From: Methanocaldococcus fervens AG86
GTDB taxonomy: Archaea > AGJL01 > Methanococci > Methanococcales > Methanocaldococcaceae
Assembly: GCF_000023985.1 (NCBI RefSeq)
Contig: NC_013156.1
Coordinates: 298,363 to 362,362 of the forward strand
DNA: 64,000 bases
Reading direction: 5' to 3'
Part shown: one piece after another, positions 1-64,000 of the stretch
Layout: every line of letters begins with the position of its first letter
How positions within the stretch are numbered: the stretch's first letter is position 1
Notes under the pieces: model-generated
What the model saw: only the letters and a program-made list of their open reading frames with translations
The model's database searches: none
What the model was told of the DNA's origin: nothing
Program-made: the position numbers and the translations under genes

Positions 1-807
1 TTGGATAAAGCATTAAAAAAATCTGTTTTAAAGAGGGTTAGGGGTTTGGATAAAGTAGGAATTATCTGCTCTGGTGGAGTTGATAGTTCCTTAATAGCTA
101 AATTAGCATCTTTGTATTGTGAAGTCATCTTATATGCTGTTGGAACTGAAAATAGTGAAGATTTAATTTATGCTGAAAAATTGACTAAGGATTTGAATTT
201 AAAATTGAGGAAGAAGATTATTTCAGAAGAGGAGTATGAAAGCTATGTGTTTAAGGTAGCTAAGGCAATAGATGAAGTTGATTTAATGAAAATAGGTGTT
301 GGAATTCCTATTTATGCCGCTTCAGAAATGGCTAAAGAAGATGGCTTAAAGGTTGTTTTGTCTGGACAAGGAGCTGATGAGTTGTTTGGTGGATATGCAA
401 GACATGAAAGGATTTATAAAGAAAAAGGGGAGGAGGAGCTGAAAAAAGAGCTATTAAAGGATGTAAATAATTTATATAAGGTGAATTTAGAAAGGGACGA
501 CCACTGCACAATGGCTAATGGAGTTGAGTTGAGAGTTCCTTTTTTAGATGAAGAGGTTGTTGAGATTGCTTTATCAATACCTGTTGATTACAAGATATCT
601 GAACTCAGAAAAAAGATTTTGAGAGATGTTGCCTCTCAATATTTGCCTGATTATATAGCTTATAGACCAAAAAAAGCCGCTCAATATGGAAGCGGTGGGG
701 AAAAGATAATTTATAAAGTTGCTAAAAAATATGGATTTTCAAAGAAAAAAATTAATGAGTTTTTAGAGATGTTAAAGAAGAAAATTATTGATGAGATTAA
801 TGAGTGA
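1..807 (+). CDS. Asparagine synthase-domain (PP-loop) protein, 5' end possibly outside the window
   Basis: The protein has the ATP-pyrophosphatase P-loop SGGVDSS at residues 24-30 and the SGQGADELFGG motif at 121-131, both typical of the synthetase half of AsnB, which makes asparagine from aspartate, ATP and an ammonia source. No N-terminal glutaminase domain is visible. The reading frame begins at base 1 with TTG and no upstream bases are available to test a ribosome binding site. This may therefore be the C-terminal part of a full-length AsnB cut by the window edge, or a genuinely short synthetase-only paralogue. Its stop (TGA at 805-807) sits within the ribosome binding region of the next gene, so the two are probably co-transcribed. 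The family call is firm; substrate and completeness are not. Confidence 0.75.
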   Translation: MDKALKKSVLKRVRGLDKVGIICSGGVDSSLIAKLASLYCEVILYAVGTENSEDLIYAEKLTKDLNLKLRKKIISEEEYESYVFKVAKAIDEVDLMKIGVGIPIYAASEMAKEDGLKVVLSGQGADELFGGYARHERIYKEKGEEELKKELLKDVNNLYKVNLERDDHCTMANGVELRVPFLDEEVVEIALSIPVDYKISELRKKILRDVASQYLPDYIAYRPKKAAQYGSGGEKIIYKVAKKYGFSKKKINEFLEMLKKKIIDEINE

Positions 808-812
808 TACCT

Positions 813-1586
813 ATGTTCAATAAAAAATTATTAATTGGAATGCTTCACTTAAAACCATTGCCTGGGAGTTATCATTACAACAATGACTTTGATAGTATTG
901 TAGATTTTGCAATTAAAGAAGCTAAAAAGATTGAGGAAGCTGGATTTGATGCTGTAATGATTGAAAATTTTGGAGATGCACCATTTAAAAAAGAGGCAGG
1001 TAAAATAACGATTGCATCAATGGCTGTAATAGCAAAAGCTATAAAGGAAGAGGTATCATTACCATTGGGAATAAATGTATTAAGGAACGATGCCGTTGGG
1101 GCTTATTCAATAGCTTATGTTGTTAAAGCTGATTTTATAAGAGTTAATGTCCTATCTGGCGTTGCATTTACAGACCAGGGGATTATTGAAGGAAACGCCC
1201 ATGAATTAGCTAAATTAAAAAAGCTAATACCAAGTAAAATAAAGGTCTTTGCTGATGTTCATGTTAAACATGCCTATCATTTTATAGACTTTGAAAGCTC
1301 GTTGTTGGATACCGTTGAAAGAGGTTTAGCTGATGCTGTAGTTGTTAGTGGTAAGAGAACTGGAAAAGAAGTTGATATAGAAAAATTAAAATTAGCTAAG
1401 GAGTTGGTTGATGTTCCTGTTATTGTTGGCTCTGGAACAACGTATGACAATTTAAAAAAACTTTGGGATTATGCGGATGGGTTTATAATTGGGACGTGGA
1501 TAAAGAGAGATGGAAATGTTAAAAATGAGATAGATATAGAGAGGGCTAAAAAGATTGTTAATTTAGCCAATAGGTTGAGGGGATAA
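813..1586 (+). CDS. BtpA/SgcQ-family TIM-barrel protein
   Basis: A 257-residue protein with the BtpA-family opening IGMLHLKPLPGS, followed by a pattern of alternating strands and helices ending in VIVGSGTTYDN and a phosphate-loop-like GFIIGTWIK. In cyanobacteria BtpA is linked to photosystem I assembly; in archaea the function is unknown and the fold suggests a phosphoribosyl- or phosphate-binding TIM barrel. An in-frame GTG exists at 804, but the ATG at 813 is preferred because a GTGAT ribosome binding element lies at 804-808. The gene follows the asparagine-synthase-domain gene with overlap and is followed 1 base later by the next gene, so it is within an operon. No role is inferred from that context. 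Confidence 0.8.
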   Translation: MFNKKLLIGMLHLKPLPGSYHYNNDFDSIVDFAIKEAKKIEEAGFDAVMIENFGDAPFKKEAGKITIASMAVIAKAIKEEVSLPLGINVLRNDAVGAYSIAYVVKADFIRVNVLSGVAFTDQGIIEGNAHELAKLKKLIPSKIKVFADVHVKHAYHFIDFESSLLDTVERGLADAVVVSGKRTGKEVDIEKLKLAKELVDVPVIVGSGTTYDNLKKLWDYADGFIIGTWIKRDGNVKNEIDIERAKKIVNLANRLRG

Positions 1587-1587
1587 G

Positions 1588-2472
1588 ATGATTTATTTGG
1601 CGATATTTGCTTTTGTATTTTCGGCAGTTTTTTGTTATTTTTTAATAAAAAAGATGGTTAATTATAAATTTAGTTATGATTTACACAAAAAAGAGAAGGT
1701 TAAAGTTCCGGAGATGGGAGGTTTAGCAGTTTTGTTTTCCAATGCCTTATTTATCCCCTTTGTAAATCCAACTTTTATACTGCCAATAGTTGCCGCTGGA
1801 ATTATAGGGGTTGTTGATGACATAGCCAAATTATCACCAAAAGAAAAATTAATACTGCTTTTTACCTCTGGATTGATTGTAGGGGTTTTGTTTTACAATA
1901 GCTCATATATAAGTTGGATTGATATTTTAATTGTTGCTTTTGGAATTATGATTTTTTCAAATTTAACGAACATGTTGGCTGGTTTCAACGGATTAGAAAT
2001 AGGAATGGGAGTTATTGCCTCTACTTCATTGGCAGTAGTTTTATTTTTAGATAATTGCACATCTGGATTTTTATCAGCTTTAATAGTCTCTGCCTCTTAC
2101 TTTGGATTGCTGATATTTAACAAATATCCGGCAAAGATATTTCCGGGAGATGTAGGCACTCTCCCAATTGGAGCTTTTTTAGCTTCTTTGGCAGTGATAT
2201 ATAAGGAATATGTCTCATTTTTAATTATAATGATGCCTTATATTATAGATGCCTCTTTAAAGTATTTAAGTGCTGGCGTTATGAGTAGGGATGAGCATAA
2301 GCCAACAACTTTAGGAGAAGATGGAAGATTATATTACATAGGAGGTTATCTTTCTTTACCAAGGTTAATATTGAAATATAAGGCAATGAAAGAGTACCAA
2401 TTGGTTTTAATTTTATGGATTATTGGGGCATTATTTGGGATGGCTGGAATTTTAATAGCATCAATAATTTAA
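1588..2472 (+). CDS. MraY/WecA/AglH-like GlcNAc-1-phosphate transferase, membrane
   Basis: A polytopic membrane protein of 294 residues from the polyprenyl/dolichyl-phosphate sugar-1-phosphate transferase family (glycosyltransferase 4). Diagnostic features are PEMGGLAVLF near residue 41, GVVDDIAKLSPKEK near 73-88 (the Asp-Asp metal site), NLTNMLAGFNGLE near 127, and IFPGDVGTLPIGA near 183-196. About ten hydrophobic segments are apparent. The family transfers a sugar phosphate from a UDP-sugar to a lipid phosphate at the cytoplasmic face; in methanogens it is the first step of N-glycan lipid assembly (AglH-type). This specific substrate is inferred. It starts immediately after the BtpA-like gene, and the CCA-adding enzyme gene begins just behind it. 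Confidence 0.8.
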   Translation: MIYLAIFAFVFSAVFCYFLIKKMVNYKFSYDLHKKEKVKVPEMGGLAVLFSNALFIPFVNPTFILPIVAAGIIGVVDDIAKLSPKEKLILLFTSGLIVGVLFYNSSYISWIDILIVAFGIMIFSNLTNMLAGFNGLEIGMGVIASTSLAVVLFLDNCTSGFLSALIVSASYFGLLIFNKYPAKIFPGDVGTLPIGAFLASLAVIYKEYVSFLIIMMPYIIDASLKYLSAGVMSRDEHKPTTLGEDGRLYYIGGYLSLPRLILKYKAMKEYQLVLILWIIGALFGMAGILIASII

Positions 2473-2483
2473 CGGTGATTATT

Positions 2484-3779
2484 TTGATAGAAGAGATATT
2501 TAAAGAAGTTTTAAAAGAGATAAAACCTTCAAAAACTGAGATGGAAAAGCTAAAAATTAAAGCAAATGAAATTATTGACAAAATTTGGGAGGTAATTAAA
2601 GAAAATAACTATCCAGTTTTAGAAGTTTTGTTAGTTGGCTCTTCAGCAAGAAATACAAATTTAAAAGATGATTATGATATAGATATTTTTATCCTATTTG
2701 ATAAATCAACTTCTGAAGATGAATTGGAAGAAATGGGGTTAAATATTGGTATAGAGACAATAAAAAGATTAAACGGCTCTTACAAAATAAACTACGCCTC
2801 CCACCCTTATGTTAATGGTAAGGTTGATGAGTATGAGGTAGATATAGTTCCATGCTACAAAATAGATTTTGGAGAAAAGATAATCTCTGCCGTTGATAGA
2901 ACTCCTTTACATCACAAATTTTTAAAGGATAGGTTGAATGAAAAATTATGCGATGAGGTTAGATTGTTAAAGGCATTTTTAAAAAGTTTGGGATTATATG
3001 GCTCAGATGTTAAAACTAAAGGATTCTCTGGATATCTATGCGAGTTGTTGATTTTGCATTACGGATCATTTATAAATCTATTAAAAGATGCTCAAAATTG
3101 GAAGATTGGGAAGAAAATTATTTTAAAAGATATCTTTGAGATTTATAAGGATGTTGATATTAATAAATTAAAAAAATTTGAAGAGCCATTTGTTGTCTAT
3201 GACCCTGTAGATTTAAATAGAAATGTTGCATCTCCATTAAGTAAAGAGAATTTCTGCGAATTTATATTTTATGCACGAGAGTTTTTAAAAAATCCTTCTA
3301 TCGAATTCTTTAAAGATTATGCTAAAAAATTGGAAAAGATTTTAGAAGATAGGGAGCATGGTTATAGGTTGATATTAAAAATTCCAAGAGAAGATGTTGT
3401 TGATGACATTATCTATCCACAAATGGAAAAGCTTCAAAAAAGTATAAATAAAGCTATTACAAAAAATGAATTTGTAATTTTGGATAGTAAGTGTTTTGCA
3501 GATGAGGATTATTGTTATCTATATTGGGAATTTTTAGTTCATAAATTGCCAAGAGTTGCATTAAGGGAAGGTCCTCCAATATTTGAAAAGGAGAGGGCTG
3601 AGAGATTTTTAAAAAAGTATGATAAAGTTTTTATTAAGGATTGTAAGTTATTTGCATATACTGAGAGGAAATACTACCATATAATTGATTTATTTAAAGA
3701 TATTGTTAATGGGAATTTACAGAATATATCTATTCCAAAATACGTTAATCCAAGAAAAGGTGAAATTATAGAGTTATAA
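2484..3779 (+). CDS. cca: CCA-adding tRNA nucleotidyltransferase (archaeal class I)
   Basis: Template-independent addition of CCA to tRNA 3' ends. The nucleotidyltransferase signature GSSARNT at about residues 52-58 is followed by the metal-binding D-I-D (D65, D67), and a third acidic residue lies in VDIVPCYKI. Length 431 residues is close to that of characterised archaeal class I enzymes. An upstream in-frame ATG at 2415 would overlap the previous gene by 58 bases. I choose TTG at 2484 because a perfect GGTGATT ribosome binding site lies at 2474-2480 and the family N-terminus begins near this point. Both tRNA genes seen in this window encode CCA themselves, so the enzyme would act mainly in repair there. 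Confidence 0.93.
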   Translation: MIEEIFKEVLKEIKPSKTEMEKLKIKANEIIDKIWEVIKENNYPVLEVLLVGSSARNTNLKDDYDIDIFILFDKSTSEDELEEMGLNIGIETIKRLNGSYKINYASHPYVNGKVDEYEVDIVPCYKIDFGEKIISAVDRTPLHHKFLKDRLNEKLCDEVRLLKAFLKSLGLYGSDVKTKGFSGYLCELLILHYGSFINLLKDAQNWKIGKKIILKDIFEIYKDVDINKLKKFEEPFVVYDPVDLNRNVASPLSKENFCEFIFYAREFLKNPSIEFFKDYAKKLEKILEDREHGYRLILKIPREDVVDDIIYPQMEKLQKSINKAITKNEFVILDSKCFADEDYCYLYWEFLVHKLPRVALREGPPIFEKERAERFLKKYDKVFIKDCKLFAYTERKYYHIIDLFKDIVNGNLQNISIPKYVNPRKGEIIEL

Positions 3780-3808
3780 TAAAAGGATAGGTATAGAGTT
3801 GAGAGATT

Positions 3809-5269
3809 ATGGAGAATACAAGTAATTTGATAAAAAATGCAAATGAATTTTTAGATTCTTTAAATGAACTCAGTGAAAAATTAAAAGAGGTAGTTGATAG
3901 TATAAAAAATAAAACCATTGATAAAACTGAATTGTTAAATATTATATTGATGCTGGAAAAGAATTTAGAGATTCTGCAGGATTTAAAATCAAAAATGGAA
4001 TTTTTAGAATTTGATTCTCCATATAAGAACGTTGGAAAGTTAAAAGGTTGTTATGATAACGAAGGTTTACAGGAAATAGCAAATTACAGCACATATTTAA
4101 GAAGGATTGCCAGTGAAAAGAAAGGAATATTAGAAAGAGTTAGGCATGCGTTAGTGGCACATAAAATTGCTTTAGCACATTTAACTGAAGATATTGGGAA
4201 CATAGATTTACCCCCAAACTTACCATTGGATGGTTCTTACAAAAAGGTAATGTTTGAATTCCCTCCTTACTTAGTTACAACCTATAAAGAATTTTTAGAC
4301 ATTTTAGAGCCAAAAGGTAGGGGAATTTTAACCTCCTATACCATATCACTTATAGTTGTTGAGAAAGGGAAGAGAGAGTTTAAAAGGATTAAAATTGAAG
4401 ATAAAAATTATGAAAAATATATTAAGGAGAAATTTGGAAATGCAATAATTACTTCAATAAAAAGAAATTTCTCAAAGAATAAGATTATTGATGACCAATA
4501 TGTTAGAAGAGTTTTGGCAATTGGCTATTTAAACACCTACAAAGATGAAATTGAAAAGGCAATAAATGAAAAAATTGATAAATTGCTTAATGAGGAAGAA
4601 AAAAAATGCCTTAAAAAATATTTAGAGCTCTGCCTAATGTTTAGAGATGAAGCGGACGTAAGTGGGGGCGTTTTAGATATTAGATGTATGGAAGAGAAGA
4701 AATTGAAAGAAATTGAACTTAAAGAAATGTTAGAAAAAGAAGGCTTATATAAAGATGGTGAGCCAATAGGATTATTAAAAAAAGCAATTAGAATCAAAAA
4801 CGAGCTATCTAAGAAAATAGCAAAAGATATATTGATAAAAAAATTTTCTGAGGATGTTTTTAAATTCTATCTCTACAAAACACCAGATGAAAGGGCGAGA
4901 AGTAATTTATTCCCATCTATTATGATAACTCCGCAAAAAGGGTTTTTATCTTGGATGAAAGTTGAGGGAGTTAATTGCGTTGATGTCTTAGATTTAAAGT
5001 TTAAATTGGAGGAGGAACTGCCAAAATACCAAATTCCTTTAAAGAATATTGGAGGAGTAGCTCTATATTTAATTCACGATTGGGAAGCTGTGAAAAGATT
5101 TAACTTCAATAAAAAAGATATTGAGGACTTATTGAAAAAAATAGCTCTAATAGAGCCAATAAAAGAAATTTTGAAGGATAAAAATGTAGATGTTAGTAAG
5201 TTAGAGAAGTTTGGTAAAGTTAAAAAAGAGAAAACTAAGAAGTTTTTGGATTTGTTGGGCGGGCTATAA
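3809..5269 (+). CDS. Conserved protein of unknown function (possibly DUF530 type)
   Basis: A 486-residue, probably soluble protein. The first 110 residues are rich in heptad-like Leu/Ile/Lys/Glu and likely form coiled-coil helices. The middle contains an alpha/beta stretch (SLIVVEKGKREFKRIKIEDKN). A patch with several cysteines lies near residues 270-295. The C-terminus ends KKFLDLLGGL. I do not recognise a catalytic motif; from memory it may belong to the methanogen-restricted DUF530 family, which I cannot verify. It follows the CCA-adding gene by 29 bases, with a weak GAGAGATT-type ribosome binding site. The last ~35 bases of the gene, including the stop, are repeated downstream at 5351-5384 beyond a hairpin element, suggesting the original 3' end was altered by an insertion. 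Confidence 0.7.
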   Translation: MENTSNLIKNANEFLDSLNELSEKLKEVVDSIKNKTIDKTELLNIILMLEKNLEILQDLKSKMEFLEFDSPYKNVGKLKGCYDNEGLQEIANYSTYLRRIASEKKGILERVRHALVAHKIALAHLTEDIGNIDLPPNLPLDGSYKKVMFEFPPYLVTTYKEFLDILEPKGRGILTSYTISLIVVEKGKREFKRIKIEDKNYEKYIKEKFGNAIITSIKRNFSKNKIIDDQYVRRVLAIGYLNTYKDEIEKAINEKIDKLLNEEEKKCLKKYLELCLMFRDEADVSGGVLDIRCMEEKKLKEIELKEMLEKEGLYKDGEPIGLLKKAIRIKNELSKKIAKDILIKKFSEDVFKFYLYKTPDERARSNLFPSIMITPQKGFLSWMKVEGVNCVDVLDLKFKLEEELPKYQIPLKNIGGVALYLIHDWEAVKRFNFNKKDIEDLLKKIALIEPIKEILKDKNVDVSKLEKFGKVKKEKTKKFLDLLGGL

Positions 5270-5384
5270 ATTTAAAATGGACGTTAATTAGGGCTGAAAG
5301 CCCTAACTTAATGGACGTGAGATATCCCAATAGGAGGTTTCCTCCCATGGCTAAGAAGTTTTTGGATTTATTGGGAGGTTATAA
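5235..5384. repeat. Palindromic element A with duplicated gene tail
   Basis: A hairpin-rich insert (5270-5350) lies between two near-copies of a ~35-base sequence, 5235-5269 and 5351-5384. The copies share 19 identical bases (CTAAGAAGTTTTTGGATTT) followed by a diverged end that still reads to TATAA. The left copy is the end of the coding sequence of the upstream gene. Inside the insert are a 7-bp stem at 5289-5305 (TAGGGCT-GAA-AGCCCTA), itself bounded by a 9-base direct repeat AATGGACGT (5276-5284 and 5310-5318), and a second hairpin at 5327-5350. The second hairpin resembles the CCAATAGGG...CCTATGG module of the longer elements at 25391 and 61520. Confidence 0.7.
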
Positions 5385-5412
5385 CTTTAGTTGTAAAAAT
5401 AACTTAATTTCA

Positions 5413-5940
5413 TTAAGCGGAGCGTAATTCATCAACTGTAACCAATGGAATTAATTTAACATTCTCCTTCTCCAAATTTTCTTTAGCACCCTCTAACCTA
5501 TCTACAACAACAAAAACCTTATCAACAATCCCACCATTTTCTCTAATCTCATTAACTGCCTTCAAAACACTACCTCCAGTTGTAGTAACATCCTCTACAA
5601 TAACTACCCTATCTCCTTCTTTTAATTCCCCTTCTATTTTATTTTTAGTTCCATAATCCTTTGGTTTTTTTCTAACAATCAACAAAGGCTTTTGTGCAAT
5701 AATTGAAACGGCAGTTGCTATTGGAACAGAACCGAGTTCAACACCAGCAACTTTTACATCTTCATCCCTTATTTGCTCAGCAATCATTTCCCCAACTAAC
5801 TTTAAAATCTCTGGATTTGTCGTAGCTTTCTTTATATCTATGTAATAGTTGCTCTTTTTACCAGAAGCTAAAATAAACTCTCCAAATTTTATACATCCAA
5901 TATCTCTAAGTAGTTTTATTAATTTAGATTTTTTATCCAT
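5413..5940 (-). CDS. pyrE: Orotate phosphoribosyltransferase
   Basis: Converts orotate and PRPP to OMP in pyrimidine synthesis. The PRPP-binding motif [13 protein letters not shown] lies at about residues 111-123 and the conserved K-K-P-K-D-Y-G-T segment at about 90-97; length (175 residues) is normal for the archaeal enzyme. A TTG at 5952 is possible, but GGTGATAATT directly before the ATG at 5940 fixes the start there. It is transcribed away from purP, its right neighbour, only in the sense that both run leftward with 88 bases between them, so they may share a transcript. Left of it the intergenic region carries palindromic element A. Confidence 0.95.
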
Positions 5941-6028
5941 AATTATCACCAAATGTTTAAATTTATTTAAATTTAAAAAACGCTGTTTAAATTAATACAA
6001 CAACTAAAACAAAAATAGTATAAAAGAT

Positions 6029-7114
6029 TTATGAAATAACTTTATCAATCATATCCAATTGTAGAGCCATCTTTATCTCTCTCGCTATTCTTTGTCCCAT
6101 GCTCAATGGCTCAGCGTTGTATAGGAATGAGTAAGGGCTACCATTCATAAAGCTGTTTGTTCCTCCATCAACTCTTGCACTCATCTCAAAAACAACCAGT
6201 TCGAGGTTTTCATTGCATAATGTTTGTAGACAGAACGGCCCAATCATTCCTGGAGGAACTAGCTCTTTTGCCTTTGCAACCAATTTATCTCCAATATCAA
6301 ACACTTGTGGTAATAAACTCTCTCTAATAACAACTGGAATGTTTCCTGTGATAACATAGCTTGGATTTATATCCATCTCTAACTGGTCTTTTGCTGGAAT
6401 CCTAACTAAACCATCTATATTACTCTCGTATCTTTTATCCATCCCCAATAACTCAACTTCATCCTTTAATGGGGAGTAGAAGTAATGGATACAGAAGTTT
6501 GTTCCAACTACATATTCTTCAATATGTGCGTTAGCTATATCTTCATCACTCAATATTCCCCTATTTTTCAACTCCTCCGCCTTTTTATAAAACTCTTCTG
6601 TTGATGAGGCTATGAAATAACCTCTACCTCCTCTTGCCCCCGGGAATTTAACTATAACTGTTCCATCAATATCCTCTGGGCTTTCATACTTCTTAGGAAC
6701 TCTTACCCCTGCCTCTCTCAACAATTTCCCTTCTAAACTTCTTTCTGACTCCCATCTTAATATTGCCCTATTTCCAAACATTGGAACTAAAAAATTGTTT
6801 TCAACGTTATCTAAACCACAATAAGCGATAAAAGAGCCATGTGGAACCACTATAGCATTTAATTCCCTCAATTTCTCTTGAATCTCTTCATTTTTTATAT
6901 CAGAAAAGTTATCAACATATATAAATTTGTCAGCAACTTTGAACCTCTTGTATGGGACATCCCTCCCTTTCATAGTTATACAAACAGTAGAAAAGCCTTC
7001 TAACTTTGCTCCTTTTAAAATATGTAGGGATGTGTGGCTCCCCAACGTTGCTATTGTTATCTCATCTTTGTTGTATTTGTCAAAAATCTCTAAAATTTCT
7101 TCTTTTTTAATCAT
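6029..7114 (-). CDS. purP: Formate-dependent FAICAR synthetase (PurP)
   Basis: ATP-grasp enzyme that forms 5-formaminoimidazole-4-carboxamide ribonucleotide from AICAR, formate and ATP, the archaeal replacement of the folate-dependent step. Recognisable segments include TLGSHTSLHILKGAK at about 24-38, the ATP-grasp stretch VIVKFPGARGGRGYF near 153-167, and the C-terminal VFEMSARVDGGTNSFMNG with the metal-binding Glu/Asn region. Length of 361 residues equals the M. jannaschii protein as I remember it. Translation starts after an AGGTGAAAT ribosome binding site. PurP and PurT (at 56-57 kb) are two formate-using purine enzymes in the same window. Divergent from the L31e gene with ~200 bases between. 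Confidence 0.95.
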   Translation of the reverse strand: MIKKEEILEIFDKYNKDEITIATLGSHTSLHILKGAKLEGFSTVCITMKGRDVPYKRFKVADKFIYVDNFSDIKNEEIQEKLRELNAIVVPHGSFIAYCGLDNVENNFLVPMFGNRAILRWESERSLEGKLLREAGVRVPKKYESPEDIDGTVIVKFPGARGGRGYFIASSTEEFYKKAEELKNRGILSDEDIANAHIEEYVVGTNFCIHYFYSPLKDEVELLGMDKRYESNIDGLVRIPAKDQLEMDINPSYVITGNIPVVIRESLLPQVFDIGDKLVAKAKELVPPGMIGPFCLQTLCNENLELVVFEMSARVDGGTNSFMNGSPYSFLYNAEPLSMGQRIAREIKMALQLDMIDKVIS

Positions 7115-7322
7115 CTATTTCACCTGGTAGGTTAGATAATATTAAATTTTTAAAAAAGAGTATATAATAATTACCACTAAGCTTTGGTGTCTTTAAATCT
7201 ACCAAATCATTATATTTTATAAAAAATTACCAATACTAAATCACCGTAATCTTTAAATATTCATTTCAATATCTCTAAGGTAAGAATATTTTTATTGCTT
7301 AATTATTTTGGAGGTGTGGATA

Positions 7323-7571
7323 ATGGAAGAAAGAATATATACAATTCCATTGAGGGATGTTATAAACAAATCAGTTAGAAACAAAAGAGCTCCAAGAGCT
7401 ATAAGGAAAATAAAGCAATTTTTAATGAGACACATGAAGGCAGATGTCGTTAAGATAGACAACGAGTTAAATGAAAAAATTTGGGCAAGAGGAATTCAAA
7501 AACCACCTGCAAGAGTCAGAGTTAAAGCAGTTAAAGAAGGAAATGTTGTTATAGCAACACTTGCAGAGTAA
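7323..7571 (+). CDS. rpl31e: 50S ribosomal protein L31e
   Basis: An 82-residue basic protein matching archaeal L31e: [15 protein letters not shown] at the N-terminus, the [17 protein letters not shown] core, and [13 protein letters not shown] near the end. It sits at the peptide-exit side of the large subunit. GGAGGTG at 7311-7317 precedes the ATG at 7323, so the in-frame ATG at 7308 is rejected as start. A TATA-like CTTTAAATATT at about 7250-7260 is a plausible promoter. The aIF6 gene follows 27 bases after the stop, and both act in 50S biogenesis or function, so co-transcription makes sense. Confidence 0.96.
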
Positions 7572-7598
7572 ATAATTTAAATCTAACATGTGATGGCT

Positions 7599-8279
7599 AT
7601 GATTATAAGAAAATACTTTTCAGGAATCCCTACAATTGGTGTATTGGCTACTACAACCGAGGATTTCACTCTATTACCAATTTTTCTTGAAAAAAATGAT
7701 GTTGATGAAGTTTCTGAAGTTTTAGGTACTAAATGCCTCCAAATCAATATTGGAGGTAGCTCTCTAATAGGCTCTTTATCAGTTGCAAATAAATATGGGC
7801 TTTTATTACCAAAAATTGTTGAAGATGAAGAACTAAAGAAGATAAAGAATTTTTTAAAAGAAAATGATTTTGATTTAACTATAGAAATTATAAAATCAAA
7901 AAACACGGCTTTAGGTAACTTAATATTAACAAACGATAAAGGAAGTTTAATTTCCGTAGAATTAAAAGACTTCAAAAAAGAGATTGAAGATGCTTTAAAT
8001 GTTGAGGTTGAAGTTGGCACTATTGCTGAACTTCCAACCGTTGGAAGTAATGCCGTTGTAACAAATAAAGGTTGTTTAACCCATCCATTAGTTGAAGATG
8101 AAGAGCTTGAATTTTTAAAAAGCTTGTTTAAAGTGGAATATATTGGCAAAGGGACAGCAAATAAAGGAACCACTTCAGTTGGAGCATGTATTATAGCAAA
8201 CTCTAAGGGAGCTGTAGTTGGAGGAGACACAACTGGTCCAGAGCTTTTAATGATTGAGGATGCGTTAGGATTAATTTAA
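7599..8279 (+). CDS. eif6: Translation initiation factor aIF6
   Basis: Anti-association factor that binds the 50S subunit, keeps it from joining 30S, and acts in 50S maturation. The sequence is a five-fold repeat of ~45 residues with the typical MIIRKYFSGIPTIGVLA start, GGSSLIGSLSVANKYGLLLP, TALGNLILTNDKG, ELPTVGSNAVVTNKGCL and TTSVGACIIANSKGAVVG. The 226-residue length is standard. A GTGAT ribosome binding element (7590-7594) supports ATG 7599 over the overlapping GTG at 7590. Its stop codon overlaps by 4 bases with the stop of the convergent CobT-like gene. It follows L31e and is probably in its operon. Confidence 0.97.
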   Translation: MIIRKYFSGIPTIGVLATTTEDFTLLPIFLEKNDVDEVSEVLGTKCLQINIGGSSLIGSLSVANKYGLLLPKIVEDEELKKIKNFLKENDFDLTIEIIKSKNTALGNLILTNDKGSLISVELKDFKKEIEDALNVEVEVGTIAELPTVGSNAVVTNKGCLTHPLVEDEELEFLKSLFKVEYIGKGTANKGTTSVGACIIANSKGAVVGGDTTGPELLMIEDALGLI

Positions 8280-9331
8280 GGTTTTTTATACCATTCATCA
8301 AACTTATTCTCTATAAACTCCCTTATTTTTATTGGATTTAAATTATTGGCTATGCAATAAACCGCTATCCCTCCAGCTCCCACTCCTTCTTTTACTGAAC
8401 CTTTACAGTAATTCCTCAATCCTTCAATCTTTGCATCTTCAAAGTAAAACTTAGACGCTAATATTGGAATATCTCCAATCTGCTCAATAATCCCTTTTAA
8501 ATCTCCTTTTTTATCATTTAAAACAAATTCAGTGGTTCCAATGGCTATTAAATTTTTATTTAAAATATCTTTATCAATCTCTTTTATGACTGCTAAAACA
8601 GCACTCATCTGAGTTCCTCCGGCTAAGATAACAGCTTTATTTTCTTCAGCAAAGCTTATTGCCAAACCAGCAGCAACTGGCATCATCTTATCTCCAACAG
8701 CATTTAAAACATCAAATACTGAAGAATTTTCGTTTATTTTTGCTTTCTTTAAACCTTCCCTAACAACCTTTATCTTTAATTCATGCGGGTTCTCTATAGA
8801 GCCAGAGCTAACCTTTCCCTCAGCATCATAACCTAAGCCAATTAAAACACCTAACGCTGTTGTAGTACCTCCAGGAACGCTTTCCCCAACAATCAACATA
8901 TCTGCATTAAGATTTTTCCCTAATAAATAAGCTTTCTCAAATAATTCTTTTGAGTTATCCATAGCTTTACCTTCCTCTATCTTCCCAGTAGGCTTTTCAT
9001 CAACCTCTATAAAGGGAATCTTTGGCTTAACAAAAGCTCCAGCATCAATATGTAAATTTTTTATATTTTTTAATTCAACACACGCCCTTGTTATTGTTGC
9101 AGGACTTGGTGAGCCAGTGGCATCTATTGGTGGAGTTTTTAAACTTAAAGATTTTCCACAAAAGACGAGTTCAACATCTGCAGCGGGAGTATATTTGATA
9201 ACATCCCTATGAACTCCAGATATTGGTATGTAAGTTGTTGTCTCTATTGATGAAATTACACAGGTAAATAATGGATTTTTTCCTTTAATTTTATCCAAAA
9301 ATCCGTTTTCATTTATTGCTATTATATCCAC
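8276..9331 (-). CDS. CobT-like nicotinate-nucleotide phosphoribosyltransferase family protein (UPF0284)
   Basis: A 351-residue protein related to CobT, which activates the lower base of cobamides. Family features are ATGSPSPATITRACVELK near residues 72-89, GESVPGGTTTALGVLIGLGYDAEG near 149-172, and GDKMMPVAAGLAISFAEE plus GGTQMSAVLAVI in the C-terminal half. Archaeal members of this type are annotated UPF0284; their exact base substrate is not established to my knowledge. It is convergent with aIF6 (4-base overlap) and divergent from the acetyl-CoA synthetase gene. The ~300 bases upstream hold a 111-bp nested inverted repeat that overlaps where its promoter should lie. Confidence 0.85.
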   Translation of the reverse strand: MDIIAINENGFLDKIKGKNPLFTCVISSIETTTYIPISGVHRDVIKYTPAADVELVFCGKSLSLKTPPIDATGSPSPATITRACVELKNIKNLHIDAGAFVKPKIPFIEVDEKPTGKIEEGKAMDNSKELFEKAYLLGKNLNADMLIVGESVPGGTTTALGVLIGLGYDAEGKVSSGSIENPHELKIKVVREGLKKAKINENSSVFDVLNAVGDKMMPVAAGLAISFAEENKAVILAGGTQMSAVLAVIKEIDKDILNKNLIAIGTTEFVLNDKKGDLKGIIEQIGDIPILASKFYFEDAKIEGLRNYCKGSVKEGVGAGGIAVYCIANNLNPIKIREFIENKFDEWYKKP

Positions 9332-9344
9332 ACTATCCCTCGTT

Positions 9345-9455
9345 TATAGTTCTTTCAAAATATTTTAGAATACATAATGTATTGATGAACTCCTTCATAA
9401 TGGAAGGAGTTCAAACTTCCTTAATAAATTTTATTAAGTTTTGAAAAGAACTATA
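9345..9455. repeat. Nested inverted repeat I in a divergent promoter region
   Basis: Outer arms 9345-9360 (TATAGTTCTTTCAAAA) and 9439-9455 (its complement with one extra base) enclose a perfect 10-bp stem at 9386-9413 (TGAACTCCTT, 8-base loop, complement) and a weaker AT-rich stem at 9418-9438. The whole 111-bp unit lies between the divergent CobT-like and acetyl-CoA synthetase genes. It does not share the sequence modules of the palindromic elements elsewhere in the window. It could be a decayed miniature transposable element or a structured regulatory site. Confidence 0.55.
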
Positions 9456-9542
9456 ATTAGATTTTTAATTTTTATGAGTAGTTGCCATTATAAATATATA
9501 AATATGCATTTCGTTGTTTGACGATATACATTTTTACAAAAA

Positions 9543-9606
9543 CCGAAAAATATTAATATAATGACATCTAAGATATTACATGTAAATTATCATGATCAAT
9601 CATGAT
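9543..9606 (+). promoter_or_regulatory. Probable acs promoter with paired operator half-sites
   Basis: A BRE/TATA-like stretch (CCGAAAAATATTAATATA, about 9543-9560) predicts transcription starting near 9583. Just downstream are two copies of the self-complementary octamer ATCATGAT at 9589-9596 and 9599-9606, centred 10 bp apart, so on the same face of the helix. A second TATA-like element (TTATAAATATATAAATA) lies near 9488-9504. The arrangement suggests repression of the acetyl-CoA synthetase gene by a dimeric DNA-binding protein; the protein is not known. Confidence 0.45.
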
Positions 9607-9633
9607 AGATTATTAACAAAGTTTGGTGTTAGT

Positions 9634-11541
9634 ATGAAGTTTGGAGATAAATACATACCTCTTGAAAAATTCAACAAAATGAGAGAAGAATCTTTAAAAA
9701 ATCCTGAGAAATTTTGGGGTGAGCAAGCAAAATGCTTAGATTGGGATAAAACTTGGGATAAAGTTTTAGAATGGAATCCTCCTTATGCCAGGTGGTTTGT
9801 AAATGGAAAATTAAATGCAAGTTACAACTGTGTAGATAGGCATATAAAAGGAAGTAGGAGGAATAAAGCTGCAATAATATGGGAAAACGAAAATGGAGAT
9901 TGTAGGACATTAACTTACTATGAACTTTATAGAGAAGTGAATAAGTTTGCAAATGTTTTACAGAATTTGGGAGTAGATAAAGGGGACAGGGTAGCTATCT
10001 ACCTCCCAATGATTCCAGAGGCTGTAATAGCGATGTTGGCATGTGCAAGAATTGGGGCAATTCATACAGTAGTATTCTCTGGTTTTTCATCAGATGCACT
10101 TGCAGAGAGAATAAACGATGCTGGAGCAGAGGTTTTAATCACTGCAGACATACTTTATAGGAGAGGAAAGAAGATAAATCTAAAAAATATCGTAGATAAA
10201 TCCCTCTTAGATTGTCCTTCAATAAACTACGTTGTTTATGTCCATAGGGATAAAGACAACGATATAAAACTTAAGGAAGGAAGAGATTACCTTTGGGATG
10301 AATTAATGAAAGGTGCAAAGAAGTATGTAAAACCAGTATCTGTTGAGTCAAATCATCCCCTATTCATATTATACACAAGTGGAACTACTGGAAAACCAAA
10401 AGGGGTTGTGCATTCTACTGGAGGATATTTGGTTTATGTTACAAAAACGATGGAATGGACTTGGGGAATTAACGATATGGATGTGTTCTGGTGTACTGCA
10501 GATATTGGATGGATTACCGGGCATAGCTACGTTGTTTATGCCCCTCTAAGCTTAGGAACAACAACTGTAATATATGAAGGGGCGATAGATTATCCAAATC
10601 CTGGAAGAATCTGGGAGATTATAGAAAATCATGGAGTAACTATATTATACACTGCTCCAACAGCCATAAGGATGCTAATGAAGTATGGTGAAGAATGGGT
10701 GAAGTCTCACGACCTATCTACTTTGAGGATGTTAGGAAGTGTTGGAGAACCAATAAATCCAAAAGCTTGGGAGTGGTATTATGAGGTTGTAGGACAGAAG
10801 AGATGCCCTATTGCAGATTGTTATTGGCAGACAGAAACTGGAGGACATATAATCTATCCACCATTGGGTATTCAAAACATCCCATTAAAGCCGGGTTCAG
10901 CAACATTTCCAGGAATTGGGATAGATGCAGATGTTGTAGATGAAAATGGAAACAGCTTACCTCCAAACAAAAAGGGATTGTTAGTTATTAAAAATCCATG
11001 GCCAGGGATGCTATTGGGATTGTGGAAGAATGATGTAAGGTATAGAAAGGCATACTGGGAGAGGATAAAAAATTGTTACTGTCCATCAGATTATGCCATT
11101 AAAGATGAGGATGGCTATTTCTGGATACTTGGAAGGGCTGATGAGGTTTTAAATGTAGCAGGGCATAGGATAGGAACAGCAGAGCTTGAGCACGTCCTCG
11201 TTTCACATCCATTGGTTGCTGAAGCTGCAGTTATAGGTAAACCTGATGAAATAAAAGGAGAGGTTCCTGTTGCGTTTGTGATTCCAAGAAAGGAAATAGA
11301 TGATAAGAAAGAGGCGAAAGAACAAATTATAAAATATGTTAGAGATACTTTAGGACCTGTTGCAGCCCCTACTATGATTTTCTTCGTTAATAAGCTTCCA
11401 AAAACAAGAAGTGGAAAGATTATGAGGAGAGTGTTAAAAAAACTCATATTAGGAGAGGATTTAGGTGATTTGTCAACAATAGAGGATAACACAAGTATAG
11501 AAGAAATAAAAAATGAATTGTCTGATTTCGTTTATGAATAA
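9634..11541 (+). CDS. acsA: Acetyl-CoA synthetase, AMP-forming
   Basis: Activates acetate with ATP and CoA to acetyl-CoA, AMP and pyrophosphate. The adenylate-forming motif [11 protein letters not shown] lies at about residues 246-256, the ACS-type YWQTETGG near 403-410, the hinge motif [15 protein letters not shown] near 500-514, and the catalytic lysine in [10 protein letters not shown] near 594. Length is 635 residues. ATG 9634 is chosen because GGTGTT lies at 9625-9630; the ATG at 9592 has no ribosome binding site and falls among the operator-like repeats. In a hydrogenotrophic autotroph this enzyme would allow acetate assimilation. No partner gene is adjacent: the PP-loop gene downstream is convergent. 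Confidence 0.95.
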
Positions 11542-11574
11542 AAAATAAATTGGTTAAAATAAAGTTGAAATAAA

Positions 11575-12408
11575 TTAAATTTTTAGCCCCCTCCTTCTTA
11601 ATTCTTCATAAACTTCTTTTGGAACTTTTGGTTTTTTTAATTTTTCTTTTGCTTTTTCTTTTGATAATAATCCCAATCTAACAAGTGTTGCTACTCTATC
11701 AATCTCAAAGCTAAAATCATATTTTTCATAAAACTTTTCCAAGGCAACTCCCAAAACTAAGCAGTTTGTCGTATAACCATATAAATTTGGTTTTTTCCAA
11801 GGTAAATCTTTTAGCATTTCGTATTTTTCCTCTTCTTTAAATTTGTAAGGAGCTAAAAGCCTTATCATCTTTATACCTTCTTTCATATCCCTCACTGCTG
11901 AATGTCCAAATGGCAGCTCATGCCCAGTGATTATATACTTTAAATTCAACAATTTGGCTATTCTCCAAACCTCTCTCAATATTAATTTTGAACATCTCCT
12001 GCAAGGACTTTCTCCTCTTTTTATTGCATCTTCAAACAGTTCAGTATAATCTCTATTCAATATCATTAAATCAACGTTGTAATATTTAGTTACATTTAGA
12101 GCGTTTTCTATTGCCTCCTTAGCTATGTATTTATTATCAACCATAACACATAATGGGTTTAATTTAAATTTCTCTTTTAATAATTTTAGTGCCAAAACAC
12201 TATCTTTCCCTCCAGAAAATGCTAAAATGCAGTTATATTTTCCTCCCTCCCTTTTTAAATTTTTTAAAATTTCTTCAACCTCTTCCCTCATTTTTTCAAA
12301 ATTTGGAGGGTATTTTAACATGGTTAGGCAGTCTACACATATTGGCTTTCCTTCATATTCAATTATCTTTTTTGTTTTTGATGTATGAACACACATTGAA
12401 CATTCCAT
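11575..12408 (-). CDS. PP-loop ATPase with zinc-finger N-terminus, tRNA-thiolation type (TtuA/Ncs6-related)
   Basis: An N-terminal four-cysteine zinc site (CSMC at residues 3-6 and CVDC at 24-27) precedes the ATP-pyrophosphatase loop SGGKDS near 65-70. A later CRRC in GESPCRRCSK, near residue 136, and a lone Cys in TTNCLV follow, a pattern like tRNA-modifying enzymes that carry a catalytic Fe-S cluster or persulfide. TtuA-type proteins have a second zinc finger at the C-terminus that is absent here, so a 2-thiouridine role is only inferred. Start: GTGATACC directly before ATG 12408. It is divergent from carS with 75 bases between, containing a TATTTTATATA element near 12424-12434. Confidence 0.75.
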   Translation of the reverse strand: MECSMCVHTSKTKKIIEYEGKPICVDCLTMLKYPPNFEKMREEVEEILKNLKREGGKYNCILAFSGGKDSVLALKLLKEKFKLNPLCVMVDNKYIAKEAIENALNVTKYYNVDLMILNRDYTELFEDAIKRGESPCRRCSKLILREVWRIAKLLNLKYIITGHELPFGHSAVRDMKEGIKMIRLLAPYKFKEEEKYEMLKDLPWKKPNLYGYTTNCLVLGVALEKFYEKYDFSFEIDRVATLVRLGLLSKEKAKEKLKKPKVPKEVYEELRRRGLKI

Positions 12409-12483
12409 GGTATCACAGAGAATATTTTATATACGTGGATGATAATTTACTGATTAAATGTTAAATTAATGTAGGGGAGATAG

Positions 12484-13017
12484 ATGTTTTATAGGTTATT
12501 GTTTGCATCGCTTTGGTATATACTACCCGCCTATATTGCAAATGCATCAGCTTGCGTATTTGGTGGAGGTACTCCATTAGATTTAGGAAAAAATTTTGTT
12601 GATGGAAGGAGAATTATAGGCGATGGTGTAACCTATAAGGGGAGTGTTTTTGGAATTGTTTGTGGAACATTAGTTGGGCTAATCCAAGGTATTTTAGTGG
12701 ATTCCAATGTTTTCAATAGTTTAGATTTTTATGGCACTGTTTTGGATCATGTTATATTGGCTTTCTTTTTATCCACTGGGGCAATTGTTGGCGATGCCAT
12801 GGGTAGTTTTATAAAAAGGAGGCTAAATATTGAAAGGGGTAAGCCAGCTCCTTTATTGGATCAGCTTGATTTTGTTATTGGAGCTTTAGTTTTTGGTTAT
12901 CTTGTAGCTCCAATACCTCATGAAATGATAATAATAATATGCCTGTTTACCGTTTTTATACACTTACTTGGGAACATAATCGCCTATAAATTAGGTATTA
13001 AGGATGTTTGGTGGTAA
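12484..13017 (+). CDS. carS: CDP-archaeol synthase
   Basis: Integral membrane enzyme that joins CTP to unsaturated archaetidic acid (digeranylgeranylglyceryl phosphate) to make CDP-archaeol, the branch point for polar archaeal membrane lipids. The CarS signature is present: [17 protein letters not shown] near residues 17-33, [19 protein letters not shown] near 36-54, and [32 protein letters not shown] near 103-134. About five membrane spans fit the 177-residue length. An AGGGGAGATAG ribosome binding region lies before the ATG. The next gene overlaps its 3' end slightly, so carS is probably translated from a transcript that also covers the ACT protein and homoserine dehydrogenase. Confidence 0.93.
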
Positions 13018-13019
13018 GG

Positions 13020-13502
13020 ATGATAACTATAGATATCGAGCTAAAAGACAAACCTGGAGAGTTGTTAAGAGTATTAACACCAATATCAAAGCATGGAGCC
13101 AATATAATAAGCATTATACATTCAAGAGAGGAAAAAAGAGGAGGTAAAGTTCCTGTAAGAATTGTTATTGATGTTGATGATAAGGAGAGATTAAAAAACC
13201 TTTTGGAAGATTTGGAAAAAGAAGGGGCAATAATTAAAAAAATTGATGGAAAGGATAAAAAGGTTTATTTGGATGTTGTTGTCATAGGGCACGTTGTTGA
13301 TACGGATGTTAGAGACACTATAGATAGAATAAATGAAATAGGTCTCGTTGAGGATTTAGATTTAATTATGCCACATCCGGAGAAAGAATCTTCAGCAATG
13401 ATGAGGATTGTTATTGATGAAGATAAAATAGATGAGCTTTTTTACCTATTTGAAGAATTAGAAAAAGAAAAGGGGCTGTTATTTGTAAAATCAATAATTT
13501 AG
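13020..13502 (+). CDS. ACT-domain amino-acid-binding protein, likely partner of homoserine dehydrogenase
   Basis: About 160 residues. The N-terminal half is a clear ACT domain ([34 protein letters not shown]), and the second half is a related beta-alpha-beta unit ([26 protein letters not shown]). ACT domains bind amino acids and control metabolic enzymes. It lies 24 bases ahead of the homoserine dehydrogenase gene, which in archaea lacks its own ACT domain, so a feedback role for threonine or a related amino acid is a reasonable inference. An upstream TTG at 13008 is in frame, but GGTGG at 13010-13014 favours the ATG at 13020. Confidence 0.85.
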
Positions 13503-13526
13503 ATTTTAAATAAAGTTGGTGAGAGG

Positions 13527-14537
13527 ATGGATATAATTATTGTTGGATTTGGAGCAATAGGGAAGGGAGTTGCTAAGGTTCTGCATGAAAAAAAAGAATA
13601 TTTAGAGAAAAACTATGAAGAGTTCAGGGTTGTTGCTATAACCGACAGTTCTGGAGCGGCAGTAGATGAAAATGGTTTAGATTTATTAAAGGCGATAGAA
13701 GTTAAAGAAAAAACAAGGAAGATTAAAAATTATCCTGAGAAAGGGAAAGAAATTAGCAGCATAGATGTTATAAGAAATGTTGAAGCAGATGTTGTTGTTG
13801 AAGTAACACCATCAAACTTAGAAACAGGGGAACCAGCTAAAACACATATATTAGAGAGTTTTAAAAATAAAAAACATGTTGTAACAGCTAATAAAGGGCC
13901 GTTAGCTTTATGCTATAAAGAGTTGATAGAGGAGGCAAAAAAATACAATGTTATTTTTAGGCATGAGGCATCAGTTGGAGGGGCTATGCCAATAATAAAC
14001 TTGGCTAAAGAAACATTAGCTGGGAATAAAATTTTATCAATAAAGGGAATTTTAAATGGAACTACAAACTATATATTAACAAAGATGGAGAAAGAAGGAT
14101 TGGACTTTGAAACTGCATTAAAAGAGGCTAAAGAGTTAGGGATAGCTGAAACAGATCCTACTCAAGATATTGAGGGCTTAGATACTGCGGCAAAGATTGT
14201 TATTTTGGCAAATTCAATTATGGGAATGAATAAAACAATTAAAGATGTAAAAGTTAAAGGAATAAAAAGAATAACTCCAGAAGCTCTATTTTTAGCAAAT
14301 AAAAGAGGATATACAATAAAATTAATTGGACAGATTAAAGACGGATACTTAATTGTTGAGCCAATGCTTGTTCCAATAGACAGCCCGTTAAATGTAAAAA
14401 GAACTTTAAACGTTGCAATGTTTGAAACTGATTTAGCGAAAGAGGTTGTTGTCGTTGGAAGAGGTGCTGGTCCTATTGAGACGGCATCAGCTATTTTGAG
14501 CGATTTAATACACATTTACAATTCAATTAAAAAATAA
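13527..14537 (+). CDS. hom: Homoserine dehydrogenase
   Basis: NAD(P)-dependent reduction of aspartate semialdehyde to homoserine, leading to threonine and methionine. The Rossmann motif [10 protein letters not shown] lies at residues 7-16, [11 protein letters not shown] near 117-127, the [12 protein letters not shown] substrate loop near 151-162, [15 protein letters not shown] near 175-189, and the catalytic [13 protein letters not shown] (Asp/Lys) near 218-230. The protein is 336 residues with no C-terminal ACT domain; the separate ACT protein is encoded just upstream. GGTGAGAGG precedes the ATG. Aspartate semialdehyde is also the starting point for the homocysteine pathway whose genes are at 46.7-48.7 kb. 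A CRISPR-type leader begins right behind its stop. Confidence 0.95.
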
Positions 14538-14891
14538 TGTTTATCTCGCTGAAAGAGTTTTATTCTTTAAATAATGATTTTTATAACTTATTTTTGATTT
14601 TAAGGATTTTTAAAGAATTTCAAAGGGTAAGTTATTTTAAGTATTTAGATTAATTAAATTATAGAGATTTTTAAAGATTTAAGCTAATTATTTTTTAAAT
14701 TATAATTTCCCAAATAAAAAATAATATTTTAAAACATAAAAGTTTTAAAACTCTTTTTTATCTCTAAAAAGCAAAATTTATACCTGGTCGGAGGTATATA
14801 AATAAATGGGGTTAAGTGCCCTTCGACTTATAGGGTAACGAAAAGCATAAATATTATGAGTGTTAAAGATACACTTATCTTAAAATCTTTA
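14538..14891 (+). promoter_or_regulatory. Orphan CRISPR leader (copy 1)
   Basis: This 354-base AT-rich stretch is homologous along its length to the leader of the CRISPR array at 48655-49026. Shared landmarks in the same order are TATCTCGCTGAA, TTTTAAGGATTTTTAA, TTTCAAAGGGTAAGTTATTT, TTTAGATTAATTAAATTATA, GGTATATAAAT and CCCTTCGACTTATA. The promoter-like GGTATATAAAT is at about 14793 and a second TATA-like GCATAAATATTATG near 14847. The homology starts directly after the stop codon of the upstream gene in both places. Here it is followed by only one repeat. Confidence 0.8.
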
Positions 14892-14921
14892 GTTAAAATC
14901 AGACCGGAACGGAATGGAAAT
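14892..14921 (+). CRISPR. Solitary CRISPR repeat behind the orphan leader
   Basis: A 30-base unit starting GTTAAAATCAGACCGGAACG, differing from the main array repeat at the GGAATGG (array: GGTATGG) position and in the final T. No second copy is found in the following ~170 bases, so there is no spacer. It is a leader plus one repeat: a collapsed array, or a site that has not yet acquired spacers. Confidence 0.8.
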
Positions 14922-15002
14922 CATATAGTCTTTTAATTATAGTAAAACTACTGCTAACTAAGTTTTATAAAAATCAGCATAGAATAAAATTAAAAAAGAA
15001 AA

Positions 15003-15096
15003 TTTAAATAAAACAAACCTAAAAATTTATATAAGATATGGCGATGATGAAAAGAGGGTTAGCTGAGATGTGATGAAACTTACCCGAACTGAGCCA
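15003..15096 (+). ncRNA. C/D box sRNA (2'-O-methylation guide) with promoter
   Basis: All four boxes are present with archaeal spacing: C box ATGATGA at 15044-15050, D' box CTGA at 15063-15066, C' box GTGATGA at 15070-15076 and D box CTGA at 15089-15092. A terminal stem TGGC (15039-15042) / GCCA (15093-15096) closes the RNA, so the mature RNA is about 15039-15096; a TTTAAATA element at 15003-15010 fits a promoter. The D guide, AACTTACCCGA, is complementary to the conserved UCGGGUAAGUU segment near helices 68-71 of 23S rRNA (recalled from memory), predicting methylation of the middle G of GGG. The D' guide AAAGAGGGTTAG has no target that I can name. Its 3' end abuts the stop of the ZPR1-type gene on the other strand. 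Confidence 0.88.
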
Positions 15097-15681
15097 CTAT
15101 TTTTTCTCCTTATCTATATCCATAATAACTATTCCTTCTTTTAATTTTTCAACTTCTTCTTCACTTAACAGCTCTTCCTCAACCCCCTCTCCAATAATGG
15201 CACTATGTCCCAACGGGTCTATTAATATCAAAGTTGCTTCTTCTTTACCGTCTTTTATCCTTTCTATCCTTTCCCTAAGTTCTTCAGCTCTCTTTTTTTG
15301 CTCTTCAGTTTCAGCCCATCTGATTAAGGTTTGCAATACATTATCAACTCTATTTAAAACTCCCTCAACGTTGCTAACAAACCCTTCAGCCAATGGACCG
15401 GGCTTAATCTCTACACCCAACTCAGGAATTTGTATATATGCAGAGGAACTTCTAACAACTCTTTTATTTAAATCTCTCTCACTCTTTATTTTTAATGTGT
15501 ACCTTTTTGGCTCTCTAACTTCTAATGGAAAGACATCACTTTTTCTAAAATTGCATTTTTCGCAAATCATCGTTGTTCCCAATACTGGACCGAAATAAGG
15601 AATGTCTATTTGATGGGTAGTTATTACAAAAGTCCCTTTGCCTCCACATACAGGACAGTCCAATCTTTGAACATTTTCCAT
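15097..15681 (-). CDS. ZPR1-type zinc-finger protein
   Basis: A 194-residue archaeal ZPR1-family protein. It has an N-terminal zinc ribbon, CPVC near residues 9-12 and CEKC near 39-42, followed by the ZPR1 beta domain (KSDVFPLEVREPKRYTLKI, VRSSSAYIQIPELGVEIKPG), a helical hairpin near 105-150, and a C-terminal acidic tail. Eukaryotic ZPR1 binds elongation factor 1A and helps its folding; the archaeal role is not established. GGTGATAGT precedes the ATG at 15681. It is divergent from the HTH regulator of the Eha operon, with 170 bases between. Confidence 0.85.
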   Translation of the reverse strand: MENVQRLDCPVCGGKGTFVITTHQIDIPYFGPVLGTTMICEKCNFRKSDVFPLEVREPKRYTLKIKSERDLNKRVVRSSSAYIQIPELGVEIKPGPLAEGFVSNVEGVLNRVDNVLQTLIRWAETEEQKKRAEELRERIERIKDGKEEATLILIDPLGHSAIIGEGVEEELLSEEEVEKLKEGIVIMDIDKEKK

Positions 15682-15750
15682 ACTATCACCTATAGGGAAC
15701 TTTTAATCAACTTAATATATAAAATTTTTGCCTTTACTTTTTGTGGATAA

Positions 15751-15784
15751 CTTTTATATATTTCTTAGGGAATAATGTTATTCC
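15751..15784 (+). promoter_or_regulatory. Eha regulator promoter with overlapping palindrome
   Basis: A TATA-like CTTTTATATATTT at 15751-15763 predicts transcription starting near 15780-15788. An inverted repeat GGAATAA-TG-TTATTCC at 15769-15784 sits exactly over the region between TATA box and expected start, where a bound protein would block transcription. The gene downstream encodes an HTH protein, so autorepression is a natural hypothesis. The spacing (GGAA-N8-TTCC) differs from the GGAA-N6-TTCC operator known for the methanogen nitrogen regulator NrpR. Confidence 0.5.
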
Positions 15785-15852
15785 ATGGCGATAATGTAAT
15801 GATTGATTATGAAAAATAGAGGAATATATTTTCCTACATATAACGTGAGACC

Positions 15853-16491
15853 ATGTATAAAAAATTAGAGATTATTGAAAGAGCAATATTATTAAATCCA
15901 CAATACATCCAAGCATTTCGGGAAAAATTAAAAATTACTCAGTCAAAATTAGCCAAAGAAAGTGGAATCAGCCAATCTCACTTAAGTATGTTGGAAAAAG
16001 GTAAAAGGCAAGCGACCAAGCTTATAGCAACCGCAGTAACCCTTGGCTTATTGAAATGCTTCTCATCAAACAACGTTGAAGACCCGATCATTGAGCTTTT
16101 AGATACACTCTCTTTATTAAAATTTGAAGATACTTTTGCAGATTTCGTTTATGAGATTATTGAAAAGGGTGATAAGAGATACCTAAGGATGATTGAAGGC
16201 TGCCCAGTGTTAATTATAAGTAAAGAAAATCTACTAAATGAGATGAAAAATAGGCTAAAAGTTATAGATGTTGAGAGTATAGAGCTATCAAGAGGGAAAA
16301 TAAGAGTTTTGGGAAAACATCTTGATAATAAACATGTTGAAATATTTTTAGATTGTTCAGATGTTAGAAGATTGGAGAAAAAATTCATGAAAAAGACGGG
16401 TAAAAAAGTTATCATTCAGGTATTTCCAAAAGAGGAAGTTCCACCAATTTATTCAACAAATAAAGATTGCATTATAATTCACTGCTGGTGA
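15853..16491 (+). CDS. HTH (XRE-type) transcriptional regulator heading the Eha operon
   Basis: A 212-residue protein with an XRE-type helix-turn-helix at about residues 26-60 ([27 protein letters not shown]). The C-terminal ~140 residues contain two short alpha/beta segments (VLIISKEN..., [12 protein letters not shown]...) that could bind an effector. It lies 4 bases ahead of ehaA in the same direction, so it is the first gene of the operon and is likely its regulator. A palindrome overlaps its promoter. A short CGTGAG element serves as ribosome binding site. The signal it senses is unknown; hydrogen, formate or redox state would fit an anaplerotic hydrogenase, but that is inference. Confidence 0.8.
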
Positions 16492-16495
16492 AAAA

Positions 16496-16759
16496 ATGAC
16501 CATTATAATGCTTTATATAACAGCATTAATAACTTCGATGGTTGTTGCTTTACTCTTAAAACTCCCACTGCTTCCAAAAGAAAAACCCATAAGGTTTAGT
16601 TTTAAAACATCAGTCTTATTTCCAACACCAGTTTTGGCTTTAGGGATTGAAGCAATATTTAGGAATTTATTTGGGGATTATATTGGATTAGCGTTCTTTG
16701 CTGGATTATTTGGAGCTTTGTTATCAAAATATTCTGATAAGTTATTTGGTGAGCTATAA
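16496..16759 (+). CDS. ehaA: Energy-converting hydrogenase A subunit EhaA
   Basis: An 87-residue membrane protein with two or three hydrophobic segments (about residues 3-24, 44-60 and 62-80). Assignment rests on position as the first structural gene of the Eha cluster and on size. Eha couples inward ion flow to reduction of ferredoxin with H2, supplying reduced ferredoxin to replenish the methanogenic cycle (established for Methanococcus maripaludis). GGTGA lies 6 bases before ATG 16496. Its stop overlaps the ATG of ehaB by one base, indicating translational coupling. Confidence 0.8.
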
Positions 16760-17253
16760 TGGAGATTGTTGAGATTATAAAAGTTATTGTAGCTGGAATT
16801 ATCTGCTGGCTTAACTTTGTTCTCATTGATACCTACTTTGGATTGCCAGAAAAGCCAGGAGTTTTGGGAGCTAAGACTATAGGAGAGAAAGTCAGAGATA
16901 TTGGTGGAAATATCCATGGAGGATACTTTATGGGAAATATCGTCTGTTCTCCAGATGCTTCAGCAGGGACTTTATTGGCCTCAATAATGAACTACCTAAT
17001 GGGTGTTGAAGGAGGGCTTATAGCAGCTTTGCTGGTTTGGATAGGAAATAGATTGTGTGCAGACCCAGGATATGCAGGAACTATTGGAGCTTTATCTATA
17101 ACCTTAATCATCTACCTCCTAAGTCCAGTAATTGAGGCGAAATATTTCATTGCAGGAATGATTTTATCAATATTTACAATCCAAGGATTTGACCATAAAT
17201 ATGCCTCCATACTACTTGGAAAGATAGCTAAAAAGATGAATAGAGGGGAATGA
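16759..17253 (+). CDS. ehaB: Energy-converting hydrogenase A subunit EhaB
   Basis: A 164-residue membrane protein. The first span covers about residues 7-25, followed by a conserved loop ([32 protein letters not shown]) and three or four further spans. The loop, rich in Gly and charged residues, is characteristic of EhaB as I recall. It is a membrane component without cofactor motifs. Start ATG 16759 overlaps the ehaA stop; a GGTGAG ribosome binding site lies inside the end of ehaA. The 3' end overlaps ehaC by 4 bases. Confidence 0.85.
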
Positions 17254-17498
17254 TGGGCATAGTTGAGACAATTATTGGAGCCATAGCATTATTAATGGCA
17301 ATTAGAATATTCTTAACAAGAAGTAGGGCGAGAAAACTGCTCTACCTTTGTTGCTTAAGCTTTTGCATCTCTGCTTTGATTGCCTTATATGTTAATAGCC
17401 CTATGGGTGGAATTGTAGCTATAACCTACTTCATATGCTCAACCCTATCATCCAATGCAATAGCATACACAATAGAGCAGGTAAAAGACATTGAATAG
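17250..17498 (+). CDS. ehaC: Energy-converting hydrogenase A subunit EhaC
   Basis: An 82-residue membrane protein with three hydrophobic segments (about residues 4-20, 29-46 and 52-72) and two cysteine clusters within the membrane (LYLCCLSFC). There is no known cofactor motif. Assignment is by order within the operon. There are two adjacent ATGs (17250 and 17253); the second has better spacing from GAGGGG. It overlaps the end of ehaB by 4 bases. Confidence 0.75.
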
Positions 17499-17522
17499 AT
17501 AGAAAAAATCTGGGTGAAAAAA

Positions 17523-17801
17523 TTGGAAATCTTACCATTAATAGCAGGAATATGTTGTGTATTGGGAGGAATTGGGGTTATAGTACATACAAATCCAATA
17601 AATAAAATTATCATGTTTGCTTTATTGGAAATTGGGATGATTGGATTGATTATCTCATCTTATTATTTGGACATAGCTATAATCTCATCCCTATGTGAAC
17701 CAATTTGCACCATAATCCTATTGCTTGGGTATTTGAAATATATCACAACAGTAAAGAAAAAGAAAAGATATGGAAGAAATCTTCCAGTTCTTTCAAAATA
17801 A
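17523..17801 (+). CDS. ehaD: Energy-converting hydrogenase A subunit EhaD
   Basis: About 92 residues, three membrane spans and a basic C-terminal tail (KKKKRYGRNLPVLSK) expected in the cytoplasm. It resembles the MnhC/NuoK-like small subunits of group 4 hydrogenases and Mrp antiporters (GIGVIVHTNPINKIIMFALLEIGMIGLII). The start is either GTG 17514 or TTG 17523; GGTG at 17513-17516 would serve as ribosome binding site for the TTG, which I prefer. It lies 24 bases after ehaC. Confidence 0.75.
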   Translation: MEILPLIAGICCVLGGIGVIVHTNPINKIIMFALLEIGMIGLIISSYYLDIAIISSLCEPICTIILLLGYLKYITTVKKKKRYGRNLPVLSK

Positions 17802-17816
17802 AAATGGTGAATATCT

Positions 17817-18077
17817 ATGGAGTTTGTTGAATATATCCTCTATATTGGATATGCATTGTTAATTATTGGGACTATTGGGGCTGTTATTGGGCCAAGGGTT
17901 GATAATCCTTTGATTAGAATGCTGAACGTTGAAGTACCAACAGTAGGAGTTTCTTTAATATTCTTAGCTTATGATGAAGCTTTAGCTTTGATGACATTTA
18001 TTGCAGTTAATGCAGTTTTGAGCTTAATTTTAATTAGGGCGGTTATATTGGATGTAGAGTATAAAGAAAATGAGTGA
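17817..18077 (+). CDS. ehaE: Energy-converting hydrogenase A subunit EhaE
   Basis: An 86-residue membrane protein with three spans (about 4-25, 40-58 and 59-76), similar in size and topology to MnhG/MnhF-type small subunits of Mrp antiporters (GTIGAVIGPRVDNPLIRMLNVEVPTVGVSLI). It contributes to the ion-translocating membrane arm by family inference. GGTGAATATCT precedes ATG 17817. Confidence 0.8.
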   Translation: MEFVEYILYIGYALLIIGTIGAVIGPRVDNPLIRMLNVEVPTVGVSLIFLAYDEALALMTFIAVNAVLSLILIRAVILDVEYKENE

Positions 18078-18089
18078 TAGGGGGAAAGA

Positions 18090-18551
18090 ATGAAAAAAAT
18101 TGGTAAAATATGGAACTATCTATCAAAACCAGAGATTGTTCCAAGGATATTCTCTTTATTCTTAGCTTTAGTCTTTATATTTGGGTTACTAACTCCCCAC
18201 AACCTAAATCCAGATCAACTTTATCCTAAACCTCTTCCCCACTCCCAAACTCTAAAAACTCCTTTAGCTCCATATGATAGGGGAGGAGTTCCTTTAAAAG
18301 AGCCGGCAGTGTTGAAAGCTCAATATCCACAAAATTCTCCAAATCTTGGGAAAATAACAGCTTATTTAACGCCAATAGCTGAGTGGATTAAAGATAAAAC
18401 CTACTACTTTGGAACTACCATAGTTTCCACACCTGGAGGAATACTGGACGAAATTCTATACTATACAAGAGGTATGGATACAGTCCTTGAAAGCTCCATC
18501 CTGCTTATATCCTTTATAATATTCAGCTGGATGTTCTTTAATAAGGATTAG
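18090..18551 (+). CDS. ehaF: Energy-converting hydrogenase A subunit EhaF
   Basis: A 153-residue protein with one span near residues 18-37 and another near 130-148. These flank an unusually proline-rich loop (residues 38-110: [21 protein letters not shown] and following) predicted on the outside. Related extracytoplasmic loops occur in MnhB/MbhE-like subunits. GGGGGAAAG precedes ATG 18090 and its stop abuts the ehaG ribosome binding site. Confidence 0.8.
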
Positions 18552-18560
18552 GTGAGAAAC

Positions 18561-19253
18561 ATGGATATAAGTTATTTCTACAATCCAACAATAATCGTTG
18601 GATTTGCCATTGGTATTTTGTCATTATTGGCAATTAGCTCCCAAAAAGATGACTTGCATGCTTTAATATTGACTGATGTCATTGAATGTGCTATGCTCAT
18701 AATTATAGCTGGTGTTGGAACAGATTTAGCTGAAGCTTTGATTCTTCCTGGATTGGTTGTTAGTTTGGCTGAGCTTTTAGCAGTTTCAGAGGTTTTAATA
18801 ACAAGAAAATATCTAAAATCCAAAACACCTAAACCAAAAAGTTACAAATTGTTTGAAGAATTTAAACTTCCATTACACACTGGAGAATTGAGATATAATA
18901 TCCAAATGGAGGTTTTAAAAACTTCACCTAAGTTTTTGTCAATAGTTTTAGTTGTTTACGGAGCTATATTAAGTGGATTCACAGGAGGGGCGGTTATAGC
19001 CACTGGATTGTTGTTTTATGCATTATCTCAGAGAGTTGCTGGCCTGAAGATTTCAGAGGAGCTAAAGACCTTATGGGAAGGGATGTCAGGATTGTCAGGA
19101 ATTGCATGGGCTTTATGGGTTCTTGGCTTTTTAGGTTTCTTCTTATTCCCAGAAAAATGGCTTCTCTGCTTATTAATGTCAGGTTTAGGTTTAGTTATAA
19201 AAGTTGGCTCAAAATTAGGACTTATTGGATACATAGGTGAGGTAAATGATTGA
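18561..19253 (+). CDS. ehaG: Energy-converting hydrogenase A subunit EhaG
   Basis: About 230 residues with at least six hydrophobic segments. Residues ~1-90 ([51 protein letters not shown]) resemble a NuoK/MnhC-like unit. GTG 18552 is in frame, but GGTGAG overlapping it makes ATG 18561 the likely start. It overlaps ehaH by 8 bases. Confidence 0.8.
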
Positions 19254-19902
19254 AACAATATCTGGGTTTCCTATTGGGATTGTTCCTCTTGGAGATATCG
19301 TATTTAGCTTTTCAGAATTTTCGGTTATTGGATTTATCACTGCTGTAGTATTCACAACCATAGTTTATTTAACGAATCCAGAAAAACAATTAGAAGCTCA
19401 AAAATTTAAAGTTGAAGATAAATTGGAAGTTGTTACTTTAAATGAGCTAAAAATTAGGAGAATGATGGCTATAGTTTGTGGAATAGCTACTGCTGGAGCT
19501 ATGCTAACTTACGATTTGTTTGACTATGCTTTATTCTTAAGCTTGGTTGGGATTGCAAATATTGGTATTGTTTCTGCTGTAAAGAGAGAATGGGTTTTGA
19601 ATGCCGCTTATCAATATGGGCTTATAGCAATAATCTCAACCCTCCCATTGTTTGGCTCTGCGGGGATGGTGTTGGCTAAAACAGGAACGTTATCATTATT
19701 TGAGCTGTCAAAAATACAAACATCTTTATTGTTTGAAAAAATTATATTTGCTGCTGGAATGGCTGGGGAAACTGGAATAGCTCCTTTCTATGCAGCTAAA
19801 GCAGAGATGTTTAGAGCTCCTGGCTCGCCATACATATTGATGATACACCTCTCCTCTTTACTGTTAATAGTTAGGACTGTTGAGATCCTATTAACTATTT
19901 AA
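19246..19902 (+). CDS. ehaH: Energy-converting hydrogenase A subunit EhaH
   Basis: A 218-residue polytopic protein with about six spans. The segment [44 protein letters not shown] (about 166-209) resembles part of the NuoL/M/N ion-pumping subunits. That would make EhaH a shortened ion-channel subunit; this is family-level inference. AGGTGAGGT precedes ATG 19246. Confidence 0.8.
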
Positions 19903-19912
19903 TGGTGAAAAC

Positions 19913-20113
19913 ATGGATGAAGAGAGAAAATTTGGACTTTATTCCTTAATTCTTGGTTTGCTGTGTGTTGCGGGAATTGTTATGCTTAAGGGGCTTATAT
20001 GCTATATATTGTATGTTATTGCAGTTCCATCTTTATTGTATGGGATTGGAGCATTTGTAATTCCAAAAACAAGAAGAAAAGATGCAGGAAAATTACCATT
20101 TAGAGGTTATTAA
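19913..20113 (+). CDS. ehaI: Energy-converting hydrogenase A subunit EhaI
   Basis: A 66-residue membrane protein with two spans (about 9-27 and 30-50) and a short basic tail (PKTRRKDAGKLPFRGY). No motif; assigned by place. GGTGAAAAC precedes the ATG. Palindromic element B follows its stop at once, separating the first nine Eha genes from ehaJ. Confidence 0.75.
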   Translation: MDEERKFGLYSLILGLLCVAGIVMLKGLICYILYVIAVPSLLYGIGAFVIPKTRRKDAGKLPFRGY

Positions 20114-20116
20114 GGG

Positions 20117-20174
20117 AAAGTTTTACTAAAACTTTTATCAAAACATAACACCTCCTCGCTACGCTCGGAGGTGT
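20117..20174. repeat. Palindromic element B inside the Eha operon
   Basis: Two hairpins: AAAGTTTT-ACT-AAAACTTT at 20117-20135, followed by ATCAAAAC, and ACACCTCC-(11-base loop TCGCTACGCTC)-GGAGGTGT at 20148-20174. The first hairpin plus ATCAAAAC matches the left-end module of elements C, D, G and H; the 11-base loop is identical to that in the last hairpin of C and G although the stems differ. It starts 4 bases after the ehaI stop. Confidence 0.75.
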
Positions 20175-20206
20175 AAATTCATTAAATAAAAATCTGGGTG
20201 AGGATT

Positions 20207-21085
20207 ATGGAAACTTCACTTATTGGGACTATAAACCTAACAATTCATGCATTTCTTGTTGGCTCTTTACTGCTTGGGTTGCATAGGAAGATAATGGCAA
20301 GAATTCAAGGAAGACCAGGACCACCAATCATTCAATATCTTATCCACACCTTAAAATTCTATGTAAAGGAAATAACATTTCCAGTAACTGCCGGAAATCC
20401 CCTCTATATATTTGTAGCTTTATTAGACGTGGTTATATGGCTATCTGCATTAATTATAGCTATTGATTTCCAATCATCTTTACTAATCATCATAGGAATC
20501 TACGTATTGCAGAAGATTGTTGAACACGGTTGTGGGCTATCTTCTGGATCACCTTATGGAAAGCTTGGTGGGGTTAGAAGTGTCTTCTCAGCAGCTGCAG
20601 AAGTTCCATTATTTGCCGTTGTTGCAGCAATATATCTAACAACGCACTCTGTTCTAATTTCAGATATATTGAGCTATCAAGAGATGAATGGTAGCTTGTT
20701 ATTTAAAATGCCAATTTGTGCATTCGCTTTCTTTATATTGCTTGTTTCAAAAACTCCATACAGTCCATTTGGGATAGTTAAGGGTAAAGATATCGTTAGT
20801 GGATATATGACAGAGCATTATGGTTTGTTAGGCTCTATTATCTACATTGCAGAGGCATTGGCATACTTTGTATTACTCTGGCTGTTTATAGCAGTATTTA
20901 TCGGCCCTTCAGTAATAAACGACCCAATATTGACATTGGTTGTTATGGTTATAATGACAATAATTTTAGCATTTGTTAGTGGATTAACTCCTCTACTAGC
21001 TCCTCACCATTCAGTTATGCTCCAAATGACAATTGCAGGGCTTGTATTGTGTGATGTACTATACAGACTACTAACAGGGGGATAG
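20207..21085 (+). CDS. ehaJ: Energy-converting hydrogenase A subunit EhaJ (NuoH/HycD-like)
   Basis: A 292-residue membrane protein with eight or so spans, homologous to complex I NuoH and hydrogenase HycD/EchB, the subunit that links the hydrogenase module to ion translocation. Conserved segments are GLHRKIMARIQGRPGPPIIQ (about 23-42), EHGCGLSSGSPYGKLGGVRSVFSAAAEVPLF (about 105-135) and the C-terminal SPFGIVKGKDIVSGYMTEHYG (about 181-201). GTG 20198 is possible, but GGTGAGGATT before ATG 20207 decides the start. Confidence 0.9.
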   Translation: METSLIGTINLTIHAFLVGSLLLGLHRKIMARIQGRPGPPIIQYLIHTLKFYVKEITFPVTAGNPLYIFVALLDVVIWLSALIIAIDFQSSLLIIIGIYVLQKIVEHGCGLSSGSPYGKLGGVRSVFSAAAEVPLFAVVAAIYLTTHSVLISDILSYQEMNGSLLFKMPICAFAFFILLVSKTPYSPFGIVKGKDIVSGYMTEHYGLLGSIIYIAEALAYFVLLWLFIAVFIGPSVINDPILTLVVMVIMTIILAFVSGLTPLLAPHHSVMLQMTIAGLVLCDVLYRLLTGG

Positions 21086-21086
21086 A

Positions 21087-21332
21087 ATGAAAAACTACAT
21101 CTATTTATTCACAATCGCTTGCATTGTAGCTGTAATTTATTGTATACTAATAACTTTAACGCAACTTAACGTTGTTTCAGCAGTTTTAATATTTGGATTG
21201 ATTTTAATATTGTCAATCTCAACGATAAGTGAAAAGATAGCTCATAAAATGGAAACTCTTGAAGTTTTATTTATGCTATTAGTTTTGGTTTTCTTTGCCT
21301 ATGCGTTATATAAGCTATACATTCCTGTGTAG
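21087..21332 (+). CDS. ehaK: Energy-converting hydrogenase A subunit EhaK
   Basis: An 81-residue protein almost entirely hydrophobic, with three spans (about 3-23, 28-45 and 58-78). No cofactor motif. It begins one base after the ehaJ stop, with GGGGGATAG as ribosome binding site inside the end of ehaJ, so the two are translationally linked. Confidence 0.75.
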
Positions 21333-21343
21333 ATGGTGAAATT

Positions 21344-21631
21344 ATGGGATTATTTGAGTTAAATTTGGCGATAATCTTGTTTATCATTGGGAATTTTATT
21401 GGCTTGGAATACAGCTATAGAAAATACTCCTCTCCCTATGTAGAAAAGAAGATTGATAAAATTGCCTTAGCTTTGGCAATACTTGGCGGGATTTTGATTA
21501 ATTCTCCTTTATACATGCTTGGATGCTTATTGATTGGATTTCCTTTAGGAATGAGACCAGGATATGGGAGAGTTGAGTTTGCAGTTGGTTTAATTGTGGC
21601 TTTATTACTTTATCTTGTATTAAGGTGGTGA
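21344..21631 (+). CDS. ehaL: Energy-converting hydrogenase A subunit EhaL
   Basis: A 95-residue membrane protein with three spans (about 5-22, 43-60 and 77-93) and a conserved glycine/proline segment [20 protein letters not shown] near 64-83. No cofactor motif. GGTGAAATT precedes ATG 21344. Its 3' end carries the ribosome binding site of ehaM. Confidence 0.75.
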
Positions 21632-21633
21632 TT

Positions 21634-22047
21634 ATGACAGAAATCGTTGATATTGACAAAAAATATATCGAAAATTCCCTAAAACAAAAAATGAACGTTC
21701 TTAAAGACAATAGATTTCTAATGGATGAAGTATTTATCCCAATATCTAAGGCATTAAAATTGGATGTTGATGAAGTGATTGAAATATTCGCCAAAAAATT
21801 AGATTTTGCCTCTTGCTATGAGCTACATGCCTATGCAGAACAGGCGAGAATGGGTTGTTTAGGGAGAAAGGTGGATATTGACTTGGGCTTATGTTGGCTT
21901 AGTGATTTCTTTGGATTGATTAAAAAGGAAGAGGCTGATTTAATTAGAAAGAAAGTTGTTGAGAGTCATTTATTGTATAAAAAGCCATATAAGGAAGCTT
22001 TAGAGGAAGGTAGGCAGATGATTCTTAAGTTATTAAAGGAGGAATAG
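21634..22047 (+). CDS. ehaM: Energy-converting hydrogenase A subunit EhaM (soluble)
   Basis: A 137-residue hydrophilic, mostly helical protein with [22 protein letters not shown] and a histidine/cysteine-containing [35 protein letters not shown] segment. No known cofactor motif. The start is ATG 21634, with GGTGGTGATT before it; GTG 21625 lies within that ribosome binding region. It is the first cytoplasmic subunit gene, just before the catalytic pair EhaN/EhaO. Confidence 0.8.
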
Positions 22048-22049
22048 CC

Positions 22050-22496
22050 ATGATGAAGGAACTAATTAGAAAAAGGTCAATACATGTGTGTGTTGTCAAT
22101 ACTGGGGGATGCAATGGATGCGATATTGAAATTGTCTCCTGCTTAGCTCCAAGGTACGATATTGAGCAGTACGGGATTTATGTCCATAACAATCCAAGAG
22201 AGGCAGATGTTCTATTGGTTACAGGCCCTGTAACTTTACAATGGGCGGAGAGATTAAAGGAGATTTATGAAAAAACACCTGAACCAAAAGTGGTTGTTGC
22301 TGTTGGAGCCTGTGCTTTGAGTGGAGGAATTTTTAAAGAAGGGCATGTTGTTGGAGGGGTTGATAAAGTTATCCCAGTAGATGCAAAAATCCCTGGTTGC
22401 CCTCCAAGACCTTCTGAGATTATTGAAGCAGTATTAAAAGTTGCACCAAAAGCAATAGCAATGAGAGAAAAGAAATTAAAAAATAAGGATGAGTGA
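22050..22496 (+). CDS. ehaN: EhaN, hydrogenase small subunit
   Basis: The 148-residue small subunit of the [NiFe] hydrogenase module, homologous to NuoB/HycG. Cysteines for the proximal [4Fe-4S] cluster are C21 and C24 (NTGGCNGC), C88 ([10 protein letters not shown]) and C117 (IPGCPPRP). It relays electrons between the NiFe site and the polyferredoxins. A GGAGGAATAG ribosome binding site precedes ATG 22050. It overlaps the possible upstream ATG of ehaO by 8 bases. Confidence 0.93.
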
Positions 22497-22500
22497 AAGT

Positions 22501-23634
22501 ATGGCAACAGTTCCAATAGGTCCTATACATCCAGTATTAAAAGAACCGTTAAGAATTAAACTTGTTTTAGATGGAGAGAAGCCAGTTGATGCTGAAATTG
22601 AAATGGGTTATGTGCATAGAGGTATAGAGAGAATTATGGAAGGAAAACACTGCCATAAAGGAATTTATTTATCTGAAAGAGTTTGTGGAATCTGCTCTTA
22701 CGTTCATACGATGACATTTGCCGAATGTATTGAGAATATATCAAAGATAGAGATTCCAGATAAGGCAAAATATTTAAGAGTTGTTACTTGTGAGTTGGAG
22801 AGAATACATAGTCATTTAATTGCTTCTGCAGTTTATAACTTGGCTATTGAACATGAAACACTTGCCATGTGGCTTTTAAATGCAAGGGAAATAATTATGG
22901 ATTTAATGGAAATGATTACTGGAAATAGAGTTAATATGGGCTACAACGTGATCGGTGGGGTTAGGAGAGATATAAATAGAGAGATGATGGATGAAATCTA
23001 CAAAAAACTTGATATCTTTGAAGAGGAAATAAAAAATATTATTGAAGTTTTTGAAACAGGTCCATTAATAGCCTTAAGAAGTAAAGGAATCGCTGTATTG
23101 CCATATCATAAAATTATGAGGACAAGGGCTGTTGGACCAGTTTGTAGAGGTTCTGGATTGCCAGAGAGCGATTGGAGGCTAAGGCATCCAACGTATCAAG
23201 AATTGAAGTTTAAACCAGTATGGAGGGAAGAAGGGGATAACTTTGCAAGAATGATGGTTAGGCATGAAGAGATTTTTGAGAGCATTAGGTTGATTAGAGA
23301 AGCGTTAGAGCATTATGAGGAATGCTCAGGAGATGTTAGAGTTAGAGCGGAGATTAAAGGAGGAAAAGGGGAGTGGAGGAATGAAGCTCCAAGGGGAGAG
23401 GTAACATACAAAATGGAAATTACCGATGGGGGAATAATAAAGAGAATAATGATTAGAACACCTACAGTTATGAACTTGGAAGCTTACAAATACATGCTAA
23501 AGACCTGTCCGACAGTAGCTGATGCCCTCTCCGCCTATACAAGTATCGACCCATGTGTTTCATGCACAGAAAGAAGTATCGTTGCCATAAAAGATGGAAA
23601 AGAAATTCCATTGAACTTTGGAGTGATGCTCTGA
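22501..23634 (+). CDS. ehaO: EhaO, hydrogenase large subunit
   Basis: The 377-residue catalytic subunit with the NiFe centre. The N-terminal pair RVCGIC (C62, C65) and the C-terminal pair DPCVSC (C352, C355) are the four nickel/iron ligands. There is little sequence after the second motif; it ends about 22 residues later (C-terminus NFGVML), so whether a maturation protease acts is unclear, as in some other energy-converting hydrogenases. An in-frame ATG lies at 22489; GTGAAAGT favours ATG 22501. Confidence 0.93.
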
Positions 23635-23691
23635 TGTATTAAGGGGCTCTTAGTATGTTATAACGTCTTTGATAATTATCAGGTGGTTATT

Positions 23692-24909
23692 ATGGCATCT
23701 TCGTTATGGTATCTTTATGAATTTGCAAGGAAAAAGTGGATTAAAAAATTTGTTGATGCAAAATCTGAGGAAAGTTCCTATATACCACCGGAGAGGTATA
23801 GAAAAGTTCCTCCAGTTGTCGAATTTCCTGAGAGGTGTATATCTTGTGAAGCTTGTAAAGAGAGTTGCCCAGCTTTTGCAATTGAACTAATTTATAATGA
23901 AAGTTATAACAAAAAACTTCCTAAAATTGACGAAGGTTCATGTATTGCATGTGCTAACTGTGTTGAAGCTTGCCCTACTGGTGTTTTGGAGATAGATAAG
24001 CATAGGGCTGAGACAGAGGGGTTGTTTTTTGATATACCTAAATACACCAATTTAATAATAGATGAGGAAGTGTGTGTTAGATGCGGCAATTGTGAAAGAG
24101 CCTGTCCAGTTAATGTAATTAAGCGTAAAGAAGGGAGGTATGTAATAGATAGAGCTTCATGTATTTCATGTAAGGAATGTATAAAAGCATGTCCAATTGA
24201 AAACGCTATAGTTGTTTTTGATGAGAGAACTTTAAAAGAAAAAATAGAAAAAGCCTTTGAAATTAAAAATAAAATAATTATTGGTAAATTAGAGGTTAAA
24301 GAAAATGTTATTGAAGAGATTCCACATATAGTCGATAGTCTATGCATAACTTGTGGGACTTGTAAGGATGTATGTATAGGAGAGATTGATTTGAAAGAGA
24401 AAAAGGTTGTTGAATGCGTGAAATGTGGTTTATGCATTGAAGTTTGTCCAACTACTGCCATAAGAACACATGTTCCAATTATCCCAAAAAGAAAAGACAT
24501 TTGCTATGTTATTGATGAAGACCTATGTATTGGTTGTAGAATCTGCCAGAAAGTCTGCCATGTCAATGCAGTTAAGATAAGCAAAGAAATAAAATTGCCA
24601 TACATTGTTCCTGAATTATGTGTTGCCTGTGGAGCGTGCGAAAGAGAATGTCCTGTTGGTGCTATAAGGGCAGTTAAACCAGAAGAGGCTAAAGAAGCTG
24701 TTAAGAGAAGAATAATAGAAGATAAGATAATTGAGAATATTGAAGAAGATTTAATATCCTTTACTGAAAAATATGGAAAGGTTATGGAAGAGATTGAAAA
24801 ATTATCCCTCAAAAAGATGAAAGAAGAGTTAAAGAGGAAAGTTCATGAAGAAAGGAGAAGAATAAAGGAAATGAAGAGGGAGCTTTATGATAAAAAAGAT
24901 AATCGCTAA
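23692..24909 (+). CDS. Eha-associated polyferredoxin, eight [4Fe-4S] motifs
   Basis: About 405 residues. Eight CxxCxxCxxxC motifs are visible, in order CISCEACKESC, CIACANCVEAC, CVRCGNCERAC, CISCKECIKAC, CITCGTCKDVC, CVKCGLCIEVC, CIGCRICQKVC and CVACGACEREC, so up to eight clusters. The N-terminal ~45 residues lack Cys and the last ~75 residues are charged and probably coiled coil. It likely wires EhaN/EhaO to soluble ferredoxin partners. GGTGGTTATT precedes ATG 23692 (GTG 23683 is inside this). It overlaps the next ferredoxin gene by 23 bases. I do not assign an eha letter because naming differs between species. Confidence 0.88.
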   Translation: MASSLWYLYEFARKKWIKKFVDAKSEESSYIPPERYRKVPPVVEFPERCISCEACKESCPAFAIELIYNESYNKKLPKIDEGSCIACANCVEACPTGVLEIDKHRAETEGLFFDIPKYTNLIIDEEVCVRCGNCERACPVNVIKRKEGRYVIDRASCISCKECIKACPIENAIVVFDERTLKEKIEKAFEIKNKIIIGKLEVKENVIEEIPHIVDSLCITCGTCKDVCIGEIDLKEKKVVECVKCGLCIEVCPTTAIRTHVPIIPKRKDICYVIDEDLCIGCRICQKVCHVNAVKISKEIKLPYIVPELCVACGACERECPVGAIRAVKPEEAKEAVKRRIIEDKIIENIEEDLISFTEKYGKVMEEIEKLSLKKMKEELKRKVHEERRRIKEMKRELYDKKDNR

Positions 24910-25378
24910 ACATTTTAATTTAGAAGATAGAGGCATTGAAATACTCCCTAAATTCAACATCATTTTAAATAAAAGAGAAATCATTGTTAAGGAGGATAAA
25001 TGCATCAATTGTGGAAGATGTATTGAAGTCTGCCCAGTTAATGCAATAAACTATGATAAGAGTGGATTATTCATAAATATAGAGAAGGAAAAATGTGTTT
25101 TTTGTGGAAAGTGTAAAATGGTTTGCCCAACGGATGCCGTTGTAATAATAAGGTTGAGATGCGAAATTAACGAAGATACAAAGATTGTTGAAGTGAATAA
25201 ATATGAATTTATTGAGTACATGAGTGAAAAATGTGCCTCTTGTTTAGTTTGCTTAAGGAACTGCCCATTTAATGCTATCGAGGAATATGGGGAGAAGATT
25301 AGAATTGACATAAATAAATGTGAACTCTGTGGAAGATGTGAGGAAATATGCCCTTTAAATGCTATAATCTTGCGATGA
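24887..25378 (+). CDS. Eha-associated ferredoxin, four [4Fe-4S] motifs
   Basis: A 163-residue protein with four CxxCxxCxxxCP motifs: CINCGRCIEVC, CVFCGKCKMVC, CASCLVCLRNC and CELCGRCEEIC. The first ~35 residues (IIAKHFNLEDRGIEILPKFNIILN) are without Cys and may dock to the complex. It starts inside the end of the previous polyferredoxin gene (23-base overlap), with GAGGGAGC as ribosome binding site, implying coupled production. Element C starts 13 bases after its stop. Confidence 0.88.
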   Translation: MIKKIIAKHFNLEDRGIEILPKFNIILNKREIIVKEDKCINCGRCIEVCPVNAINYDKSGLFINIEKEKCVFCGKCKMVCPTDAVVIIRLRCEINEDTKIVEVNKYEFIEYMSEKCASCLVCLRNCPFNAIEEYGEKIRIDINKCELCGRCEEICPLNAIILR

Positions 25379-25390
25379 AGCCTTTAGCAA

Positions 25391-25638
25391 CAACCTTTTA
25401 GTAAAAGGTTGCTCGAACAACCTTTTAAGAAAAGGTTGATCAAAACTTATGGGTATACCAATAGGGCGTGAGTCCTATGGTGCATTGATCAAAACGGATG
25501 CATTAAGGAAGGGCTTTTCAGCCCTTCATAATGTCTCTTAGTTAAAGTGGAGTTGCCAAAGGCAACTCCGCTCTGGGTATAGCAATAGGGCGAAGCCCTA
25601 TGCATGTATTGCCTCGCTACGCTCGGCAAGGTCTCTTA
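25391..25638. repeat. Palindromic element C (248 bp, full-length, inside Eha operon)
   Basis: A chain of six hairpins: two CAACCTTTT...AAAAGGTTG-type stems (25391-25411 and about 25418-25439), CCAATAGGGCGTGAGTCCTATGG (about 25458-25480), GAAGGGCT-TTTC-AGCCCTTC near 25508-25528, GGAGTTGCC-AAA-GGCAACTCC near 25549-25569, and AATAGGGCGAAGCCCTATG plus TGCC-(11-base loop)-GGCA near 25584-25628. It ends CTCTTA. Element G (61520-61765) is its reverse complement with one substitution and one compensated stem change. It separates the two last polyferredoxin genes. Confidence 0.88.
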
Positions 25639-25676
25639 ATTAAAAAAGTTTTATCAGTTTCTTTAAGGTGATTGTG

Positions 25677-26417
25677 TTGATTGAGATAAAAAAGCCATTA
25701 AATGAAATATTGGCAAAGATAGATGGTGATAAAGAGTGTATTAGCAGAGTAGCTCAAAAGATAACTCCTATAACCTATAAATTAATATATGTTAATGAAA
25801 CCAAATGTGTTAGATGCAATCTCTGTTATAAAGAATGTCCAGTAGATGCTATTGAAAAGGCAAAAATCAAAAAACCAGCAAAAATAATTCATGATAAATG
25901 TGTTAAATGTGAAATTTGTGCCCAAACATGCCCAGTTGGAGCTATATACGTTATAGAAGGGAAGGCAGAGATTAATAACGATGAAGTTAATTATGAAATA
26001 AAAAATAAAGTAATCCCTCATAGAAAAATTAGGTTAAAAAATTATGAGCTTGATGAGAGTAAATGTATTAAGTGTGGAATTTGTGCAAGATACTGCCCAA
26101 CAGATGCTATAAAAGTAGTTATAAGAAAGAGCATTGATGTTAATTTAGATTCATGCATGGGTTGTGGAGCTTGTGCTGAAGTCTGCCCAAAAAAATGTAT
26201 AAGGGTTGAAAGCGACATAGGAGAAGTTATAAAAACAAGAGATATTGAAGTTAATAAAGATTTGTGTGTTGGATGCTTTGTTTGTATTGAAGAATGTCCT
26301 ATTAACGCTATTGAGCAAGAGGGGGACAAAGTTAAGATTAATAAAGATAAATGCATATTGTGCGGAAGATGTGCAGATGTCTGTCCTGCCAATGCCATAG
26401 ATATGTGGGAGAAGTAA
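25677..26417 (+). CDS. Eha-associated polyferredoxin, six [4Fe-4S] motifs
   Basis: About 246 residues with six motifs: CVRCNLCYKEC, CVKCEICAQTC, CIKCGICARYC, CMGCGACAEVC (followed by an extra Cys in PKKC), CVGCFVCIEEC and CILCGRCADVC. It is thought to complete the electron chain of Eha. GGTGATT at 25667-25673 leaves GTG 25674 or TTG 25677 as start; the TTG has the better spacing. It lies 298 bases beyond the previous ferredoxin gene because of element C. A promoter of its own is not obvious. The convergent permease remnant ends 4 bases after its stop. Confidence 0.86.
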   Translation: MIEIKKPLNEILAKIDGDKECISRVAQKITPITYKLIYVNETKCVRCNLCYKECPVDAIEKAKIKKPAKIIHDKCVKCEICAQTCPVGAIYVIEGKAEINNDEVNYEIKNKVIPHRKIRLKNYELDESKCIKCGICARYCPTDAIKVVIRKSIDVNLDSCMGCGACAEVCPKKCIRVESDIGEVIKTRDIEVNKDLCVGCFVCIEECPINAIEQEGDKVKINKDKCILCGRCADVCPANAIDMWEK

Positions 26418-26421
26418 ATTA

Positions 26422-27059
26422 CTATTCCGGAATCTTATATAATCTTTTTTCCATGAATGAGAAGCTTAAATCAATTAATACAGCCAATATAATTGCAGGT
26501 ATTGAGCCAGCTAACACCTTTTCTATGTTAAAACTCGCAAGACCTTCAAATACAAGTGTTCCCAATCCGCCGGAACCAATTATTGCTGTGAGAATTGCTA
26601 TTGAATTAGCCAATACTGCTGCAAATTTAATGCCTGCAAACATTGCAGGATAGGCGTGTGGAAACCTTACATACCCTATTATCTCCCACTCTGTAAGTCC
26701 TATACCTTTTGCAGCATCAATTATGGAATTATCAACCTCGCTAAGCCCAACATATGTGTTTTTAACTATTGGCAACAACGCCCTAAGTAATATTGCAAAT
26801 ATAGCAGGTGTAAATCCAATTCCTAAAAGTGGGACAACAAGGGCGACAACAGCAAAACTTGGAATTGCCTGAACAAGGTTTGCAAACCCTATTATTGTTA
26901 ACGCTAACTTTTCACTCTTCAATGATATTACTGCCAAAAGCTATTCCAACCACTATGCTAATAAACAAAGATGCATAGGTTAAGATAACATGCTCCCAAA
27001 TGCAGATAATATGGCTTATTACTCTAAAAAAGGATTAATGTAGCTATTAAATATTGCAC
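26422..27059 (-). pseudogene. OpuCB/ProW-type ABC transporter permease, frameshifted
   Basis: The main open part (26422-26937) encodes the conserved permease core: ALTIIGFANLVQAIPSFAVVAL, LRALLPIVKNTYVGLSEVDNSIIDAAKGIG (the EAA loop) and IGSGGLGTLVFEGLASFNIEKVLAGSIPAI. It lacks the N-terminal span. Translating the upstream bases by hand gives SHIICIWEHVILTYASLFISIVVGIAFG in a different frame, joining near 26935. Further upstream, VQYLIATLILF lies in a third frame, joining at a run of six T (on the coding strand) near 27030. A GTG at 27059 could be the original start. Two frameshifts make this a pseudogene. Family members import betaine-like osmolytes; no ATPase or binding protein gene is near. 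Confidence 0.78.
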
Positions 27060-27105
27060 GAGTGTTATCCTGAGCATGTAGATATTGTCCCAATAAAATA
27101 AAATC

Positions 27106-27567
27106 TTAAAATAAAAATTTTTGATATAGTGTATCAATGAAATTGATTTCATAACCGGTTGGAGTAGTTGAAGAAAACATGGAAATTATTAATAACACTG
27201 CCCCCAATGTCACCAATGCGTAGATATTTGAAACAATATCTGCAACGATAACTACGCATTCGTTAGTTCTTAACAGCCAGCCAAGCATGTAAAAATAAAT
27301 ATACATGCCTAAACCACTACCTAAAAATATTGCTGCAATAAGTATTGAACTCTTTCCTATAAAAAGTCCTAACAATCCTAAAACCATAACAAGCCCGTAG
27401 GAGACTGCCAATGATATGATACCTGAGACAATAATTGCCACAAATATCCACAAATAAGATGCTTCAACTTCAAGATCTTCAAGTGTAGTTTTAAAAAGAA
27501 ATACCTTAACAGATATTGGAATTATCATTAAAAATATGGTAAAAAAATATTCGCCGAGATTCAGCAT
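27106..27567 (-). CDS. Small membrane protein of unknown function
   Basis: A 153-residue protein with four predicted spans (about 6-24, 38-66, 70-92 and 105-130), one charged loop (TTLEDLEVEAS) and a short hydrophilic tail. I do not recognise a family. A good GGTGAAACA ribosome binding site precedes ATG 27567. It lies between two broken genes (permease and CobN remnant) in the same direction, so it may itself be a leftover, although its frame is intact. Confidence 0.55.
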   Translation of the reverse strand: MLNLGEYFFTIFLMIIPISVKVFLFKTTLEDLEVEASYLWIFVAIIVSGIISLAVSYGLVMVLGLLGLFIGKSSILIAAIFLGSGLGMYIYFYMLGWLLRTNECVVIVADIVSNIYALVTLGAVLLIISMFSSTTPTGYEINFIDTLYQKFLF

Positions 27568-27705
27568 TGTTTCACCGATATTCTGACATAATTAAATTAA
27601 TACATAAATAGAAAGATAAAGATTATATAGTATATAATGTAAAAACAATGATATAAAATAGTATTGTTGATAAAAATTAATAGCACATAAATAAAAACAA
27701 AAATC

Positions 27706-28347
27706 TTATAATTCAACATTTTCTTCAATTAGTCCTTCTAATTCTAAATACTTCTTCTTCAATTCTTCCAAAATATTCTCATCCACTTTCCAATATCCTC
27801 TTTTATTGGCCTCAATTAACTTCTCAACAATCTCTTTTGTTGCATAAACATTTAGGTTTTTCATTCTTTCAAACAGCTTTTCATCAAGAACAAACCTCTC
27901 AGCAACCTTATCCTACACCCAATTATCAACAGCCCCTGTTGTAGCTGATAATCCTAAGAGATACTCAACCCTATCAGCAACTTTCTGAACACCTAAGAAC
28001 CCATGTTTAAGCATTTCTTCAATCCATTTTGGATTTAATGTTCTTGTTACTGTTCCCCTTTCAATGCTATCTTTAACTGACTCTACCTTAACAACCTCTT
28101 TTGTAGAATCTACTATGAGCATTTCTGGCTTCTCTCCTTTTAAAATCTCAACAGATTTAGCTAAACCACCAAAAAATTCATAATAGTGGTCTAAATCTGT
28201 TATCTCATAGTCGTGTGAGCATCTAACTTGAGATATAACTTCAACTTTTCCAAGCAATTTTTCAAACAGTTCCTTAGTCTCTTTAGTTGAAGTTGCAAAG
28301 TATCCAACATTCCTCCTTAAAATCTCTTTCATTTCTTCATCAATCAT
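27706..28347 (-). pseudogene. CobN C-terminal remnant with in-frame TAG
   Basis: Reading the minus strand from ATG 28347 gives 144 residues to a TAG at 27913-27915. The same frame then continues DKVAERFVLDEKLFERMKNL and on to GYWKVDENILEELKKKY before TAA at 27706-27708, 213 codons in all. This matches the extreme C-terminus of CobN/magnesium-chelatase large subunits (NPKWIEEMLKHGFLGVQKVADRVEYLLGLSATTGAVDNWV, then a conserved helix). Full CobN is about 1200 residues, so over 80% is missing. The start overlaps the cupin stop by 8 bases. TAG would interrupt translation after NWV; no pyrrolysine system is expected in this genus. Confidence 0.8.
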
Positions 28348-28687
28348 TTTTAAACCTCCTTAAAATTGATTTCAATTCATCTAAGCTTTTATATTCTGGA
28401 TTAACTGAGATGAGGATAGCTTCTGCTTCATCTTCACATTCCAATCCAACTTCAAAGTTTGCTGGAATATAGGCAAAATCATTGGCGTTTAATTCAAGGT
28501 TGTTCAACTTAACTCTACCTTTTATTAAATACATCATCCCATCCCTTGGATGGGAGTGAGGTTCAACCTTTAAACCAGAAGGAATTTTTAAATGAATGAT
28601 TGCAATTTTTTCTGAAACAAATAACGGTTTCATTATACCTTCTGGAGTATTAAATTCCTCCATTTCATCAAATCTTACTACTTTCAT
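28340..28687 (-). CDS. Cupin-domain protein
   Basis: A 115-residue single cupin. Motif 1 is PHSHPRDGMMYLIKGRV (about 43-59), with two His and a downstream acidic/Gly pattern; motif 2 is NDFAYIPANFEVGLE (about 69-83), which lacks the usual second-motif His. Small cupins bind a metal or small ligand; no substrate can be named. GGTGATTTT precedes ATG 28687. It lies 4 bases after the methyltransferase stop and overlaps the CobN remnant start, so the three are one transcription unit. Confidence 0.8.
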   Translation of the reverse strand: MKVVRFDEMEEFNTPEGIMKPLFVSEKIAIIHLKIPSGLKVEPHSHPRDGMMYLIKGRVKLNNLELNANDFAYIPANFEVGLECEDEAEAILISVNPEYKSLDELKSILRRFKND

Positions 28688-28691
28688 AAAA

Positions 28692-29693
28692 TCACCTTAC
28701 TTTAGCAACTATGATTTTTGAAGGGCTGTGAGTATCTGAAATATCAACAATATCGACAACTTCAAATCCACAAGATTCGAGAATATCGCAGAATTCAGGT
28801 GTAGAATAAACTCTATCAACTTTGTCAAGTATTGAAAACATTAAATCAAAGAACACTGCTGTGGAATCTTCTTTTAAGTCATCGATATACCAATGCTTTG
28901 TTATTAAGATGCCATCATCGCTAAGGGATGCATGGACTTTTTTCAGTATTTTTGTTAATTCCTCATGAGGTCTGTAAAGAACATCCGATGCAAAAATTAT
29001 ATCATATCCAGAACCAATTTCGTCTTTTGTAAAGTCTCCAGGTATTAAATTAACCTTATCTCCAACGAATTTCTTAGTAGTTTCAAGCACATGGGGTAAA
29101 TCAAACACATAAGCGTCAAGTTCTGGATTTATTTCTTTAAAAGCCAAGGCATACAATCCATGCCCTCCACCTAAATCAAGAAGCTTCTTTGCTCTTTTAA
29201 ATTCAGGCAACTCTTTAACAACTTCAACGGTCTTTGGTAGATCTCCTCTTACAGCCCCCTCAGCCATTGCAAGTATAAAGCTTTCGTTAAATACGGAATT
29301 ATTACCTTGGAAACCTAAAGGTCCGTTCTTTAAAGCTTCTAAAAGTTTACTCCATCTCTCTTCTCTTGTCTTTTTGTAAAGTTTTATTAAATTTCCCTGA
29401 TAAAATGGAGAATCGCTTAGAAGAAATACCTTTGATGCTTTAGTTAGGGAATATTTTCCATTAATTTCTTTTAGAAATCCTGAAGCTACTAAAGCGTTAC
29501 AAACCTTTTTAGTTAACCTTTCATCAAGATTTAGTTCTTTAGCTACTTCTTCAGCTGATTTAGGTTTTTTAAAATGATCAAAGAGATTTAGTTCGACGGC
29601 AGTTGCAAGAACAGAGAATTTTTCAACTGATTGGGCTAACTCAGAGATTATATTTGGATCAGCCGGAGGCAATTCAATAACTTTTTTTGGCAT
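28692..29693 (-). CDS. SAM-dependent O-methyltransferase-like protein (winged-helix dimerisation domain)
   Basis: A 333-residue protein with an N-terminal winged-helix dimerisation domain (SAEEVAKELNLDERLTKKVCNALVASGFLKE, about 48-78), as in plant-type small-molecule O-methyltransferases, and a SAM-binding LLDLGGGHGLYALAF near 172-186 followed by DIIFASDVLYR near 231-241. The acceptor is unknown. A longer frame begins at 29780, but GGGAGGGAT before ATG 29693 fixes the start. The downstream cupin and CobN remnant share its operon. A perfect palindrome overlaps its promoter. Confidence 0.82.
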   Translation of the reverse strand: MPKKVIELPPADPNIISELAQSVEKFSVLATAVELNLFDHFKKPKSAEEVAKELNLDERLTKKVCNALVASGFLKEINGKYSLTKASKVFLLSDSPFYQGNLIKLYKKTREERWSKLLEALKNGPLGFQGNNSVFNESFILAMAEGAVRGDLPKTVEVVKELPEFKRAKKLLDLGGGHGLYALAFKEINPELDAYVFDLPHVLETTKKFVGDKVNLIPGDFTKDEIGSGYDIIFASDVLYRPHEELTKILKKVHASLSDDGILITKHWYIDDLKEDSTAVFFDLMFSILDKVDRVYSTPEFCDILESCGFEVVDIVDISDTHSPSKIIVAKVR

Positions 29694-29711
29694 ATTTATC
29701 CCTCCCAAACA

Positions 29712-29753
29712 GAATTTAGTTTTAAAGATTAAAATATAAAAATACGTATTTTT
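29712..29753 (-). promoter_or_regulatory. Methyltransferase operon promoter with perfect palindrome
   Basis: A perfect 16-base palindrome AAAAATACGTATTTTT lies at 29738-29753, 45 bases before the ATG. On the coding (minus) strand it runs straight into a TATA-like TTTTTATATTTTAA (about 29730-29743), so a protein bound to it would cover the BRE/TATA box. Predicted start is near 29712. A second TATA-like stretch (TTTATATATTTGG) is farther up near 29832-29844. Confidence 0.5.
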
Positions 29754-29942
29754 CACAATATTATAATACTTATTATCCACATTATCTTCAATTACCTCAT
29801 TAATTACTACATTTTCATTTCATTTTATTACCAAATATATAAACTTATCTCTAATAAAAATAATTTGAATTTATAAAAACATTTCTTGATATATTGTTAA
29901 AATTAAAAATAAGAAAAGAAAAAAAGAAAAATAAAAAAAGTT

Positions 29943-31133
29943 TTAGAATTTTTTAAACATATCCTCAACGATTCTTGCAAACGCAGGTCTTGTTATAAAT
30001 ATACCTATTAAAACTCCTGCTATCGTTGTTATTGCAAATCCTTTCAACATTCCAACACCGAGTACAAATAAAGGCAACATGGCAGCTATAGAAGTGGCAG
30101 CTGAGGCAAATATTATAAAGAAAGCCCTCTTGATACTTGCCCTTATTTTTCCAGCCCCTCTCTTTAAAGCTTCATCAGTTATCACAATTTGGTTATCCAC
30201 CCCTGTCCCTACAGCTGCAATAATACCAGCTATTGAAGGTAAATCTAACTTCCAATCTATTAAAGATGCAAAGCCCAGTATAATAACAATTTCTGAAAGG
30301 CAGGTTATTAAAATTGGAATTGCTATTTTTGGTTGCTTATACCTTATACTAACAATTACTCCAACAGCTATAAACGCCAGCAATAAGGCAGTGGCAGTTC
30401 CTTTTAAAAATTCTTTACCAAACTCTGAGGAAACTGCGTAGGTGTATTCAATTTCCAATTTCACAGGCAAAGCTCCTGATTTTAGGGCTGAGTATATAGC
30501 CATGGCTTCATCAATTTCCTCTTTTGTTGGAGGATAATTACCAACGGTGATAACTTGCTTTGGATGAGGTTTTCCGTCTGCCAACTCTGGAGATAGTACG
30601 GGAGCTGATATCAATTCTCCATCCATGTAGAGCTCAACTTTATGGTATGCCTTACCTTCAGCGACTTCTGCAAATTTTTTAGCTCCTTCCAATGTTAATT
30701 CAAAAGGAACTCCATAGGCCCAACTATCCCCCTGTGGAATCTTTGTTGGTGGCTCAACAATTTTTACATCTTTTCCAGTATATGCCGTTATGTTATCAAT
30801 CTTTGCCTCAAAAACTCCTTGATGCTCTAAAACTTTAATTATTCTCTCAGTGTCTGAACTATTAGGAACCATTACAATTATTTCATCGTTACCTCTTGGA
30901 TAAACCGTTACGTCACTTAAACCATTTACATTTAACCTTTTTTCGATAATCTCCACTGTTAATTGCATTTCTTCATTATTCATTGGTCTCTCTGCTTTTA
31001 AAACAATAACCGTTCCTCCACTCAAATCAATTCCATAGTCAATACCTTTAAATGCTATTAGAAATAGTGATACCACAAGAAATATAATTAAGGTCAGTAT
31101 CTTTTTATCTTTTAACAACTTTGAGATATTCAT
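29943..31133 (-). CDS. secD: Protein-export membrane protein SecD
   Basis: A 396-residue archaeal SecD, partner of SecF in helping Sec-dependent export. The N-terminal span (about 12-28) is followed by GIDLSGGTVIVLKAERP (about 34-50) and an external P1-type domain of ~200 residues. A block of five spans from about 225 to the end includes the typical PSIAGIIAAVGTGVDNQIVITDEALKRG near 301-328. GGTGGGATAG precedes the ATG. SecF is usually adjacent in archaea; no secF is found on either side within this window. Confidence 0.93.
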   Translation of the reverse strand: MNISKLLKDKKILTLIIFLVVSLFLIAFKGIDYGIDLSGGTVIVLKAERPMNNEEMQLTVEIIEKRLNVNGLSDVTVYPRGNDEIIVMVPNSSDTERIIKVLEHQGVFEAKIDNITAYTGKDVKIVEPPTKIPQGDSWAYGVPFELTLEGAKKFAEVAEGKAYHKVELYMDGELISAPVLSPELADGKPHPKQVITVGNYPPTKEEIDEAMAIYSALKSGALPVKLEIEYTYAVSSEFGKEFLKGTATALLLAFIAVGVIVSIRYKQPKIAIPILITCLSEIVIILGFASLIDWKLDLPSIAGIIAAVGTGVDNQIVITDEALKRGAGKIRASIKRAFFIIFASAATSIAAMLPLFVLGVGMLKGFAITTIAGVLIGIFITRPAFARIVEDMFKKF

Positions 31134-31212
31134 CTATCCCACCTACGGCTATAATAAGAGTTATAGATTCTTAACTTCTTTTAAATTAAATTTAAATTTA
31201 ATGGTGGTTGGC

Positions 31213-31500
31213 ATGGGTATAACGATTATTGGCTACATTGCGGGAACTTTAACAACTTTTGCCTCTCTTCCTCAACTGTTAAAGTCTTTGAAAGAGAGAA
31301 ACATGGAAAATATATCATTAGCCTTTGTTGTAACTTTTACAACTGGATTAACACTCTGGCTAATATATGGAATATTAAGGAATGATTACCCAATAATAGT
31401 ATTTAACATTTTGTCTTTAATGTTTTGGATTCCAATAACATATTTAAAGATAAAAGATGTATTGGAAAATAAAGGTAGCAAATCAGAATTAATAACTTAG
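31213..31500 (+). CDS. SemiSWEET (PQ-loop) sugar transporter-like protein
   Basis: A ~95-residue membrane protein with three spans and the PQ-loop motif TFASLPQLLKSLKERNMENIS (P-Q near residues 19-20), as in prokaryotic SemiSWEETs that dimerise to carry sugars across the membrane. GGTGG at 31203-31207 favours ATG 31213 over the ATG at 31201. It is divergent from secD. The phosphatase gene follows 25 bases later in the same direction, giving a plausible but unproven sugar-linked pair. Confidence 0.82.
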   Translation: MGITIIGYIAGTLTTFASLPQLLKSLKERNMENISLAFVVTFTTGLTLWLIYGILRNDYPIIVFNILSLMFWIPITYLKIKDVLENKGSKSELIT

Positions 31501-31525
31501 TTAAAAATTTAATTATGATGATAAT

Positions 31526-32284
31526 ATGATGTGGGATGAAATTGGAAAAAAGATAGCAAAAGAGATTGAAAAAGAAATTATGTCATATTATGGAAGAAAA
31601 GATAAATCATATATTGTTGGAAAGTCTCCAAGTGGGGATAAAACAGAAATTTTTGATAAGATAAGTGAAGATATAGCTTTAAAATATTTAAAACCGTTGA
31701 ATGTTAATGTTGTAAGTGAGGAGTTGGGAATTATAAATAATGAAAGCGAATGGACTGTAGTTATAGACCCTATTGATGGTTCTTTCAATTTTATAAATGG
31801 AATTCCATTTTTTGCCTTTTGTTTTGGAGTATTTAAAAATAACAAACCATATTACGGCTTAACCTATGAATTTTTAACTAAGAGTTTTTATGAGGCATAT
31901 AAAGGAAAAGGAGCTTATTTAAACGGAAAAAAGATTAAGGTTAAGGATTTCAATCCAGAAGATATAACCATAAGTTATTATCCAAACAAAAAAATGGACT
32001 TGGAAAAATTGAGGAATAAAATTAAAAGAGTTAGAATATTTGGAGCTTTTGGTTTGGAGATGTGTTATGTAGCTAAGGGAAGTTTAGATGCTATTTTCGA
32101 TGTAAGACCTAAGGTTAGGGCTGTTGATATTGCCTCTTCCTATATAATTTGTAAAGAGGCGGGAGCTTTAATAACAGATAAGGATGGAAATGAGCTGAAA
32201 TTTGAATTAAATGCAACAGATAGAATAAATGTTATTGTAGCAAACAGTAAAGAGATGTTAGACATAATTTTAGAGCTTTTATAA
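31526..32284 (+). CDS. suhB: Inositol monophosphatase / fructose-1,6-bisphosphatase (MJ0109 type)
   Basis: A 252-residue dual-activity phosphatase of the IMPase fold, nearly identical to M. jannaschii MJ0109, a biochemically studied enzyme acting on inositol-1-phosphate and fructose-1,6-bisphosphate. Metal-site motifs are EE near 66-67 (VVSEELG), WTVVIDPIDGSFNFING (about 75-91; D80, D83 by family) and the C-terminal VRAVDIASSYIICKEAGA (about 193-210). It may serve gluconeogenesis and inositol phosphate synthesis. ATG 31526 and ATG 31529 are adjacent; MJ0109 as I recall begins at the latter. It ends 1 base before the convergent pyruvate kinase stop. Confidence 0.93.
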   Translation: MMWDEIGKKIAKEIEKEIMSYYGRKDKSYIVGKSPSGDKTEIFDKISEDIALKYLKPLNVNVVSEELGIINNESEWTVVIDPIDGSFNFINGIPFFAFCFGVFKNNKPYYGLTYEFLTKSFYEAYKGKGAYLNGKKIKVKDFNPEDITISYYPNKKMDLEKLRNKIKRVRIFGAFGLEMCYVAKGSLDAIFDVRPKVRAVDIASSYIICKEAGALITDKDGNELKFELNATDRINVIVANSKEMLDIILELL

Positions 32285-32285
32285 T

Positions 32286-33617
32286 TTAAATGCTTTCAAC
32301 TTTTATGGTGTTTGTTTTCTTTTGACCTATTGGATGACCCAATGTTATTAAATAAACTCCACTTTCTATCTCTTTTTTAGCTATCTCCCTACATCTGATA
32401 ATTATTTCCTCCACATCATCAAACTCTTCCATTAAATACCCTTCAACCCCCCAAACTAATCTTAATTTTCTTAAAGTTTTTATATTCGGCGTTGGAGCTA
32501 TTATTTTATTTTTCATTCTTAATTTAGATATTAACTTGGCAGTTCTTCCAGAATATGTGGGAGTTATAATTAATTTAGTATCTAATTTCTTATACAGCTC
32601 ATAAACAGCATAAACTAAGCCCTCATCAATATCCTTAACCTCCAAACAAACCCTGTCTCCAAACTCCTCATAATGCTTATCGGCAATCTCTGCAACTTTA
32701 TTTAAAACTTTTATTGCCTCTATTGGATACTTCCCAATAGTTGTTTCGTTAGAAAGCATTAAGCAATCTGTTCCATCGTATATGGCGTTAGCTATGTCTG
32801 TGACCTCTGCTCTTGTAGGAAATGGATTATTTATCATAGATTCCAACATTTGCGTGGCTGTTATTGACAAAATTCCATATTTGTTTGCTATTCTCAATAT
32901 ATTTTTCTGCTCAATTGGTATATTCTCTATAGGAAGCTCTACACCCAAATCTCCCCTCGCCACCATTATTCCATTACTTTCTTTAGCAATTCCTTTTATG
33001 TTTTTTAAAGCTTCCTTTGTCTCTATCTTTGATATTACTTCACAATCTCCCTTGTAATCTGATATTATATCCTTTAATTCCTTAACATCCTCTTTATCCC
33101 TAACAAATGATAAAGCTATAAATTCAAAATCCTTTTCTGCGGCAAATTTTATATTTTTTAAATCAACTTCGTCAATTATTGGCAGTTCTATCCTTGTATC
33201 TGGTAGATTGACCCCCATTCCTTCTTTAATCTCTCCCCCAACCTCTACAACGGCAACAATCTTATCACTTTTTTCTACAACTCTCAGCTTAATCTTTCCA
33301 TCGTTAATTAAAATAAAATGCCCCTCCTCAATTGTATCTATATCATGGTTAAGCTTTATATCCTCCTCAATAACAACCTTTTCTCCAGCTTTCAATATTT
33401 TATTTTTTAATTTAACCTCTTTAACTCTAATTTTTATCCCTTTCAAATCCATAACTTTGGCGATGTTATTTTTTTCTAATATGGGTAGAAATCTTTCACA
33501 GTAATCCGTTGTTGCGTGAGACATGTTAAATCTAATCCCATCGATTAAATTAATCGCTTTATCCAATTTATTTTCTAAAGAAGGACCTAAGGTAACTAAA
33601 ATTTTAGTTTTTCTCAT
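32286..33617 (-). CDS. pyk: Pyruvate kinase
   Basis: A 443-residue enzyme making pyruvate and ATP from phosphoenolpyruvate. Motifs are RFNMSHATTDY (about 28-38), ISKIETKEAL near 195-204 (catalytic Lys), GIMVARGDLGVELPIENIP near 214-232 (metal Glu/Asp region) and ATQMLESMINNPFPTRAEVTDIANAI near 252-277. The C-terminal domain is short, without a recognisable allosteric effector site. GGTGGAACA precedes the ATG. It is convergent with suhB; upstream on the same strand lies an unrecognised membrane protein. Confidence 0.95.
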   Translation of the reverse strand: MRKTKILVTLGPSLENKLDKAINLIDGIRFNMSHATTDYCERFLPILEKNNIAKVMDLKGIKIRVKEVKLKNKILKAGEKVVIEEDIKLNHDIDTIEEGHFILINDGKIKLRVVEKSDKIVAVVEVGGEIKEGMGVNLPDTRIELPIIDEVDLKNIKFAAEKDFEFIALSFVRDKEDVKELKDIISDYKGDCEVISKIETKEALKNIKGIAKESNGIMVARGDLGVELPIENIPIEQKNILRIANKYGILSITATQMLESMINNPFPTRAEVTDIANAIYDGTDCLMLSNETTIGKYPIEAIKVLNKVAEIADKHYEEFGDRVCLEVKDIDEGLVYAVYELYKKLDTKLIITPTYSGRTAKLISKLRMKNKIIAPTPNIKTLRKLRLVWGVEGYLMEEFDDVEEIIIRCREIAKKEIESGVYLITLGHPIGQKKTNTIKVESI

Positions 33618-33638
33618 TGTTCCACCAAAATAGATAAT

Positions 33639-34802
33639 TTATGGTTTTTTATATTCTATTTTGATTATATTTCTTTTCATAATTTTTGTAATTTTATTAT
33701 ATTCATCTAAAACTAAGATATCTTCTGGGTTATCTTCTATAATATATACATCTTTGATTTTTTCATCATTCGTTAGGCATATGTCAGCTTTATTGTTTGG
33801 AATCTCTTTAACTACACTAAAAATTGCATACCAAATAGTTAGCGTAAATATTGCATATGCAATAGTTAATCCATTAAACTCCAAAAACTGAAACGTTATA
33901 AAAACTACAAAAATTAATATGACAATAGATGTTTGCAGTAGATCCATATGATTAAGAATTACTGTTATTATTGTTATTGCAAATGTTATTACAAATTTGG
34001 ATAGTTTATTATTATTTGATATGAAAAATAAAGTTAGGTTTTCATCCTTATTTTTGTTGTATATATCTAAAGACTCGTATGAAAACGTTATGTTTATGTA
34101 GTGACTAACCATTGGTAAAATAGTTTTGTAAGTTAGGTAATACAAAGCAACTATACAAACCATTTCTATTATACGGAAATTATGAGCCAAAAAAGGAAGT
34201 AGTAAAAACGGGATTATAAAAAAGTTAAAATATCCGTAAAAATTTTGAAGTAATAAATATTGAATACTAATTTTCTCAAAATTCTTTTTATTGAAAATAG
34301 TTTTTCCATGCCTAGAAATTTGTATTAGTATATATAAATAAGTAAGAACTGAAGATACAGCAATAGAAATAACTATTGTTGAATTTTTAGAATATAATTC
34401 ATTAAATATTTGGGATATGCTCTTAATTTCAAATATTTTTACAATATTGTATATTATTTCTAGATTTTTAGGACATAAGACAATTATTAAAGAAAAAATT
34501 ATACCTAGTACGGTTGTTGCTTTTGATACCTGGTAAGTAAACTCTATTATTTTTGAAATATTATCTTTTCTTTTATTTTTATCATTTGATTCTACAAAAA
34601 TAGAAAATCCTAAAGTGAATAGAAATAACAGAATAAAAAATAACAGCAATCCCGTTGATATAATATCGTTTAACCAATATAAATCAAAGTGTTCGATAAA
34701 TAATACATAAAATGAAAATATCCACAATAAATACGTAGTTCCAACAATATCCCGCAAAATTTTAAATATCAACGTTAGTATTTTTACTATTTTATCTTTC
34801 AT
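33639..34802 (-). CDS. Polytopic membrane protein of unknown function
   Basis: About 387 residues, eight to ten hydrophobic spans spread over the first ~340 residues, unusually rich in Ile, Phe, Asn and Lys, and a ~45-residue hydrophilic C-terminal tail (KEIPNNKADICLTNDEKIKD and on) probably in the cytoplasm. I do not recognise a family. GGGGAATAG before ATG 34802 fixes the start; a longer frame to 34841 is rejected. It overlaps the end of the dihydropteroate-synthase-related gene by 11 bases. In M. jannaschii, as I recall, the two flanking genes (MJ0107, MJ0108) are adjacent, so this gene looks like a lineage-specific insertion. Confidence 0.6.
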   Translation of the reverse strand: MKDKIVKILTLIFKILRDIVGTTYLLWIFSFYVLFIEHFDLYWLNDIISTGLLLFFILLFLFTLGFSIFVESNDKNKRKDNISKIIEFTYQVSKATTVLGIIFSLIIVLCPKNLEIIYNIVKIFEIKSISQIFNELYSKNSTIVISIAVSSVLTYLYILIQISRHGKTIFNKKNFEKISIQYLLLQNFYGYFNFFIIPFLLLPFLAHNFRIIEMVCIVALYYLTYKTILPMVSHYINITFSYESLDIYNKNKDENLTLFFISNNNKLSKFVITFAITIITVILNHMDLLQTSIVILIFVVFITFQFLEFNGLTIAYAIFTLTIWYAIFSVVKEIPNNKADICLTNDEKIKDVYIIEDNPEDILVLDEYNKITKIMKRNIIKIEYKKP

Positions 34803-36390
34803 TACTATTCCCCAACCAAAATTCATTGTAAAACAAATCAAAGTCCTGATTGTATTTTTTCCCTATTTTTAGGGCAATCTCTGCCTTAGCCAGCTCTCTA
34901 CCAAAATATGCTGCATGATCTAACTTTTTTATTAAATTTAATCTTATAGCAGTTTCATAAATTTCTTTTGGTCTCTTTCCTTTAATAATTAAAGTAGCCT
35001 CCCTTCTTTTATTGAAGTATATTGCTACAATTTCTTTATTTTTCCTATCAATCTCTATTTTAAAACTTCCTTCATCTAATATCTGTTTCTCATTTTCTTC
35101 AGCTTTGATTATTGGAATATTATAATTTTTAAATGTAGTTTCTTCTTCAAATCTTTTATCTTTATAATTTATCAAGTTATATCCAATATCTTTTGGTAGA
35201 GAATTTCTTTTTTTAGCTAAAAACATCATCTTTGAGGCTATTTTTAATTCTTTTATTGAAAATTTACATTTTGCACTCGCTTCTGGAGTAAATAATATAT
35301 TAGCTCCTATCTCTGCACCAATAGCAGTTAATAAAGCATTTACTCCATTACTATCGGCATCAAAAAGCTCCGTAACATTCCCTACACCAAAAAAGAGAGG
35401 AAGCTTATTCCTTTTTTTAAATTCTTTACATGCAATAACGCTATCAATAAAACTACAACCAATGTTATTTATTGGCTCCAATATTGGATCGGCAACTATT
35501 TTTTCAATTCCTGCATCTAATAATCTCCTTATATTCTCTTCTAAAGATTTAATTTTTCCCTCTATTGTTTCAGGGATGTAGTTTGTTTTGTAGTTGGTTG
35601 GTAATACAACAACTGCAGTTTCAGAATCTTTTAAATATGGGATCAGTTCATCAATATTTCCAGCATCAACGCTTAAAATCATATCCGCTCCTAAATTTAT
35701 CGCCTTAATTAACTCTTTTGTGTTTAATGTATCTACACTTATTGGATTATCAGTCAAATCTCTTGCTATTTTTAACATATCTTTAATTTTATCCGCGTTA
35801 TTTTCATTGCTAACCATTCCCAAATCAATCATATCAGCCCCGCTTTCTAAGTAGTATATTATCTTTTCCTCCAGCTCTTTCTCTTTCAGCCATGGAGCAT
35901 GGACAATCTCTCCCAAAACTCTCATTGGAAAGTTATCCCCCACCTTTAAATTGCCTATCTTTATATCCCCTTTTCCTAAATCTTGATCTTCTGCCTTTTT
36001 GATCTCCTCCTCGCAGTTCTTTTTAATAATCTCTAACAATTGTAGATCAGCGTAGTCTTTAGTTGATAGCTTTACTTTATCTAAATTTTCAATTAATATT
36101 GGGATATCCGAAGCCTCCCTTGTAGATTTGAAGCATTTTATTCCTGTTTCTTCCTCAACCTTCTTTAAATCATGCCTTATCAATCCAGTTACTAAAACAA
36201 AATCATAAATATCTTTTAATTTTTTCCCTAATTTGTCCTCCAATTTCTTAATCTCTTTAATTATTAAGTTTGGCGTTAAAAATGCCGCTACTGATATATC
36301 TGCTACATGCACATCCACAAAATCGTATTTTTCTATAGCTTTTTTAACTTTCCTCTCAGCCAATTTTCCAGTTATTATTAAAATTTTCAT
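34792..36390 (-). CDS. Dihydropteroate synthase-related protein (MJ0107 family)
   Basis: A ~532-residue protein. The N-terminal ~150 residues are specific to this archaeal family (MKILIITGKLAERKVKKAIEK). The middle (about 150-420) is a pterin-binding TIM barrel like dihydropteroate synthase (ESGADMIDLGMVSNENNADK, NPISVDTLNTKELIKAINLGADMILSVDAG, PLFFGVGNVTEL). The C-terminal ~110 residues are an extra alpha/beta domain. Methanogens use tetrahydromethanopterin, and this family may act on pterin or methyl-pterin; its exact reaction is not settled as far as I know. GGTGGAGATT before ATG 36390 decides the start over 36402. Confidence 0.85.
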   Translation of the reverse strand: MKILIITGKLAERKVKKAIEKYDFVDVHVADISVAAFLTPNLIIKEIKKLEDKLGKKLKDIYDFVLVTGLIRHDLKKVEEETGIKCFKSTREASDIPILIENLDKVKLSTKDYADLQLLEIIKKNCEEEIKKAEDQDLGKGDIKIGNLKVGDNFPMRVLGEIVHAPWLKEKELEEKIIYYLESGADMIDLGMVSNENNADKIKDMLKIARDLTDNPISVDTLNTKELIKAINLGADMILSVDAGNIDELIPYLKDSETAVVVLPTNYKTNYIPETIEGKIKSLEENIRRLLDAGIEKIVADPILEPINNIGCSFIDSVIACKEFKKRNKLPLFFGVGNVTELFDADSNGVNALLTAIGAEIGANILFTPEASAKCKFSIKELKIASKMMFLAKKRNSLPKDIGYNLINYKDKRFEEETTFKNYNIPIIKAEENEKQILDEGSFKIEIDRKNKEIVAIYFNKRREATLIIKGKRPKEIYETAIRLNLIKKLDHAAYFGRELAKAEIALKIGKKYNQDFDLFYNEFWLGNSNER

Positions 36391-36480
36391 AATCTCCACC
36401 ATAAGCTTTCACAATAACAATAAGATTATATAAATGGTTATTAAAATTATTTTATTAATTAGCTAAATCTGGTGAATAGT

Positions 36481-37185
36481 ATGAAGTTCATTGAAAAAGA
36501 AAAAATAGAGTTTAAAAATCCCATAATTATTGAAGCGTTTCCTGGAACTGGATTAGTTGGTAGTATAGCAGGCTTCCAAATAATAAAGGAATTAAAGTTA
36601 AAATATTTAGGATATTTTGAGATAGATAGAATTCCACCCTTAACAACCGTTGAGGAAGGAATCCCTTACCCTCCAGTTAGGGCTTATGCAAACGAAAATT
36701 TAATTGTTTTGTTCTCAGATGTAATAATCCCTCCATTTAAGATTAATGAATTAGCTGAGTTTATAGTTGAGACCTTTTCAAACAAAAATCCTAAGTTGTT
36801 CGTTTCCCTTGGTGGAATTATAGCAGGAAAATCTGAAAAAGTTTATGGAATAGCAAACAAAGAGAACTTAATAGAAGATTTAAAAAATTATGTTGAAATA
36901 TTTGATTTTGGGGTTGTAGGGGGGATGAGTGGAAATTTATTGGTAAAATGTGGAGATAAAGGATTCGATGCCATTGGTTTGTTGGCTGAAACCGTTGGAG
37001 TTAGACCAGACCCGAGGGGAGGAGCTAATTTATTAGATGTTTTAAATAAAATGTTCAATCTAAATGTAAATGTTGAAAAACTTATTAAAGAAGCTGAAGC
37101 CATTGAAAATAAACTTAAAGAATTGGCAGAACAGCATTTAAAGATGATGTCAAAGAGTAGAAAAGAATATCCGATGTATATCTAA
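36481..37185 (+). CDS. PAC2-family protein (proteasome assembly chaperone-like)
   Basis: A 234-residue protein with the PAC2 opening PIIIEAFPGTGLVGSIAGFQII (about 16-37), a middle PPVRAYANENLIVLFSDVIIPP, and GVVGGMSGNLLVKC followed by AETVGVRPDPRGGANLLDVL near 173-192. Archaeal relatives of proteasome assembly chaperones are common, and a role in 20S assembly or as an enzyme is unproven. The start is ATG 36481 behind GGTGAATAG. Palindromic element D begins at the base after its stop. Confidence 0.8.
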   Translation: MKFIEKEKIEFKNPIIIEAFPGTGLVGSIAGFQIIKELKLKYLGYFEIDRIPPLTTVEEGIPYPPVRAYANENLIVLFSDVIIPPFKINELAEFIVETFSNKNPKLFVSLGGIIAGKSEKVYGIANKENLIEDLKNYVEIFDFGVVGGMSGNLLVKCGDKGFDAIGLLAETVGVRPDPRGGANLLDVLNKMFNLNVNVEKLIKEAEAIENKLKELAEQHLKMMSKSRKEYPMYI

Positions 37186-37282
37186 CAACCTTTTAGAAAA
37201 AGGTTGATCAAAACCCATAGGGGCGTAGCCCCTATGGTATACTCCAGGATGCATTGCTTCCTTGAGGAAGCAATGCCTCTTA
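37186..37282. repeat. Palindromic element D directly after a stop codon
   Basis: A 97-bp unit made of three hairpins: CAACCTTTTAGAAAAAGGTTG followed by ATCAAAAC, then CCATAGGGGCGTAGCCCCTATGG, then GGATGCATTGCTTCC with its complement GGAAGCAATGC, ending CTCTTA at 37282. The left module, GGATGCATT and the CTCTTA end are shared with C, F, G and H. It starts at the first base after the stop codon of the PAC2-family gene. Confidence 0.82.
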
Positions 37283-37325
37283 ATAATTATGTAAAAATTA
37301 TTAAATTAAATATTTTGGTGATGTT

Positions 37326-37670
37326 ATGAAAGTATATGGATTATTTGGGATTAGCGAAAATGCAATCAATGAGTTTGTTGAAAATCATGTTAAAACTTTC
37401 ACTTTAATTAATGCATTAAACTTAGAGACAGTTAAAAATCTAAAAGAGGGTGATTTGGTTTTTATAACCTCAACGCTTAGAGAAGATTTAAGAGTTGGAA
37501 GCGAGGGCATTTTAGGAAAGGTTTTAAATGTTTCATTAGTTCCACAAAGAGTGAATGGATTTGAAGAAAAAGAAATAATCGCTGGAAGAGTTCAATTGGA
37601 AATGTTGGGATTTGCCAAGTGTGTTGGAATTGAATCACTACATATCAAAGTAGCTTTTAGGATGTATTAG
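37326..37670 (+). CDS. DUF473-like small protein
   Basis: A 114-residue protein: MKVYGLFGISENAINEFVEN at the N-terminus, then GDLVFITSTLREDLRVGSEGILGKVLNVSL, which looks like a small beta-barrel. From memory it matches DUF473, a family limited to methanogens with no known function. GGTGATGTT precedes the ATG. It overlaps the 3' end of the convergent helicase gene by 14 bases. Confidence 0.65.
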   Translation: MKVYGLFGISENAINEFVENHVKTFTLINALNLETVKNLKEGDLVFITSTLREDLRVGSEGILGKVLNVSLVPQRVNGFEEKEIIAGRVQLEMLGFAKCVGIESLHIKVAFRMY

Positions 37671-39624
37671 CTTGTTTTTTCTTTTTATATTCACTCTCAA
37701 ATGATTTAGCCCATTTTATCATTTCATTGTATACCTTATCTTGCTTCAACAGATTTTCATTGCCTATTAATATAAGTTTCCTCTTAGCTCTTGTTATTGC
37801 AACATTCAACCTTCTTAAATCCTTTAAAAATCCAAAGTTTTTTGTCCTAACAAATGAGATAACTATAGCTTCGTTTTCCCTACCTTGGAATCCATCTACA
37901 GTGTTAACTTCAACATCTATATTTTGCTCTTCAAACAATCTCCTTAAGTATCTGACTTGGGCATCGTAAGGAGTTATAACATTTGTTGGTATTTTGTATT
38001 TTATAAGCTTTTTAACTACTTCCAAAACCTTCTCTGCCTCTTCTATATTGTAATAAGATGGAGATTCTTTATCTTTTCTCTCAACCCCTTCAACATGGAA
38101 AAATTGGACAGGGATTTCATTTACTATATCTCTATCAGATTCATCAATCTCTTCTTCTTTAACCAAATCCAATAATGTTATATTTTTAACGCTTTCATCT
38201 GCCTTTAACTTGTTATCATAAAACATCCTATTTGGGAATTCCATAATTTTTTCGTTCATTCTATACTGAATCTCCAATATTGATGAAAACTCAGGATATT
38301 TTTTAATTAACCTTTCAAATAATGTTTTCTTTAACTCCTCATTTTCACTCAAAACTGTTGGAGGCAATTGCTTATGATCTCCAGCCATGATTAGCTTTTT
38401 TCCTTTGACAATTGGTATTAGGCAGGACGGCTCCATAGCTTGGCTACCCTCGTCTATAACCACAACATCAAACTCCCAGCCTTTTAAGATTTCAGAACCT
38501 GCCATGGAGTTTGTTGCTACAATAACATCCGCCTCACTCAAAATCTCGTTCATGATTTTTTCCGTTATTTCATCTAAGCTATTGATGATTTTTTTGATTT
38601 TTTTATTTCTTACAATCCATTCCGCCATGCTGATGATTTTTTCTTTTGGAACTCCCCTATAATCTTTCCTCCTCTTAGCTACTTTTAAAATTTGCTCATC
38701 ACTCATTCCCCTTCTCCATCTTGGAGATGGCTTTAAAAATTTATCCCTCTGCTCCTTAATCTCTTTAATTTTTTCTTTTAGGGATAAAATTTCTTGATAC
38801 TTCTCATGATTCTCAATTAGATATGGTAGAGAATGCTGTATCAAATCCTTTGAAATCCTTGTTGGATGCCCTACCCTAACAACTTTTAAATCAGGATATT
38901 TTTTAATTAAATACTCTAAAATGTTATCTGCCGCTATATTTGAGTCAGCAGTAGCTAAAACCTTATGCTTGTTAAATCTAACCTCCTGAACAATAACCTC
39001 AGTCAAAGTCCTCGTTTTTCCAGTTCCTGGAGGTCCATGGATGAGATATAAATCTTTACTTAAAACTGCCTTTTTAACAGCCAACTTTTGAGATTCATTT
39101 AAATGTTTATCATAAAACTCTAACTCAATATCTTCCCTCAATGGCTTTTCTGGATGTTCAATACCCAATATAATGTAAGCCAACTTATCTCTCTTTCTTG
39201 CAAATTCTCTTAATGCCTCTTTCATCCTCTTAAATGTTATATCGTTGACGTATAAGTCAATCCTAACTCTCTCCTTATAAACCCATCTTAGAACATCAAC
39301 ATCAAAAGCCACATCTATAAAGTTCTTTCCTACATAAATGACATTTGCATATAAATCACTCTGTAATGGGTTTTCTTTGCTGATTAAAACAACATCTCCC
39401 GGTGAAATTTCCGTTTTAAATGGCTTCTTTCTCCCAAATCTTACAATCGTGCATCCTAAGCTCTCTCCCAAGAACTTTCCCTTTAAATTTAAAATTGCCC
39501 TTCCAACATTTTCCCTTTTCTTTCCCAACCTAATTATTTCATTTTTGTGAAAATCCATCTCACACCTTCTTTCGAGTTCAATCAATTCCATAAATTTTTT
39601 TACATACAAATCAACTAAATTCAA
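37657..39624 (-). CDS. Superfamily 1 DNA/RNA helicase (Upf1/IGHMBP2-like)
   Basis: A 655-residue SF1B helicase. An N-terminal beta-barrel region (about 60-130) is followed by motif I GPPGTGKTRT (about 195-204), an internal helical insertion, motif II VVIDEGSQA, motif III GDHKQLPPTV, QYRMNEKI, motif V VDGFQGRENEAIVIS and motif VI NVAITRAKRKLILIGN. The family unwinds DNA or RNA 5'-3'; the archaeal substrate is not known. The N-terminus (MNLVDLYVKKFMELIELERRC) starts behind GGTGATAG. Upstream lies the restriction-modification gene in the same direction, 137 bases away. Confidence 0.9.
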   Translation of the reverse strand: MNLVDLYVKKFMELIELERRCEMDFHKNEIIRLGKKRENVGRAILNLKGKFLGESLGCTIVRFGRKKPFKTEISPGDVVLISKENPLQSDLYANVIYVGKNFIDVAFDVDVLRWVYKERVRIDLYVNDITFKRMKEALREFARKRDKLAYIILGIEHPEKPLREDIELEFYDKHLNESQKLAVKKAVLSKDLYLIHGPPGTGKTRTLTEVIVQEVRFNKHKVLATADSNIAADNILEYLIKKYPDLKVVRVGHPTRISKDLIQHSLPYLIENHEKYQEILSLKEKIKEIKEQRDKFLKPSPRWRRGMSDEQILKVAKRRKDYRGVPKEKIISMAEWIVRNKKIKKIINSLDEITEKIMNEILSEADVIVATNSMAGSEILKGWEFDVVVIDEGSQAMEPSCLIPIVKGKKLIMAGDHKQLPPTVLSENEELKKTLFERLIKKYPEFSSILEIQYRMNEKIMEFPNRMFYDNKLKADESVKNITLLDLVKEEEIDESDRDIVNEIPVQFFHVEGVERKDKESPSYYNIEEAEKVLEVVKKLIKYKIPTNVITPYDAQVRYLRRLFEEQNIDVEVNTVDGFQGRENEAIVISFVRTKNFGFLKDLRRLNVAITRAKRKLILIGNENLLKQDKVYNEMIKWAKSFESEYKKKKQANTS

Positions 39625-39761
39625 ACTATCACCATTTAAACCAATTATTCATACTTTTTAAAAAGATTTTTAAAATTTTTTGAAATTAAATAATTTCTAA
39701 TATCCATTTCTAAAAAAAGTTTTCAAACATGAATTAAATTAAAAAAGATTAAAAATATCTC

Positions 39762-42700
39762 TTAAAAACTGTTTCCAATCTTCTCTAATTCTTTCATCAA
39801 TTTGATTGTCTCTTTTATTATATAAACAACTTTGCAGATGTGTTCTAATTCATCAATTGTTAGCTTCTTCCCTTTTCTTCCTTTTAGGTATTTTTCTATT
39901 ACCTTATATCCACCGATTTTAAACTCCCAAACATCTTCATCAATGCCTAATAAAATTGTTTCTTTATTTATTTTAACTCCTTTTTTCTTTTTATCATATT
40001 TTACACTTTCAACTTTTAGATTGTCTCCATCAATATCTGGGTCTATTGTAGGAATGTTTTTCATTAAATGAAGTTCAACCAACTTTTTCCCAATCTCTTT
40101 GTATTTTTCAAAGGTTTCTTTGTCATATAAAGGAATTCTTGGGAAATCTATCTTTAAAAATTCTTTGTATTTCTCTCTATATTTTGGGTCGTGTAAGATT
40201 GCATAAATGTAATAAAGGAAATCTTCTGGTGTTGCGTTATATTTCTGTTTGATTAATTTTAGAATGTCTTTTTTAATATTTGGAACTTTTTGAACTTCTT
40301 TGGTTATTTTGTTTTCAATGTATTGGTAGAGTGGAATTACTACTGTAATGCTTCGATTAACTACTGCTTTACTGGCAAGAAGAGCATGCTTATCTGCAGG
40401 TTTATCTGTAATTAATACATATGTAGAAAGAACCCCATCATAGATACTTAATTTTGGAAGAACAAAACCAATATTTTCTCCTAAAATAAAATGTTTCATG
40501 ACATTATATCTTGGTCTTCCAATAAATTTGCTTGATTTTGGATGATAGTAAGTCCATCTTATATCAAAAGGTCTGTAAAGGTTTGGTTTCAATCTTTTTT
40601 CAAACATTTTATTGAAATCATTATCAAAAATCCTATAATCCTCTAAAATTGCCTCTTTTGCAGTTTTTAATTTCCAAGTACTTTTATCTTTTATGTTATA
40701 CTTTTTTCTTAATTCATCCTCGTTTAAATTTACGAAATCCATTATTCTTTTTTTCATTTCTTCAGGAGTATATGCAATAGCAACACTATCATTTTGTGTT
40801 TCAACTCCTGATGAATTGATTTCAAAAATTTCATCTAACTTCAGAAACTTATTATATTCCTCTTCCAAACTCAAATCCTTAGGCACAAAGAAATAATATG
40901 GTTCTTTTGGATTTATTTCTTTCCATTCAACTGTTTTGACTGTATTATTTTCTAAAAACTCATATTTTTCTTCTCTTTTAGTTAAACCAGCATCATGGAC
41001 AATTGAGTAATAATAAACCTTACAATCCTCTGCTTTATGTCTTCCTTCTCTTAATTTAATAAATATGCCAATACAAACTCCTTGTTGAATATCAAAGACA
41101 TTTTCATCCTTTTCTCCTCTTCTAACATTTCCATGTAGATTTAAAATATAAATCTCATCAAAAACCTCCATTAAACACTGTCTCATTCTTCTATGAACTA
41201 AACCATCTAAGTAAGAGTTATTTGTTATAAATCCAACAATCCCTTTTCCATTCTGTTCAATCTTCCACTGTGCAAATCTTATAAATTTAACATAATCATC
41301 CTGCAAGGCATTTCTTGACCTTTCTTTCTCAACTCCTAAACCATTTATGTAATCTTTTAATAAATTTTGAATATATGTCTCATCTTTTCTTGTTTCATAC
41401 GGCGGATTTCCAATAACTGCAAAGATATTAACCTCTTTCTTAACCTTATCTGCCTCTTCCCTCTCTTTATCTAAAACTCTCTCAAAAAGTCCAGATTGTT
41501 TTGGACTTCTCATTAAATCCAAAGCATTAGTTAAATAGATGTTAAACCTCTCCTCCCCTCTCAAAGTTATATGCCAGTTATGTAAAAGCATGGACAACTT
41601 TAAATGAGCTACCAAATAAGGCGATATTAAAATTTCAAATCCATAAATATTTTTTAACAACCTCTCTTTTAAATAAGCTTGAAATAAAGTATGTTTAACA
41701 TTCTTATGCACTCTTTTCAAAACAACTGCCAAAAATGTCCCTGTCCCTGTTGCAGGGTCTAAAATCCTAACATTCTCATCATGCAATCTCTTTCCAAATC
41801 TATCTCTCAAAATCTCATCAACTGAATTAACTATAAACTCAACAACTGGCAAAGGGGTATAATAAACTCCCTTGCTCTTCCTAAGCTCTGGATTATAACT
41901 TGCTAAAAAATCCTCATAGAAGTGCAAAAATGCATCTTCCTTTCCAGAAATTTTAAAACTCTCTTCTATCTTCTTAATATCAATGTTATTCAATATGGTT
42001 ATTATCTCATCAACAATCCAATCTAAATAATCTGGTAAATCAGAGGCTATATGCTTAAAAATTTTATGAATAACTCCCAATGACTTAGGAATTCCTTTAA
42101 AAGCTACTTTCTCTTTTGTTAAGTCCCCCTCAATATTAAACCTTGCCATGAACAAACCATAAACTATTGTTTGAGCATAGGCATCTGCAAACTCCTCTTT
42201 TTTCATATCACTTATTAAATGCTCTTTAAACGCCTCATATAAAGCTTTAATCTCTTCATTTTCATCTAAATTCTCTAATATTGCATCTCTCAACAATCTT
42301 GCCCTCTTTGCTAAAAACTCTGCCAATTTTGTTGGATCTTTAATCTCTGGTGTTGATAGGGATAAAAATCTCTCAATTAATCTCTCAAACTTTTCAATAT
42401 TGGCCTCAATTAAATTTAAATCATCATCCAATATAACAACATCCTCAACTTTCTCCCTATTTTGGTATAAAATGAATTCCTTATAGTTTGTTAGGATTAG
42501 ATTTTCTATATTCTCTTTATATCTCTCTAACTGCTCTTTATCCCTCTTTTGCAATCTATGTAAATCAACATCTATCTTTTTTGTCTCAATGTATCCAACA
42601 ATCTTCCCTTTTCCTTTTATTTTAAAATCTGGTGTTCCAAAATCTTCTCTTCCTGATTCATGGATTATTTTAACATCATAGCCATTTAAAATATTTTTTA

Positions 42701-42800
42701 AAAGATTTTCTAATGCATATCTAAAGGAATACTCACTAAACTCCCCCTCGTTATAAATCTCTTTAACTGACTTAGCATAATTTTTTAATGCCCTCTTCAT
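39762..42800 (-). CDS. Type IIG-like restriction-modification enzyme (nuclease + adenine methylase + specificity in one chain)
   Basis: A 1012-residue protein. Residues ~50-75 hold a PD-(D/E)xK nuclease site: D58 in GTPDFK and E72-x-K74 in YIETKK. A helical connector runs to ~300. The gamma-type N6-adenine methylase follows: RKSKGVYYTP (about 307-316), motif I DPATGTGTFL (348-357) and motif IV NPPY (465-468). The remaining ~500 residues probably recognise the target sequence. Such enzymes cut near an asymmetric site and methylate it, guarding against foreign DNA. It lies between two housekeeping genes (helicase, radical SAM) with no partner gene, typical of a defence insertion. Confidence 0.88.
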   Translation of the reverse strand: MKRALKNYAKSVKEIYNEGEFSEYSFRYALENLLKNILNGYDVKIIHESGREDFGTPDFKIKGKGKIVGYIETKKIDVDLHRLQKRDKEQLERYKENIENLILTNYKEFILYQNREKVEDVVILDDDLNLIEANIEKFERLIERFLSLSTPEIKDPTKLAEFLAKRARLLRDAILENLDENEEIKALYEAFKEHLISDMKKEEFADAYAQTIVYGLFMARFNIEGDLTKEKVAFKGIPKSLGVIHKIFKHIASDLPDYLDWIVDEIITILNNIDIKKIEESFKISGKEDAFLHFYEDFLASYNPELRKSKGVYYTPLPVVEFIVNSVDEILRDRFGKRLHDENVRILDPATGTGTFLAVVLKRVHKNVKHTLFQAYLKERLLKNIYGFEILISPYLVAHLKLSMLLHNWHITLRGEERFNIYLTNALDLMRSPKQSGLFERVLDKEREEADKVKKEVNIFAVIGNPPYETRKDETYIQNLLKDYINGLGVEKERSRNALQDDYVKFIRFAQWKIEQNGKGIVGFITNNSYLDGLVHRRMRQCLMEVFDEIYILNLHGNVRRGEKDENVFDIQQGVCIGIFIKLREGRHKAEDCKVYYYSIVHDAGLTKREEKYEFLENNTVKTVEWKEINPKEPYYFFVPKDLSLEEEYNKFLKLDEIFEINSSGVETQNDSVAIAYTPEEMKKRIMDFVNLNEDELRKKYNIKDKSTWKLKTAKEAILEDYRIFDNDFNKMFEKRLKPNLYRPFDIRWTYYHPKSSKFIGRPRYNVMKHFILGENIGFVLPKLSIYDGVLSTYVLITDKPADKHALLASKAVVNRSITVVIPLYQYIENKITKEVQKVPNIKKDILKLIKQKYNATPEDFLYYIYAILHDPKYREKYKEFLKIDFPRIPLYDKETFEKYKEIGKKLVELHLMKNIPTIDPDIDGDNLKVESVKYDKKKKGVKINKETILLGIDEDVWEFKIGGYKVIEKYLKGRKGKKLTIDELEHICKVVYIIKETIKLMKELEKIGNSF

Positions 42801-42866
42801 AATATCCCAACTATTAATCTACTATACCTCAGAGTAATATTTATAATATCAAATATATAAAATTCT

Positions 42867-44168
42867 CTAAATCGACTCTCCAACTATTATATTATCCTTA
42901 TTCCTTAAAATCCTCACTTTTACTGTTTTACCTATCAAATTCTGCTCATTATTGCAGTTAATTATTTGGATAACCCTATCTTTGGCAACTCCCAAAACTT
43001 CTCCTTTAACCCTCCCATCTAAAACAACTTTTGCCTTTATTACTTCACCAACTTTGAAAGGATACGGTAACCTCTTCCTTCTATGTGTTCCAAAATCTTT
43101 TGGAGATGTTATTAATTTAACATCTATACCTTTCTTTTTATACTCTAACTCGTATCTTCTCAATAAATCATAAAACTTCTCAAAATCCCAAACTTTCATT
43201 TTCTTTGGCTTTCTTCCCAATTGATAAACTCTACATAGTTGACAACCTAAAATAGGGTCTCTCTTCCCAGTTAAAGGATTTATAATATTTTGTTTAACCC
43301 TTAAATCTAAATCAACTGCATAATCAATAACTTTTTTAAATTCTTCATCGTTTATATTCGGCAATAGAAGAGGGGCTATGAGGAGATGAATTTTAGAATT
43401 TTTTATATACTCTGCTATATCCAAAATCTTCTCAATATTATAATCTCTTCTACCAGAAAGCATTTTAGCAACTTTTTCATCTAAAGCGTTGATTGATAAG
43501 TTTATCCTATGTAATCCAGCCTCTTCCAACTCATCTATCAATTTGTAATCTAAAACTGTTCCATTTGTTTGCATGGAAACAATACCGTTACCTTTTTTGT
43601 TTATTTCAACCAATTCTTGAACTAAATCCACTAATGGGTAATAAAGAGCCGGTTCTCCTTGCCCATCCAAATGAGCTTCAATAAATTTATTTCCTTTAAA
43701 ATCAGCCATCTTTTTGTAATTTTCAACTAAATATTCCAAATCAACGTAATAATCATTCTTTCTTGTTTTGGAATACTCTCCTTCATCAACTGAGCAAAAG
43801 ATACAGTTTAAATTGCATCCACAATGCCCTCTAACTTGTATTATATTTCTACCTCTCTCAATCAAACCAAAGGCAGTATGCCCAATTAATGGAATTGGTT
43901 CATTTATATATACAGTTTTTCTCTTTGTTATCTTACTTTTCAAATTATTTGCTATGCTGTAAGAGATTAGATTTAAAATTCCAATCTTTATATTTTCAGC
44001 CCTCTTCGGATGGGCGTTGATTTTTATTATACTATCGTTAATTTCAACTTCTTCATAAGGAATTTCTACCTCAACCCCATAGATTTTATTTATTTCTAAA
44101 ATTAAGGTATTATCTTTATTTTTAACGTCAGTTATCATCCTATATTGTGATAAATCCAAGTATGTCAT
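42867..44168 (-). CDS. Radical SAM protein with TRAM-like C-terminal domain
   Basis: A 433-residue protein. The Fe-S/SAM motif is CNLNCIFC, with cysteines spaced CxxxCxxC near residues 118-125. HLDGQGEPALY, MQTNGT and INLSINAL follow in the barrel. The last ~70 residues (GEVIKAKVVLDGRVKGEVLG...TVKVRILRNKDNIIVGE) look like a TRAM/OB RNA-binding domain, as in tRNA-modifying methylthiotransferases, so an RNA substrate is a reasonable inference. A second cysteine pair CQLC may bind another cluster. GTGAAACTATG gives the start. It is transcribed toward the restriction-modification gene. Confidence 0.85.
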   Translation of the reverse strand: MTYLDLSQYRMITDVKNKDNTLILEINKIYGVEVEIPYEEVEINDSIIKINAHPKRAENIKIGILNLISYSIANNLKSKITKRKTVYINEPIPLIGHTAFGLIERGRNIIQVRGHCGCNLNCIFCSVDEGEYSKTRKNDYYVDLEYLVENYKKMADFKGNKFIEAHLDGQGEPALYYPLVDLVQELVEINKKGNGIVSMQTNGTVLDYKLIDELEEAGLHRINLSINALDEKVAKMLSGRRDYNIEKILDIAEYIKNSKIHLLIAPLLLPNINDEEFKKVIDYAVDLDLRVKQNIINPLTGKRDPILGCQLCRVYQLGRKPKKMKVWDFEKFYDLLRRYELEYKKKGIDVKLITSPKDFGTHRRKRLPYPFKVGEVIKAKVVLDGRVKGEVLGVAKDRVIQIINCNNEQNLIGKTVKVRILRNKDNIIVGESI

Positions 44169-44277
44169 AGTTTCACACTAAAATTGAATATTTGCATCAA
44201 TTGAAATAACCTATAAAATTAAAATAAAAATAAAATTAAGCTTTTAAAAATAGCTAAGAAACGCAGTATTAAATAAA

Positions 44278-44365
44278 TGGTGCGGGGGACGGGATTTGAA
44301 CCCGCGAACCCCTACGGGACCAGACCCTCAATCTGGCGCCTTTGACCAGGCTTGGCGACCCCCGC
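44278..44365 (-). tRNA. tRNA-Leu (GAG)
   Basis: Read on the minus strand, an acceptor stem GCGGGGG/CCCCCGC closes a full cloverleaf with a long variable arm, a T-arm GGTTCAAATCC, and an anticodon loop TTGAGGG giving anticodon GAG. Discriminator A, and CCA is encoded (TGG at 44278-44280 on the plus strand). A TATA element (TTTATATATAAA, about 44388-44399) lies upstream, close to and divergent from the tRNA-Met promoter. Confidence 0.95.
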
Positions 44366-44457
44366 CCTTAACAGGCATTGTTATTTATAAAACCTTTATA
44401 TATAAATCTTACGCCGAAAAGTATATATATTGGTTCTTAATTATAATGATGTTGCGT

Positions 44458-44569
44458 GCCGAGGTGGCTTAGCTGGTTATAGCGCCCGGCTCATACGGAT
44501 ATCCCAGCCCTACGGCTGGGTTCCTGGGAAACCGGGAGGTCGAGGGTTCGAATCCCTCCCTCGGCACCA
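44458..44569 (+). tRNA. Elongator tRNA-Met (CAT) with 35-nt intron
   Basis: Exons 44458-44495 and 44531-44569 form a complete tRNA: GCCGAGG/CCTCGGC acceptor, anticodon CAT at 44492-44494, and encoded CCA at 44567-44569. The intron, 44496-44530, follows the base 3' of the anticodon, the canonical archaeal site, and contains a stable stem (CCCAGCC-CTAC-GGCTGGG, about 44503-44520) suited to a bulge-helix-bulge processed by the tRNA splicing endonuclease. A promoter (GAAAAGTATATATAT, about 44417-44430) lies upstream. Confidence 0.94.
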
Positions 44570-44678
44570 TTTTTATTTTAGATACTTACATTTATTTATT
44601 TAAATCTAAAAATTAACTATTTTTAAATAATTTTAATTCTAATGTTTTAGTCAGCTATTATTGGTTAATGGTGAATTT

Positions 44679-45230
44679 ATGAAGATTGTTGTTTGTATAA
44701 CTGGGGCGAGTGGAGTGATTTATGCAAAAAAATTATTGGAGGTTTTAAAAGATAAAGCTGAAATAAGCTTAATTATATCCAACTCAGCTAAGAAGATAAT
44801 TAAAGAAGAACTTAATATTGACTGGGAAGAGTTAAAAAAATTGGCAACAAATTATTATGAAAATGATGATTTTTTCAGCCCAATAGCATCCGGCTCAAAT
44901 AAGTTCGATGCAGTTATAGTTGTGCCCTGCTCAATGAAAACCTTATCAGCTATAGCTAACGGTTATTCAGCAAATTTAATAGTTAGGGTTTGCGATATTG
45001 CTTTAAAGGAGAGAAGAAAGTTAATAATTATGCCAAGAGAGATGCCATTAAACAGCATACATTTGGAAAACATGCTAAAGTTGTCTAACTTAGGAGCTGT
45101 GATAATGCCTCCAATTCCAGCCTTTTATCATAAACCAAAGAGTGTTGAGGACATAATTAACTTTGTTGTAGGAAGGGTTTTAGACATTTTAGGGATAGAA
45201 AATAATTTATTCAAAAGATGGGGAATTTAA
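44679..45230 (+). CDS. ubiX: UbiX-type flavin prenyltransferase
   Basis: A 183-residue flavoprotein. The FMN-binding opening KIVVCITGASGVIYAKKLLEVL and PCSMKTLSAIANGYSANLIVRVCDIALKERRKLIIMPREMPL (about 85-126) are diagnostic. UbiX makes the prenylated FMN cofactor used by UbiD-type decarboxylases; in methanogens this probably supports quinone-unrelated decarboxylations, as no UbiD is visible here. GGTGAATTT before ATG 44679 decides the start; the earlier in-frame TTG at 44661 is rejected. SRP54 follows in the same direction. Confidence 0.9.
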   Translation: MKIVVCITGASGVIYAKKLLEVLKDKAEISLIISNSAKKIIKEELNIDWEELKKLATNYYENDDFFSPIASGSNKFDAVIVVPCSMKTLSAIANGYSANLIVRVCDIALKERRKLIIMPREMPLNSIHLENMLKLSNLGAVIMPPIPAFYHKPKSVEDIINFVVGRVLDILGIENNLFKRWGI

Positions 45231-45254
45231 GACATACACAATTTGGTGATATCA

Positions 45255-46610
45255 ATGCTCGACAAGTTAGGAGAAAACCTAAATAAAGCTTTAAATAAAC
45301 TAAAAGCTGCTGCATTTGTCGATAAAAAATTAATAAAGGAAGTTATTAAAGATATTCAAAGAGCTTTAATTCAAGCTGATGTTAATGTAAAATTGGTTCT
45401 GAAGATGAGTAAGGAAATAGAAAGAAGAGCTTTAAAAGAGGAGACTCCAAAAGGGTTGTCAAAGAAAGAACATATTATAAAAATTGTTTATGAAGAATTG
45501 GTTAAATTGTTAGGAGAGGAAGCAAAAAAATTAGAGCTAAGTCCAAAAAAACAGAATGTTATTTTACTGGTTGGGATTCAAGGTTCTGGAAAAACCACAA
45601 CAGCAGCAAAATTAGCAAGATATATACAAAAGAGGGGGTTAAAACCTGCTTTAATTGCTGCTGATACGTATAGACCTGCTGCTTATGAGCAGTTGAAGCA
45701 ATTGGCTGAAAAAATCCACGTGCCATTATATGGTGATGAAACAAAAACAAAATCACCTGTAGAGATTGTTAAAGAAGGAATGGAGAAATTTAAGAAGGCA
45801 GACGTTCTAATTATAGACACTGCTGGAAGGCATAAGGAGGAAAGAGGTTTATTGGAAGAGATGAAGCAAATTAAAGAGGTAACAAACCCTGATGAAATTA
45901 TTTTGGTTATTGATGGAACTATTGGGCAACAGGCTGGTATACAAGCCAAGGCATTTAAAGAGGCGGTTGGAGAGATTGGAAGTATTATAGTCACAAAGTT
46001 AGATGGTTCCGCTAAAGGAGGAGGGGCTTTAAGTGCAGTAGCCGAGACAGGAGCACCTATAAAGTTTATTGGTATTGGTGAAGGGATAGATGATTTAGAG
46101 CCATTCGACCCTAAAAAGTTTATATCTCGATTATTGGGAATGGGAGATTTAGATAGTTTGTTAGAAAAAGCTGAGGATATGGTTGATGAAAAGACTGAAG
46201 AGAGTATAGATGCGATAATGAAAGGTAAGTTCACATTGAATGAGCTATTAACTCAATTAGAGGCAATTGAAAACATGGGTTCAATGAAAAAAATCTTAAG
46301 CATGATTCCTGGATTTGGGGGAGCTATGCCTAAAGAACTCTCTAATTTAACTGAAGCAAAAATAAAGAAATATAAAGTAATTATAAGCTCAATGACTAAA
46401 GAAGAGAGGGAAAATCCAAAGATTATTAAAGCATCAAGAATAAGAAGGATAGCAAGAGGTTCTGGAACTACAGAAAATGAAGTTAGAGAGGTTTTAAAAT
46501 ATTATGAAACTACGAAAAATGCTATAGATAAGCTTAGGAAGGGTAAAATGCTAAGAATTGGTGGGCCGTTGGGGCAGATATTAAGGCAGTTAATGTATAA
46601 GGAAATGTAA
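45255..46610 (+). CDS. srp54: Signal recognition particle GTPase SRP54 (Ffh)
   Basis: A 451-residue SRP54 that binds signal sequences and 7S RNA and docks to its receptor. The N domain is helical (to about 95). The G domain holds [15 protein letters not shown] (about 103-117), the [11 protein letters not shown] segment, DTAGRHKEE (about 183-191) and [14 protein letters not shown]. The M domain starts near 300 and includes [19 protein letters not shown] and the RNA-binding [26 protein letters not shown] before ATG 45255 sets the start; ATG 45243 is rejected. Confidence 0.97.
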
Positions 46611-46738
46611 ATTTAATAATTTTTTATTTAACCACTCAAATTTACTAATTTTCAAGAAATATTTTTTGAAACTTAAAATTTTTATATCTATTTTTATATA
46701 CTTTAAGGATTACTCAAAAATAAGTAGAGGTTATGATT

Positions 46739-48262
46739 ATGAAAACAATTCAAGAAATTAATGAAAAAATTAAAAAAGGAGAGGCTGTTGTTGTAACTGC
46801 TGAAGAGATGATAAAAATTGTTGAAGAGGAAGGGGTTAAGAAAGCTGCAGATTATGTTGATGTCGTTACAACAGGAACATTTGGGGCTATGTGTTCTTCC
46901 GGTGTATTTATAAACTTTGGACATTCAGACCCACCAATAAAGATGCTAAAAATATACTTAAATAACGTTGAAGCTTATGGTGGCTTAGCGGCAGTTGATG
47001 CATATATTGGAGCTACACAGCCAAACGAAGACCCTGACGTAGATATAGATTATGGAGGAGCTCATGTTATAGAGGATTTAGTTAGAGGTAAAGAGATTGA
47101 GCTTTACGCTGAAGGATATACAACTGATTGTTATCCAAGAAAGGATGTTAATGTTAAGATAACATTGGATGACGTTAATCAGGCGATTATGGTAAATCCA
47201 AGAAACGGTTATCAAACCTACGCAGCTGCGACAAATAGTAGGGATGAGAAAATCTATACATATATGGGTGTTTTACTTCCAGAGTATAGCAACGTCCACT
47301 ACTCAGGAGCTGGACAGTTAAACCCACTACAAAATGATTATGATCCAGAAACAAAATCATTTAACACAATAGGTATTGGAACAAGAATCTTCTTAGGAGG
47401 AGGAATTGGGTACGTTATAGGGGAGGGGACTCAACACAACCCACCATTTGGAACATTGATGGTTAAAGGAGATTTAAAACAAATGGATCCTAAGTTTATA
47501 AGAGCTGCTACAATGCCAAAGTATGGAAGTACATTGTATATTGGATTGGGTATTCCAATTCCAGTTTTAAATGAAAAGATAGCTGAAAGATGTGCTATTA
47601 GGGATGAAGATATAGAGGTTCCAATCTACGACTATGGGACTCCAAGAAGAGATAGGCCATTAATTGCAAAAACAAACTACAAAGTATTGAGAAGTGGAAA
47701 AATAACATTAAGAGTTAATATAGAGGGAAGAGAAGTTGAAAAAACTGTAAAAACTGGTTCTGTATCAAGCTATAAAATGGCGAGGGAGGTTGCTGAAACA
47801 CTCAAAAAATGGATTTTAGATGGGAAGTTTTTGTTATCTGAGAGGGTTGACACATTAGGAAGAGCTGAAAATAAGCCAATGAAGTCACCAATAACATTGG
47901 TTAGGGATATTTTGAGTAAGCCACCAATAACAGCCCAAAGAAATATATCAATCATGGAAGCTGCCAAAATATTGATAAAGCATAATATAAACCACTTACC
48001 AATTGTTGATGAGCAAGGAAGATTGGTGGGGATTATCACATCGTGGGATATAGCTAAAGCCCTCGCCCAAAACAAGAAAACAATTGAAGAGATTATGACA
48101 AGAAATGTAGTAACTGCATACGAAGATGAGCCAGTTGATCATGTAGCTGTGAAAATGAGCAAATACAACATTTCAGGCGTTCCTGTGGTTGATAATTACA
48201 GAAGAGTTGTAGGAGTTGTAACATCTGAGGATATTTCAAGATTATTCGGAGGGAAAAAATGA
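46739..48262 (+). CDS. Homocysteine biosynthesis protein (COG1900/DUF39) with two CBS domains
   Basis: About 507 residues. The first ~370 residues are the DUF39 domain ([23 protein letters not shown] near 45-67, [32 protein letters not shown] near 220-251), which in methanogens acts with a Fe-S partner to build homocysteine from aspartate semialdehyde and sulfide (established genetically in Methanosarcina). Two CBS domains follow ([25 protein letters not shown] and [20 protein letters not shown]), which may sense adenosyl compounds. GAGGTTATGATT precedes ATG 46739. The stop overlaps the start of the ferredoxin-like partner gene. Confidence 0.9.
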
Positions 48263-48654
48263 GGAAGAGAATATACTACTGGACAGCCTCAGAACATATA
48301 AATAAGCCAGTTATTGCCGACACAGTATTAAATACTGGAGTTAAGATAAACATTTTAAAGGCAAAAGTCGAACCACAGGAGGCATTTTTAATATTGGAGT
48401 TGATTGGTAGTAAAGAAACAATAGAAAAGGCTTTAGATTATTTATCAAAGTTTGGAGAAGTTGAAGAAATTTCTAAAGTGATAAAAAGAGATTTAGAAAA
48501 ATGTGTTCACTGCGGTTGCTGTCTAACACAATGTCCAATAGATGCGATATACATGGATGAAGAATATAATGTAGTTTTTAAAGAAGATGAGTGCGTTGGT
48601 TGCAAAAACTGTATGAAAGCCTGCCCATTCAAAGCAATTGAAATTATCGAATAA
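48259..48654 (+). CDS. NIL-domain ferredoxin, partner in homocysteine synthesis
   Basis: A 131-residue protein. Residues ~1-75 are a NIL-type ligand-binding domain ([40 protein letters not shown]). It is followed by two [4Fe-4S] motifs, [11 protein letters not shown] and [11 protein letters not shown]. It overlaps the DUF39/CBS gene by 4 bases (ATGA), and the same pair is linked in other methanogens, where it is needed for homocysteine formation. The cluster probably delivers electrons or sulfide-transfer chemistry; which one is inference. The CRISPR leader begins right after its stop. Confidence 0.9.
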
Positions 48655-49026
48655 ATGGTTATTATCTCGCTGAATAAGTTTTATTTTTGAAATAATTAGT
48701 TTTTATATTTTATTTTTCGATTTTAAGGATTTTTAAGAAATTTCAAAGGGTAAGTTATTTTAATTATTTTGAATATTTAGATTAATTAAATTATATGGAA
48801 TTTTTAAAATATTTTAGTTAATTATTTTAACTAAAAATTTCCACAATAAAAAATTATTATTTTAAAAAATAATTGCTTTAAAACTATTTTTAAGCCTAAA
48901 AATTAAAATTTATATGGATGAGAAGGTATATAAATGAATGGGATTAAGTACCCTTCGACTTATAAGGTAGAGTAAAGTATATATATTAATAATGCTAAAA
49001 ATATGCTTATCTCGAATAATTGGTCT
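48655..49026 (+). promoter_or_regulatory. CRISPR leader (copy 2, active array)
   Basis: An AT-rich 372-base leader ending at the first repeat. Landmarks shared with the orphan copy at 14538 are TATCTCGCTGAA, TTTTAAGGATTTTTAA, TTTCAAAGGGTAAGTTATTT, TTTAGATTAATTAAATTATA, GGTATATAAAT and CCCTTCGACTTATA. Two promoter-like boxes are seen: GGTATATAAATG near 48927 and AGTATATATATTA near 48976-48988; the latter would start the pre-crRNA near 49005-49012. The homology begins directly after the preceding stop codon. Confidence 0.85.
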
Positions 49027-49528
49027 GTTAAAATCAGACCGGAACGGTATGGAAAGATGTGTTCTTCACCGATTGCAATCAACAAGTCTGGTTAAAATCA
49101 GACCGGAACGGTATGGAAAGATCAACTCCACAATTTTTTCAATGGTTATGGTGCTAGTTAAAATCAGACCGGAACGGTATGGAAAGTTGTCATTTGCTAT
49201 TTTATTAAGTGCAAGATAGTATGGTTAAAATCAGACCGGAACGGTATGGAAAGATATAGAGTTTTGAGAAGTTTCATGTTGCTCACATTTTAATGGGTTA
49301 AAATCAGACCGGAACGGTATGGAAAGCTCGCTCGCAAATCCTTAGATATTGCAAAAATCCCAGTTAAAATCAGACCGGAACGGTATGGAAAGTATTGAAC
49401 ATTCAAAAATAAAAGACACTTCTAAAGAGTTAAAATCAGACCGGAACGGTATGGAAATAATTGACTCTCTGTTACTTCTATTTTCAATATTTTGCCGTGT
49501 TAAAATAAGACAGTCTCGGTATGGAAAC
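49027..49528 (+). CRISPR. CRISPR array, 8 repeats and 7 spacers
   Basis: Thirty-base repeats begin at 49027, 49091, 49157, 49224, 49297, 49363, 49429 and 49499. The consensus begins GTTAAAATCAGACCGGAACG and ends GTATGGAAAG. Repeats 1-6 are identical, repeat 7 ends in T, and repeat 8 is degenerate over its middle (AAGACAGTCTCGG), as expected for the leader-distal end. Spacers are 34, 36, 37, 43, 36, 36 and 40 bases. The repeat carries a tiny CCG-GAA-CGG stem; the M. jannaschii repeat as I recall has the same stem with TTT in its loop. No cas gene lies within the window, so processing and adaptation must be supplied from elsewhere. Confidence 0.97.
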
Positions 49529-49693
49529 GCTATGCCAAAAAGAGACGAGAGTCCTGCCCAAATACACAATAGTCAAAAATAGGATTGATACTTAAAAATC
49601 TCGGGATTGGACGTTAGATTGGATTTGAGTAAATTAAAATAGAAAAACTAAAATTAATTCATTATTAATGAGAAAATAGAAAATTTATAAAAA

Positions 49694-50542
49694 TTATTCT
49701 TTTTTTCCATTGTTTTGTGAAGTTGGATATGGCATAAATTCAACAGTTCCCCTCTGTTTAATTGGCTGTTTATAAAGCTCCATTAATTCATAAACCTCTT
49801 CTGGAACATTTGTATCAACATCTAAACCAAGATTTTTAGCCTCTTCAACAGTTATTGGATAATCGTGAGTCCATTTACCTTCTGTTAATATCTTAGCTAA
49901 TTCTTTAGCTTTTTCTTTTCCGTATTTATCTTTCAATAGAGTATATACAAAATTTTGAACCTGGTTTATTGCTTTTTTGGCAATATCCGCCAATATTAAT
50001 GTTTGATCATCAACCTTATCAGCTCCTTTCTGCTCTACTGCTTTAACTATACTTGGAGCAGGATATTGTCCAAGTTGTGGGTCCACAGGACCTAAAACTG
50101 CATTTTCATCCATAATTATTTTGTCTGCAGATAGAGCTATTAAAGTTCCTCCACTCATTGCATAGTGTGGAACTATAACCCTCGTCTCCGCTGGATGGGC
50201 TTTTAATGCCTTAGCTATTTGAGTTGCGGCCAATACCAAACCTCCCGGTGTGTGTATGATTAAATCTATTGGTTTGTCTTTTGGAGCTGTCCTTATCGCC
50301 CTTAAAATCTCTTCACTATCCTCAATAGTGATGAATTTGTAAATTGGTATACCAAACAAGCCAATATTTTCCTGTCTATGTATTAAAGTTATTACTGTTG
50401 AATTTCTTTTATTTGAAAGCTCTCTGAGTATTTTTAATCTCGCAAGCTGTAGCTGTTTATATTGTATTTGTGGAGCCATAATCAAATAAAAGAATAATAG
50501 CCACCAAATTAACGAGCCAATAAAACCACTTAATGGATCCAT
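49694..50542 (-). CDS. Membrane-anchored SDH/SppA-like serine protease (ClpP class)
   Basis: A 282-residue protein with an N-terminal span (about 8-23) and a ClpP/crotonase-fold domain. IDLIIHTPGGLVLAATQIAKAL (about 93-114) and HYAMSGGTLIALSADKIIMDENAVLGPVDPQLGQYP (about 125-160) carry the candidate nucleophilic Ser in AMSGG. In this family Ser is helped by Lys or His-Asp. It probably degrades membrane peptides. GTGGGGAGAG precedes the ATG. It runs toward the CRISPR array; the GATase/P-loop gene lies upstream. Confidence 0.85.
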   Translation of the reverse strand: MDPLSGFIGSLIWWLLFFYLIMAPQIQYKQLQLARLKILRELSNKRNSTVITLIHRQENIGLFGIPIYKFITIEDSEEILRAIRTAPKDKPIDLIIHTPGGLVLAATQIAKALKAHPAETRVIVPHYAMSGGTLIALSADKIIMDENAVLGPVDPQLGQYPAPSIVKAVEQKGADKVDDQTLILADIAKKAINQVQNFVYTLLKDKYGKEKAKELAKILTEGKWTHDYPITVEEAKNLGLDVDTNVPEEVYELMELYKQPIKQRGTVEFMPYPTSQNNGKKE

Positions 50543-50602
50543 TCTCTCCCCACGCTAAATTGTATTTTATATTTTTACTTTTATTTTGATTTTTTAGATT
50601 TT

Positions 50603-52054
50603 TTATTTATTTTTTAGCATTATATTCCTAATCCAACTATCTAACCTCTCAATAAAGTTATAATCTTCATCATTTATATTATTATTTATTTCAATTTCAG
50701 GAATATCTATGTTTAAATCAACATTAAAGGCATTCCTGCAGAAACTTTCATAATCAATCTCCACCTCTGGGATTAATCCCCTACCCTCATCAGCTACTTT
50801 TCCAACACCGTAGAGCTTTATGTTATGTTTTTTAGCTAAACTTTTTAATTTATCAAAAATTTTCCAATCATAGACCTTATTTAAAATGATACCCTCAACT
50901 TTAATCCCAATATCTTTAAGTAAGCTGTAATAAGCTACTGCTTCAACAAAAGCCCCTTCTATTCCAGATATATTACAAGGGCTTACTACATAAACTGGAA
51001 ATCCAAGCTTTTTGGCAATTTGGTAAGAGGAGAGGTTTTTTAATGCAGCTGTAAAAGCCCCCATAACTCCTTCAACAATTATATAATCGTAGTTGGAGTT
51101 TTTTACATAATCTAAAAACTCAGAAACATCAACCCATCCTCTCTCTCCAATTTTTATACTGTTGTATTTTGTCATCTTCTCCCTTAACAAATAAAGGGCT
51201 GGAACTATATCCCTAACATCCCCTCCAATCTTAGCTACAAAAACCCTTCCATTTAATTTTGCAGATAAAGCAGTGGTTAAAAATGTCTTCCCGCTATTTG
51301 AAGAAGTAGCTAATAAAACAATCCCTCTTTTTTTATTATCCTTTTTTATTTCATTTTTTGTTAATTCTGGATTTAGCCTATATTTTAAAGCCCTTCTTTT
51401 TAACTCCTCTTTTATAATTTTGTTTTTTTCAAATATCTCTTCCTTTTCATCTTTTTTAACTCCCAAATGATTTAAAAAATTTTCCCTAACAAATTCATTG
51501 TCTAAGAAGTTATGGACCATTGTTCCAAATACCTTTCCCTTGAAAGCCCCTGAAATAATTTCTTTTTCTCCTCCCAATTTATAATTTAGCTTTTTAACTT
51601 TTGAAACTGTTAAAATTTTTGTTTCTTTATCAACTATTCTAACATCTCCATAAGTGTGGCAGTGGAATCCTCTACCAATCCCTTCCCCAAATATCGATTT
51701 TTTTAATTTAAATTCAACCCTATCAGTACATACTAACGGATAAAATTCAACATCCAATAAGTTTAAACCCTCTCTAAATATTGGAACACTACTTTTCCTT
51801 CCAATATCTATTTTTTTTGATAAGATTTGGAATCCACTACAAATACCAATTATATACCCATCAAAGTTAATTATCTCTTTTTTTATATCATCATTTAATG
51901 ATTTACTTTCAACCAAACTACCTCCTGGAATTATTAAAGCATCCAAATTCTTAATTTCTTTGTAGTTTTTTTCATCTATAATCTTTGTTGGCAGATTGCC
52001 AAAATCTTCAAATAGTGGTAAGGAGCCAATTATATCTAAAATGCCAATTTCCAT
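50603..52054 (-). CDS. GATase–P-loop fusion, CobB/CobQ-related amidotransferase
   Basis: A 483-residue protein with an N-terminal class I glutamine amidotransferase domain (residues ~1-200): [11 protein letters not shown] near 40, the nucleophile in [10 protein letters not shown] near 70-79, and the His in GTMVHNFL near 176-183. A linker is followed by a C-terminal CobQ/BioD-like P-loop domain with [19 protein letters not shown] near 252-270 and [10 protein letters not shown] near 330. In the usual CobB and CobQ the order is P-loop first, GATase last; here it is reversed. It probably amidates a carboxylated substrate with ATP and glutamine, but the substrate is unknown. GGGGGATACT precedes ATG 52054. 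Divergent from the K+ channel. Confidence 0.8.
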
Positions 52055-52080
52055 AGTATCCCCCTAAAATTGTGATATAA

Positions 52081-52716
52081 ATGAGGTTAAAAGACAAAAA
52101 ATTTAAAAAAATAATTGAGGTATTGAGCTTAATTTTTACGTTTGAAATTATAGCCTCATTTATTCTCTCAACGTATAACCCTCCTTATCAAGATTTACTC
52201 ATAAAGTTGGATTATATATCCATAATATTTTTCACTTTTGAGATTATATACAACTTTTATTATTCTGAAAGCAGGGTAGAATTTTTTAAAGATGTTTATA
52301 ATATTGTTGATGCCATAGTTATTATTGCTTTCCTTCTATACTCTTTGGAGATATTTTATTCAAAGGCATTGTTTGGACTTAGGGTTATAAACTTAATAAG
52401 AATTTTAGTTATGCTTAGGATAATTAAATTAAAACGAGTAGGGGAGAATCCTGCACTGATGAACTTTTTAACAATATTTATATTTTGCTTTATTTCCTCA
52501 TGCTTAGTATGGGTTGCTGAATCAGAAGCAAATCCATCTATAAATAATTTCTTCGATGCCTTTTATTTCACAGTGATATCTGTAGCGACAGTAGGTTATG
52601 GAGATATAACGCCAAAAACAGATGCTGGAAAGTTTATAATAGTATTTTCCGTCTTATTCTTTATTTCTGGTTTGATAACTTCATTACAAAAGGCTTTAAG
52701 AGGAGAGATTAAATAA
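52081..52716 (+). CDS. Voltage-gated potassium channel (MVP type)
   Basis: A 211-residue six-span channel with a voltage sensor: S4 LFGLRVINLIRILVMLRIIKLKRV (about 97-120) has arginines/lysines every third residue (R101, R107, R113, K116, R119). The pore has the filter TVGYGD at 170-175. It matches in size and sequence the hyperpolarisation-activated channel MVP described from M. jannaschii. The S6 is followed by a very short tail. It starts behind GTGATAT, 26 bases from the divergent GATase/P-loop gene, and is monocistronic as far as can be seen. Confidence 0.92.
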   Translation: MRLKDKKFKKIIEVLSLIFTFEIIASFILSTYNPPYQDLLIKLDYISIIFFTFEIIYNFYYSESRVEFFKDVYNIVDAIVIIAFLLYSLEIFYSKALFGLRVINLIRILVMLRIIKLKRVGENPALMNFLTIFIFCFISSCLVWVAESEANPSINNFFDAFYFTVISVATVGYGDITPKTDAGKFIIVFSVLFFISGLITSLQKALRGEIK

Positions 52717-52772
52717 ATAGGATTGTATAAAATTATCAATAAAAATAAGAACTAAATTTAGGGGATGGTCAT

Positions 52773-53591
52773 ATGTCAGTAAAGGTCTCTGAATACATGA
52801 CAAAAAAGGTAGTCACAGTATCAAAAGATAATACAGTTAAAGATGTTATTAAACTATTGAAAGAAACAGGACATAATTCATTTCCTGTTGTAGAAGATGG
52901 AAAATTAGTAGGCATTGTCTCAGTTCATGACATTGTAGGTAAAGATGATAATGAGAAAGTAGAGAATGTAATGACTAAAAGAGAAGATATGGTCGTTACA
53001 CATCCAGAGGCAAATATAATGGACGTTGGTAGAATAATGTTCAGAACAGGTTTCTCAAAACTGCCAGTTGTTGATAAAGAAAATAATTTAGTTGGAATTA
53101 TATCAAATATGGACGTTATTAGGTCTCAAATAGAAAAAACCACACCTACAAAGTTGGAAAACATAGTTAAGACTTACAAAAACTTAGGATATAATCTAAA
53201 AGTTAAGAAGGAAGAAATTGATGTTAATAAATTAAGACCTACACAGAATAAAATCCACGCCGATGAGTTGGTTGGTAGAATGTATGAGCTAAAAAAAGGT
53301 TTAGCAGAACCTATAATTGCAATAAAAACAAAGAGGGGAGATTATTATATATTAGTTGATGGGCATCATAGGGCAGTTGCTGCATACAAACTGGGGCTGC
53401 CAAAGTTAGATGCCTACGTAATTTATTTAGATACTGACAAAAAACCTGGCATAGAAAAGACAGCAGAGGCTATGAATTTAAAATCTCTGAAAGATGTTAA
53501 GGTTATCGACAGCGATGATGAAAACTGTGTTAAAGTAATAAAATACAATAAAAAAGGATATTGGGGTAATCATGATAGTCAAAGGAATTAG
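52773..53591 (+). CDS. Double-CBS protein with ParB-like C-terminal domain
   Basis: A 272-residue protein. CBS 1 (VSEYMTKKVVTVSKDNTVKDVIKLLKETGHNSFPVV) and CBS 2 (MTKREDMVVTHPEANIMDVGRIMFRTGFSKLPVVD) occupy about residues 4-118. The C-terminal part (about 150-235) is a ParB/Srx-like nuclease fold: NKIHADELVGRMYELKKGLAEPIIAIKTKRGDYYILVDGHHRAVAAYKLG. The DGHHR motif is characteristic. The CBS pair likely binds an adenosyl ligand that controls the ParB-like part; what the latter acts on is not known. It overlaps Cgi121 by 20 bases. Confidence 0.85.
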   Translation: MSVKVSEYMTKKVVTVSKDNTVKDVIKLLKETGHNSFPVVEDGKLVGIVSVHDIVGKDDNEKVENVMTKREDMVVTHPEANIMDVGRIMFRTGFSKLPVVDKENNLVGIISNMDVIRSQIEKTTPTKLENIVKTYKNLGYNLKVKKEEIDVNKLRPTQNKIHADELVGRMYELKKGLAEPIIAIKTKRGDYYILVDGHHRAVAAYKLGLPKLDAYVIYLDTDKKPGIEKTAEAMNLKSLKDVKVIDSDDENCVKVIKYNKKGYWGNHDSQRN

Positions 53592-54009
53592 AGGAGCTAA
53601 AATAAGCAACGATATTTTTAATTTAGATCTAGAATTTCAAATTTTGAATGCCGATTTGATAGCCACAAAAAAACATGTCTTACATGCTATAAATCAGGCA
53701 AAAACAAAAAAACCGATAGCAAGGAATTTTTGGATGGAGATATTGGTTAGAGCTTCTGGGCAGAGGCAAATACACGAAGCAATAAAAATTATTGGTGCTA
53801 AAGATGGAAATGTTTGTTTAATATGCGAAGATGAGGAGATATTCAAAAAGATTCATGAGCTTATCGGTGGAGAAATAGATGACTCTATCTTAGAAATTAA
53901 TGAGGATAAGGAAAGATTAATTAGAGAAGTTTTTGGTATTAAAGGATTTGGAAATGTTGTTGAAAGAGTTTTGGAAAAGATAGCTTTAATTGAGCTGAAG
54001 AAGGAGTAA
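53572..54009 (+). CDS. cgi121: KEOPS complex subunit Cgi121
   Basis: A 145-residue protein matching archaeal Cgi121 (LNADLIATKKHVLHAINQAKTKKPIARNFWMEILVRASGQRQIHEAIKIIGAKDG). It is the KEOPS subunit that binds the tRNA 3' end and helps Bud32/Kae1 make t6A at position 37. The start ATG 53572 lies within the end of the CBS-ParB gene, with GGGGTAATC as weak ribosome binding site, suggesting coupling. The other KEOPS genes are not in the window. argJ follows 9 bases later. Confidence 0.88.
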   Translation: MIVKGIRGAKISNDIFNLDLEFQILNADLIATKKHVLHAINQAKTKKPIARNFWMEILVRASGQRQIHEAIKIIGAKDGNVCLICEDEEIFKKIHELIGGEIDDSILEINEDKERLIREVFGIKGFGNVVERVLEKIALIELKKE

Positions 54010-54018
54010 GGTGAAAAC

Positions 54019-55227
54019 ATGAAGATTATTGATGGTGGAATTGTAGCTCCAAAAGGATTTAAGGCAAATGGATACAAAGAGGGCAAGTATGGGGTTGCTA
54101 TAATTGTGTCTGAAAAAGAGGCAGTAGGTGCTGGAACATTTACAACAAACAAAGTTGTAGCTCACCCAGTAGTCTTATCAAGAGAGCTAATAAAAAATAA
54201 AGATAAATTTAGGGCTATAGTTGCAAATAGTGGAAATGCCAACTGTTTTACAAAAGATGGATTGGAAGACGCTAAGGAGATGCAGAGATTAGTTGCCGAG
54301 CTTTTTAATATTAACGAAGATGATGTTTTAGTAGCCTCAACTGGTGTTATTGGAAGAAAGATGAACATGGAAATAATAAGAGATAGAATAAATAAAGTTT
54401 ATAATTTAATTAAGGAGGAAAATAGCTCAATAAATGCAGCTAAGGCAATAATGACAACGGATACAAAGCCAAAAGAGATAGCTGTAGAGTTTGAAGTTAA
54501 TGGAAAGGTTGTTAGAGTTGGAGGGATAGCGAAAGGAGCTGGAATGATAGCTCCAAACATGTTACATGCAACAATGCTCTGCTTCATAACAACAGACATA
54601 GAGATTGATAAAGAAAGCTTAACAACTGTTTTACAAAAAGTAGTTGATAAGACATTCAACAACATATCCGTTGATGGAGATACTTCAACAAACGATACTG
54701 TATTTATTTTAGCTAATGGATTGAGTGGAGTTAATTACAAAGAGTGTAAGGAGGAGTTTGAAAATGCTTTATTGTTTGTTTGTAGAGAGCTTGCTAAGAT
54801 GATTGTTAAAGATGGGGAGGGAGCTACTAAGTTTATGGAAGTTGTGGTTAGAGGAGCTAAAAGTGAAGAAGATGCTGTAAAAGCCTCAAAAGCTATTGTT
54901 AATTCCCTATTGGTCAAAACTGCTGTTTTTGGAGGAGATCCAAACTGGGGCAGGATTGTTGCAGCTGTAGGATACAGTGGAGCAGATTTTAATCCAGAAA
55001 TTGTTGATGTTTTATTGAGTAATTATGAAGATGAAGTTTATTTGGTTAAAGATGGGGTTCCATTAGCTGATGAAGGAACTGCAGAGTTAAAAAAAGCTGA
55101 AGAGATTATGAAAAGTGATGAAATAAAAATAGTCGTTGATTTAAAAATGGGAGAGTTTGAAAATATCTGCTATGGATGTGATTTAAGCTACGAATATGTT
55201 AGGATAAATGCTGAATACACAACTTAA
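54019..55227 (+). CDS. argJ: Arginine biosynthesis bifunctional protein ArgJ
   Basis: A 402-residue ornithine acetyltransferase that recycles the acetyl group between N-acetylornithine and glutamate. It self-cleaves before the Thr in HATMLC; here T185. Other motifs are ANSGNANCFT (about 69-78), VASTGVIGRKM, GDTSTNDT and GDPNWGRIVAA. Whether it also makes acetylglutamate from acetyl-CoA cannot be told from sequence. GGTGAAAAC precedes the ATG. It ends 16 bases from the convergent TrkA-C gene. Confidence 0.96.
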   Translation: MKIIDGGIVAPKGFKANGYKEGKYGVAIIVSEKEAVGAGTFTTNKVVAHPVVLSRELIKNKDKFRAIVANSGNANCFTKDGLEDAKEMQRLVAELFNINEDDVLVASTGVIGRKMNMEIIRDRINKVYNLIKEENSSINAAKAIMTTDTKPKEIAVEFEVNGKVVRVGGIAKGAGMIAPNMLHATMLCFITTDIEIDKESLTTVLQKVVDKTFNNISVDGDTSTNDTVFILANGLSGVNYKECKEEFENALLFVCRELAKMIVKDGEGATKFMEVVVRGAKSEEDAVKASKAIVNSLLVKTAVFGGDPNWGRIVAAVGYSGADFNPEIVDVLLSNYEDEVYLVKDGVPLADEGTAELKKAEEIMKSDEIKIVVDLKMGEFENICYGCDLSYEYVRINAEYTT

Positions 55228-55243
55228 ATATACATATATATTT

Positions 55244-56020
55244 TTAGCCCTCGTATAAAACCTGTTCCTCTTCAATTCTCCTTAATTCTGCTTCATTTAC
55301 TGCTTTTTCGTGTTCTTTATCTCCTTTCTTTCCTTTAAGTCTTCGTGAGAGATTTAACAAAGCGTTTTCCTGACCATAGCAAACCAACACATCTCCCGGT
55401 TTAATTAAAGTATCCCCCCTTGGAGAACCAATGTATTTCTCCTCATTCTTAACTTTCCTATAGATGCCGAGAACTAAAATTCCTTCTTTACTTAATTCGA
55501 GGTCTTTTAAAGTTCTGTTGGCTAACCAACTATTTTTCTTAACCCTAATTTGAGATATTGAGTAGCCGTGAATTATGCCAAGTAGTTGGTTATAGTCGTA
55601 AATCCTAAGTTGAGGAAAGGTTCTTTGAAGAAAATATCTAATCCACTTTTTCATCCATCTCTCGACTCTTTTGGATGTAAAAACTATATAGAGCGTTCCA
55701 AGGCTGATGGCTAAGATTATTAAATAGCTGGTAGCCTCTGCCTTACTACTTCCTACAAAAGTCAGTACAAGTGTTGCTATTGCTGATGATATACCTGCAT
55801 TACCCAATAAAATTAAAATTCTGATTATCTTCCTTCTTACTGGATGTGAAACGACATATTCACTTTCGGCAGTTGTAAATCCTGCTCCAGTAAATGCTGA
55901 TTGAGCTTGAAACGCTGCCACATCCTTTGAAAGACCCGTCATTTCAAGGGCTGTGGCACCTATTCTAATTATTATCAAGGAAAGTGTTATCACCAAGATA
56001 AGGGAGATAAGAGCCATCAT
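55244..56020 (-). CDS. Membrane protein with TrkA-C (RCK_C) domain
   Basis: About 258 residues. The first ~115 residues contain three spans and a pore-like AFTGAGFTTAESEYVVSHPVRRKIIRILILLGNAG, resembling the last quarter of TrkH-type potassium channels. Residues ~155-230 are a TrkA-C ligand-binding domain (RVKKNSWLANRTLKDLELSKEGILVLGIYRK, GDTLIKPGDVLVCYGQ). The C-terminal tail is charged. It may be a truncated Trk relative or a stand-alone ion-transport regulator. GAGGGGAAGTT before ATG 56020 gives the start. Confidence 0.75.
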   Translation of the reverse strand: MMALISLILVITLSLIIIRIGATALEMTGLSKDVAAFQAQSAFTGAGFTTAESEYVVSHPVRRKIIRILILLGNAGISSAIATLVLTFVGSSKAEATSYLIILAISLGTLYIVFTSKRVERWMKKWIRYFLQRTFPQLRIYDYNQLLGIIHGYSISQIRVKKNSWLANRTLKDLELSKEGILVLGIYRKVKNEEKYIGSPRGDTLIKPGDVLVCYGQENALLNLSRRLKGKKGDKEHEKAVNEAELRRIEEEQVLYEG

Positions 56021-56144
56021 AAAACTTCCCCTCGCCAAATAGCAATAAATTATTGGAAATCTTCTTAAAAAAGATATCTAAGAAATAAGAATATAATCTA
56101 AAACTAAGACTAAATGTAAGTCAAAAAAGTTTTGTTTAAAAGTT

Positions 56145-57314
56145 TTACTCAATTTTAACTGCATGAGCACACTTTTCAGCCAATTCCCTCGCTTTTTCTA
56201 CAGAATCTGCATAAGCTAAAGCAACACCCATTCTTCTGCCAATTTTTGCATTTGGCTTACCAAACAATCTCAACTTCGTATTTGGAACCTTTAAAGCTTC
56301 CTCTATGTAGTATTTTGGAGCGTATTTATTTATCTCAGCTTTTATTACATGACTTGCTCCTGGATGAATGAGTTTTGTAGAGACCGGAAGACCCAAAATA
56401 GCCCTAACGTGAATTTCAAACTCACTCATCTCCTGAGTTATCATTGTAACCATTCCAGTATCGTGAGGCCTTGGAGAAACCTCGCTAAATATAACCTCAT
56501 CTTCTTTAACAAACAACTCAACTCCAAAAATTCCATACCCTCCTAAAGCATCAGTTACTTTCTTAGCTATTTTCTGGGCTTGCTCTTTCAACTCATCAGA
56601 CATGTTGTGGGGCTGCCAACTTTCATGATAATCTCCATCTATTTGAATATGTCCAATTGGCTCACAAAACTTTGTTCCTTCAGCAGTTCTTGCAGTTAAT
56701 AAGGTTATCTCATAATCAAAGTTTATAAACTCCTCAACAATAACTCTATTCCCTAAACCTCTTGCCCCTTCTTTAGCAGTTATCCAAGCTTTCTCAATAT
56801 CTTCTTCTCTTCTAATAATACTCTGCCCTTTTCCAGATGAAGACATGATAGGCTTGACAACACATGGTAAGCCAATGTTTTCAACAGCATCTCTCAACTC
56901 ATCCAAAGAATCTGCAAAGGCATATTTAGCGGTTCTCAACCCCAATTTTTCAGCAGCTAATCTCCTAATTAACTCCCTATTCATGGTTATTTTTGTAGCT
57001 TCAGCTGTTGGAACTACATTGTAACCCATTTTTTCAGCATCTATTAATGCATCTGTATTTATTGCCTCAATTTCTGGAACAATGTAATCTGGCTTCTCCC
57101 TCTCAATAACTGCCATCAACGCATCATAATCCTTCATATCAATAACATAACTTCTATGTGCCACTTGCATAGCTGGGGCGTTTTGATACCTATCAACTGC
57201 TATACACTCCACACCTAATCTTTGAGCTTCAATAACAACCTCTTTTCCTAATTCGCCACTCCCTAACAACAAAAATTTTACACTACCTTTTAAAAGAGGA
57301 GTTCCAATTGCCAT
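56145..57314 (-). CDS. purT: Formate-dependent phosphoribosylglycinamide formyltransferase 2
   Basis: A 389-residue ATP-grasp enzyme that makes formyl-GAR from GAR, formate and ATP, the formate-using alternative to PurN. Motifs are [21 protein letters not shown] (about 13-33), [13 protein letters not shown] (about 150-162) and [16 protein letters not shown] near 282. GGTGGAATAT before ATG 57314 sets the start; a longer frame to 57371 is rejected. With PurP, the window holds two formate-dependent purine steps, as expected in a methanogen with formate but little formyl-folate. Confidence 0.96.
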
Positions 57315-57414
57315 ATATTCCACCACAAAATTTACATCAAAATTATAATAGTTAATCTTCAAAATTATCATTTATTATATTTTTGCATTGAAATAAAAAA
57401 AGATAATCTAAAAA

Positions 57415-59241
57415 TTATCTTCCCCAGAATATGTTGTTTGTTAGTTTTTGCATCAATTCCATGTATTTTAATAACGCCTCTTTTTCATCACTTCTCAACC
57501 TATCCATATACTTATGGTAGAGCTCTCTAACGTGGTTTTCTGGAACCGCAACATACATATAATCTCCTTCATCAACATGCCTCTTTAATACAACTCTTCC
57601 ATCTATAGCTATTGAAACAGCTTTTCCTGCCTTTGCTTCTCTAACATTCTCCCCTCTATCTTTTATCTCCCTAACATATCCTAATTGCATTCCATCCTCT
57701 CTCATTAATGGAGCTCCAACTCTCAAAGTTCCATATAGAACTTCAACCCCACAAATTGCAGGGTCTTTCTGCCTAAATATACAGTCAGGTAAAATCCTAA
57801 CAATAGCTGGCTTAATAAGTTTTTCAAACTCTTCATATTTGATTCTCTCCTCTTCTTTTTTAACCCATTCTGTAAAGTCCTCAACCAACTTGTAAATAAT
57901 ATTATCTACAAATACTTTTATTCCATACTTCTCAATCTCTTTCTGAGCTTCAGGCAAAATCTTTACATTAAATGCAACTATCGCCCCATACAATGGATTA
58001 CTCTGCTTGTATGAGGCAACTTCAATAACATCCTTCTTAGTTACATCTCCAACCTCTGCCTTTTTAATCTTAACTCCTGCCTTTCTTAGCTCATTAGCCA
58101 ATGCCTCCAATGAACCAAGAGTATCTGCTTTTATTAAGATACCTTCATCATCAACCTCTATCTTTGCCTCCTCAACTTCTCTCATTACCTCCTCTTTTGC
58201 TTCCTCTATCTTATCTTTTGGAACAATCCTTATAGGGCAGCCAGCTATAACTTTATCTAAATCAGGAGCCGCTATCTTAACTCCTGCTGCCGCTGTAACT
58301 TCATTAACTGGCTTAAATTTGTCTCTTGGGTCTCTCATCTCATCCAATGGTTTTGGTTTTAGTAATGCCTTAACTCTTGTTACTAAAACACCATCAGGCA
58401 ATCCAACAACTAAATAATCTCCTCTCTTAGCAATCCCATCATAAATTATTGCATCGATTGTTGTTCCCAATCCCCTCTCTTCTTTAACTTCCAATATTGT
58501 CCCTTTTGCATAACCCTCAACATTGAGTTTTAATCTATCCTCCAAAAACTTCTGGGCTAAACCTGCAACCATCATTAATAAATCAGGAATCCCTTCCCCA
58601 GTAACTGCTGAAACGGGAACAATACAGACGGTTTTTGTTACATCTTGAACTCTTGAATATAAATCTGCCTCAAAACCAAGCTCATTTAATGGTTTTATTA
58701 CATTTTCATACAATCTTATTTCAAATTCGGTTAATGCATTTGGGTGTTGGTTTTTTTCATTGAAGTTTAATATGAAAGGCATTTCCTTAGAGTTCCACCC
58801 TGGAATTAGGTCAATTTTATTTGCTGCAACAACAAATGGGGTTTTACACTGCCTCAATATATTAACTGCCTCAATAGTTTGTGGTTTAAATCCTTCATTT
58901 ATATCAACAACTAAAATGGCTATATCAGCCAAAGCTCCTCCTCTCTTTCTTAAAGATGTGAATGCTTCATGTCCAGGAGTATCTATAACTAACAATCCAG
59001 GGATTTTTAAGTCTGCTTTTAGCATATTTAATAGATCTCCACAAACTCTTTTTATAACATCTATTGGGATTTCACTCGCCCCTATGTGTTGGGTAATCCC
59101 TCCAGCTTCTCTTTTAGCCACTCTTGTTTTTCTTATTTTATCTAAAAGCGTCGTTTTTCCATGGTCTACATGTCCTAAAACACATACAATTGGACATCTG
59201 AGATTTCCTCCGTTTTTAGTTTTTTTATCTTTTTTAGCCAT
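57415..59241 (-). CDS. infB: Translation initiation factor aIF5B (IF2), without intein
   Basis: A 608-residue GTPase that helps join ribosomal subunits at initiation. The G domain has GHVDHGKTT at residues 23-31 uninterrupted, [10 protein letters not shown], and NKID near 144-147. Domain II holds the beta barrel; domains III and IV follow. In M. jannaschii the same gene carries a large intein in the P-loop; here it is absent and the site reads through normally. GAGGGGATTTTT before ATG 59241 sets the start. Upstream, element E lies between this gene and the divergent NTPase gene. Confidence 0.96.
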
Positions 59242-59349
59242 AAAAATCCCCTCTTTATTTGTGTTTTCGTAAAAATGATGTAAAAAATAATAAGCATACA
59301 AAAGTTATAAAAATTTATATTGGATGCTATCTTTTTAGTAATGTTATAT

Positions 59350-59440
59350 ATAGATTACTAACCATATCAGCCTTTTAAGAAAAGCCTGGGGAAAATTATT
59401 TTGATGAAACTTTTACTAAAAGTTTCATAGATTACTGAAC
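59350..59440. repeat. Palindromic element E between short direct repeats
   Basis: A 64-bp insert (about 59363-59426) is flanked by direct repeats ATAGATTACT-AAC at 59350-59362 and ATAGATTACT-GAAC at 59427-59440. Its right side is the hairpin GAAACTTTT-ACT-AAAAGTTTC near 59406-59426, preceded by TTTTGAT, the reverse complement of the left module of elements C and D. An imperfect GCCTTTT...AAAAGCC stem lies at about 59372-59390. It looks like an inverted, shortened member of the family with a target-site duplication. Confidence 0.6.
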
Positions 59441-59461
59441 TTATTATTTGGAGGAATCATC

Positions 59462-60115
59462 ATGGACTTTGAAAATAAGAAATGTGAAATTTGTGGTAAA
59501 AAAGCAGAGATTTTTCTATTTGGGAAGTTTTTATGCAAAAATGAAAAATGCATTGAAGAGGCAAAAAAATTGAGTATGGCAAGACATAAGTTTAGAGTTG
59601 TTGCTGTTGGTTCTACAAACCCAGTAAAGATAGAGGCGGTTAAGGAAGGTTTTGAGAAGGTTTTAGGGGCTGTAGAAGTTATTGGGGTTGATGTGGATAG
59701 TAATGTCTCATCACACCCAATTGGCTTAGAGGAAACGTATTTGGGGGCTTTGAATAGGGCTAAAAATGCATTTGAAAAGGTTCAATGTTCTTATGGTGTT
59801 GGGATAGAGGCAGGTTTAATAGAGGTTGGGGGGCATTATATAGATATCCACGTATGTGTTGTGTTTGATGGAGTTAAAGAGACAGTAGGCTTATCTCAAG
59901 GCTTTGAATATCCAAAGATTGTTGCTGAAAATGTTTTGAAAGGTATTGAAGGGGGAAAGACAGCTGAAGAAATATCAGGTATTAAAGATATTGGAAAAAA
60001 TATTGGTTTGATTGGTTATTTAACTGACAACAACATAACAAGGAAAGATTTGTGTAGAGATAGTGTTATAATGGCATTAATTCCAAGAATGATGAAAAAC
60101 ATATATTTATATTAA
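59462..60115 (+). CDS. Inosine/xanthosine triphosphatase (DUF84/YjjX type) with zinc ribbon
   Basis: A 217-residue protein. A short zinc ribbon comes first (CEICGKKAEIF...CKNEKC, cysteines near 8, 11, 25 and 30), followed by the DUF84 NTPase domain: AVGSTNPVKIEAVKEGFEKVLG (about 49-70), VSSHPIGLEETYLGALNRAKNAF, YGVGIEAGLIEVGGHYIDIHVCVVFDG. The family clears deaminated purine triphosphates. GGAGGAATC precedes the ATG. The signal peptidase gene begins 12 bases after its stop. Confidence 0.87.
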   Translation: MDFENKKCEICGKKAEIFLFGKFLCKNEKCIEEAKKLSMARHKFRVVAVGSTNPVKIEAVKEGFEKVLGAVEVIGVDVDSNVSSHPIGLEETYLGALNRAKNAFEKVQCSYGVGIEAGLIEVGGHYIDIHVCVVFDGVKETVGLSQGFEYPKIVAENVLKGIEGGKTAEEISGIKDIGKNIGLIGYLTDNNITRKDLCRDSVIMALIPRMMKNIYLY

Positions 60116-60127
60116 AGAGGTGGAATT

Positions 60128-60772
60128 ATTAATCTAAAAATAAGTAAAAAGGATGTAGTTGAATGGATAATATTTTTAATTGTTTTAATTTTAATTTGGA
60201 GCCATGTAAATGTTGTTGTATCTAACAGTATGTATCCTATTATGAAGAGAGGAGATTTGGTTGTAGTTGAAAATGCAGGATTTGAATTCAACCCACAAAA
60301 TGTTGATGTTGGAGATATTGTAGTTTATAAAGCTCACTGGCCTCATTATCACATAATATCCAATAATAAAACCTTGTACATATTTAAGGAAGGGGATGCT
60401 AAAGATATACAAATAAGAGTTTTGGGAGAGCTAAAAACAGATAAAGGAGTTTATAAAATATTAGAGGCAGAGATTACAGAAAGCCCTACAAGGCCTGTGA
60501 TACATAGAGTTATTGATAAGGTTGAGTATAATAATAAAACCTACTTTATTATAAAAGGAGATAATAACAAAATTCATGATCCAGAGCTTGTTTCAGTTAA
60601 TCAAATAAAGAAAAGAGTTATAACTATAAATGGGTATCCTTTAGTAATCCCATATATTGGATATTTATCAATATTCGTTAAAGAATACTGGTATTTGGTA
60701 ATTTTGTTTATAATAATTTATTATGCATACGATTATATTAGAGAAGGGAAAAATGAAAAAAGTAATACCTAG
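60128..60772 (+). CDS. Type I signal peptidase, probable ATT start codon
   Basis: A ~214-residue membrane peptidase that removes signal peptides outside the cell membrane. The catalytic Ser lies in SNSMYP (S34 counted from the ATT), with H126 (PVIHRVID) and D145/D151 (KGDNNKIHDPE) as the archaeal Ser-His-Asp group. The first ATG in frame (60230) is directly after the catalytic Ser and would lose both it and the N-terminal span (WIIFLIVLILIW). Upstream to the stop at 60113 there is no ATG, GTG or TTG in frame. A strong GAGGTGGAATT site ends just before ATT 60128, which I take as start. A C-terminal span lies near 186-202. Confidence 0.8.
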   Translation: MNLKISKKDVVEWIIFLIVLILIWSHVNVVVSNSMYPIMKRGDLVVVENAGFEFNPQNVDVGDIVVYKAHWPHYHIISNNKTLYIFKEGDAKDIQIRVLGELKTDKGVYKILEAEITESPTRPVIHRVIDKVEYNNKTYFIIKGDNNKIHDPELVSVNQIKKRVITINGYPLVIPYIGYLSIFVKEYWYLVILFIIIYYAYDYIREGKNEKSNT

Positions 60773-60897
60773 GGACAAAGTCCTGTTGATGTATCTTAGA
60801 GCAGAGATTCACTATGTTAATTCCAACTGTATCTAAGAGGCATTACTCCCTTACGGAAGTAATGCATCCGTTTTAATGAAACTTTTACAAAAGTTTC
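60773..60897. repeat. Palindromic element F between signal peptidase and secreted-protein genes
   Basis: The core 60834-60897 is an inverted copy of the family: TAAGAGG, then GCATTACT-(loop)-AGTAATGC, ATCCGTTTTAAT, and a terminal hairpin GAAACTTTT-AC-AAAAGTTTC at 60878-60897. A small GGAC-AAA-GTCC stem (60773-60783) and TATCTTAGA...TCTAAGAGG arms lie to its left. The terminal hairpin touches the GGTGAG ribosome binding site (60898-60903) of the next gene. Confidence 0.75.
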
Positions 60898-60906
60898 GGT
60901 GAGAAG

Positions 60907-61509
60907 ATGAAAAAGCTCCTGTTAATTTTTGGAATACTCGTATTGATAACCTCAACCTCCATGTGTATCAGCCACAATAATTTAAATGACTTAAAAAAGA
61001 GCGTAGTGGTTGAGGTTAATGGAACTCCTGTAGAGATTCCGTTAAGGGCAACAGTTGGCGAAGCAAAAGACGTGAAGTTGATAAACACAACTGACGATGA
61101 GATTTACAACTATTACCGCTCAAAGATGTTGATTTACATATACGGGAATATGAGTTTAAAACCAGCTGAAGGTGGGGTAGCAATAGTTGATTTGGTAACA
61201 AAATTAAAATGGTTCAACCAATTTTACCCTCACAACATAGTTGTTGAGCTAGAGAGAAATAATTCAACTGTAACTGTGGAAAGTTTCTTTGCAAATGGAA
61301 AACGCTCAACAGATAAACTTAAAATAAACGAGAGTGAATATTTAATGAACAACAATAAAACAATGGTTATAAAGATTATAAAAACCCAAAACAATGCAAC
61401 AATAACAAAAATAAACAATACATTTATAATTGAAGGAAATTCTTTAGAGGAGTTGGATAAAGCAGAAACAAGGTTCGTAATAGCTTTATTTAAGGGTAGT
61501 GTAAGCTAA
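60907..61509 (+). CDS. Secreted or lipoprotein-like protein of unknown function
   Basis: A 200-residue protein with a signal sequence (KKLLLIFGILVLITSTSMCIS); a Cys near residue 20 could be a lipid site, although the preceding residues are a poor lipobox. The exported part has about eight N-x-S/T sites for N-glycosylation (for example NGT, NTT, NMS, NNST, NKT and NAT). No family recognised. It follows the signal peptidase gene through element F. The 3' end of the gene (around 61465-61492) is repeated at about 61771-61797 beyond element G, where it reads TRFVIALFRSNML and a stop, so the present C-terminus may be a product of that insertion. Confidence 0.7.
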   Translation: MKKLLLIFGILVLITSTSMCISHNNLNDLKKSVVVEVNGTPVEIPLRATVGEAKDVKLINTTDDEIYNYYRSKMLIYIYGNMSLKPAEGGVAIVDLVTKLKWFNQFYPHNIVVELERNNSTVTVESFFANGKRSTDKLKINESEYLMNNNKTMVIKIIKTQNNATITKINNTFIIEGNSLEELDKAETRFVIALFKGSVS

Positions 61510-61815
61510 TTTAATAACCTAAGAGACCTTGCCGAGCGTAGCGAGGCAATACATGCATAGGGCTTCGCCCTATTGCTATACCCAGAGCGGAGTTGCCTTT
61601 GGCAACTCCACTTTAACTAAGAGACATTATGAGGGGCTTTAGCCCCTCCTTAATGCATCCGTTTTGATCAACGCACCATAGGACTCACGCCCTATTGGTA
61701 TACCCATAAGTTTTGATCAACCTTTTCTTAAAAGGTTGTTCGAGCAACCTTTTACTAAAAGGTTGAGAAGGAACGAGGTTTGTTATAGCTTTATTTAGAA
61801 GCAACATGCTCTAAA
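61465..61815. repeat. Palindromic element G (246 bp) with duplicated gene tail
   Basis: 61520-61765 is the reverse complement of element C (25391-25638). The two differ by a single base (GCA/GCG before TTGATC) and in one hairpin, where GAAGGGCT-TTTC-AGCCCTTC in C is GAGGGGCT-AA-AGCCCCTC here, keeping the stem paired. On both sides lie related copies of a gene tail: ACAAGGTTCGTAATAGCTTT (from 61469) ends the upstream gene, and ACGAGGTTTGTTATAGCTTT (from 61773) follows the element. The translations are TRFVIALFKGSVS-stop and TRFVIALFRSNML-stop. Confidence 0.85.
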
Positions 61816-61860
61816 ATACAAATTTATTTCATTTTTATTTCATTTTTAATGGTGTTTTTT

Positions 61861-63063
61861 ATGCTGATTGTTGATGTAAATCATGGAGCTTTGCAGTTAG
61901 CTGAAGAGTATTTAAATTTAGGATATAACGTTGATGTATGGGATATTTATCAAAAAATAAAAAAATCGGAGGATTTTAAAATCAAATATCAAAACTTAAA
62001 AGAAAAATTTGGAAATAGGTTAAATTTATTTTTTGAAAATCCAGATTTTGAAAAATACGATAAAATTATAGCTCCAATACACTGCCCAATAGATGTTAAT
62101 TTTATCCCATTCACAGATGCAGTTTCTGAGATATTAGAAGAAAAATTTGGAAATGTCCATAAAAAAATAATAAACATAACTGGAGTTAAAGGCAAAACAA
62201 CAACGACAACACTTATAAACCACATTTTAAAAGAAAAATATTCAACTTATTTACATAACTCAAATTTTGGTTCCATTGCTCCACCAACTATTTTAAAGAT
62301 TTTAAACAACTTAGATGTTGATAAATACGATTTTTTCATATTTGAAACATCTTTGGGGTTAATTAAATGTAAGTATGGAGCCATAACCAATGTCTTAGAA
62401 AATTATAAGATAGCGGGTGGAAGGAGAGACGCACTAACCGCAAAATTCAGTTCTTTAAAAAATGCTGAAACCTCTTTTGTAAATAAGAGAGATATTGAGA
62501 AATACAACCTAAACATAAAACATAAATGCTTAAATGTTATAGATGTTGATAAGGCGGAGATTTTAAACAAATATCCGTTAAAATTTAAATATTTTGAAAA
62601 GGTCTTTGAATTTAATAAAAATGTCTTTGGATTGCATTTTGTAGAAAATTCATTATTTGCAATAGAGATTTGTAAAAATTTGGTTGATATTGATGAAATA
62701 AAGGAAAGACTAAAAACCTTCACCATAAAAAACAGAATGGAGATTAAAAAAATCGATAAAAAATTTTTAGTTAAAAATATCAACCCTGGTTTGGATATTA
62801 AAGCTATTTATTATGCTATAAAAGATTTCTTAGAAGTTTTTGATGGGGATATCTATATAGGAGGAGATTTTGGAGTTGTGTGTGAGGAAATTGATGTTAA
62901 GAAACTCGCCGATATTTTGAAGAAGTTTAATTGCAAATACATATTTGTTGGAGAGATTGGTAGGGAGCTGTTAAATTATTTAGATGGAATATATATAAAA
63001 AAATTTGATGAAAATAAAATAAAAAATAACTCTTTAGTTATCCTCAGGGAAAAGTTGAGTTAA
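61861..63063 (+). CDS. cfbE: Mur ligase-family protein, probable coenzyme F430 synthetase
   Basis: About 400 residues. The central domain has the Mur-ligase P-loop ITGVKGKTTTTTLINHIL (about 110-127) and FIFETSLGL, with a C-terminal ligase domain ending VGEIGRELLNYLDG. Methanogens without peptidoglycan use one such ligase, CfbE, to form the lactam ring of coenzyme F430; the short N-terminal domain here suits that type better than a pseudomurein ligase. The specific assignment is inference. GGTGTTTTT before ATG 61861 sets the start. It overlaps the UPF0254 gene (convergent) by 4 bases. Confidence 0.7.
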   Translation: MLIVDVNHGALQLAEEYLNLGYNVDVWDIYQKIKKSEDFKIKYQNLKEKFGNRLNLFFENPDFEKYDKIIAPIHCPIDVNFIPFTDAVSEILEEKFGNVHKKIINITGVKGKTTTTTLINHILKEKYSTYLHNSNFGSIAPPTILKILNNLDVDKYDFFIFETSLGLIKCKYGAITNVLENYKIAGGRRDALTAKFSSLKNAETSFVNKRDIEKYNLNIKHKCLNVIDVDKAEILNKYPLKFKYFEKVFEFNKNVFGLHFVENSLFAIEICKNLVDIDEIKERLKTFTIKNRMEIKKIDKKFLVKNINPGLDIKAIYYAIKDFLEVFDGDIYIGGDFGVVCEEIDVKKLADILKKFNCKYIFVGEIGRELLNYLDGIYIKKFDENKIKNNSLVILREKLS

Positions 63064-63566
63064 ATAAAATATTCCTCCTTCAAAATCTCTAAGAACTTTT
63101 TTATCCCTATCTCGATGCCATTTTTTTGCCTCTCTTTAACATTTTCAAATGTTATTAAGTTTGCATAGACATCTGAAGTAAATAAATGGCAGTTTTTGTC
63201 TGTTATTATGCAAATAGCTCCCCTCCCAACTCCTGCAGTGCTTCCAATGGCTATATTGACATTTAACTTTTTCTTCAACACCTCTGCCATCAATTTAGCA
63301 ACAATTAAATCCTTCTCTTCGCTGTATGCCTTTGCATACTTATAGCTATAATCTGGCTCTGGAAGTTTTATATCTAAGAGTTTTTCAGCCCCTATAATTG
63401 AGGGTATGAACATGGCAGTTATGATCTTAACGTTCTTCACTAATTTTAAATCTTCATCAGAAAATAAATACTTAAATTCAAAATCTTCATAACCAGCGGC
63501 TGCTTTATGAATTGTTAAGCCTATATTTGCATGTGTAAAGCATTCAGCAGTTGCAACAGTTATCAT
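63060..63566 (-). CDS. UPF0254 family protein
   Basis: A 168-residue protein with MITVATAECFTHANIGLTIHKAAAGYEDF at the N-terminus and AIGSTAGVGRGAICIITDKNCHLFTSDVYANL in the second half, which I recognise as UPF0254, a methanogen-specific family of unknown function. Cysteine and histidine residues are conserved near both ends (AECFTHANIG). GGGAGGGAG suits ATG 63566; ATG 63569 is adjacent. It sits opposite the probable cfbE; whether they are functionally linked is not known. Confidence 0.75.
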   Translation of the reverse strand: MITVATAECFTHANIGLTIHKAAAGYEDFEFKYLFSDEDLKLVKNVKIITAMFIPSIIGAEKLLDIKLPEPDYSYKYAKAYSEEKDLIVAKLMAEVLKKKLNVNIAIGSTAGVGRGAICIITDKNCHLFTSDVYANLITFENVKERQKNGIEIGIKKFLEILKEEYFI

Positions 63567-63577
63567 CATCTCCCTCC

Positions 63578-63650
63578 CAACCTTTTAGAAAAAGCTTGAC
63601 CAAAACAGATGCATTAAGGAAGGGCTTTCAACCCTTCATAAAGCCTCTTA
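63578..63650. repeat. Palindromic element H (short form)
   Basis: A 73-bp form: CAACCTTTTAGAAAAAGCTTG followed by ACCAAAAC (left module), then GATGCATTAAGGAAGGGCTT with TCAACCCTTC completing the hairpin, and ending CCTCTTA. It carries only the two end modules of element C, so it may be the minimal unit. It lies between the divergent UPF0254 and methyltransferase genes, 9 bases from the start of the former. Confidence 0.75.
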
Positions 63651-63689
63651 GATTAAAATCATCATAAATCAATCTTTTATCGTGAGAAT

Positions 63690-64000
63690 ATGGGAATTAA
63701 AGATTATTATGACAAGTTAGCTAAGAGTTATGATAATTTGTATAAAAACAAGTATATGAGAGTTGTGGAAAGGGAAATTATAAAGAGAGAGATTAAAGAT
63801 GATGATTTTGTTTTAGATATTGGTTGTGGAACTGGGGAACAGTTAAAAATTTTAAAGAATGCCATTGGATTAGACATATCAATAGAAATGGCTAAAATAG
63901 CAAATAAAAAAACAAATAAGCCAGTAGTTGTTGCTAACGCTGAATTCCTCCCATTTAAAAATAAGAGCTTTGATAAAGCAATCTCATTTTTTGGAGCTTT
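63690..64000 (+). CDS. Class I SAM-dependent methyltransferase, cut by window end
   Basis: The first 103 codons are visible. IKDYYDKLAKSYDNLYKNKY at the N-terminus is followed by the SAM motif I VLDIGCGTGEQLKIL (about 40-54), LDIS...MAKIANKK and AEFLPFKNKSFDKAIS (motifs II-IV), typical of UbiE/COQ5-like small methyltransferases. Substrate unknown. CGTGAG precedes ATG 63690. The rest lies beyond the window. Confidence 0.85.
   Translation, partial: MGIKDYYDKLAKSYDNLYKNKYMRVVEREIIKREIKDDDFVLDIGCGTGEQLKILKNAIGLDISIEMAKIANKKTNKPVVVANAEFLPFKNKSFDKAISFFGA

Follow-up and report, generated by a model that had tools for sequence, protein, structure and literature searches.

The hairpin units in the window (the whole stretch of 64,000 nucleotides analysed here) are probably small, non-coding and non-autonomous insertion elements, which are assembled from exchangeable palindromes, duplicate the ends of genes and are confined to Methanocaldococcus as far as searched. 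Genomes are denoted by G numbers; G000 is the window's own genome and G003 (chromosome 1,664,970 bp) is taken by us to be that of M. jannaschii.

Units in the window and its genome

The eight units (A to H) of the preliminary description were present at or near the places given. The modular repeat family is real, since module counts, with palindromes counted on both strands, were far above those of shuffled sequence (0-0.1 for each of the following). The CCATAGG-hairpin module was found four times in the window, the CAACCTTTT and GAAACTTTT hairpin modules 10+4 times and the GATGCATT..CTCTTA module five times. The units and the duplicated gene ends are as follows, together with one empty site.

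5235..5274, plus strand: gene-attached copy of the 3' end of ORF 3809-5269 (direct repeat D17; score 52, unreached by any null pair)
5270..5350, minus strand: unit A, GGACGTTAATT..AACTTAATGGACG hairpin and CCAATAGGAGG..CCTCCCATGG terminal hairpin (from the sequence and the orthologous site)
5351..5389, plus strand: detached copy of the end of ORF 3809-5269, beyond unit A, with only synonymous differences in its coding part
20113..20178, plus strand: unit B, a short member with AAAGTTTTACTAAAACTTTT hairpin, ATCAAAAC and ACACCTCC..GGAGGTGT hairpin
25376..25638, plus strand: unit C, long composite with its core at 25391-25638 (248 bp)
37186..37282, plus strand: unit D, CAACCTTTT hairpin, CCATAGGGG hairpin and GGATGCATT..CTCTTA
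44458..44566, plus strand: tRNA gene, the 3' side of which is an empty site in the window, filled in G003
59363..59428, plus strand: unit E, AGCCTTTTAAGAAAAGCC and GAAACTTTT hairpins, between ATAGATTACTAAC (59350-59362) and ATAGATTACTGAAC (59427-59440)
60744..60764, plus strand: probable detached copy of the start region of ORF 60907-61509, the attached copy being at 60898-60917 (by eye and from the empty G001 site)
60768..60897, minus strand: unit F, GAAACTTTT hairpin, CATCC..CTCTTA module, degenerate AGTTGGAATTAAC..GCTCT module and CCTAGG terminal hairpin
61461..61492, plus strand: gene-attached copy of the 3' end of ORF 60907-61509 (score 39, unreached by any null pair)
61520..61765, minus strand: unit G, second copy of the long composite
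61766..61797, plus strand: detached copy of the 3' end of ORF 60907-61509, beyond unit G; in G006 it lies beyond a different unit too
63578..63650, plus strand: unit H, CAACCTTTT hairpin and GATGCATT..CTCTTA, between two divergent start codons

The limits of the units needed correction at F, which spans about 60768-60897, is longer than first described and extends over the stop codon of the preceding ORF. Similarly, the initial rule that units lie mostly behind stop codons was too narrow: E and H precede start codons, and one side of a unit is adjacent to a gene end of any kind (3', 5' or tRNA), which is often duplicated on the far side. The absence of coding capacity was borne out, as no unit holds an ORF of note. 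Unit A is a member with other modules, i.e., GGACGTTAATT..AACTTAATGGACG plus CCAATAGG..CCCATGG. C (25391-25638) and G (61520-61765) are inverted copies of each other and 98-99% identical (I1/I2).

A covariance model, as had been suggested beforehand, was built from 15 sequences of the minimal unit (CCATAGGGC..GCCCTATTGGNATACCCGGGATGCATTGCC..GGCAATGCCTCTTA), unit D among them. In the window it recovered D (E=2e-14), C and G (9e-9) and F (0.002), and A only at E=0.25. In the 1,507,251 bp of G000 (1,485,061 + 22,190 bp), the core GGATGCATTN4-30CTCTTA occurred in 24 copies, 22 of which are intergenic, and the reversed control gave none. CCATAGGGC..GCCCTATTGGTATACC was found inverted at either end of some units, and no autonomous element was seen.

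Filled, empty and rebuilt sites

The proposed search for empty sites was carried out at A, C, D, F and G, at the tRNA gene 44458-44566 and at L142 of M. jannaschii, and filled and empty states were found. At site A, the same unit was present in G003 and other modules in G001 and G006, and the site was empty in G010, G005, G004, G009 and G008. Site B was empty in G001 and occupied in G006 and G003, with the start of the next gene duplicated. Site C was empty in eight other genomes, and G011 carried a minimal unit there together with a duplicated gene end. Different units occupied site D in seven species, with empty sites in G006 and G013. The place of unit E held no unit in G001, G006 and G003; site F was filled in G000 only, with no unit there among the relatives read; and at site G, another unit was present in G006, a remnant was left in G001 and nothing was found in G003.

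These filled, empty and differently built sites indicate that units are gained, lost and rebuilt at their sites. As several junctions were common to more than one species, many of the insertions are old. A site scored as empty may also be one from which a unit was excised. The earlier view of the units as a mosaic and as non-autonomous mobile elements is supported by the filled and empty sites, by a perfect 35-bp flanking repeat (described below) and by different modules at one and the same site in different species. A GC-rich insertion resembling the IS605 type was also observed in G006 (L054), where it takes the place of unit A behind the ORF 3809-5269 orthologue.

Duplicated gene ends, polarity and tRNA sites

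Many units have a copy (28-65 bp) of the end of a neighbouring gene on either side. The end in question may be a 3' end, a 5' end or the 3' end of a tRNA gene, and because the unit stands between the two copies, the gene stays intact. These would be long target-site duplications; their lengths vary and their outer edges are blurred. Within the window, such pairs were found at A (5235-5274 and 5351-5389) and G (61461-61492 and 61766-61797) and probably at F, and the flanking repeat of E reached p=0.09 only. Most of the G000 copies had no flanking repeat above the null. End duplication is thus common, not universal, in what remains visible.

The arrangement of the duplicated ends is polar. Among 40 distinct minimal units, all 13 with a recognisable ORF had the intact ORF on the CTCTTA side, and in the same 13 the detached copy abutted the CCATAGG end, for 3' and 5' ends alike. 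The flanking repeat of L142 in M. jannaschii is identical at 35 of 35 positions and spans both the upstream stop codon and the downstream start codon; the orthologous site was empty in G006 and G000. All five tRNA insertions (L020, L026, L031, L039 and L127) had their junction exactly 5' of the T-loop sequence GTTCRAATC. The empty counterpart of L026 is the window tRNA gene at 44458-44566, and in G003 a unit stands directly behind the orthologue of this gene, and beyond it the 3'-terminal 21 nt of the tRNA are repeated. Four of the five displaced tRNA fragments had GTTT versus GTTC in the intact gene, and this GTTT perhaps represents the terminal bases of the unit itself (AAACGAAACTTTT end).

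Such structures could also be attributed to replication accidents, in which palindromes drive template switching, a short stretch becomes duplicated and the gap is filled with a copied hairpin, all with no dedicated enzyme. Repeats of varying length (28-65 bp), loops that are found in either orientation (GCTTCTTTGCAGAAGC / GCTTCTGCAAAGAAGC), the mosaics and the fact that no transposase was found are all in concordance with this. However, the single exact position of the tRNA insertions and the constant polarity of the units toward the gene argue for a defined reaction, and we regard replication accidents as an unlikely origin.

Synonymous divergence between end copies

The two copies of a gene end differed mostly at synonymous positions. 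In 21 coding pairs, 57 synonymous and 13 non-synonymous differences were counted (pS 0.377, pN 0.022). Non-synonymous changes made up 19% of the differences versus 67% expected if the detached copy were neutral (p=2e-16, in a test that treats changes as independent). Nine of the 21 pairs were hand-picked (sites A, B, G, FeS and SMC), and the 12 automatic pairs alone gave 36 synonymous versus 5 non-synonymous differences. The pairs were detected by nucleotide similarity only, and therefore no bias toward synonymous changes was introduced. An old SMC pair in G000 showed decay, with 7 synonymous and 4 non-synonymous differences.

Simple decay of a target duplication is ruled out by this mostly synonymous pattern. 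Gene conversion alone, which was seen once, cannot yield mostly synonymous differences at pS 0.38. The one case is the FeS gene, for which G013 and G007 have a common unit: the end copies were identical within each genome, and two codons differed between the genomes, alike in both copies, which indicates gene conversion. In the SMC gene of G003, the detached copy resembled the empty sister G006 and the attached copy resembled the filled G011. From the synonymous pattern, one case of gene conversion and one suggestive phylogenetic case, we infer that functional alleles of other strains or species seem to be the source of the end copies or to recombine with them. Between G013 and G007, the RFC gene differed at 8 of its last 18 codons versus 24 of 163 in its body, and the RFC and SMC end windows varied also between genomes without units. 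The intein content of the replication factor C small subunit seemingly differs among Methanocaldococcus genomes as well (L204-L216).

The main rival to exchange with functional alleles is a foreign end carried in by the element, i.e., a mobile unit in which the hairpin chain travels with a gene end acquired from a different species, comparable to the att core that a tRNA-targeting integrative element carries. It would explain why the differences between the copies look like those between orthologues of two species (pS 0.38, pN 0.02), why the attached SMC copy resembles G011 and why the RFC end differs more than its body. However, the copies at L142, L036, L048 and FeS of G013 and G007 are identical or nearly so, the targets differ at every site, and the variation of the RFC and SMC ends is also found in genomes without units. 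A carried-in end is therefore considered improbable.

Distribution and conservation of the stems

Units were found in 12 of the 14 Methanocaldococcus genomes. The model of the minimal unit had 20-41 matches in most of them (40 in G003); G007 and G013 had 6-8, G012 had a single match, and no match was obtained in G002 or G008. When 257 Gb of prokaryote genomes were scanned with the left-hairpin pattern, 33 stretches were returned, all in records of Methanocaldococcus, Methanocaldococcaceae or Methanococci, and the same pattern scan found zero units in viral contigs. The 248-bp composite was complete only in G000 (three copies, 96-100% identity), which points to a recent local form; G003 and G006 had partial relatives of 82-87% identity.

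Paired changes preserve the stems. Within the CTCTTA module, 95.6% of the cells of the stem pair, and 16 double-change cells were observed versus 4.3 in shuffles (0/500); the covariation was lost when the structures were slid. The units had no match in Rfam, even at E 0.1.

These compensatory changes in palindromes, the intergenic position of 22 of 24 copies and a tandem G.A-like motif seen by eye in the commonest loop would suit functional RNA or DNA signals, such as terminators, protectors of mRNA 3' ends or protein-binding sites, which are selected behind genes and spread by recombination, the duplicated ends being incidental. However, the same site may be filled, empty or occupied by a different unit in related species, and units are found next to tRNA genes and within CRISPR arrays as well as at both the 3' and the 5' ends of genes. 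The lack of an Rfam match and the perfect 35-bp target repeat speak against such signals too, and we judge them quite unlikely to account for the family.

CRISPR neighbourhood

Several units are associated with CRISPR loci. In G004 and G005, the degenerate last repeat on the trailer side of CRISPR arrays harbours units (L027, L037, L046, L047, L104, L113 and L133-L136). CRISPR leaders begin directly behind the CTCTTA end at two places in G001 (L044 and L249). At L249 (G001:C1:149000-156500), which lies behind the ORF 60907-61509 orthologue, the gene end carries a remnant unit, and a leader and a CRISPR array separate this remnant from the displaced end copy. The window has two related CRISPR leaders (14591-14923 and 48714-49530); the first is followed by a single repeat and the second by an array, the last repeat of which is degenerate.

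Integration of the Cas1 type was considered as a general cause of the flanking repeats because units lie in CRISPR repeats in G004 and G005; it is rejected as such because of the variable repeat lengths and the trailer-end position of the units. CRISPR arrays as cargo were likewise rejected, since there is one such case in G001 but the arrays of G000 are without units or flanking repeats.

Relation to known systems

Suyama, Lathe and Bork are said to have described palindromic repetitive DNA elements of Methanocaldococcus jannaschii, 'MJRE1-3', in 2005 (FEBS Lett 579:5281), reportedly with no duplicated gene ends, polarity, tRNA sites or empty sites. Because a genome with exactly the M. jannaschii chromosome length (G003) carries 40 of the present units as dispersed palindromic repeats, the units are probably those elements, as judged from host genome and description. 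The units and MJRE are alike in genus and in being palindromic, dispersed and mostly extragenic. The initial remark that no matching named family was known is thus probably superseded. In the literature search for a named family, the only match was the 2005 M. jannaschii publication, which appears in the reference list of the Yersinia paper PMC2229807. As far as checked, the gene-end duplications, the polarity, the exact tRNA site, the empty sites and the mostly synonymous divergence are new.

The units resemble MITEs in being short, non-coding, structured and repeated in many copies, with direct repeats at many insertions. They differ from MITEs in that the repeats are 28-65 bp versus a few bases, in that hairpin chains replace simple terminal inverted repeats, and in that no parent transposon was found for them. 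REP/BIME with RAYT and the PATE of Haloquadratum are short palindromes chained at gene tails which go with Y1 transposases; the present units are alike in the chained palindromes at gene tails but differ in that Y1 is absent in 12 of the 14 genomes. They share with tRNA-targeting integrative elements (tyrosine integrases) the insertion at the T-loop, at a fixed position in 5/5 cases, and the restored 3' end with a displaced copy; however, they are only about 70-350 bp, without integrase, and their targets are mostly unrelated ends of protein genes. YPAL/RU-2 of Yersinia is a palindromic intergenic repeat with target duplications of 3-26 bp and filled and empty sites (PMC2229807). It is similar to the units in these respects, including the variable duplication length, and differs in being bacterial and a single 168-bp unit with shorter duplications and with no gene-end rule in PMC2229807.

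Possible mechanism and implications

An IS element or transposase with matching ends had been proposed as a partner and was looked for; none was found, and no integrase or autonomous partner was identified. Y1 (HUH) transposases were absent from 12 of the 14 genomes, G000 included. PF01797 was found in G006 only, plus G013 in a form with internal stop codons. The Y1 transposase relative at L297/L298 (G013:C1:48334-48675) carries internal stop codons. An integrase of their own does not fit into the units, which are too short and hold no such ORF.

For insertion elements of this kind, a putative enzyme would insert the unit by a long staggered or copy-making reaction, by which the target is duplicated. 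The insertions would persist chiefly at places where the duplication covers the end of a gene and leaves both neighbours intact, and the direct repeats could allow scarless loss of the unit. Units at occupied sites may later be rebuilt by recombination between copies, giving mosaics such as the 248-bp composite in G000. Sequence exchange between the two end copies, and between them and functional alleles that are empty or foreign, might account for the mostly synonymous differences. It is possible, and proposed here tentatively, that a mobile hairpin element habitually duplicates the end of its target gene, that the copies are kept synonymous by recombination with functional alleles from other strains or species and that the elements are hot spots of interspecies swapping of gene ends.

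A duplicated stretch that spans the gene end would be a simple reason why insertions can accumulate in gene-dense archaeal genomes without breakage of genes. The end duplications also form a fossil record. Ordinary decay can hardly account for their mostly synonymous divergence, and this divergence opens exchange between strains, or a foreign origin, to direct testing. The enzyme, if found, would be unusual in combining long and variable target duplications with an exact tRNA site.

Follow-up and report, generated by a model that had tools for sequence, protein, structure and literature searches.

Probable AUU, AUC and AUA start codons in the signal peptidase gene and a few other genes of Methanococcales

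Natural AUU Starts and Archaeal Signal Peptidases

A natural AUU start is known from infC, the IF3 gene of E. coli and other bacteria, where a codon mismatched in its third base is combined with a Shine-Dalgarno site, is kept in relatives and is expected to initiate weakly, as is also the case for the signal peptidase gene (sip) described here. The gene infC encodes the factor that polices AUU and is self-controlled, whereas sip encodes a membrane protease, the third base of the sip start varies among U, C and A, and archaeal initiation relies on aIF1, aIF1A and aIF2 and not on IF3. The likeness to infC holds for the codon and not for the circuit. In E. coli pcnB, which encodes poly(A) polymerase, an AUU start is thought to restrain a protein that is harmful in excess, and pcnB, although bacterial and a different gene, is in function the nearer parallel to sip.

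The archaeal signal peptidase I of M. voltae and of Haloferax belongs to the same family as the sip product (TIGR02228), with Ser-His-Asp and an N-terminal membrane helix, and no description of an archaeal signal peptidase start as AUH (AUU, AUC or AUA, where H is U, C or A) was found in the open-access literature searched. The Ser52 numbering of the M. voltae enzyme fits a downstream TTG start. The TTG in question is missing in a close relative (L060), and the signal peptidases of Methanococcus voltae-like genomes (L022, L058-L060) carry ∼40 extra hydrophilic residues at the N-terminus.

Across prokaryotes, AUU-type starts are regarded as near-absent. In a reconstruction of 36 groups, AUG starts were under purifying selection, the switch from AUG to AUU numbered 1 of 61,358, and stronger Shine-Dalgarno sites were found at non-AUG starts (PMC5622118). 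In archaea, non-canonical starts are disfavoured by aIF1 in vitro, according to work cited in two papers (PMC6237735; PMC8211752).

The Signal Peptidase Gene and Its Start

The window, i.e., the whole stretch of 64,000 nucleotides that was analysed, comes from a source genome (G000) that comprises 1,485,061 bases and, in addition, one small contig. The features of the sip region in the window, together with the aIF1 gene from elsewhere in the same genome, are as follows.

59462..60115, + strand: NTPase_I-T (DUF84) gene, the upstream neighbour, with its stop just 5' of the Shine-Dalgarno site
60117..60122, + strand: Shine-Dalgarno site GAGGTG, with the GGTG core at 60119-60122, a full match to the 16S 3' end
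60123..60127, + strand: five-base spacer GAATT, its length of 5 kept order-wide and its sequence variable
60128..60130, + strand: proposed start codon AUU, with AUU, AUC or AUA in 31/32 orthologues and AUG in 1/32
60128..60772, + strand: archaeal-type signal peptidase I (TIGR02228) of 214 residues, with the stop codon included, assigned from the family profile and the nearest solved structures
60227..60229, + strand: AGT codon of the catalytic Ser (residue 34 if the AUU is residue 1), abutting the first ATG and invariant in the sip alignment (A1)
60230..60232, + strand: first in-frame ATG, unsuitable as a start, encoding the Met of SMYP
G000:C1:646635-646847: aIF1 gene (L103), start codon ATG

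The sip protein scored 80 bits (cut-off 51.85) against TIGR02228, the NCBIfam profile for archaeal signal peptidase I; its Pfam Peptidase_S26 score of 21.6 was slightly under the cut-off of 22.9, and its nearest solved chains were the SEC11A and SEC11C subunits. Residues S38, H130, D149 and D155 (A1 numbering) are invariant, with the Ser lying within SxSM. Judged by these matches, the product is an archaeal type I signal peptidase, and its peptidase activity is predicted. After the TAA at 60113-60115, the sip frame reads AGA GGT GGA ATT(60125) ATT(60128) AAT CTA AAA ATA and encodes R G G I I N L K I S K K D V V E W, followed further on by S-M-Y-P, where the Ser codon at 60227-60229 specifies the invariant Ser of 'VSxSMxP'. 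No ATG, GTG, TTG or CTG occurs in this frame between the stop at 60113 and position 60230, and the ATG at 60230 is unusable as a start because a protein begun there would lack its membrane helix and catalytic Ser. An earlier note on this DNA had read 60113-60230 as a frame without ATG, GTG or TTG that nevertheless encodes a conserved N-terminal span and the catalytic Ser. This reading is confirmed, and the span contains the first membrane helix.

The sampled stretch contains the 16S 3' end of the source genome, GGATCACCTCC, and GAGGTG therefore pairs with it without a mismatch. In 460 kb of the source genome, the distance from GGTG to an in-frame ATG was 5 bases in 102/198 cases and 6 bases in 58/198, and no matching distance peak was seen for ATT after GGTG in the same 460 kb. 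The ATT at 60128 lies 5 bases past GGTG and the ATT at 60125 only 2 bases past it; having the spacing typical of ATG, the ATT at 60128 therefore occupies the place expected of an ATG.

Orthologues of sip were located in 34/36 genomes of the order and aligned on the conserved 'SHVNVVVSxSM' motif, which gave a start-codon table of 32 rows from five genera; the matches of a phylum-level search came from Methanococcales only. The start position is ATT in 18 rows, ATC in 11, ATA in 2 and ATG in 1 (n = 32), and GTG, TTG and CTG are found there in none of the 32. The usual leader is GGTG-N5-ATH, and most frames are free of ATG, GTG and TTG; the spacer has 6 bases in L012 and L024, GGAG-N5 replaces GGTG in three Methanococcus rows (L022, L059 and L060), and the lone ATG row reads AGGT-N6-ATG. 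In L003, L009, L028 and L032, a stop codon abuts GGT on its 5' side, so that no canonical start is possible there, and an in-frame TTG or GTG lies near the sip start in L012, L018, L019, L021, L022, L024 and L059, where alternative starts are possible. Over the 24 codons from the first helix to SMY and the first ATG, pS was 0.22-0.69 against a pN of 0.02-0.08 among 12 congeners, and this large excess of synonymous over replacement change means that the N-terminal codons are translated.

Translation of sip thus very probably starts at the AUU at 60128, and on the evidence of the alignments the AUH start is set by the Shine-Dalgarno site and maintained order-wide. The AUU start put forward in the earlier note was upheld, as its position, Shine-Dalgarno spacing and AUH identity are common to the whole order, and where the note had asked whether relatives have ATG at the same place, only one of the 32 does, the other 31 having AUH. 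In the proposed mechanism, pairing of GAGGTG with the 16S 3' end would bring the AUU, by its optimal distance of 5 bases, into the 30S P site, the initiator Met-tRNA would read the A and the U with the third-base mismatch tolerated, and the sip protein would begin with Met despite the AUU. Weak initiation at this codon would give a low, steady enzyme level, which may have a selective value, and the AUH arrangement, shared with few other genes, would have been inherited from the ancestor of Methanococcales. Since aIF1 disfavours non-AUG complexes, a weak start and a low peptidase level are to be expected, and the efficiency of the AUH start could be very low; low, constant expression of sip is a likely consequence of the AUU start, and the low expression suggested in the earlier note is plausible. 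What the comparison demonstrates is where the start codon lies, that it is AUH, how it is spaced, that the N-terminal region is translated and that such starts recur in other genes.

Downstream of sip, ∼137 bases (60770-60906) between it and the next gene belong to a dispersed repeat with 23 matches in the genome, which contains the hairpins GCATTACT..AGTAATGC and GAAACTTTTACAAAAGTTTC; these bases are absent in congeners where the two genes abut, and their insertion seems to have altered the sip C-terminus. The gene at 60907-61509 begins like one for a signal peptide and matches no Pfam family; it is the downstream neighbour of sip in Methanocaldococcus as well as in L029 and L030.

Other Genes With AUH Starts

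Further AUH starts were sought in a sample of 862 kb of the source genome and 1.2 Mb of a second genome (G003). A first survey covered 177 non-overlapping orthologue pairs of the two genomes and selected frames with at least 8 conserved residues 5' of every ATG, GTG and TTG in both; sip was its sole clear protein-coding case, the remaining matches being judged by eye as rRNA, antisense or leader. A second survey of 662 orthologue pairs, in which the Shine-Dalgarno register was scored, yielded the genes for RIO2, an HflX-like GTPase and DUF2209 plus weaker AUH cases. The AUH start is confined neither to sip nor to one species, as the relatives have AUH too and it recurs in RIO2, the HflX-like gene and DUF2209; the finding is wider than the single gene of that note.

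The RIO2 kinase gene (G000:C1:482173-483108, L180, compared with L181-L209) has a start without ATG, GTG or TTG, and its assignment rests on matches to PF09202 and PF01163. An AUA, AUC or AUU start stands in Shine-Dalgarno register in most rows and in most genera of the order. For example, the leader is AAGGAGGGGATAATC-ATA-ATT in the clade of the source genome and GGTG-N5-ATA in L191, L192 and L194, and the other genera mostly have GGTG-N5 followed by ATA, ATC or ATT; as exceptions, GTG is possible in L197 and L199, and the site is weak in the Methanococcus rows L206, L208 and L209. The HflX-like GTPase gene (PF13167/PF16360) lies at G000:C1:290428-291072 on the - strand (L253, compared across L253-L264) and begins with ATT or ATA in the majority of Methanocaldococcus genomes; in the source genome, an ATG stands directly 5' of the ATT. 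Similarly, the DUF2209 gene (G000:C1:376038-376430, L104, compared with L105-L117) reads GGTGAT-(ACG/AGG/AAG)-ATT in several congeners versus GGTGAT/GAG-ATG-ATT in others, and where ATG is replaced by ACG, AGG or AAG, the alignment makes ATT or ATA, 5 bases past GGTG, the likely start. Less certain AUH starts belong to a kinase-like gene with GGTG-N7-ATY in the jannaschii clade and to a membrane protein with a signal-peptide-looking start, GGTG-N6-ATH and a GTG in frame.

As a control, conserved columns in good Shine-Dalgarno register were taken with any codon and six pairs were inspected. An ordinary ATG lay a few codons downstream in 5/6, and the sixth was a short, probably antisense frame with TTG only; unlike those five, sip, RIO2 and the kinase-like gene are without a nearby downstream ATG. 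The strong Shine-Dalgarno sites at the AUH genes fit the pattern reported for non-AUG starts (PMC5622118). No account of an order-wide set of AUH starts in archaea, or of AUH starts in Methanococcales, was found in the open-access library searched.

Alternative Readings and Implications

The chance is slightly below even that Methanococcales keep a defined minor class of genes on AUH starts with Shine-Dalgarno sites in register, selected to limit or co-regulate low-abundance proteins; this class would comprise sip, RIO2, the HflX-like gene, DUF2209 and others and make up very roughly 1% of the sampled genes. It is also quite possible, if somewhat short of even, that the AUH start has no selective value, the ancestral G having been lost, the strong Shine-Dalgarno site compensating and the third base drifting. 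Such drift agrees with the variable third base, as the start codon has undergone at least 10 changes among ATT, ATC, ATA and ATG on the sip tree, and with the absence of the double mismatches GUH and UUH, which simple pairing predicts. With G at ∼9% of the fourfold sites of the source genome, one G in ten changes would be expected (P of at most 1 = 0.78); active avoidance of G in the third base was set aside as unprovable, given the low share of G at fourfold sites and the small number of changes, ten. What speaks against a start without value is the purifying selection on AUG and the switch to AUU in only 1 of 61,358 (PMC5622118), since if AUG were far better, one would hardly expect sip and RIO2 alike to have kept AUH in five genera, and also the third-base C in 11/32 sip rows compared with 8.5% at fourfold sites, few of these rows being independent. 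That the AUH start acts as a sensor, with translation following aIF1 activity or growth state as infC follows IF3, is unlikely. In bacteria the AUU of infC is a known target of IF3, in vitro aIF1 works against complexes on non-AUG codons, and RIO2 and the HflX-like protein belong to ribosome-linked families, but the AUH genes have no clear common regulon and the aIF1 gene of the source genome begins with ATG, so that no feedback loop is visible. The parallel drawn in the earlier note to infC, a fidelity factor controlling its own gene, therefore fails at this point.

The remaining readings concern sip itself. Initiation at the GTG at 60120 in another frame (GTG GAA TTA TTA ATC TAA) with a subsequent frameshift into the peptidase is very improbable: most of the genus has a GTG mini-frame that ends in an early stop, but other genera do not keep it, L030 and L025 having no early stop and L032 and L029 only 2-3 codons; L022, L059 and L060 are without GGTG, no slippery heptamer was seen, and differences among congeners in the overlap are mostly synonymous in the peptidase frame and not in the GTG frame. 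This frameshift was rejected as contradicted by the comparison. A sequencing error, a pseudogene or a true start at the ATG at 60230 would account for nothing beyond the missing canonical start and can practically be dismissed; the error, which the earlier note had named as a way to refute its AUU start, is ruled out, and a pseudogene is opposed, by AUH in 31/32 genomes of five genera, with MAGs and L015 (Methanocaldococcus sp. SG1) among them, and the ATG is opposed by the low pN/pS 5' of 60230 and by the loss of the catalytic Ser and membrane anchor. Readthrough from the DUF84 gene upstream, or translational coupling to it, was discarded as a general cause, as that gene is unmatched beside sip in several relatives.

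Natural AUU starts in bacteria, such as that of infC, were already known; if true, the class of AUH-started genes in Methanococcales would be a conserved, order-wide usage not described for archaea. Gene callers restricted to ATG, GTG and TTG would miss or truncate AUH proteins, and the sip product would lose its active site. The genes sip, RIO2 and others like them would be natural test genes for the fidelity of aIF1. An export enzyme and a ribosome-maturation kinase have both kept AUH throughout an archaeal order, which implies that archaeal initiation can use AUH reliably.
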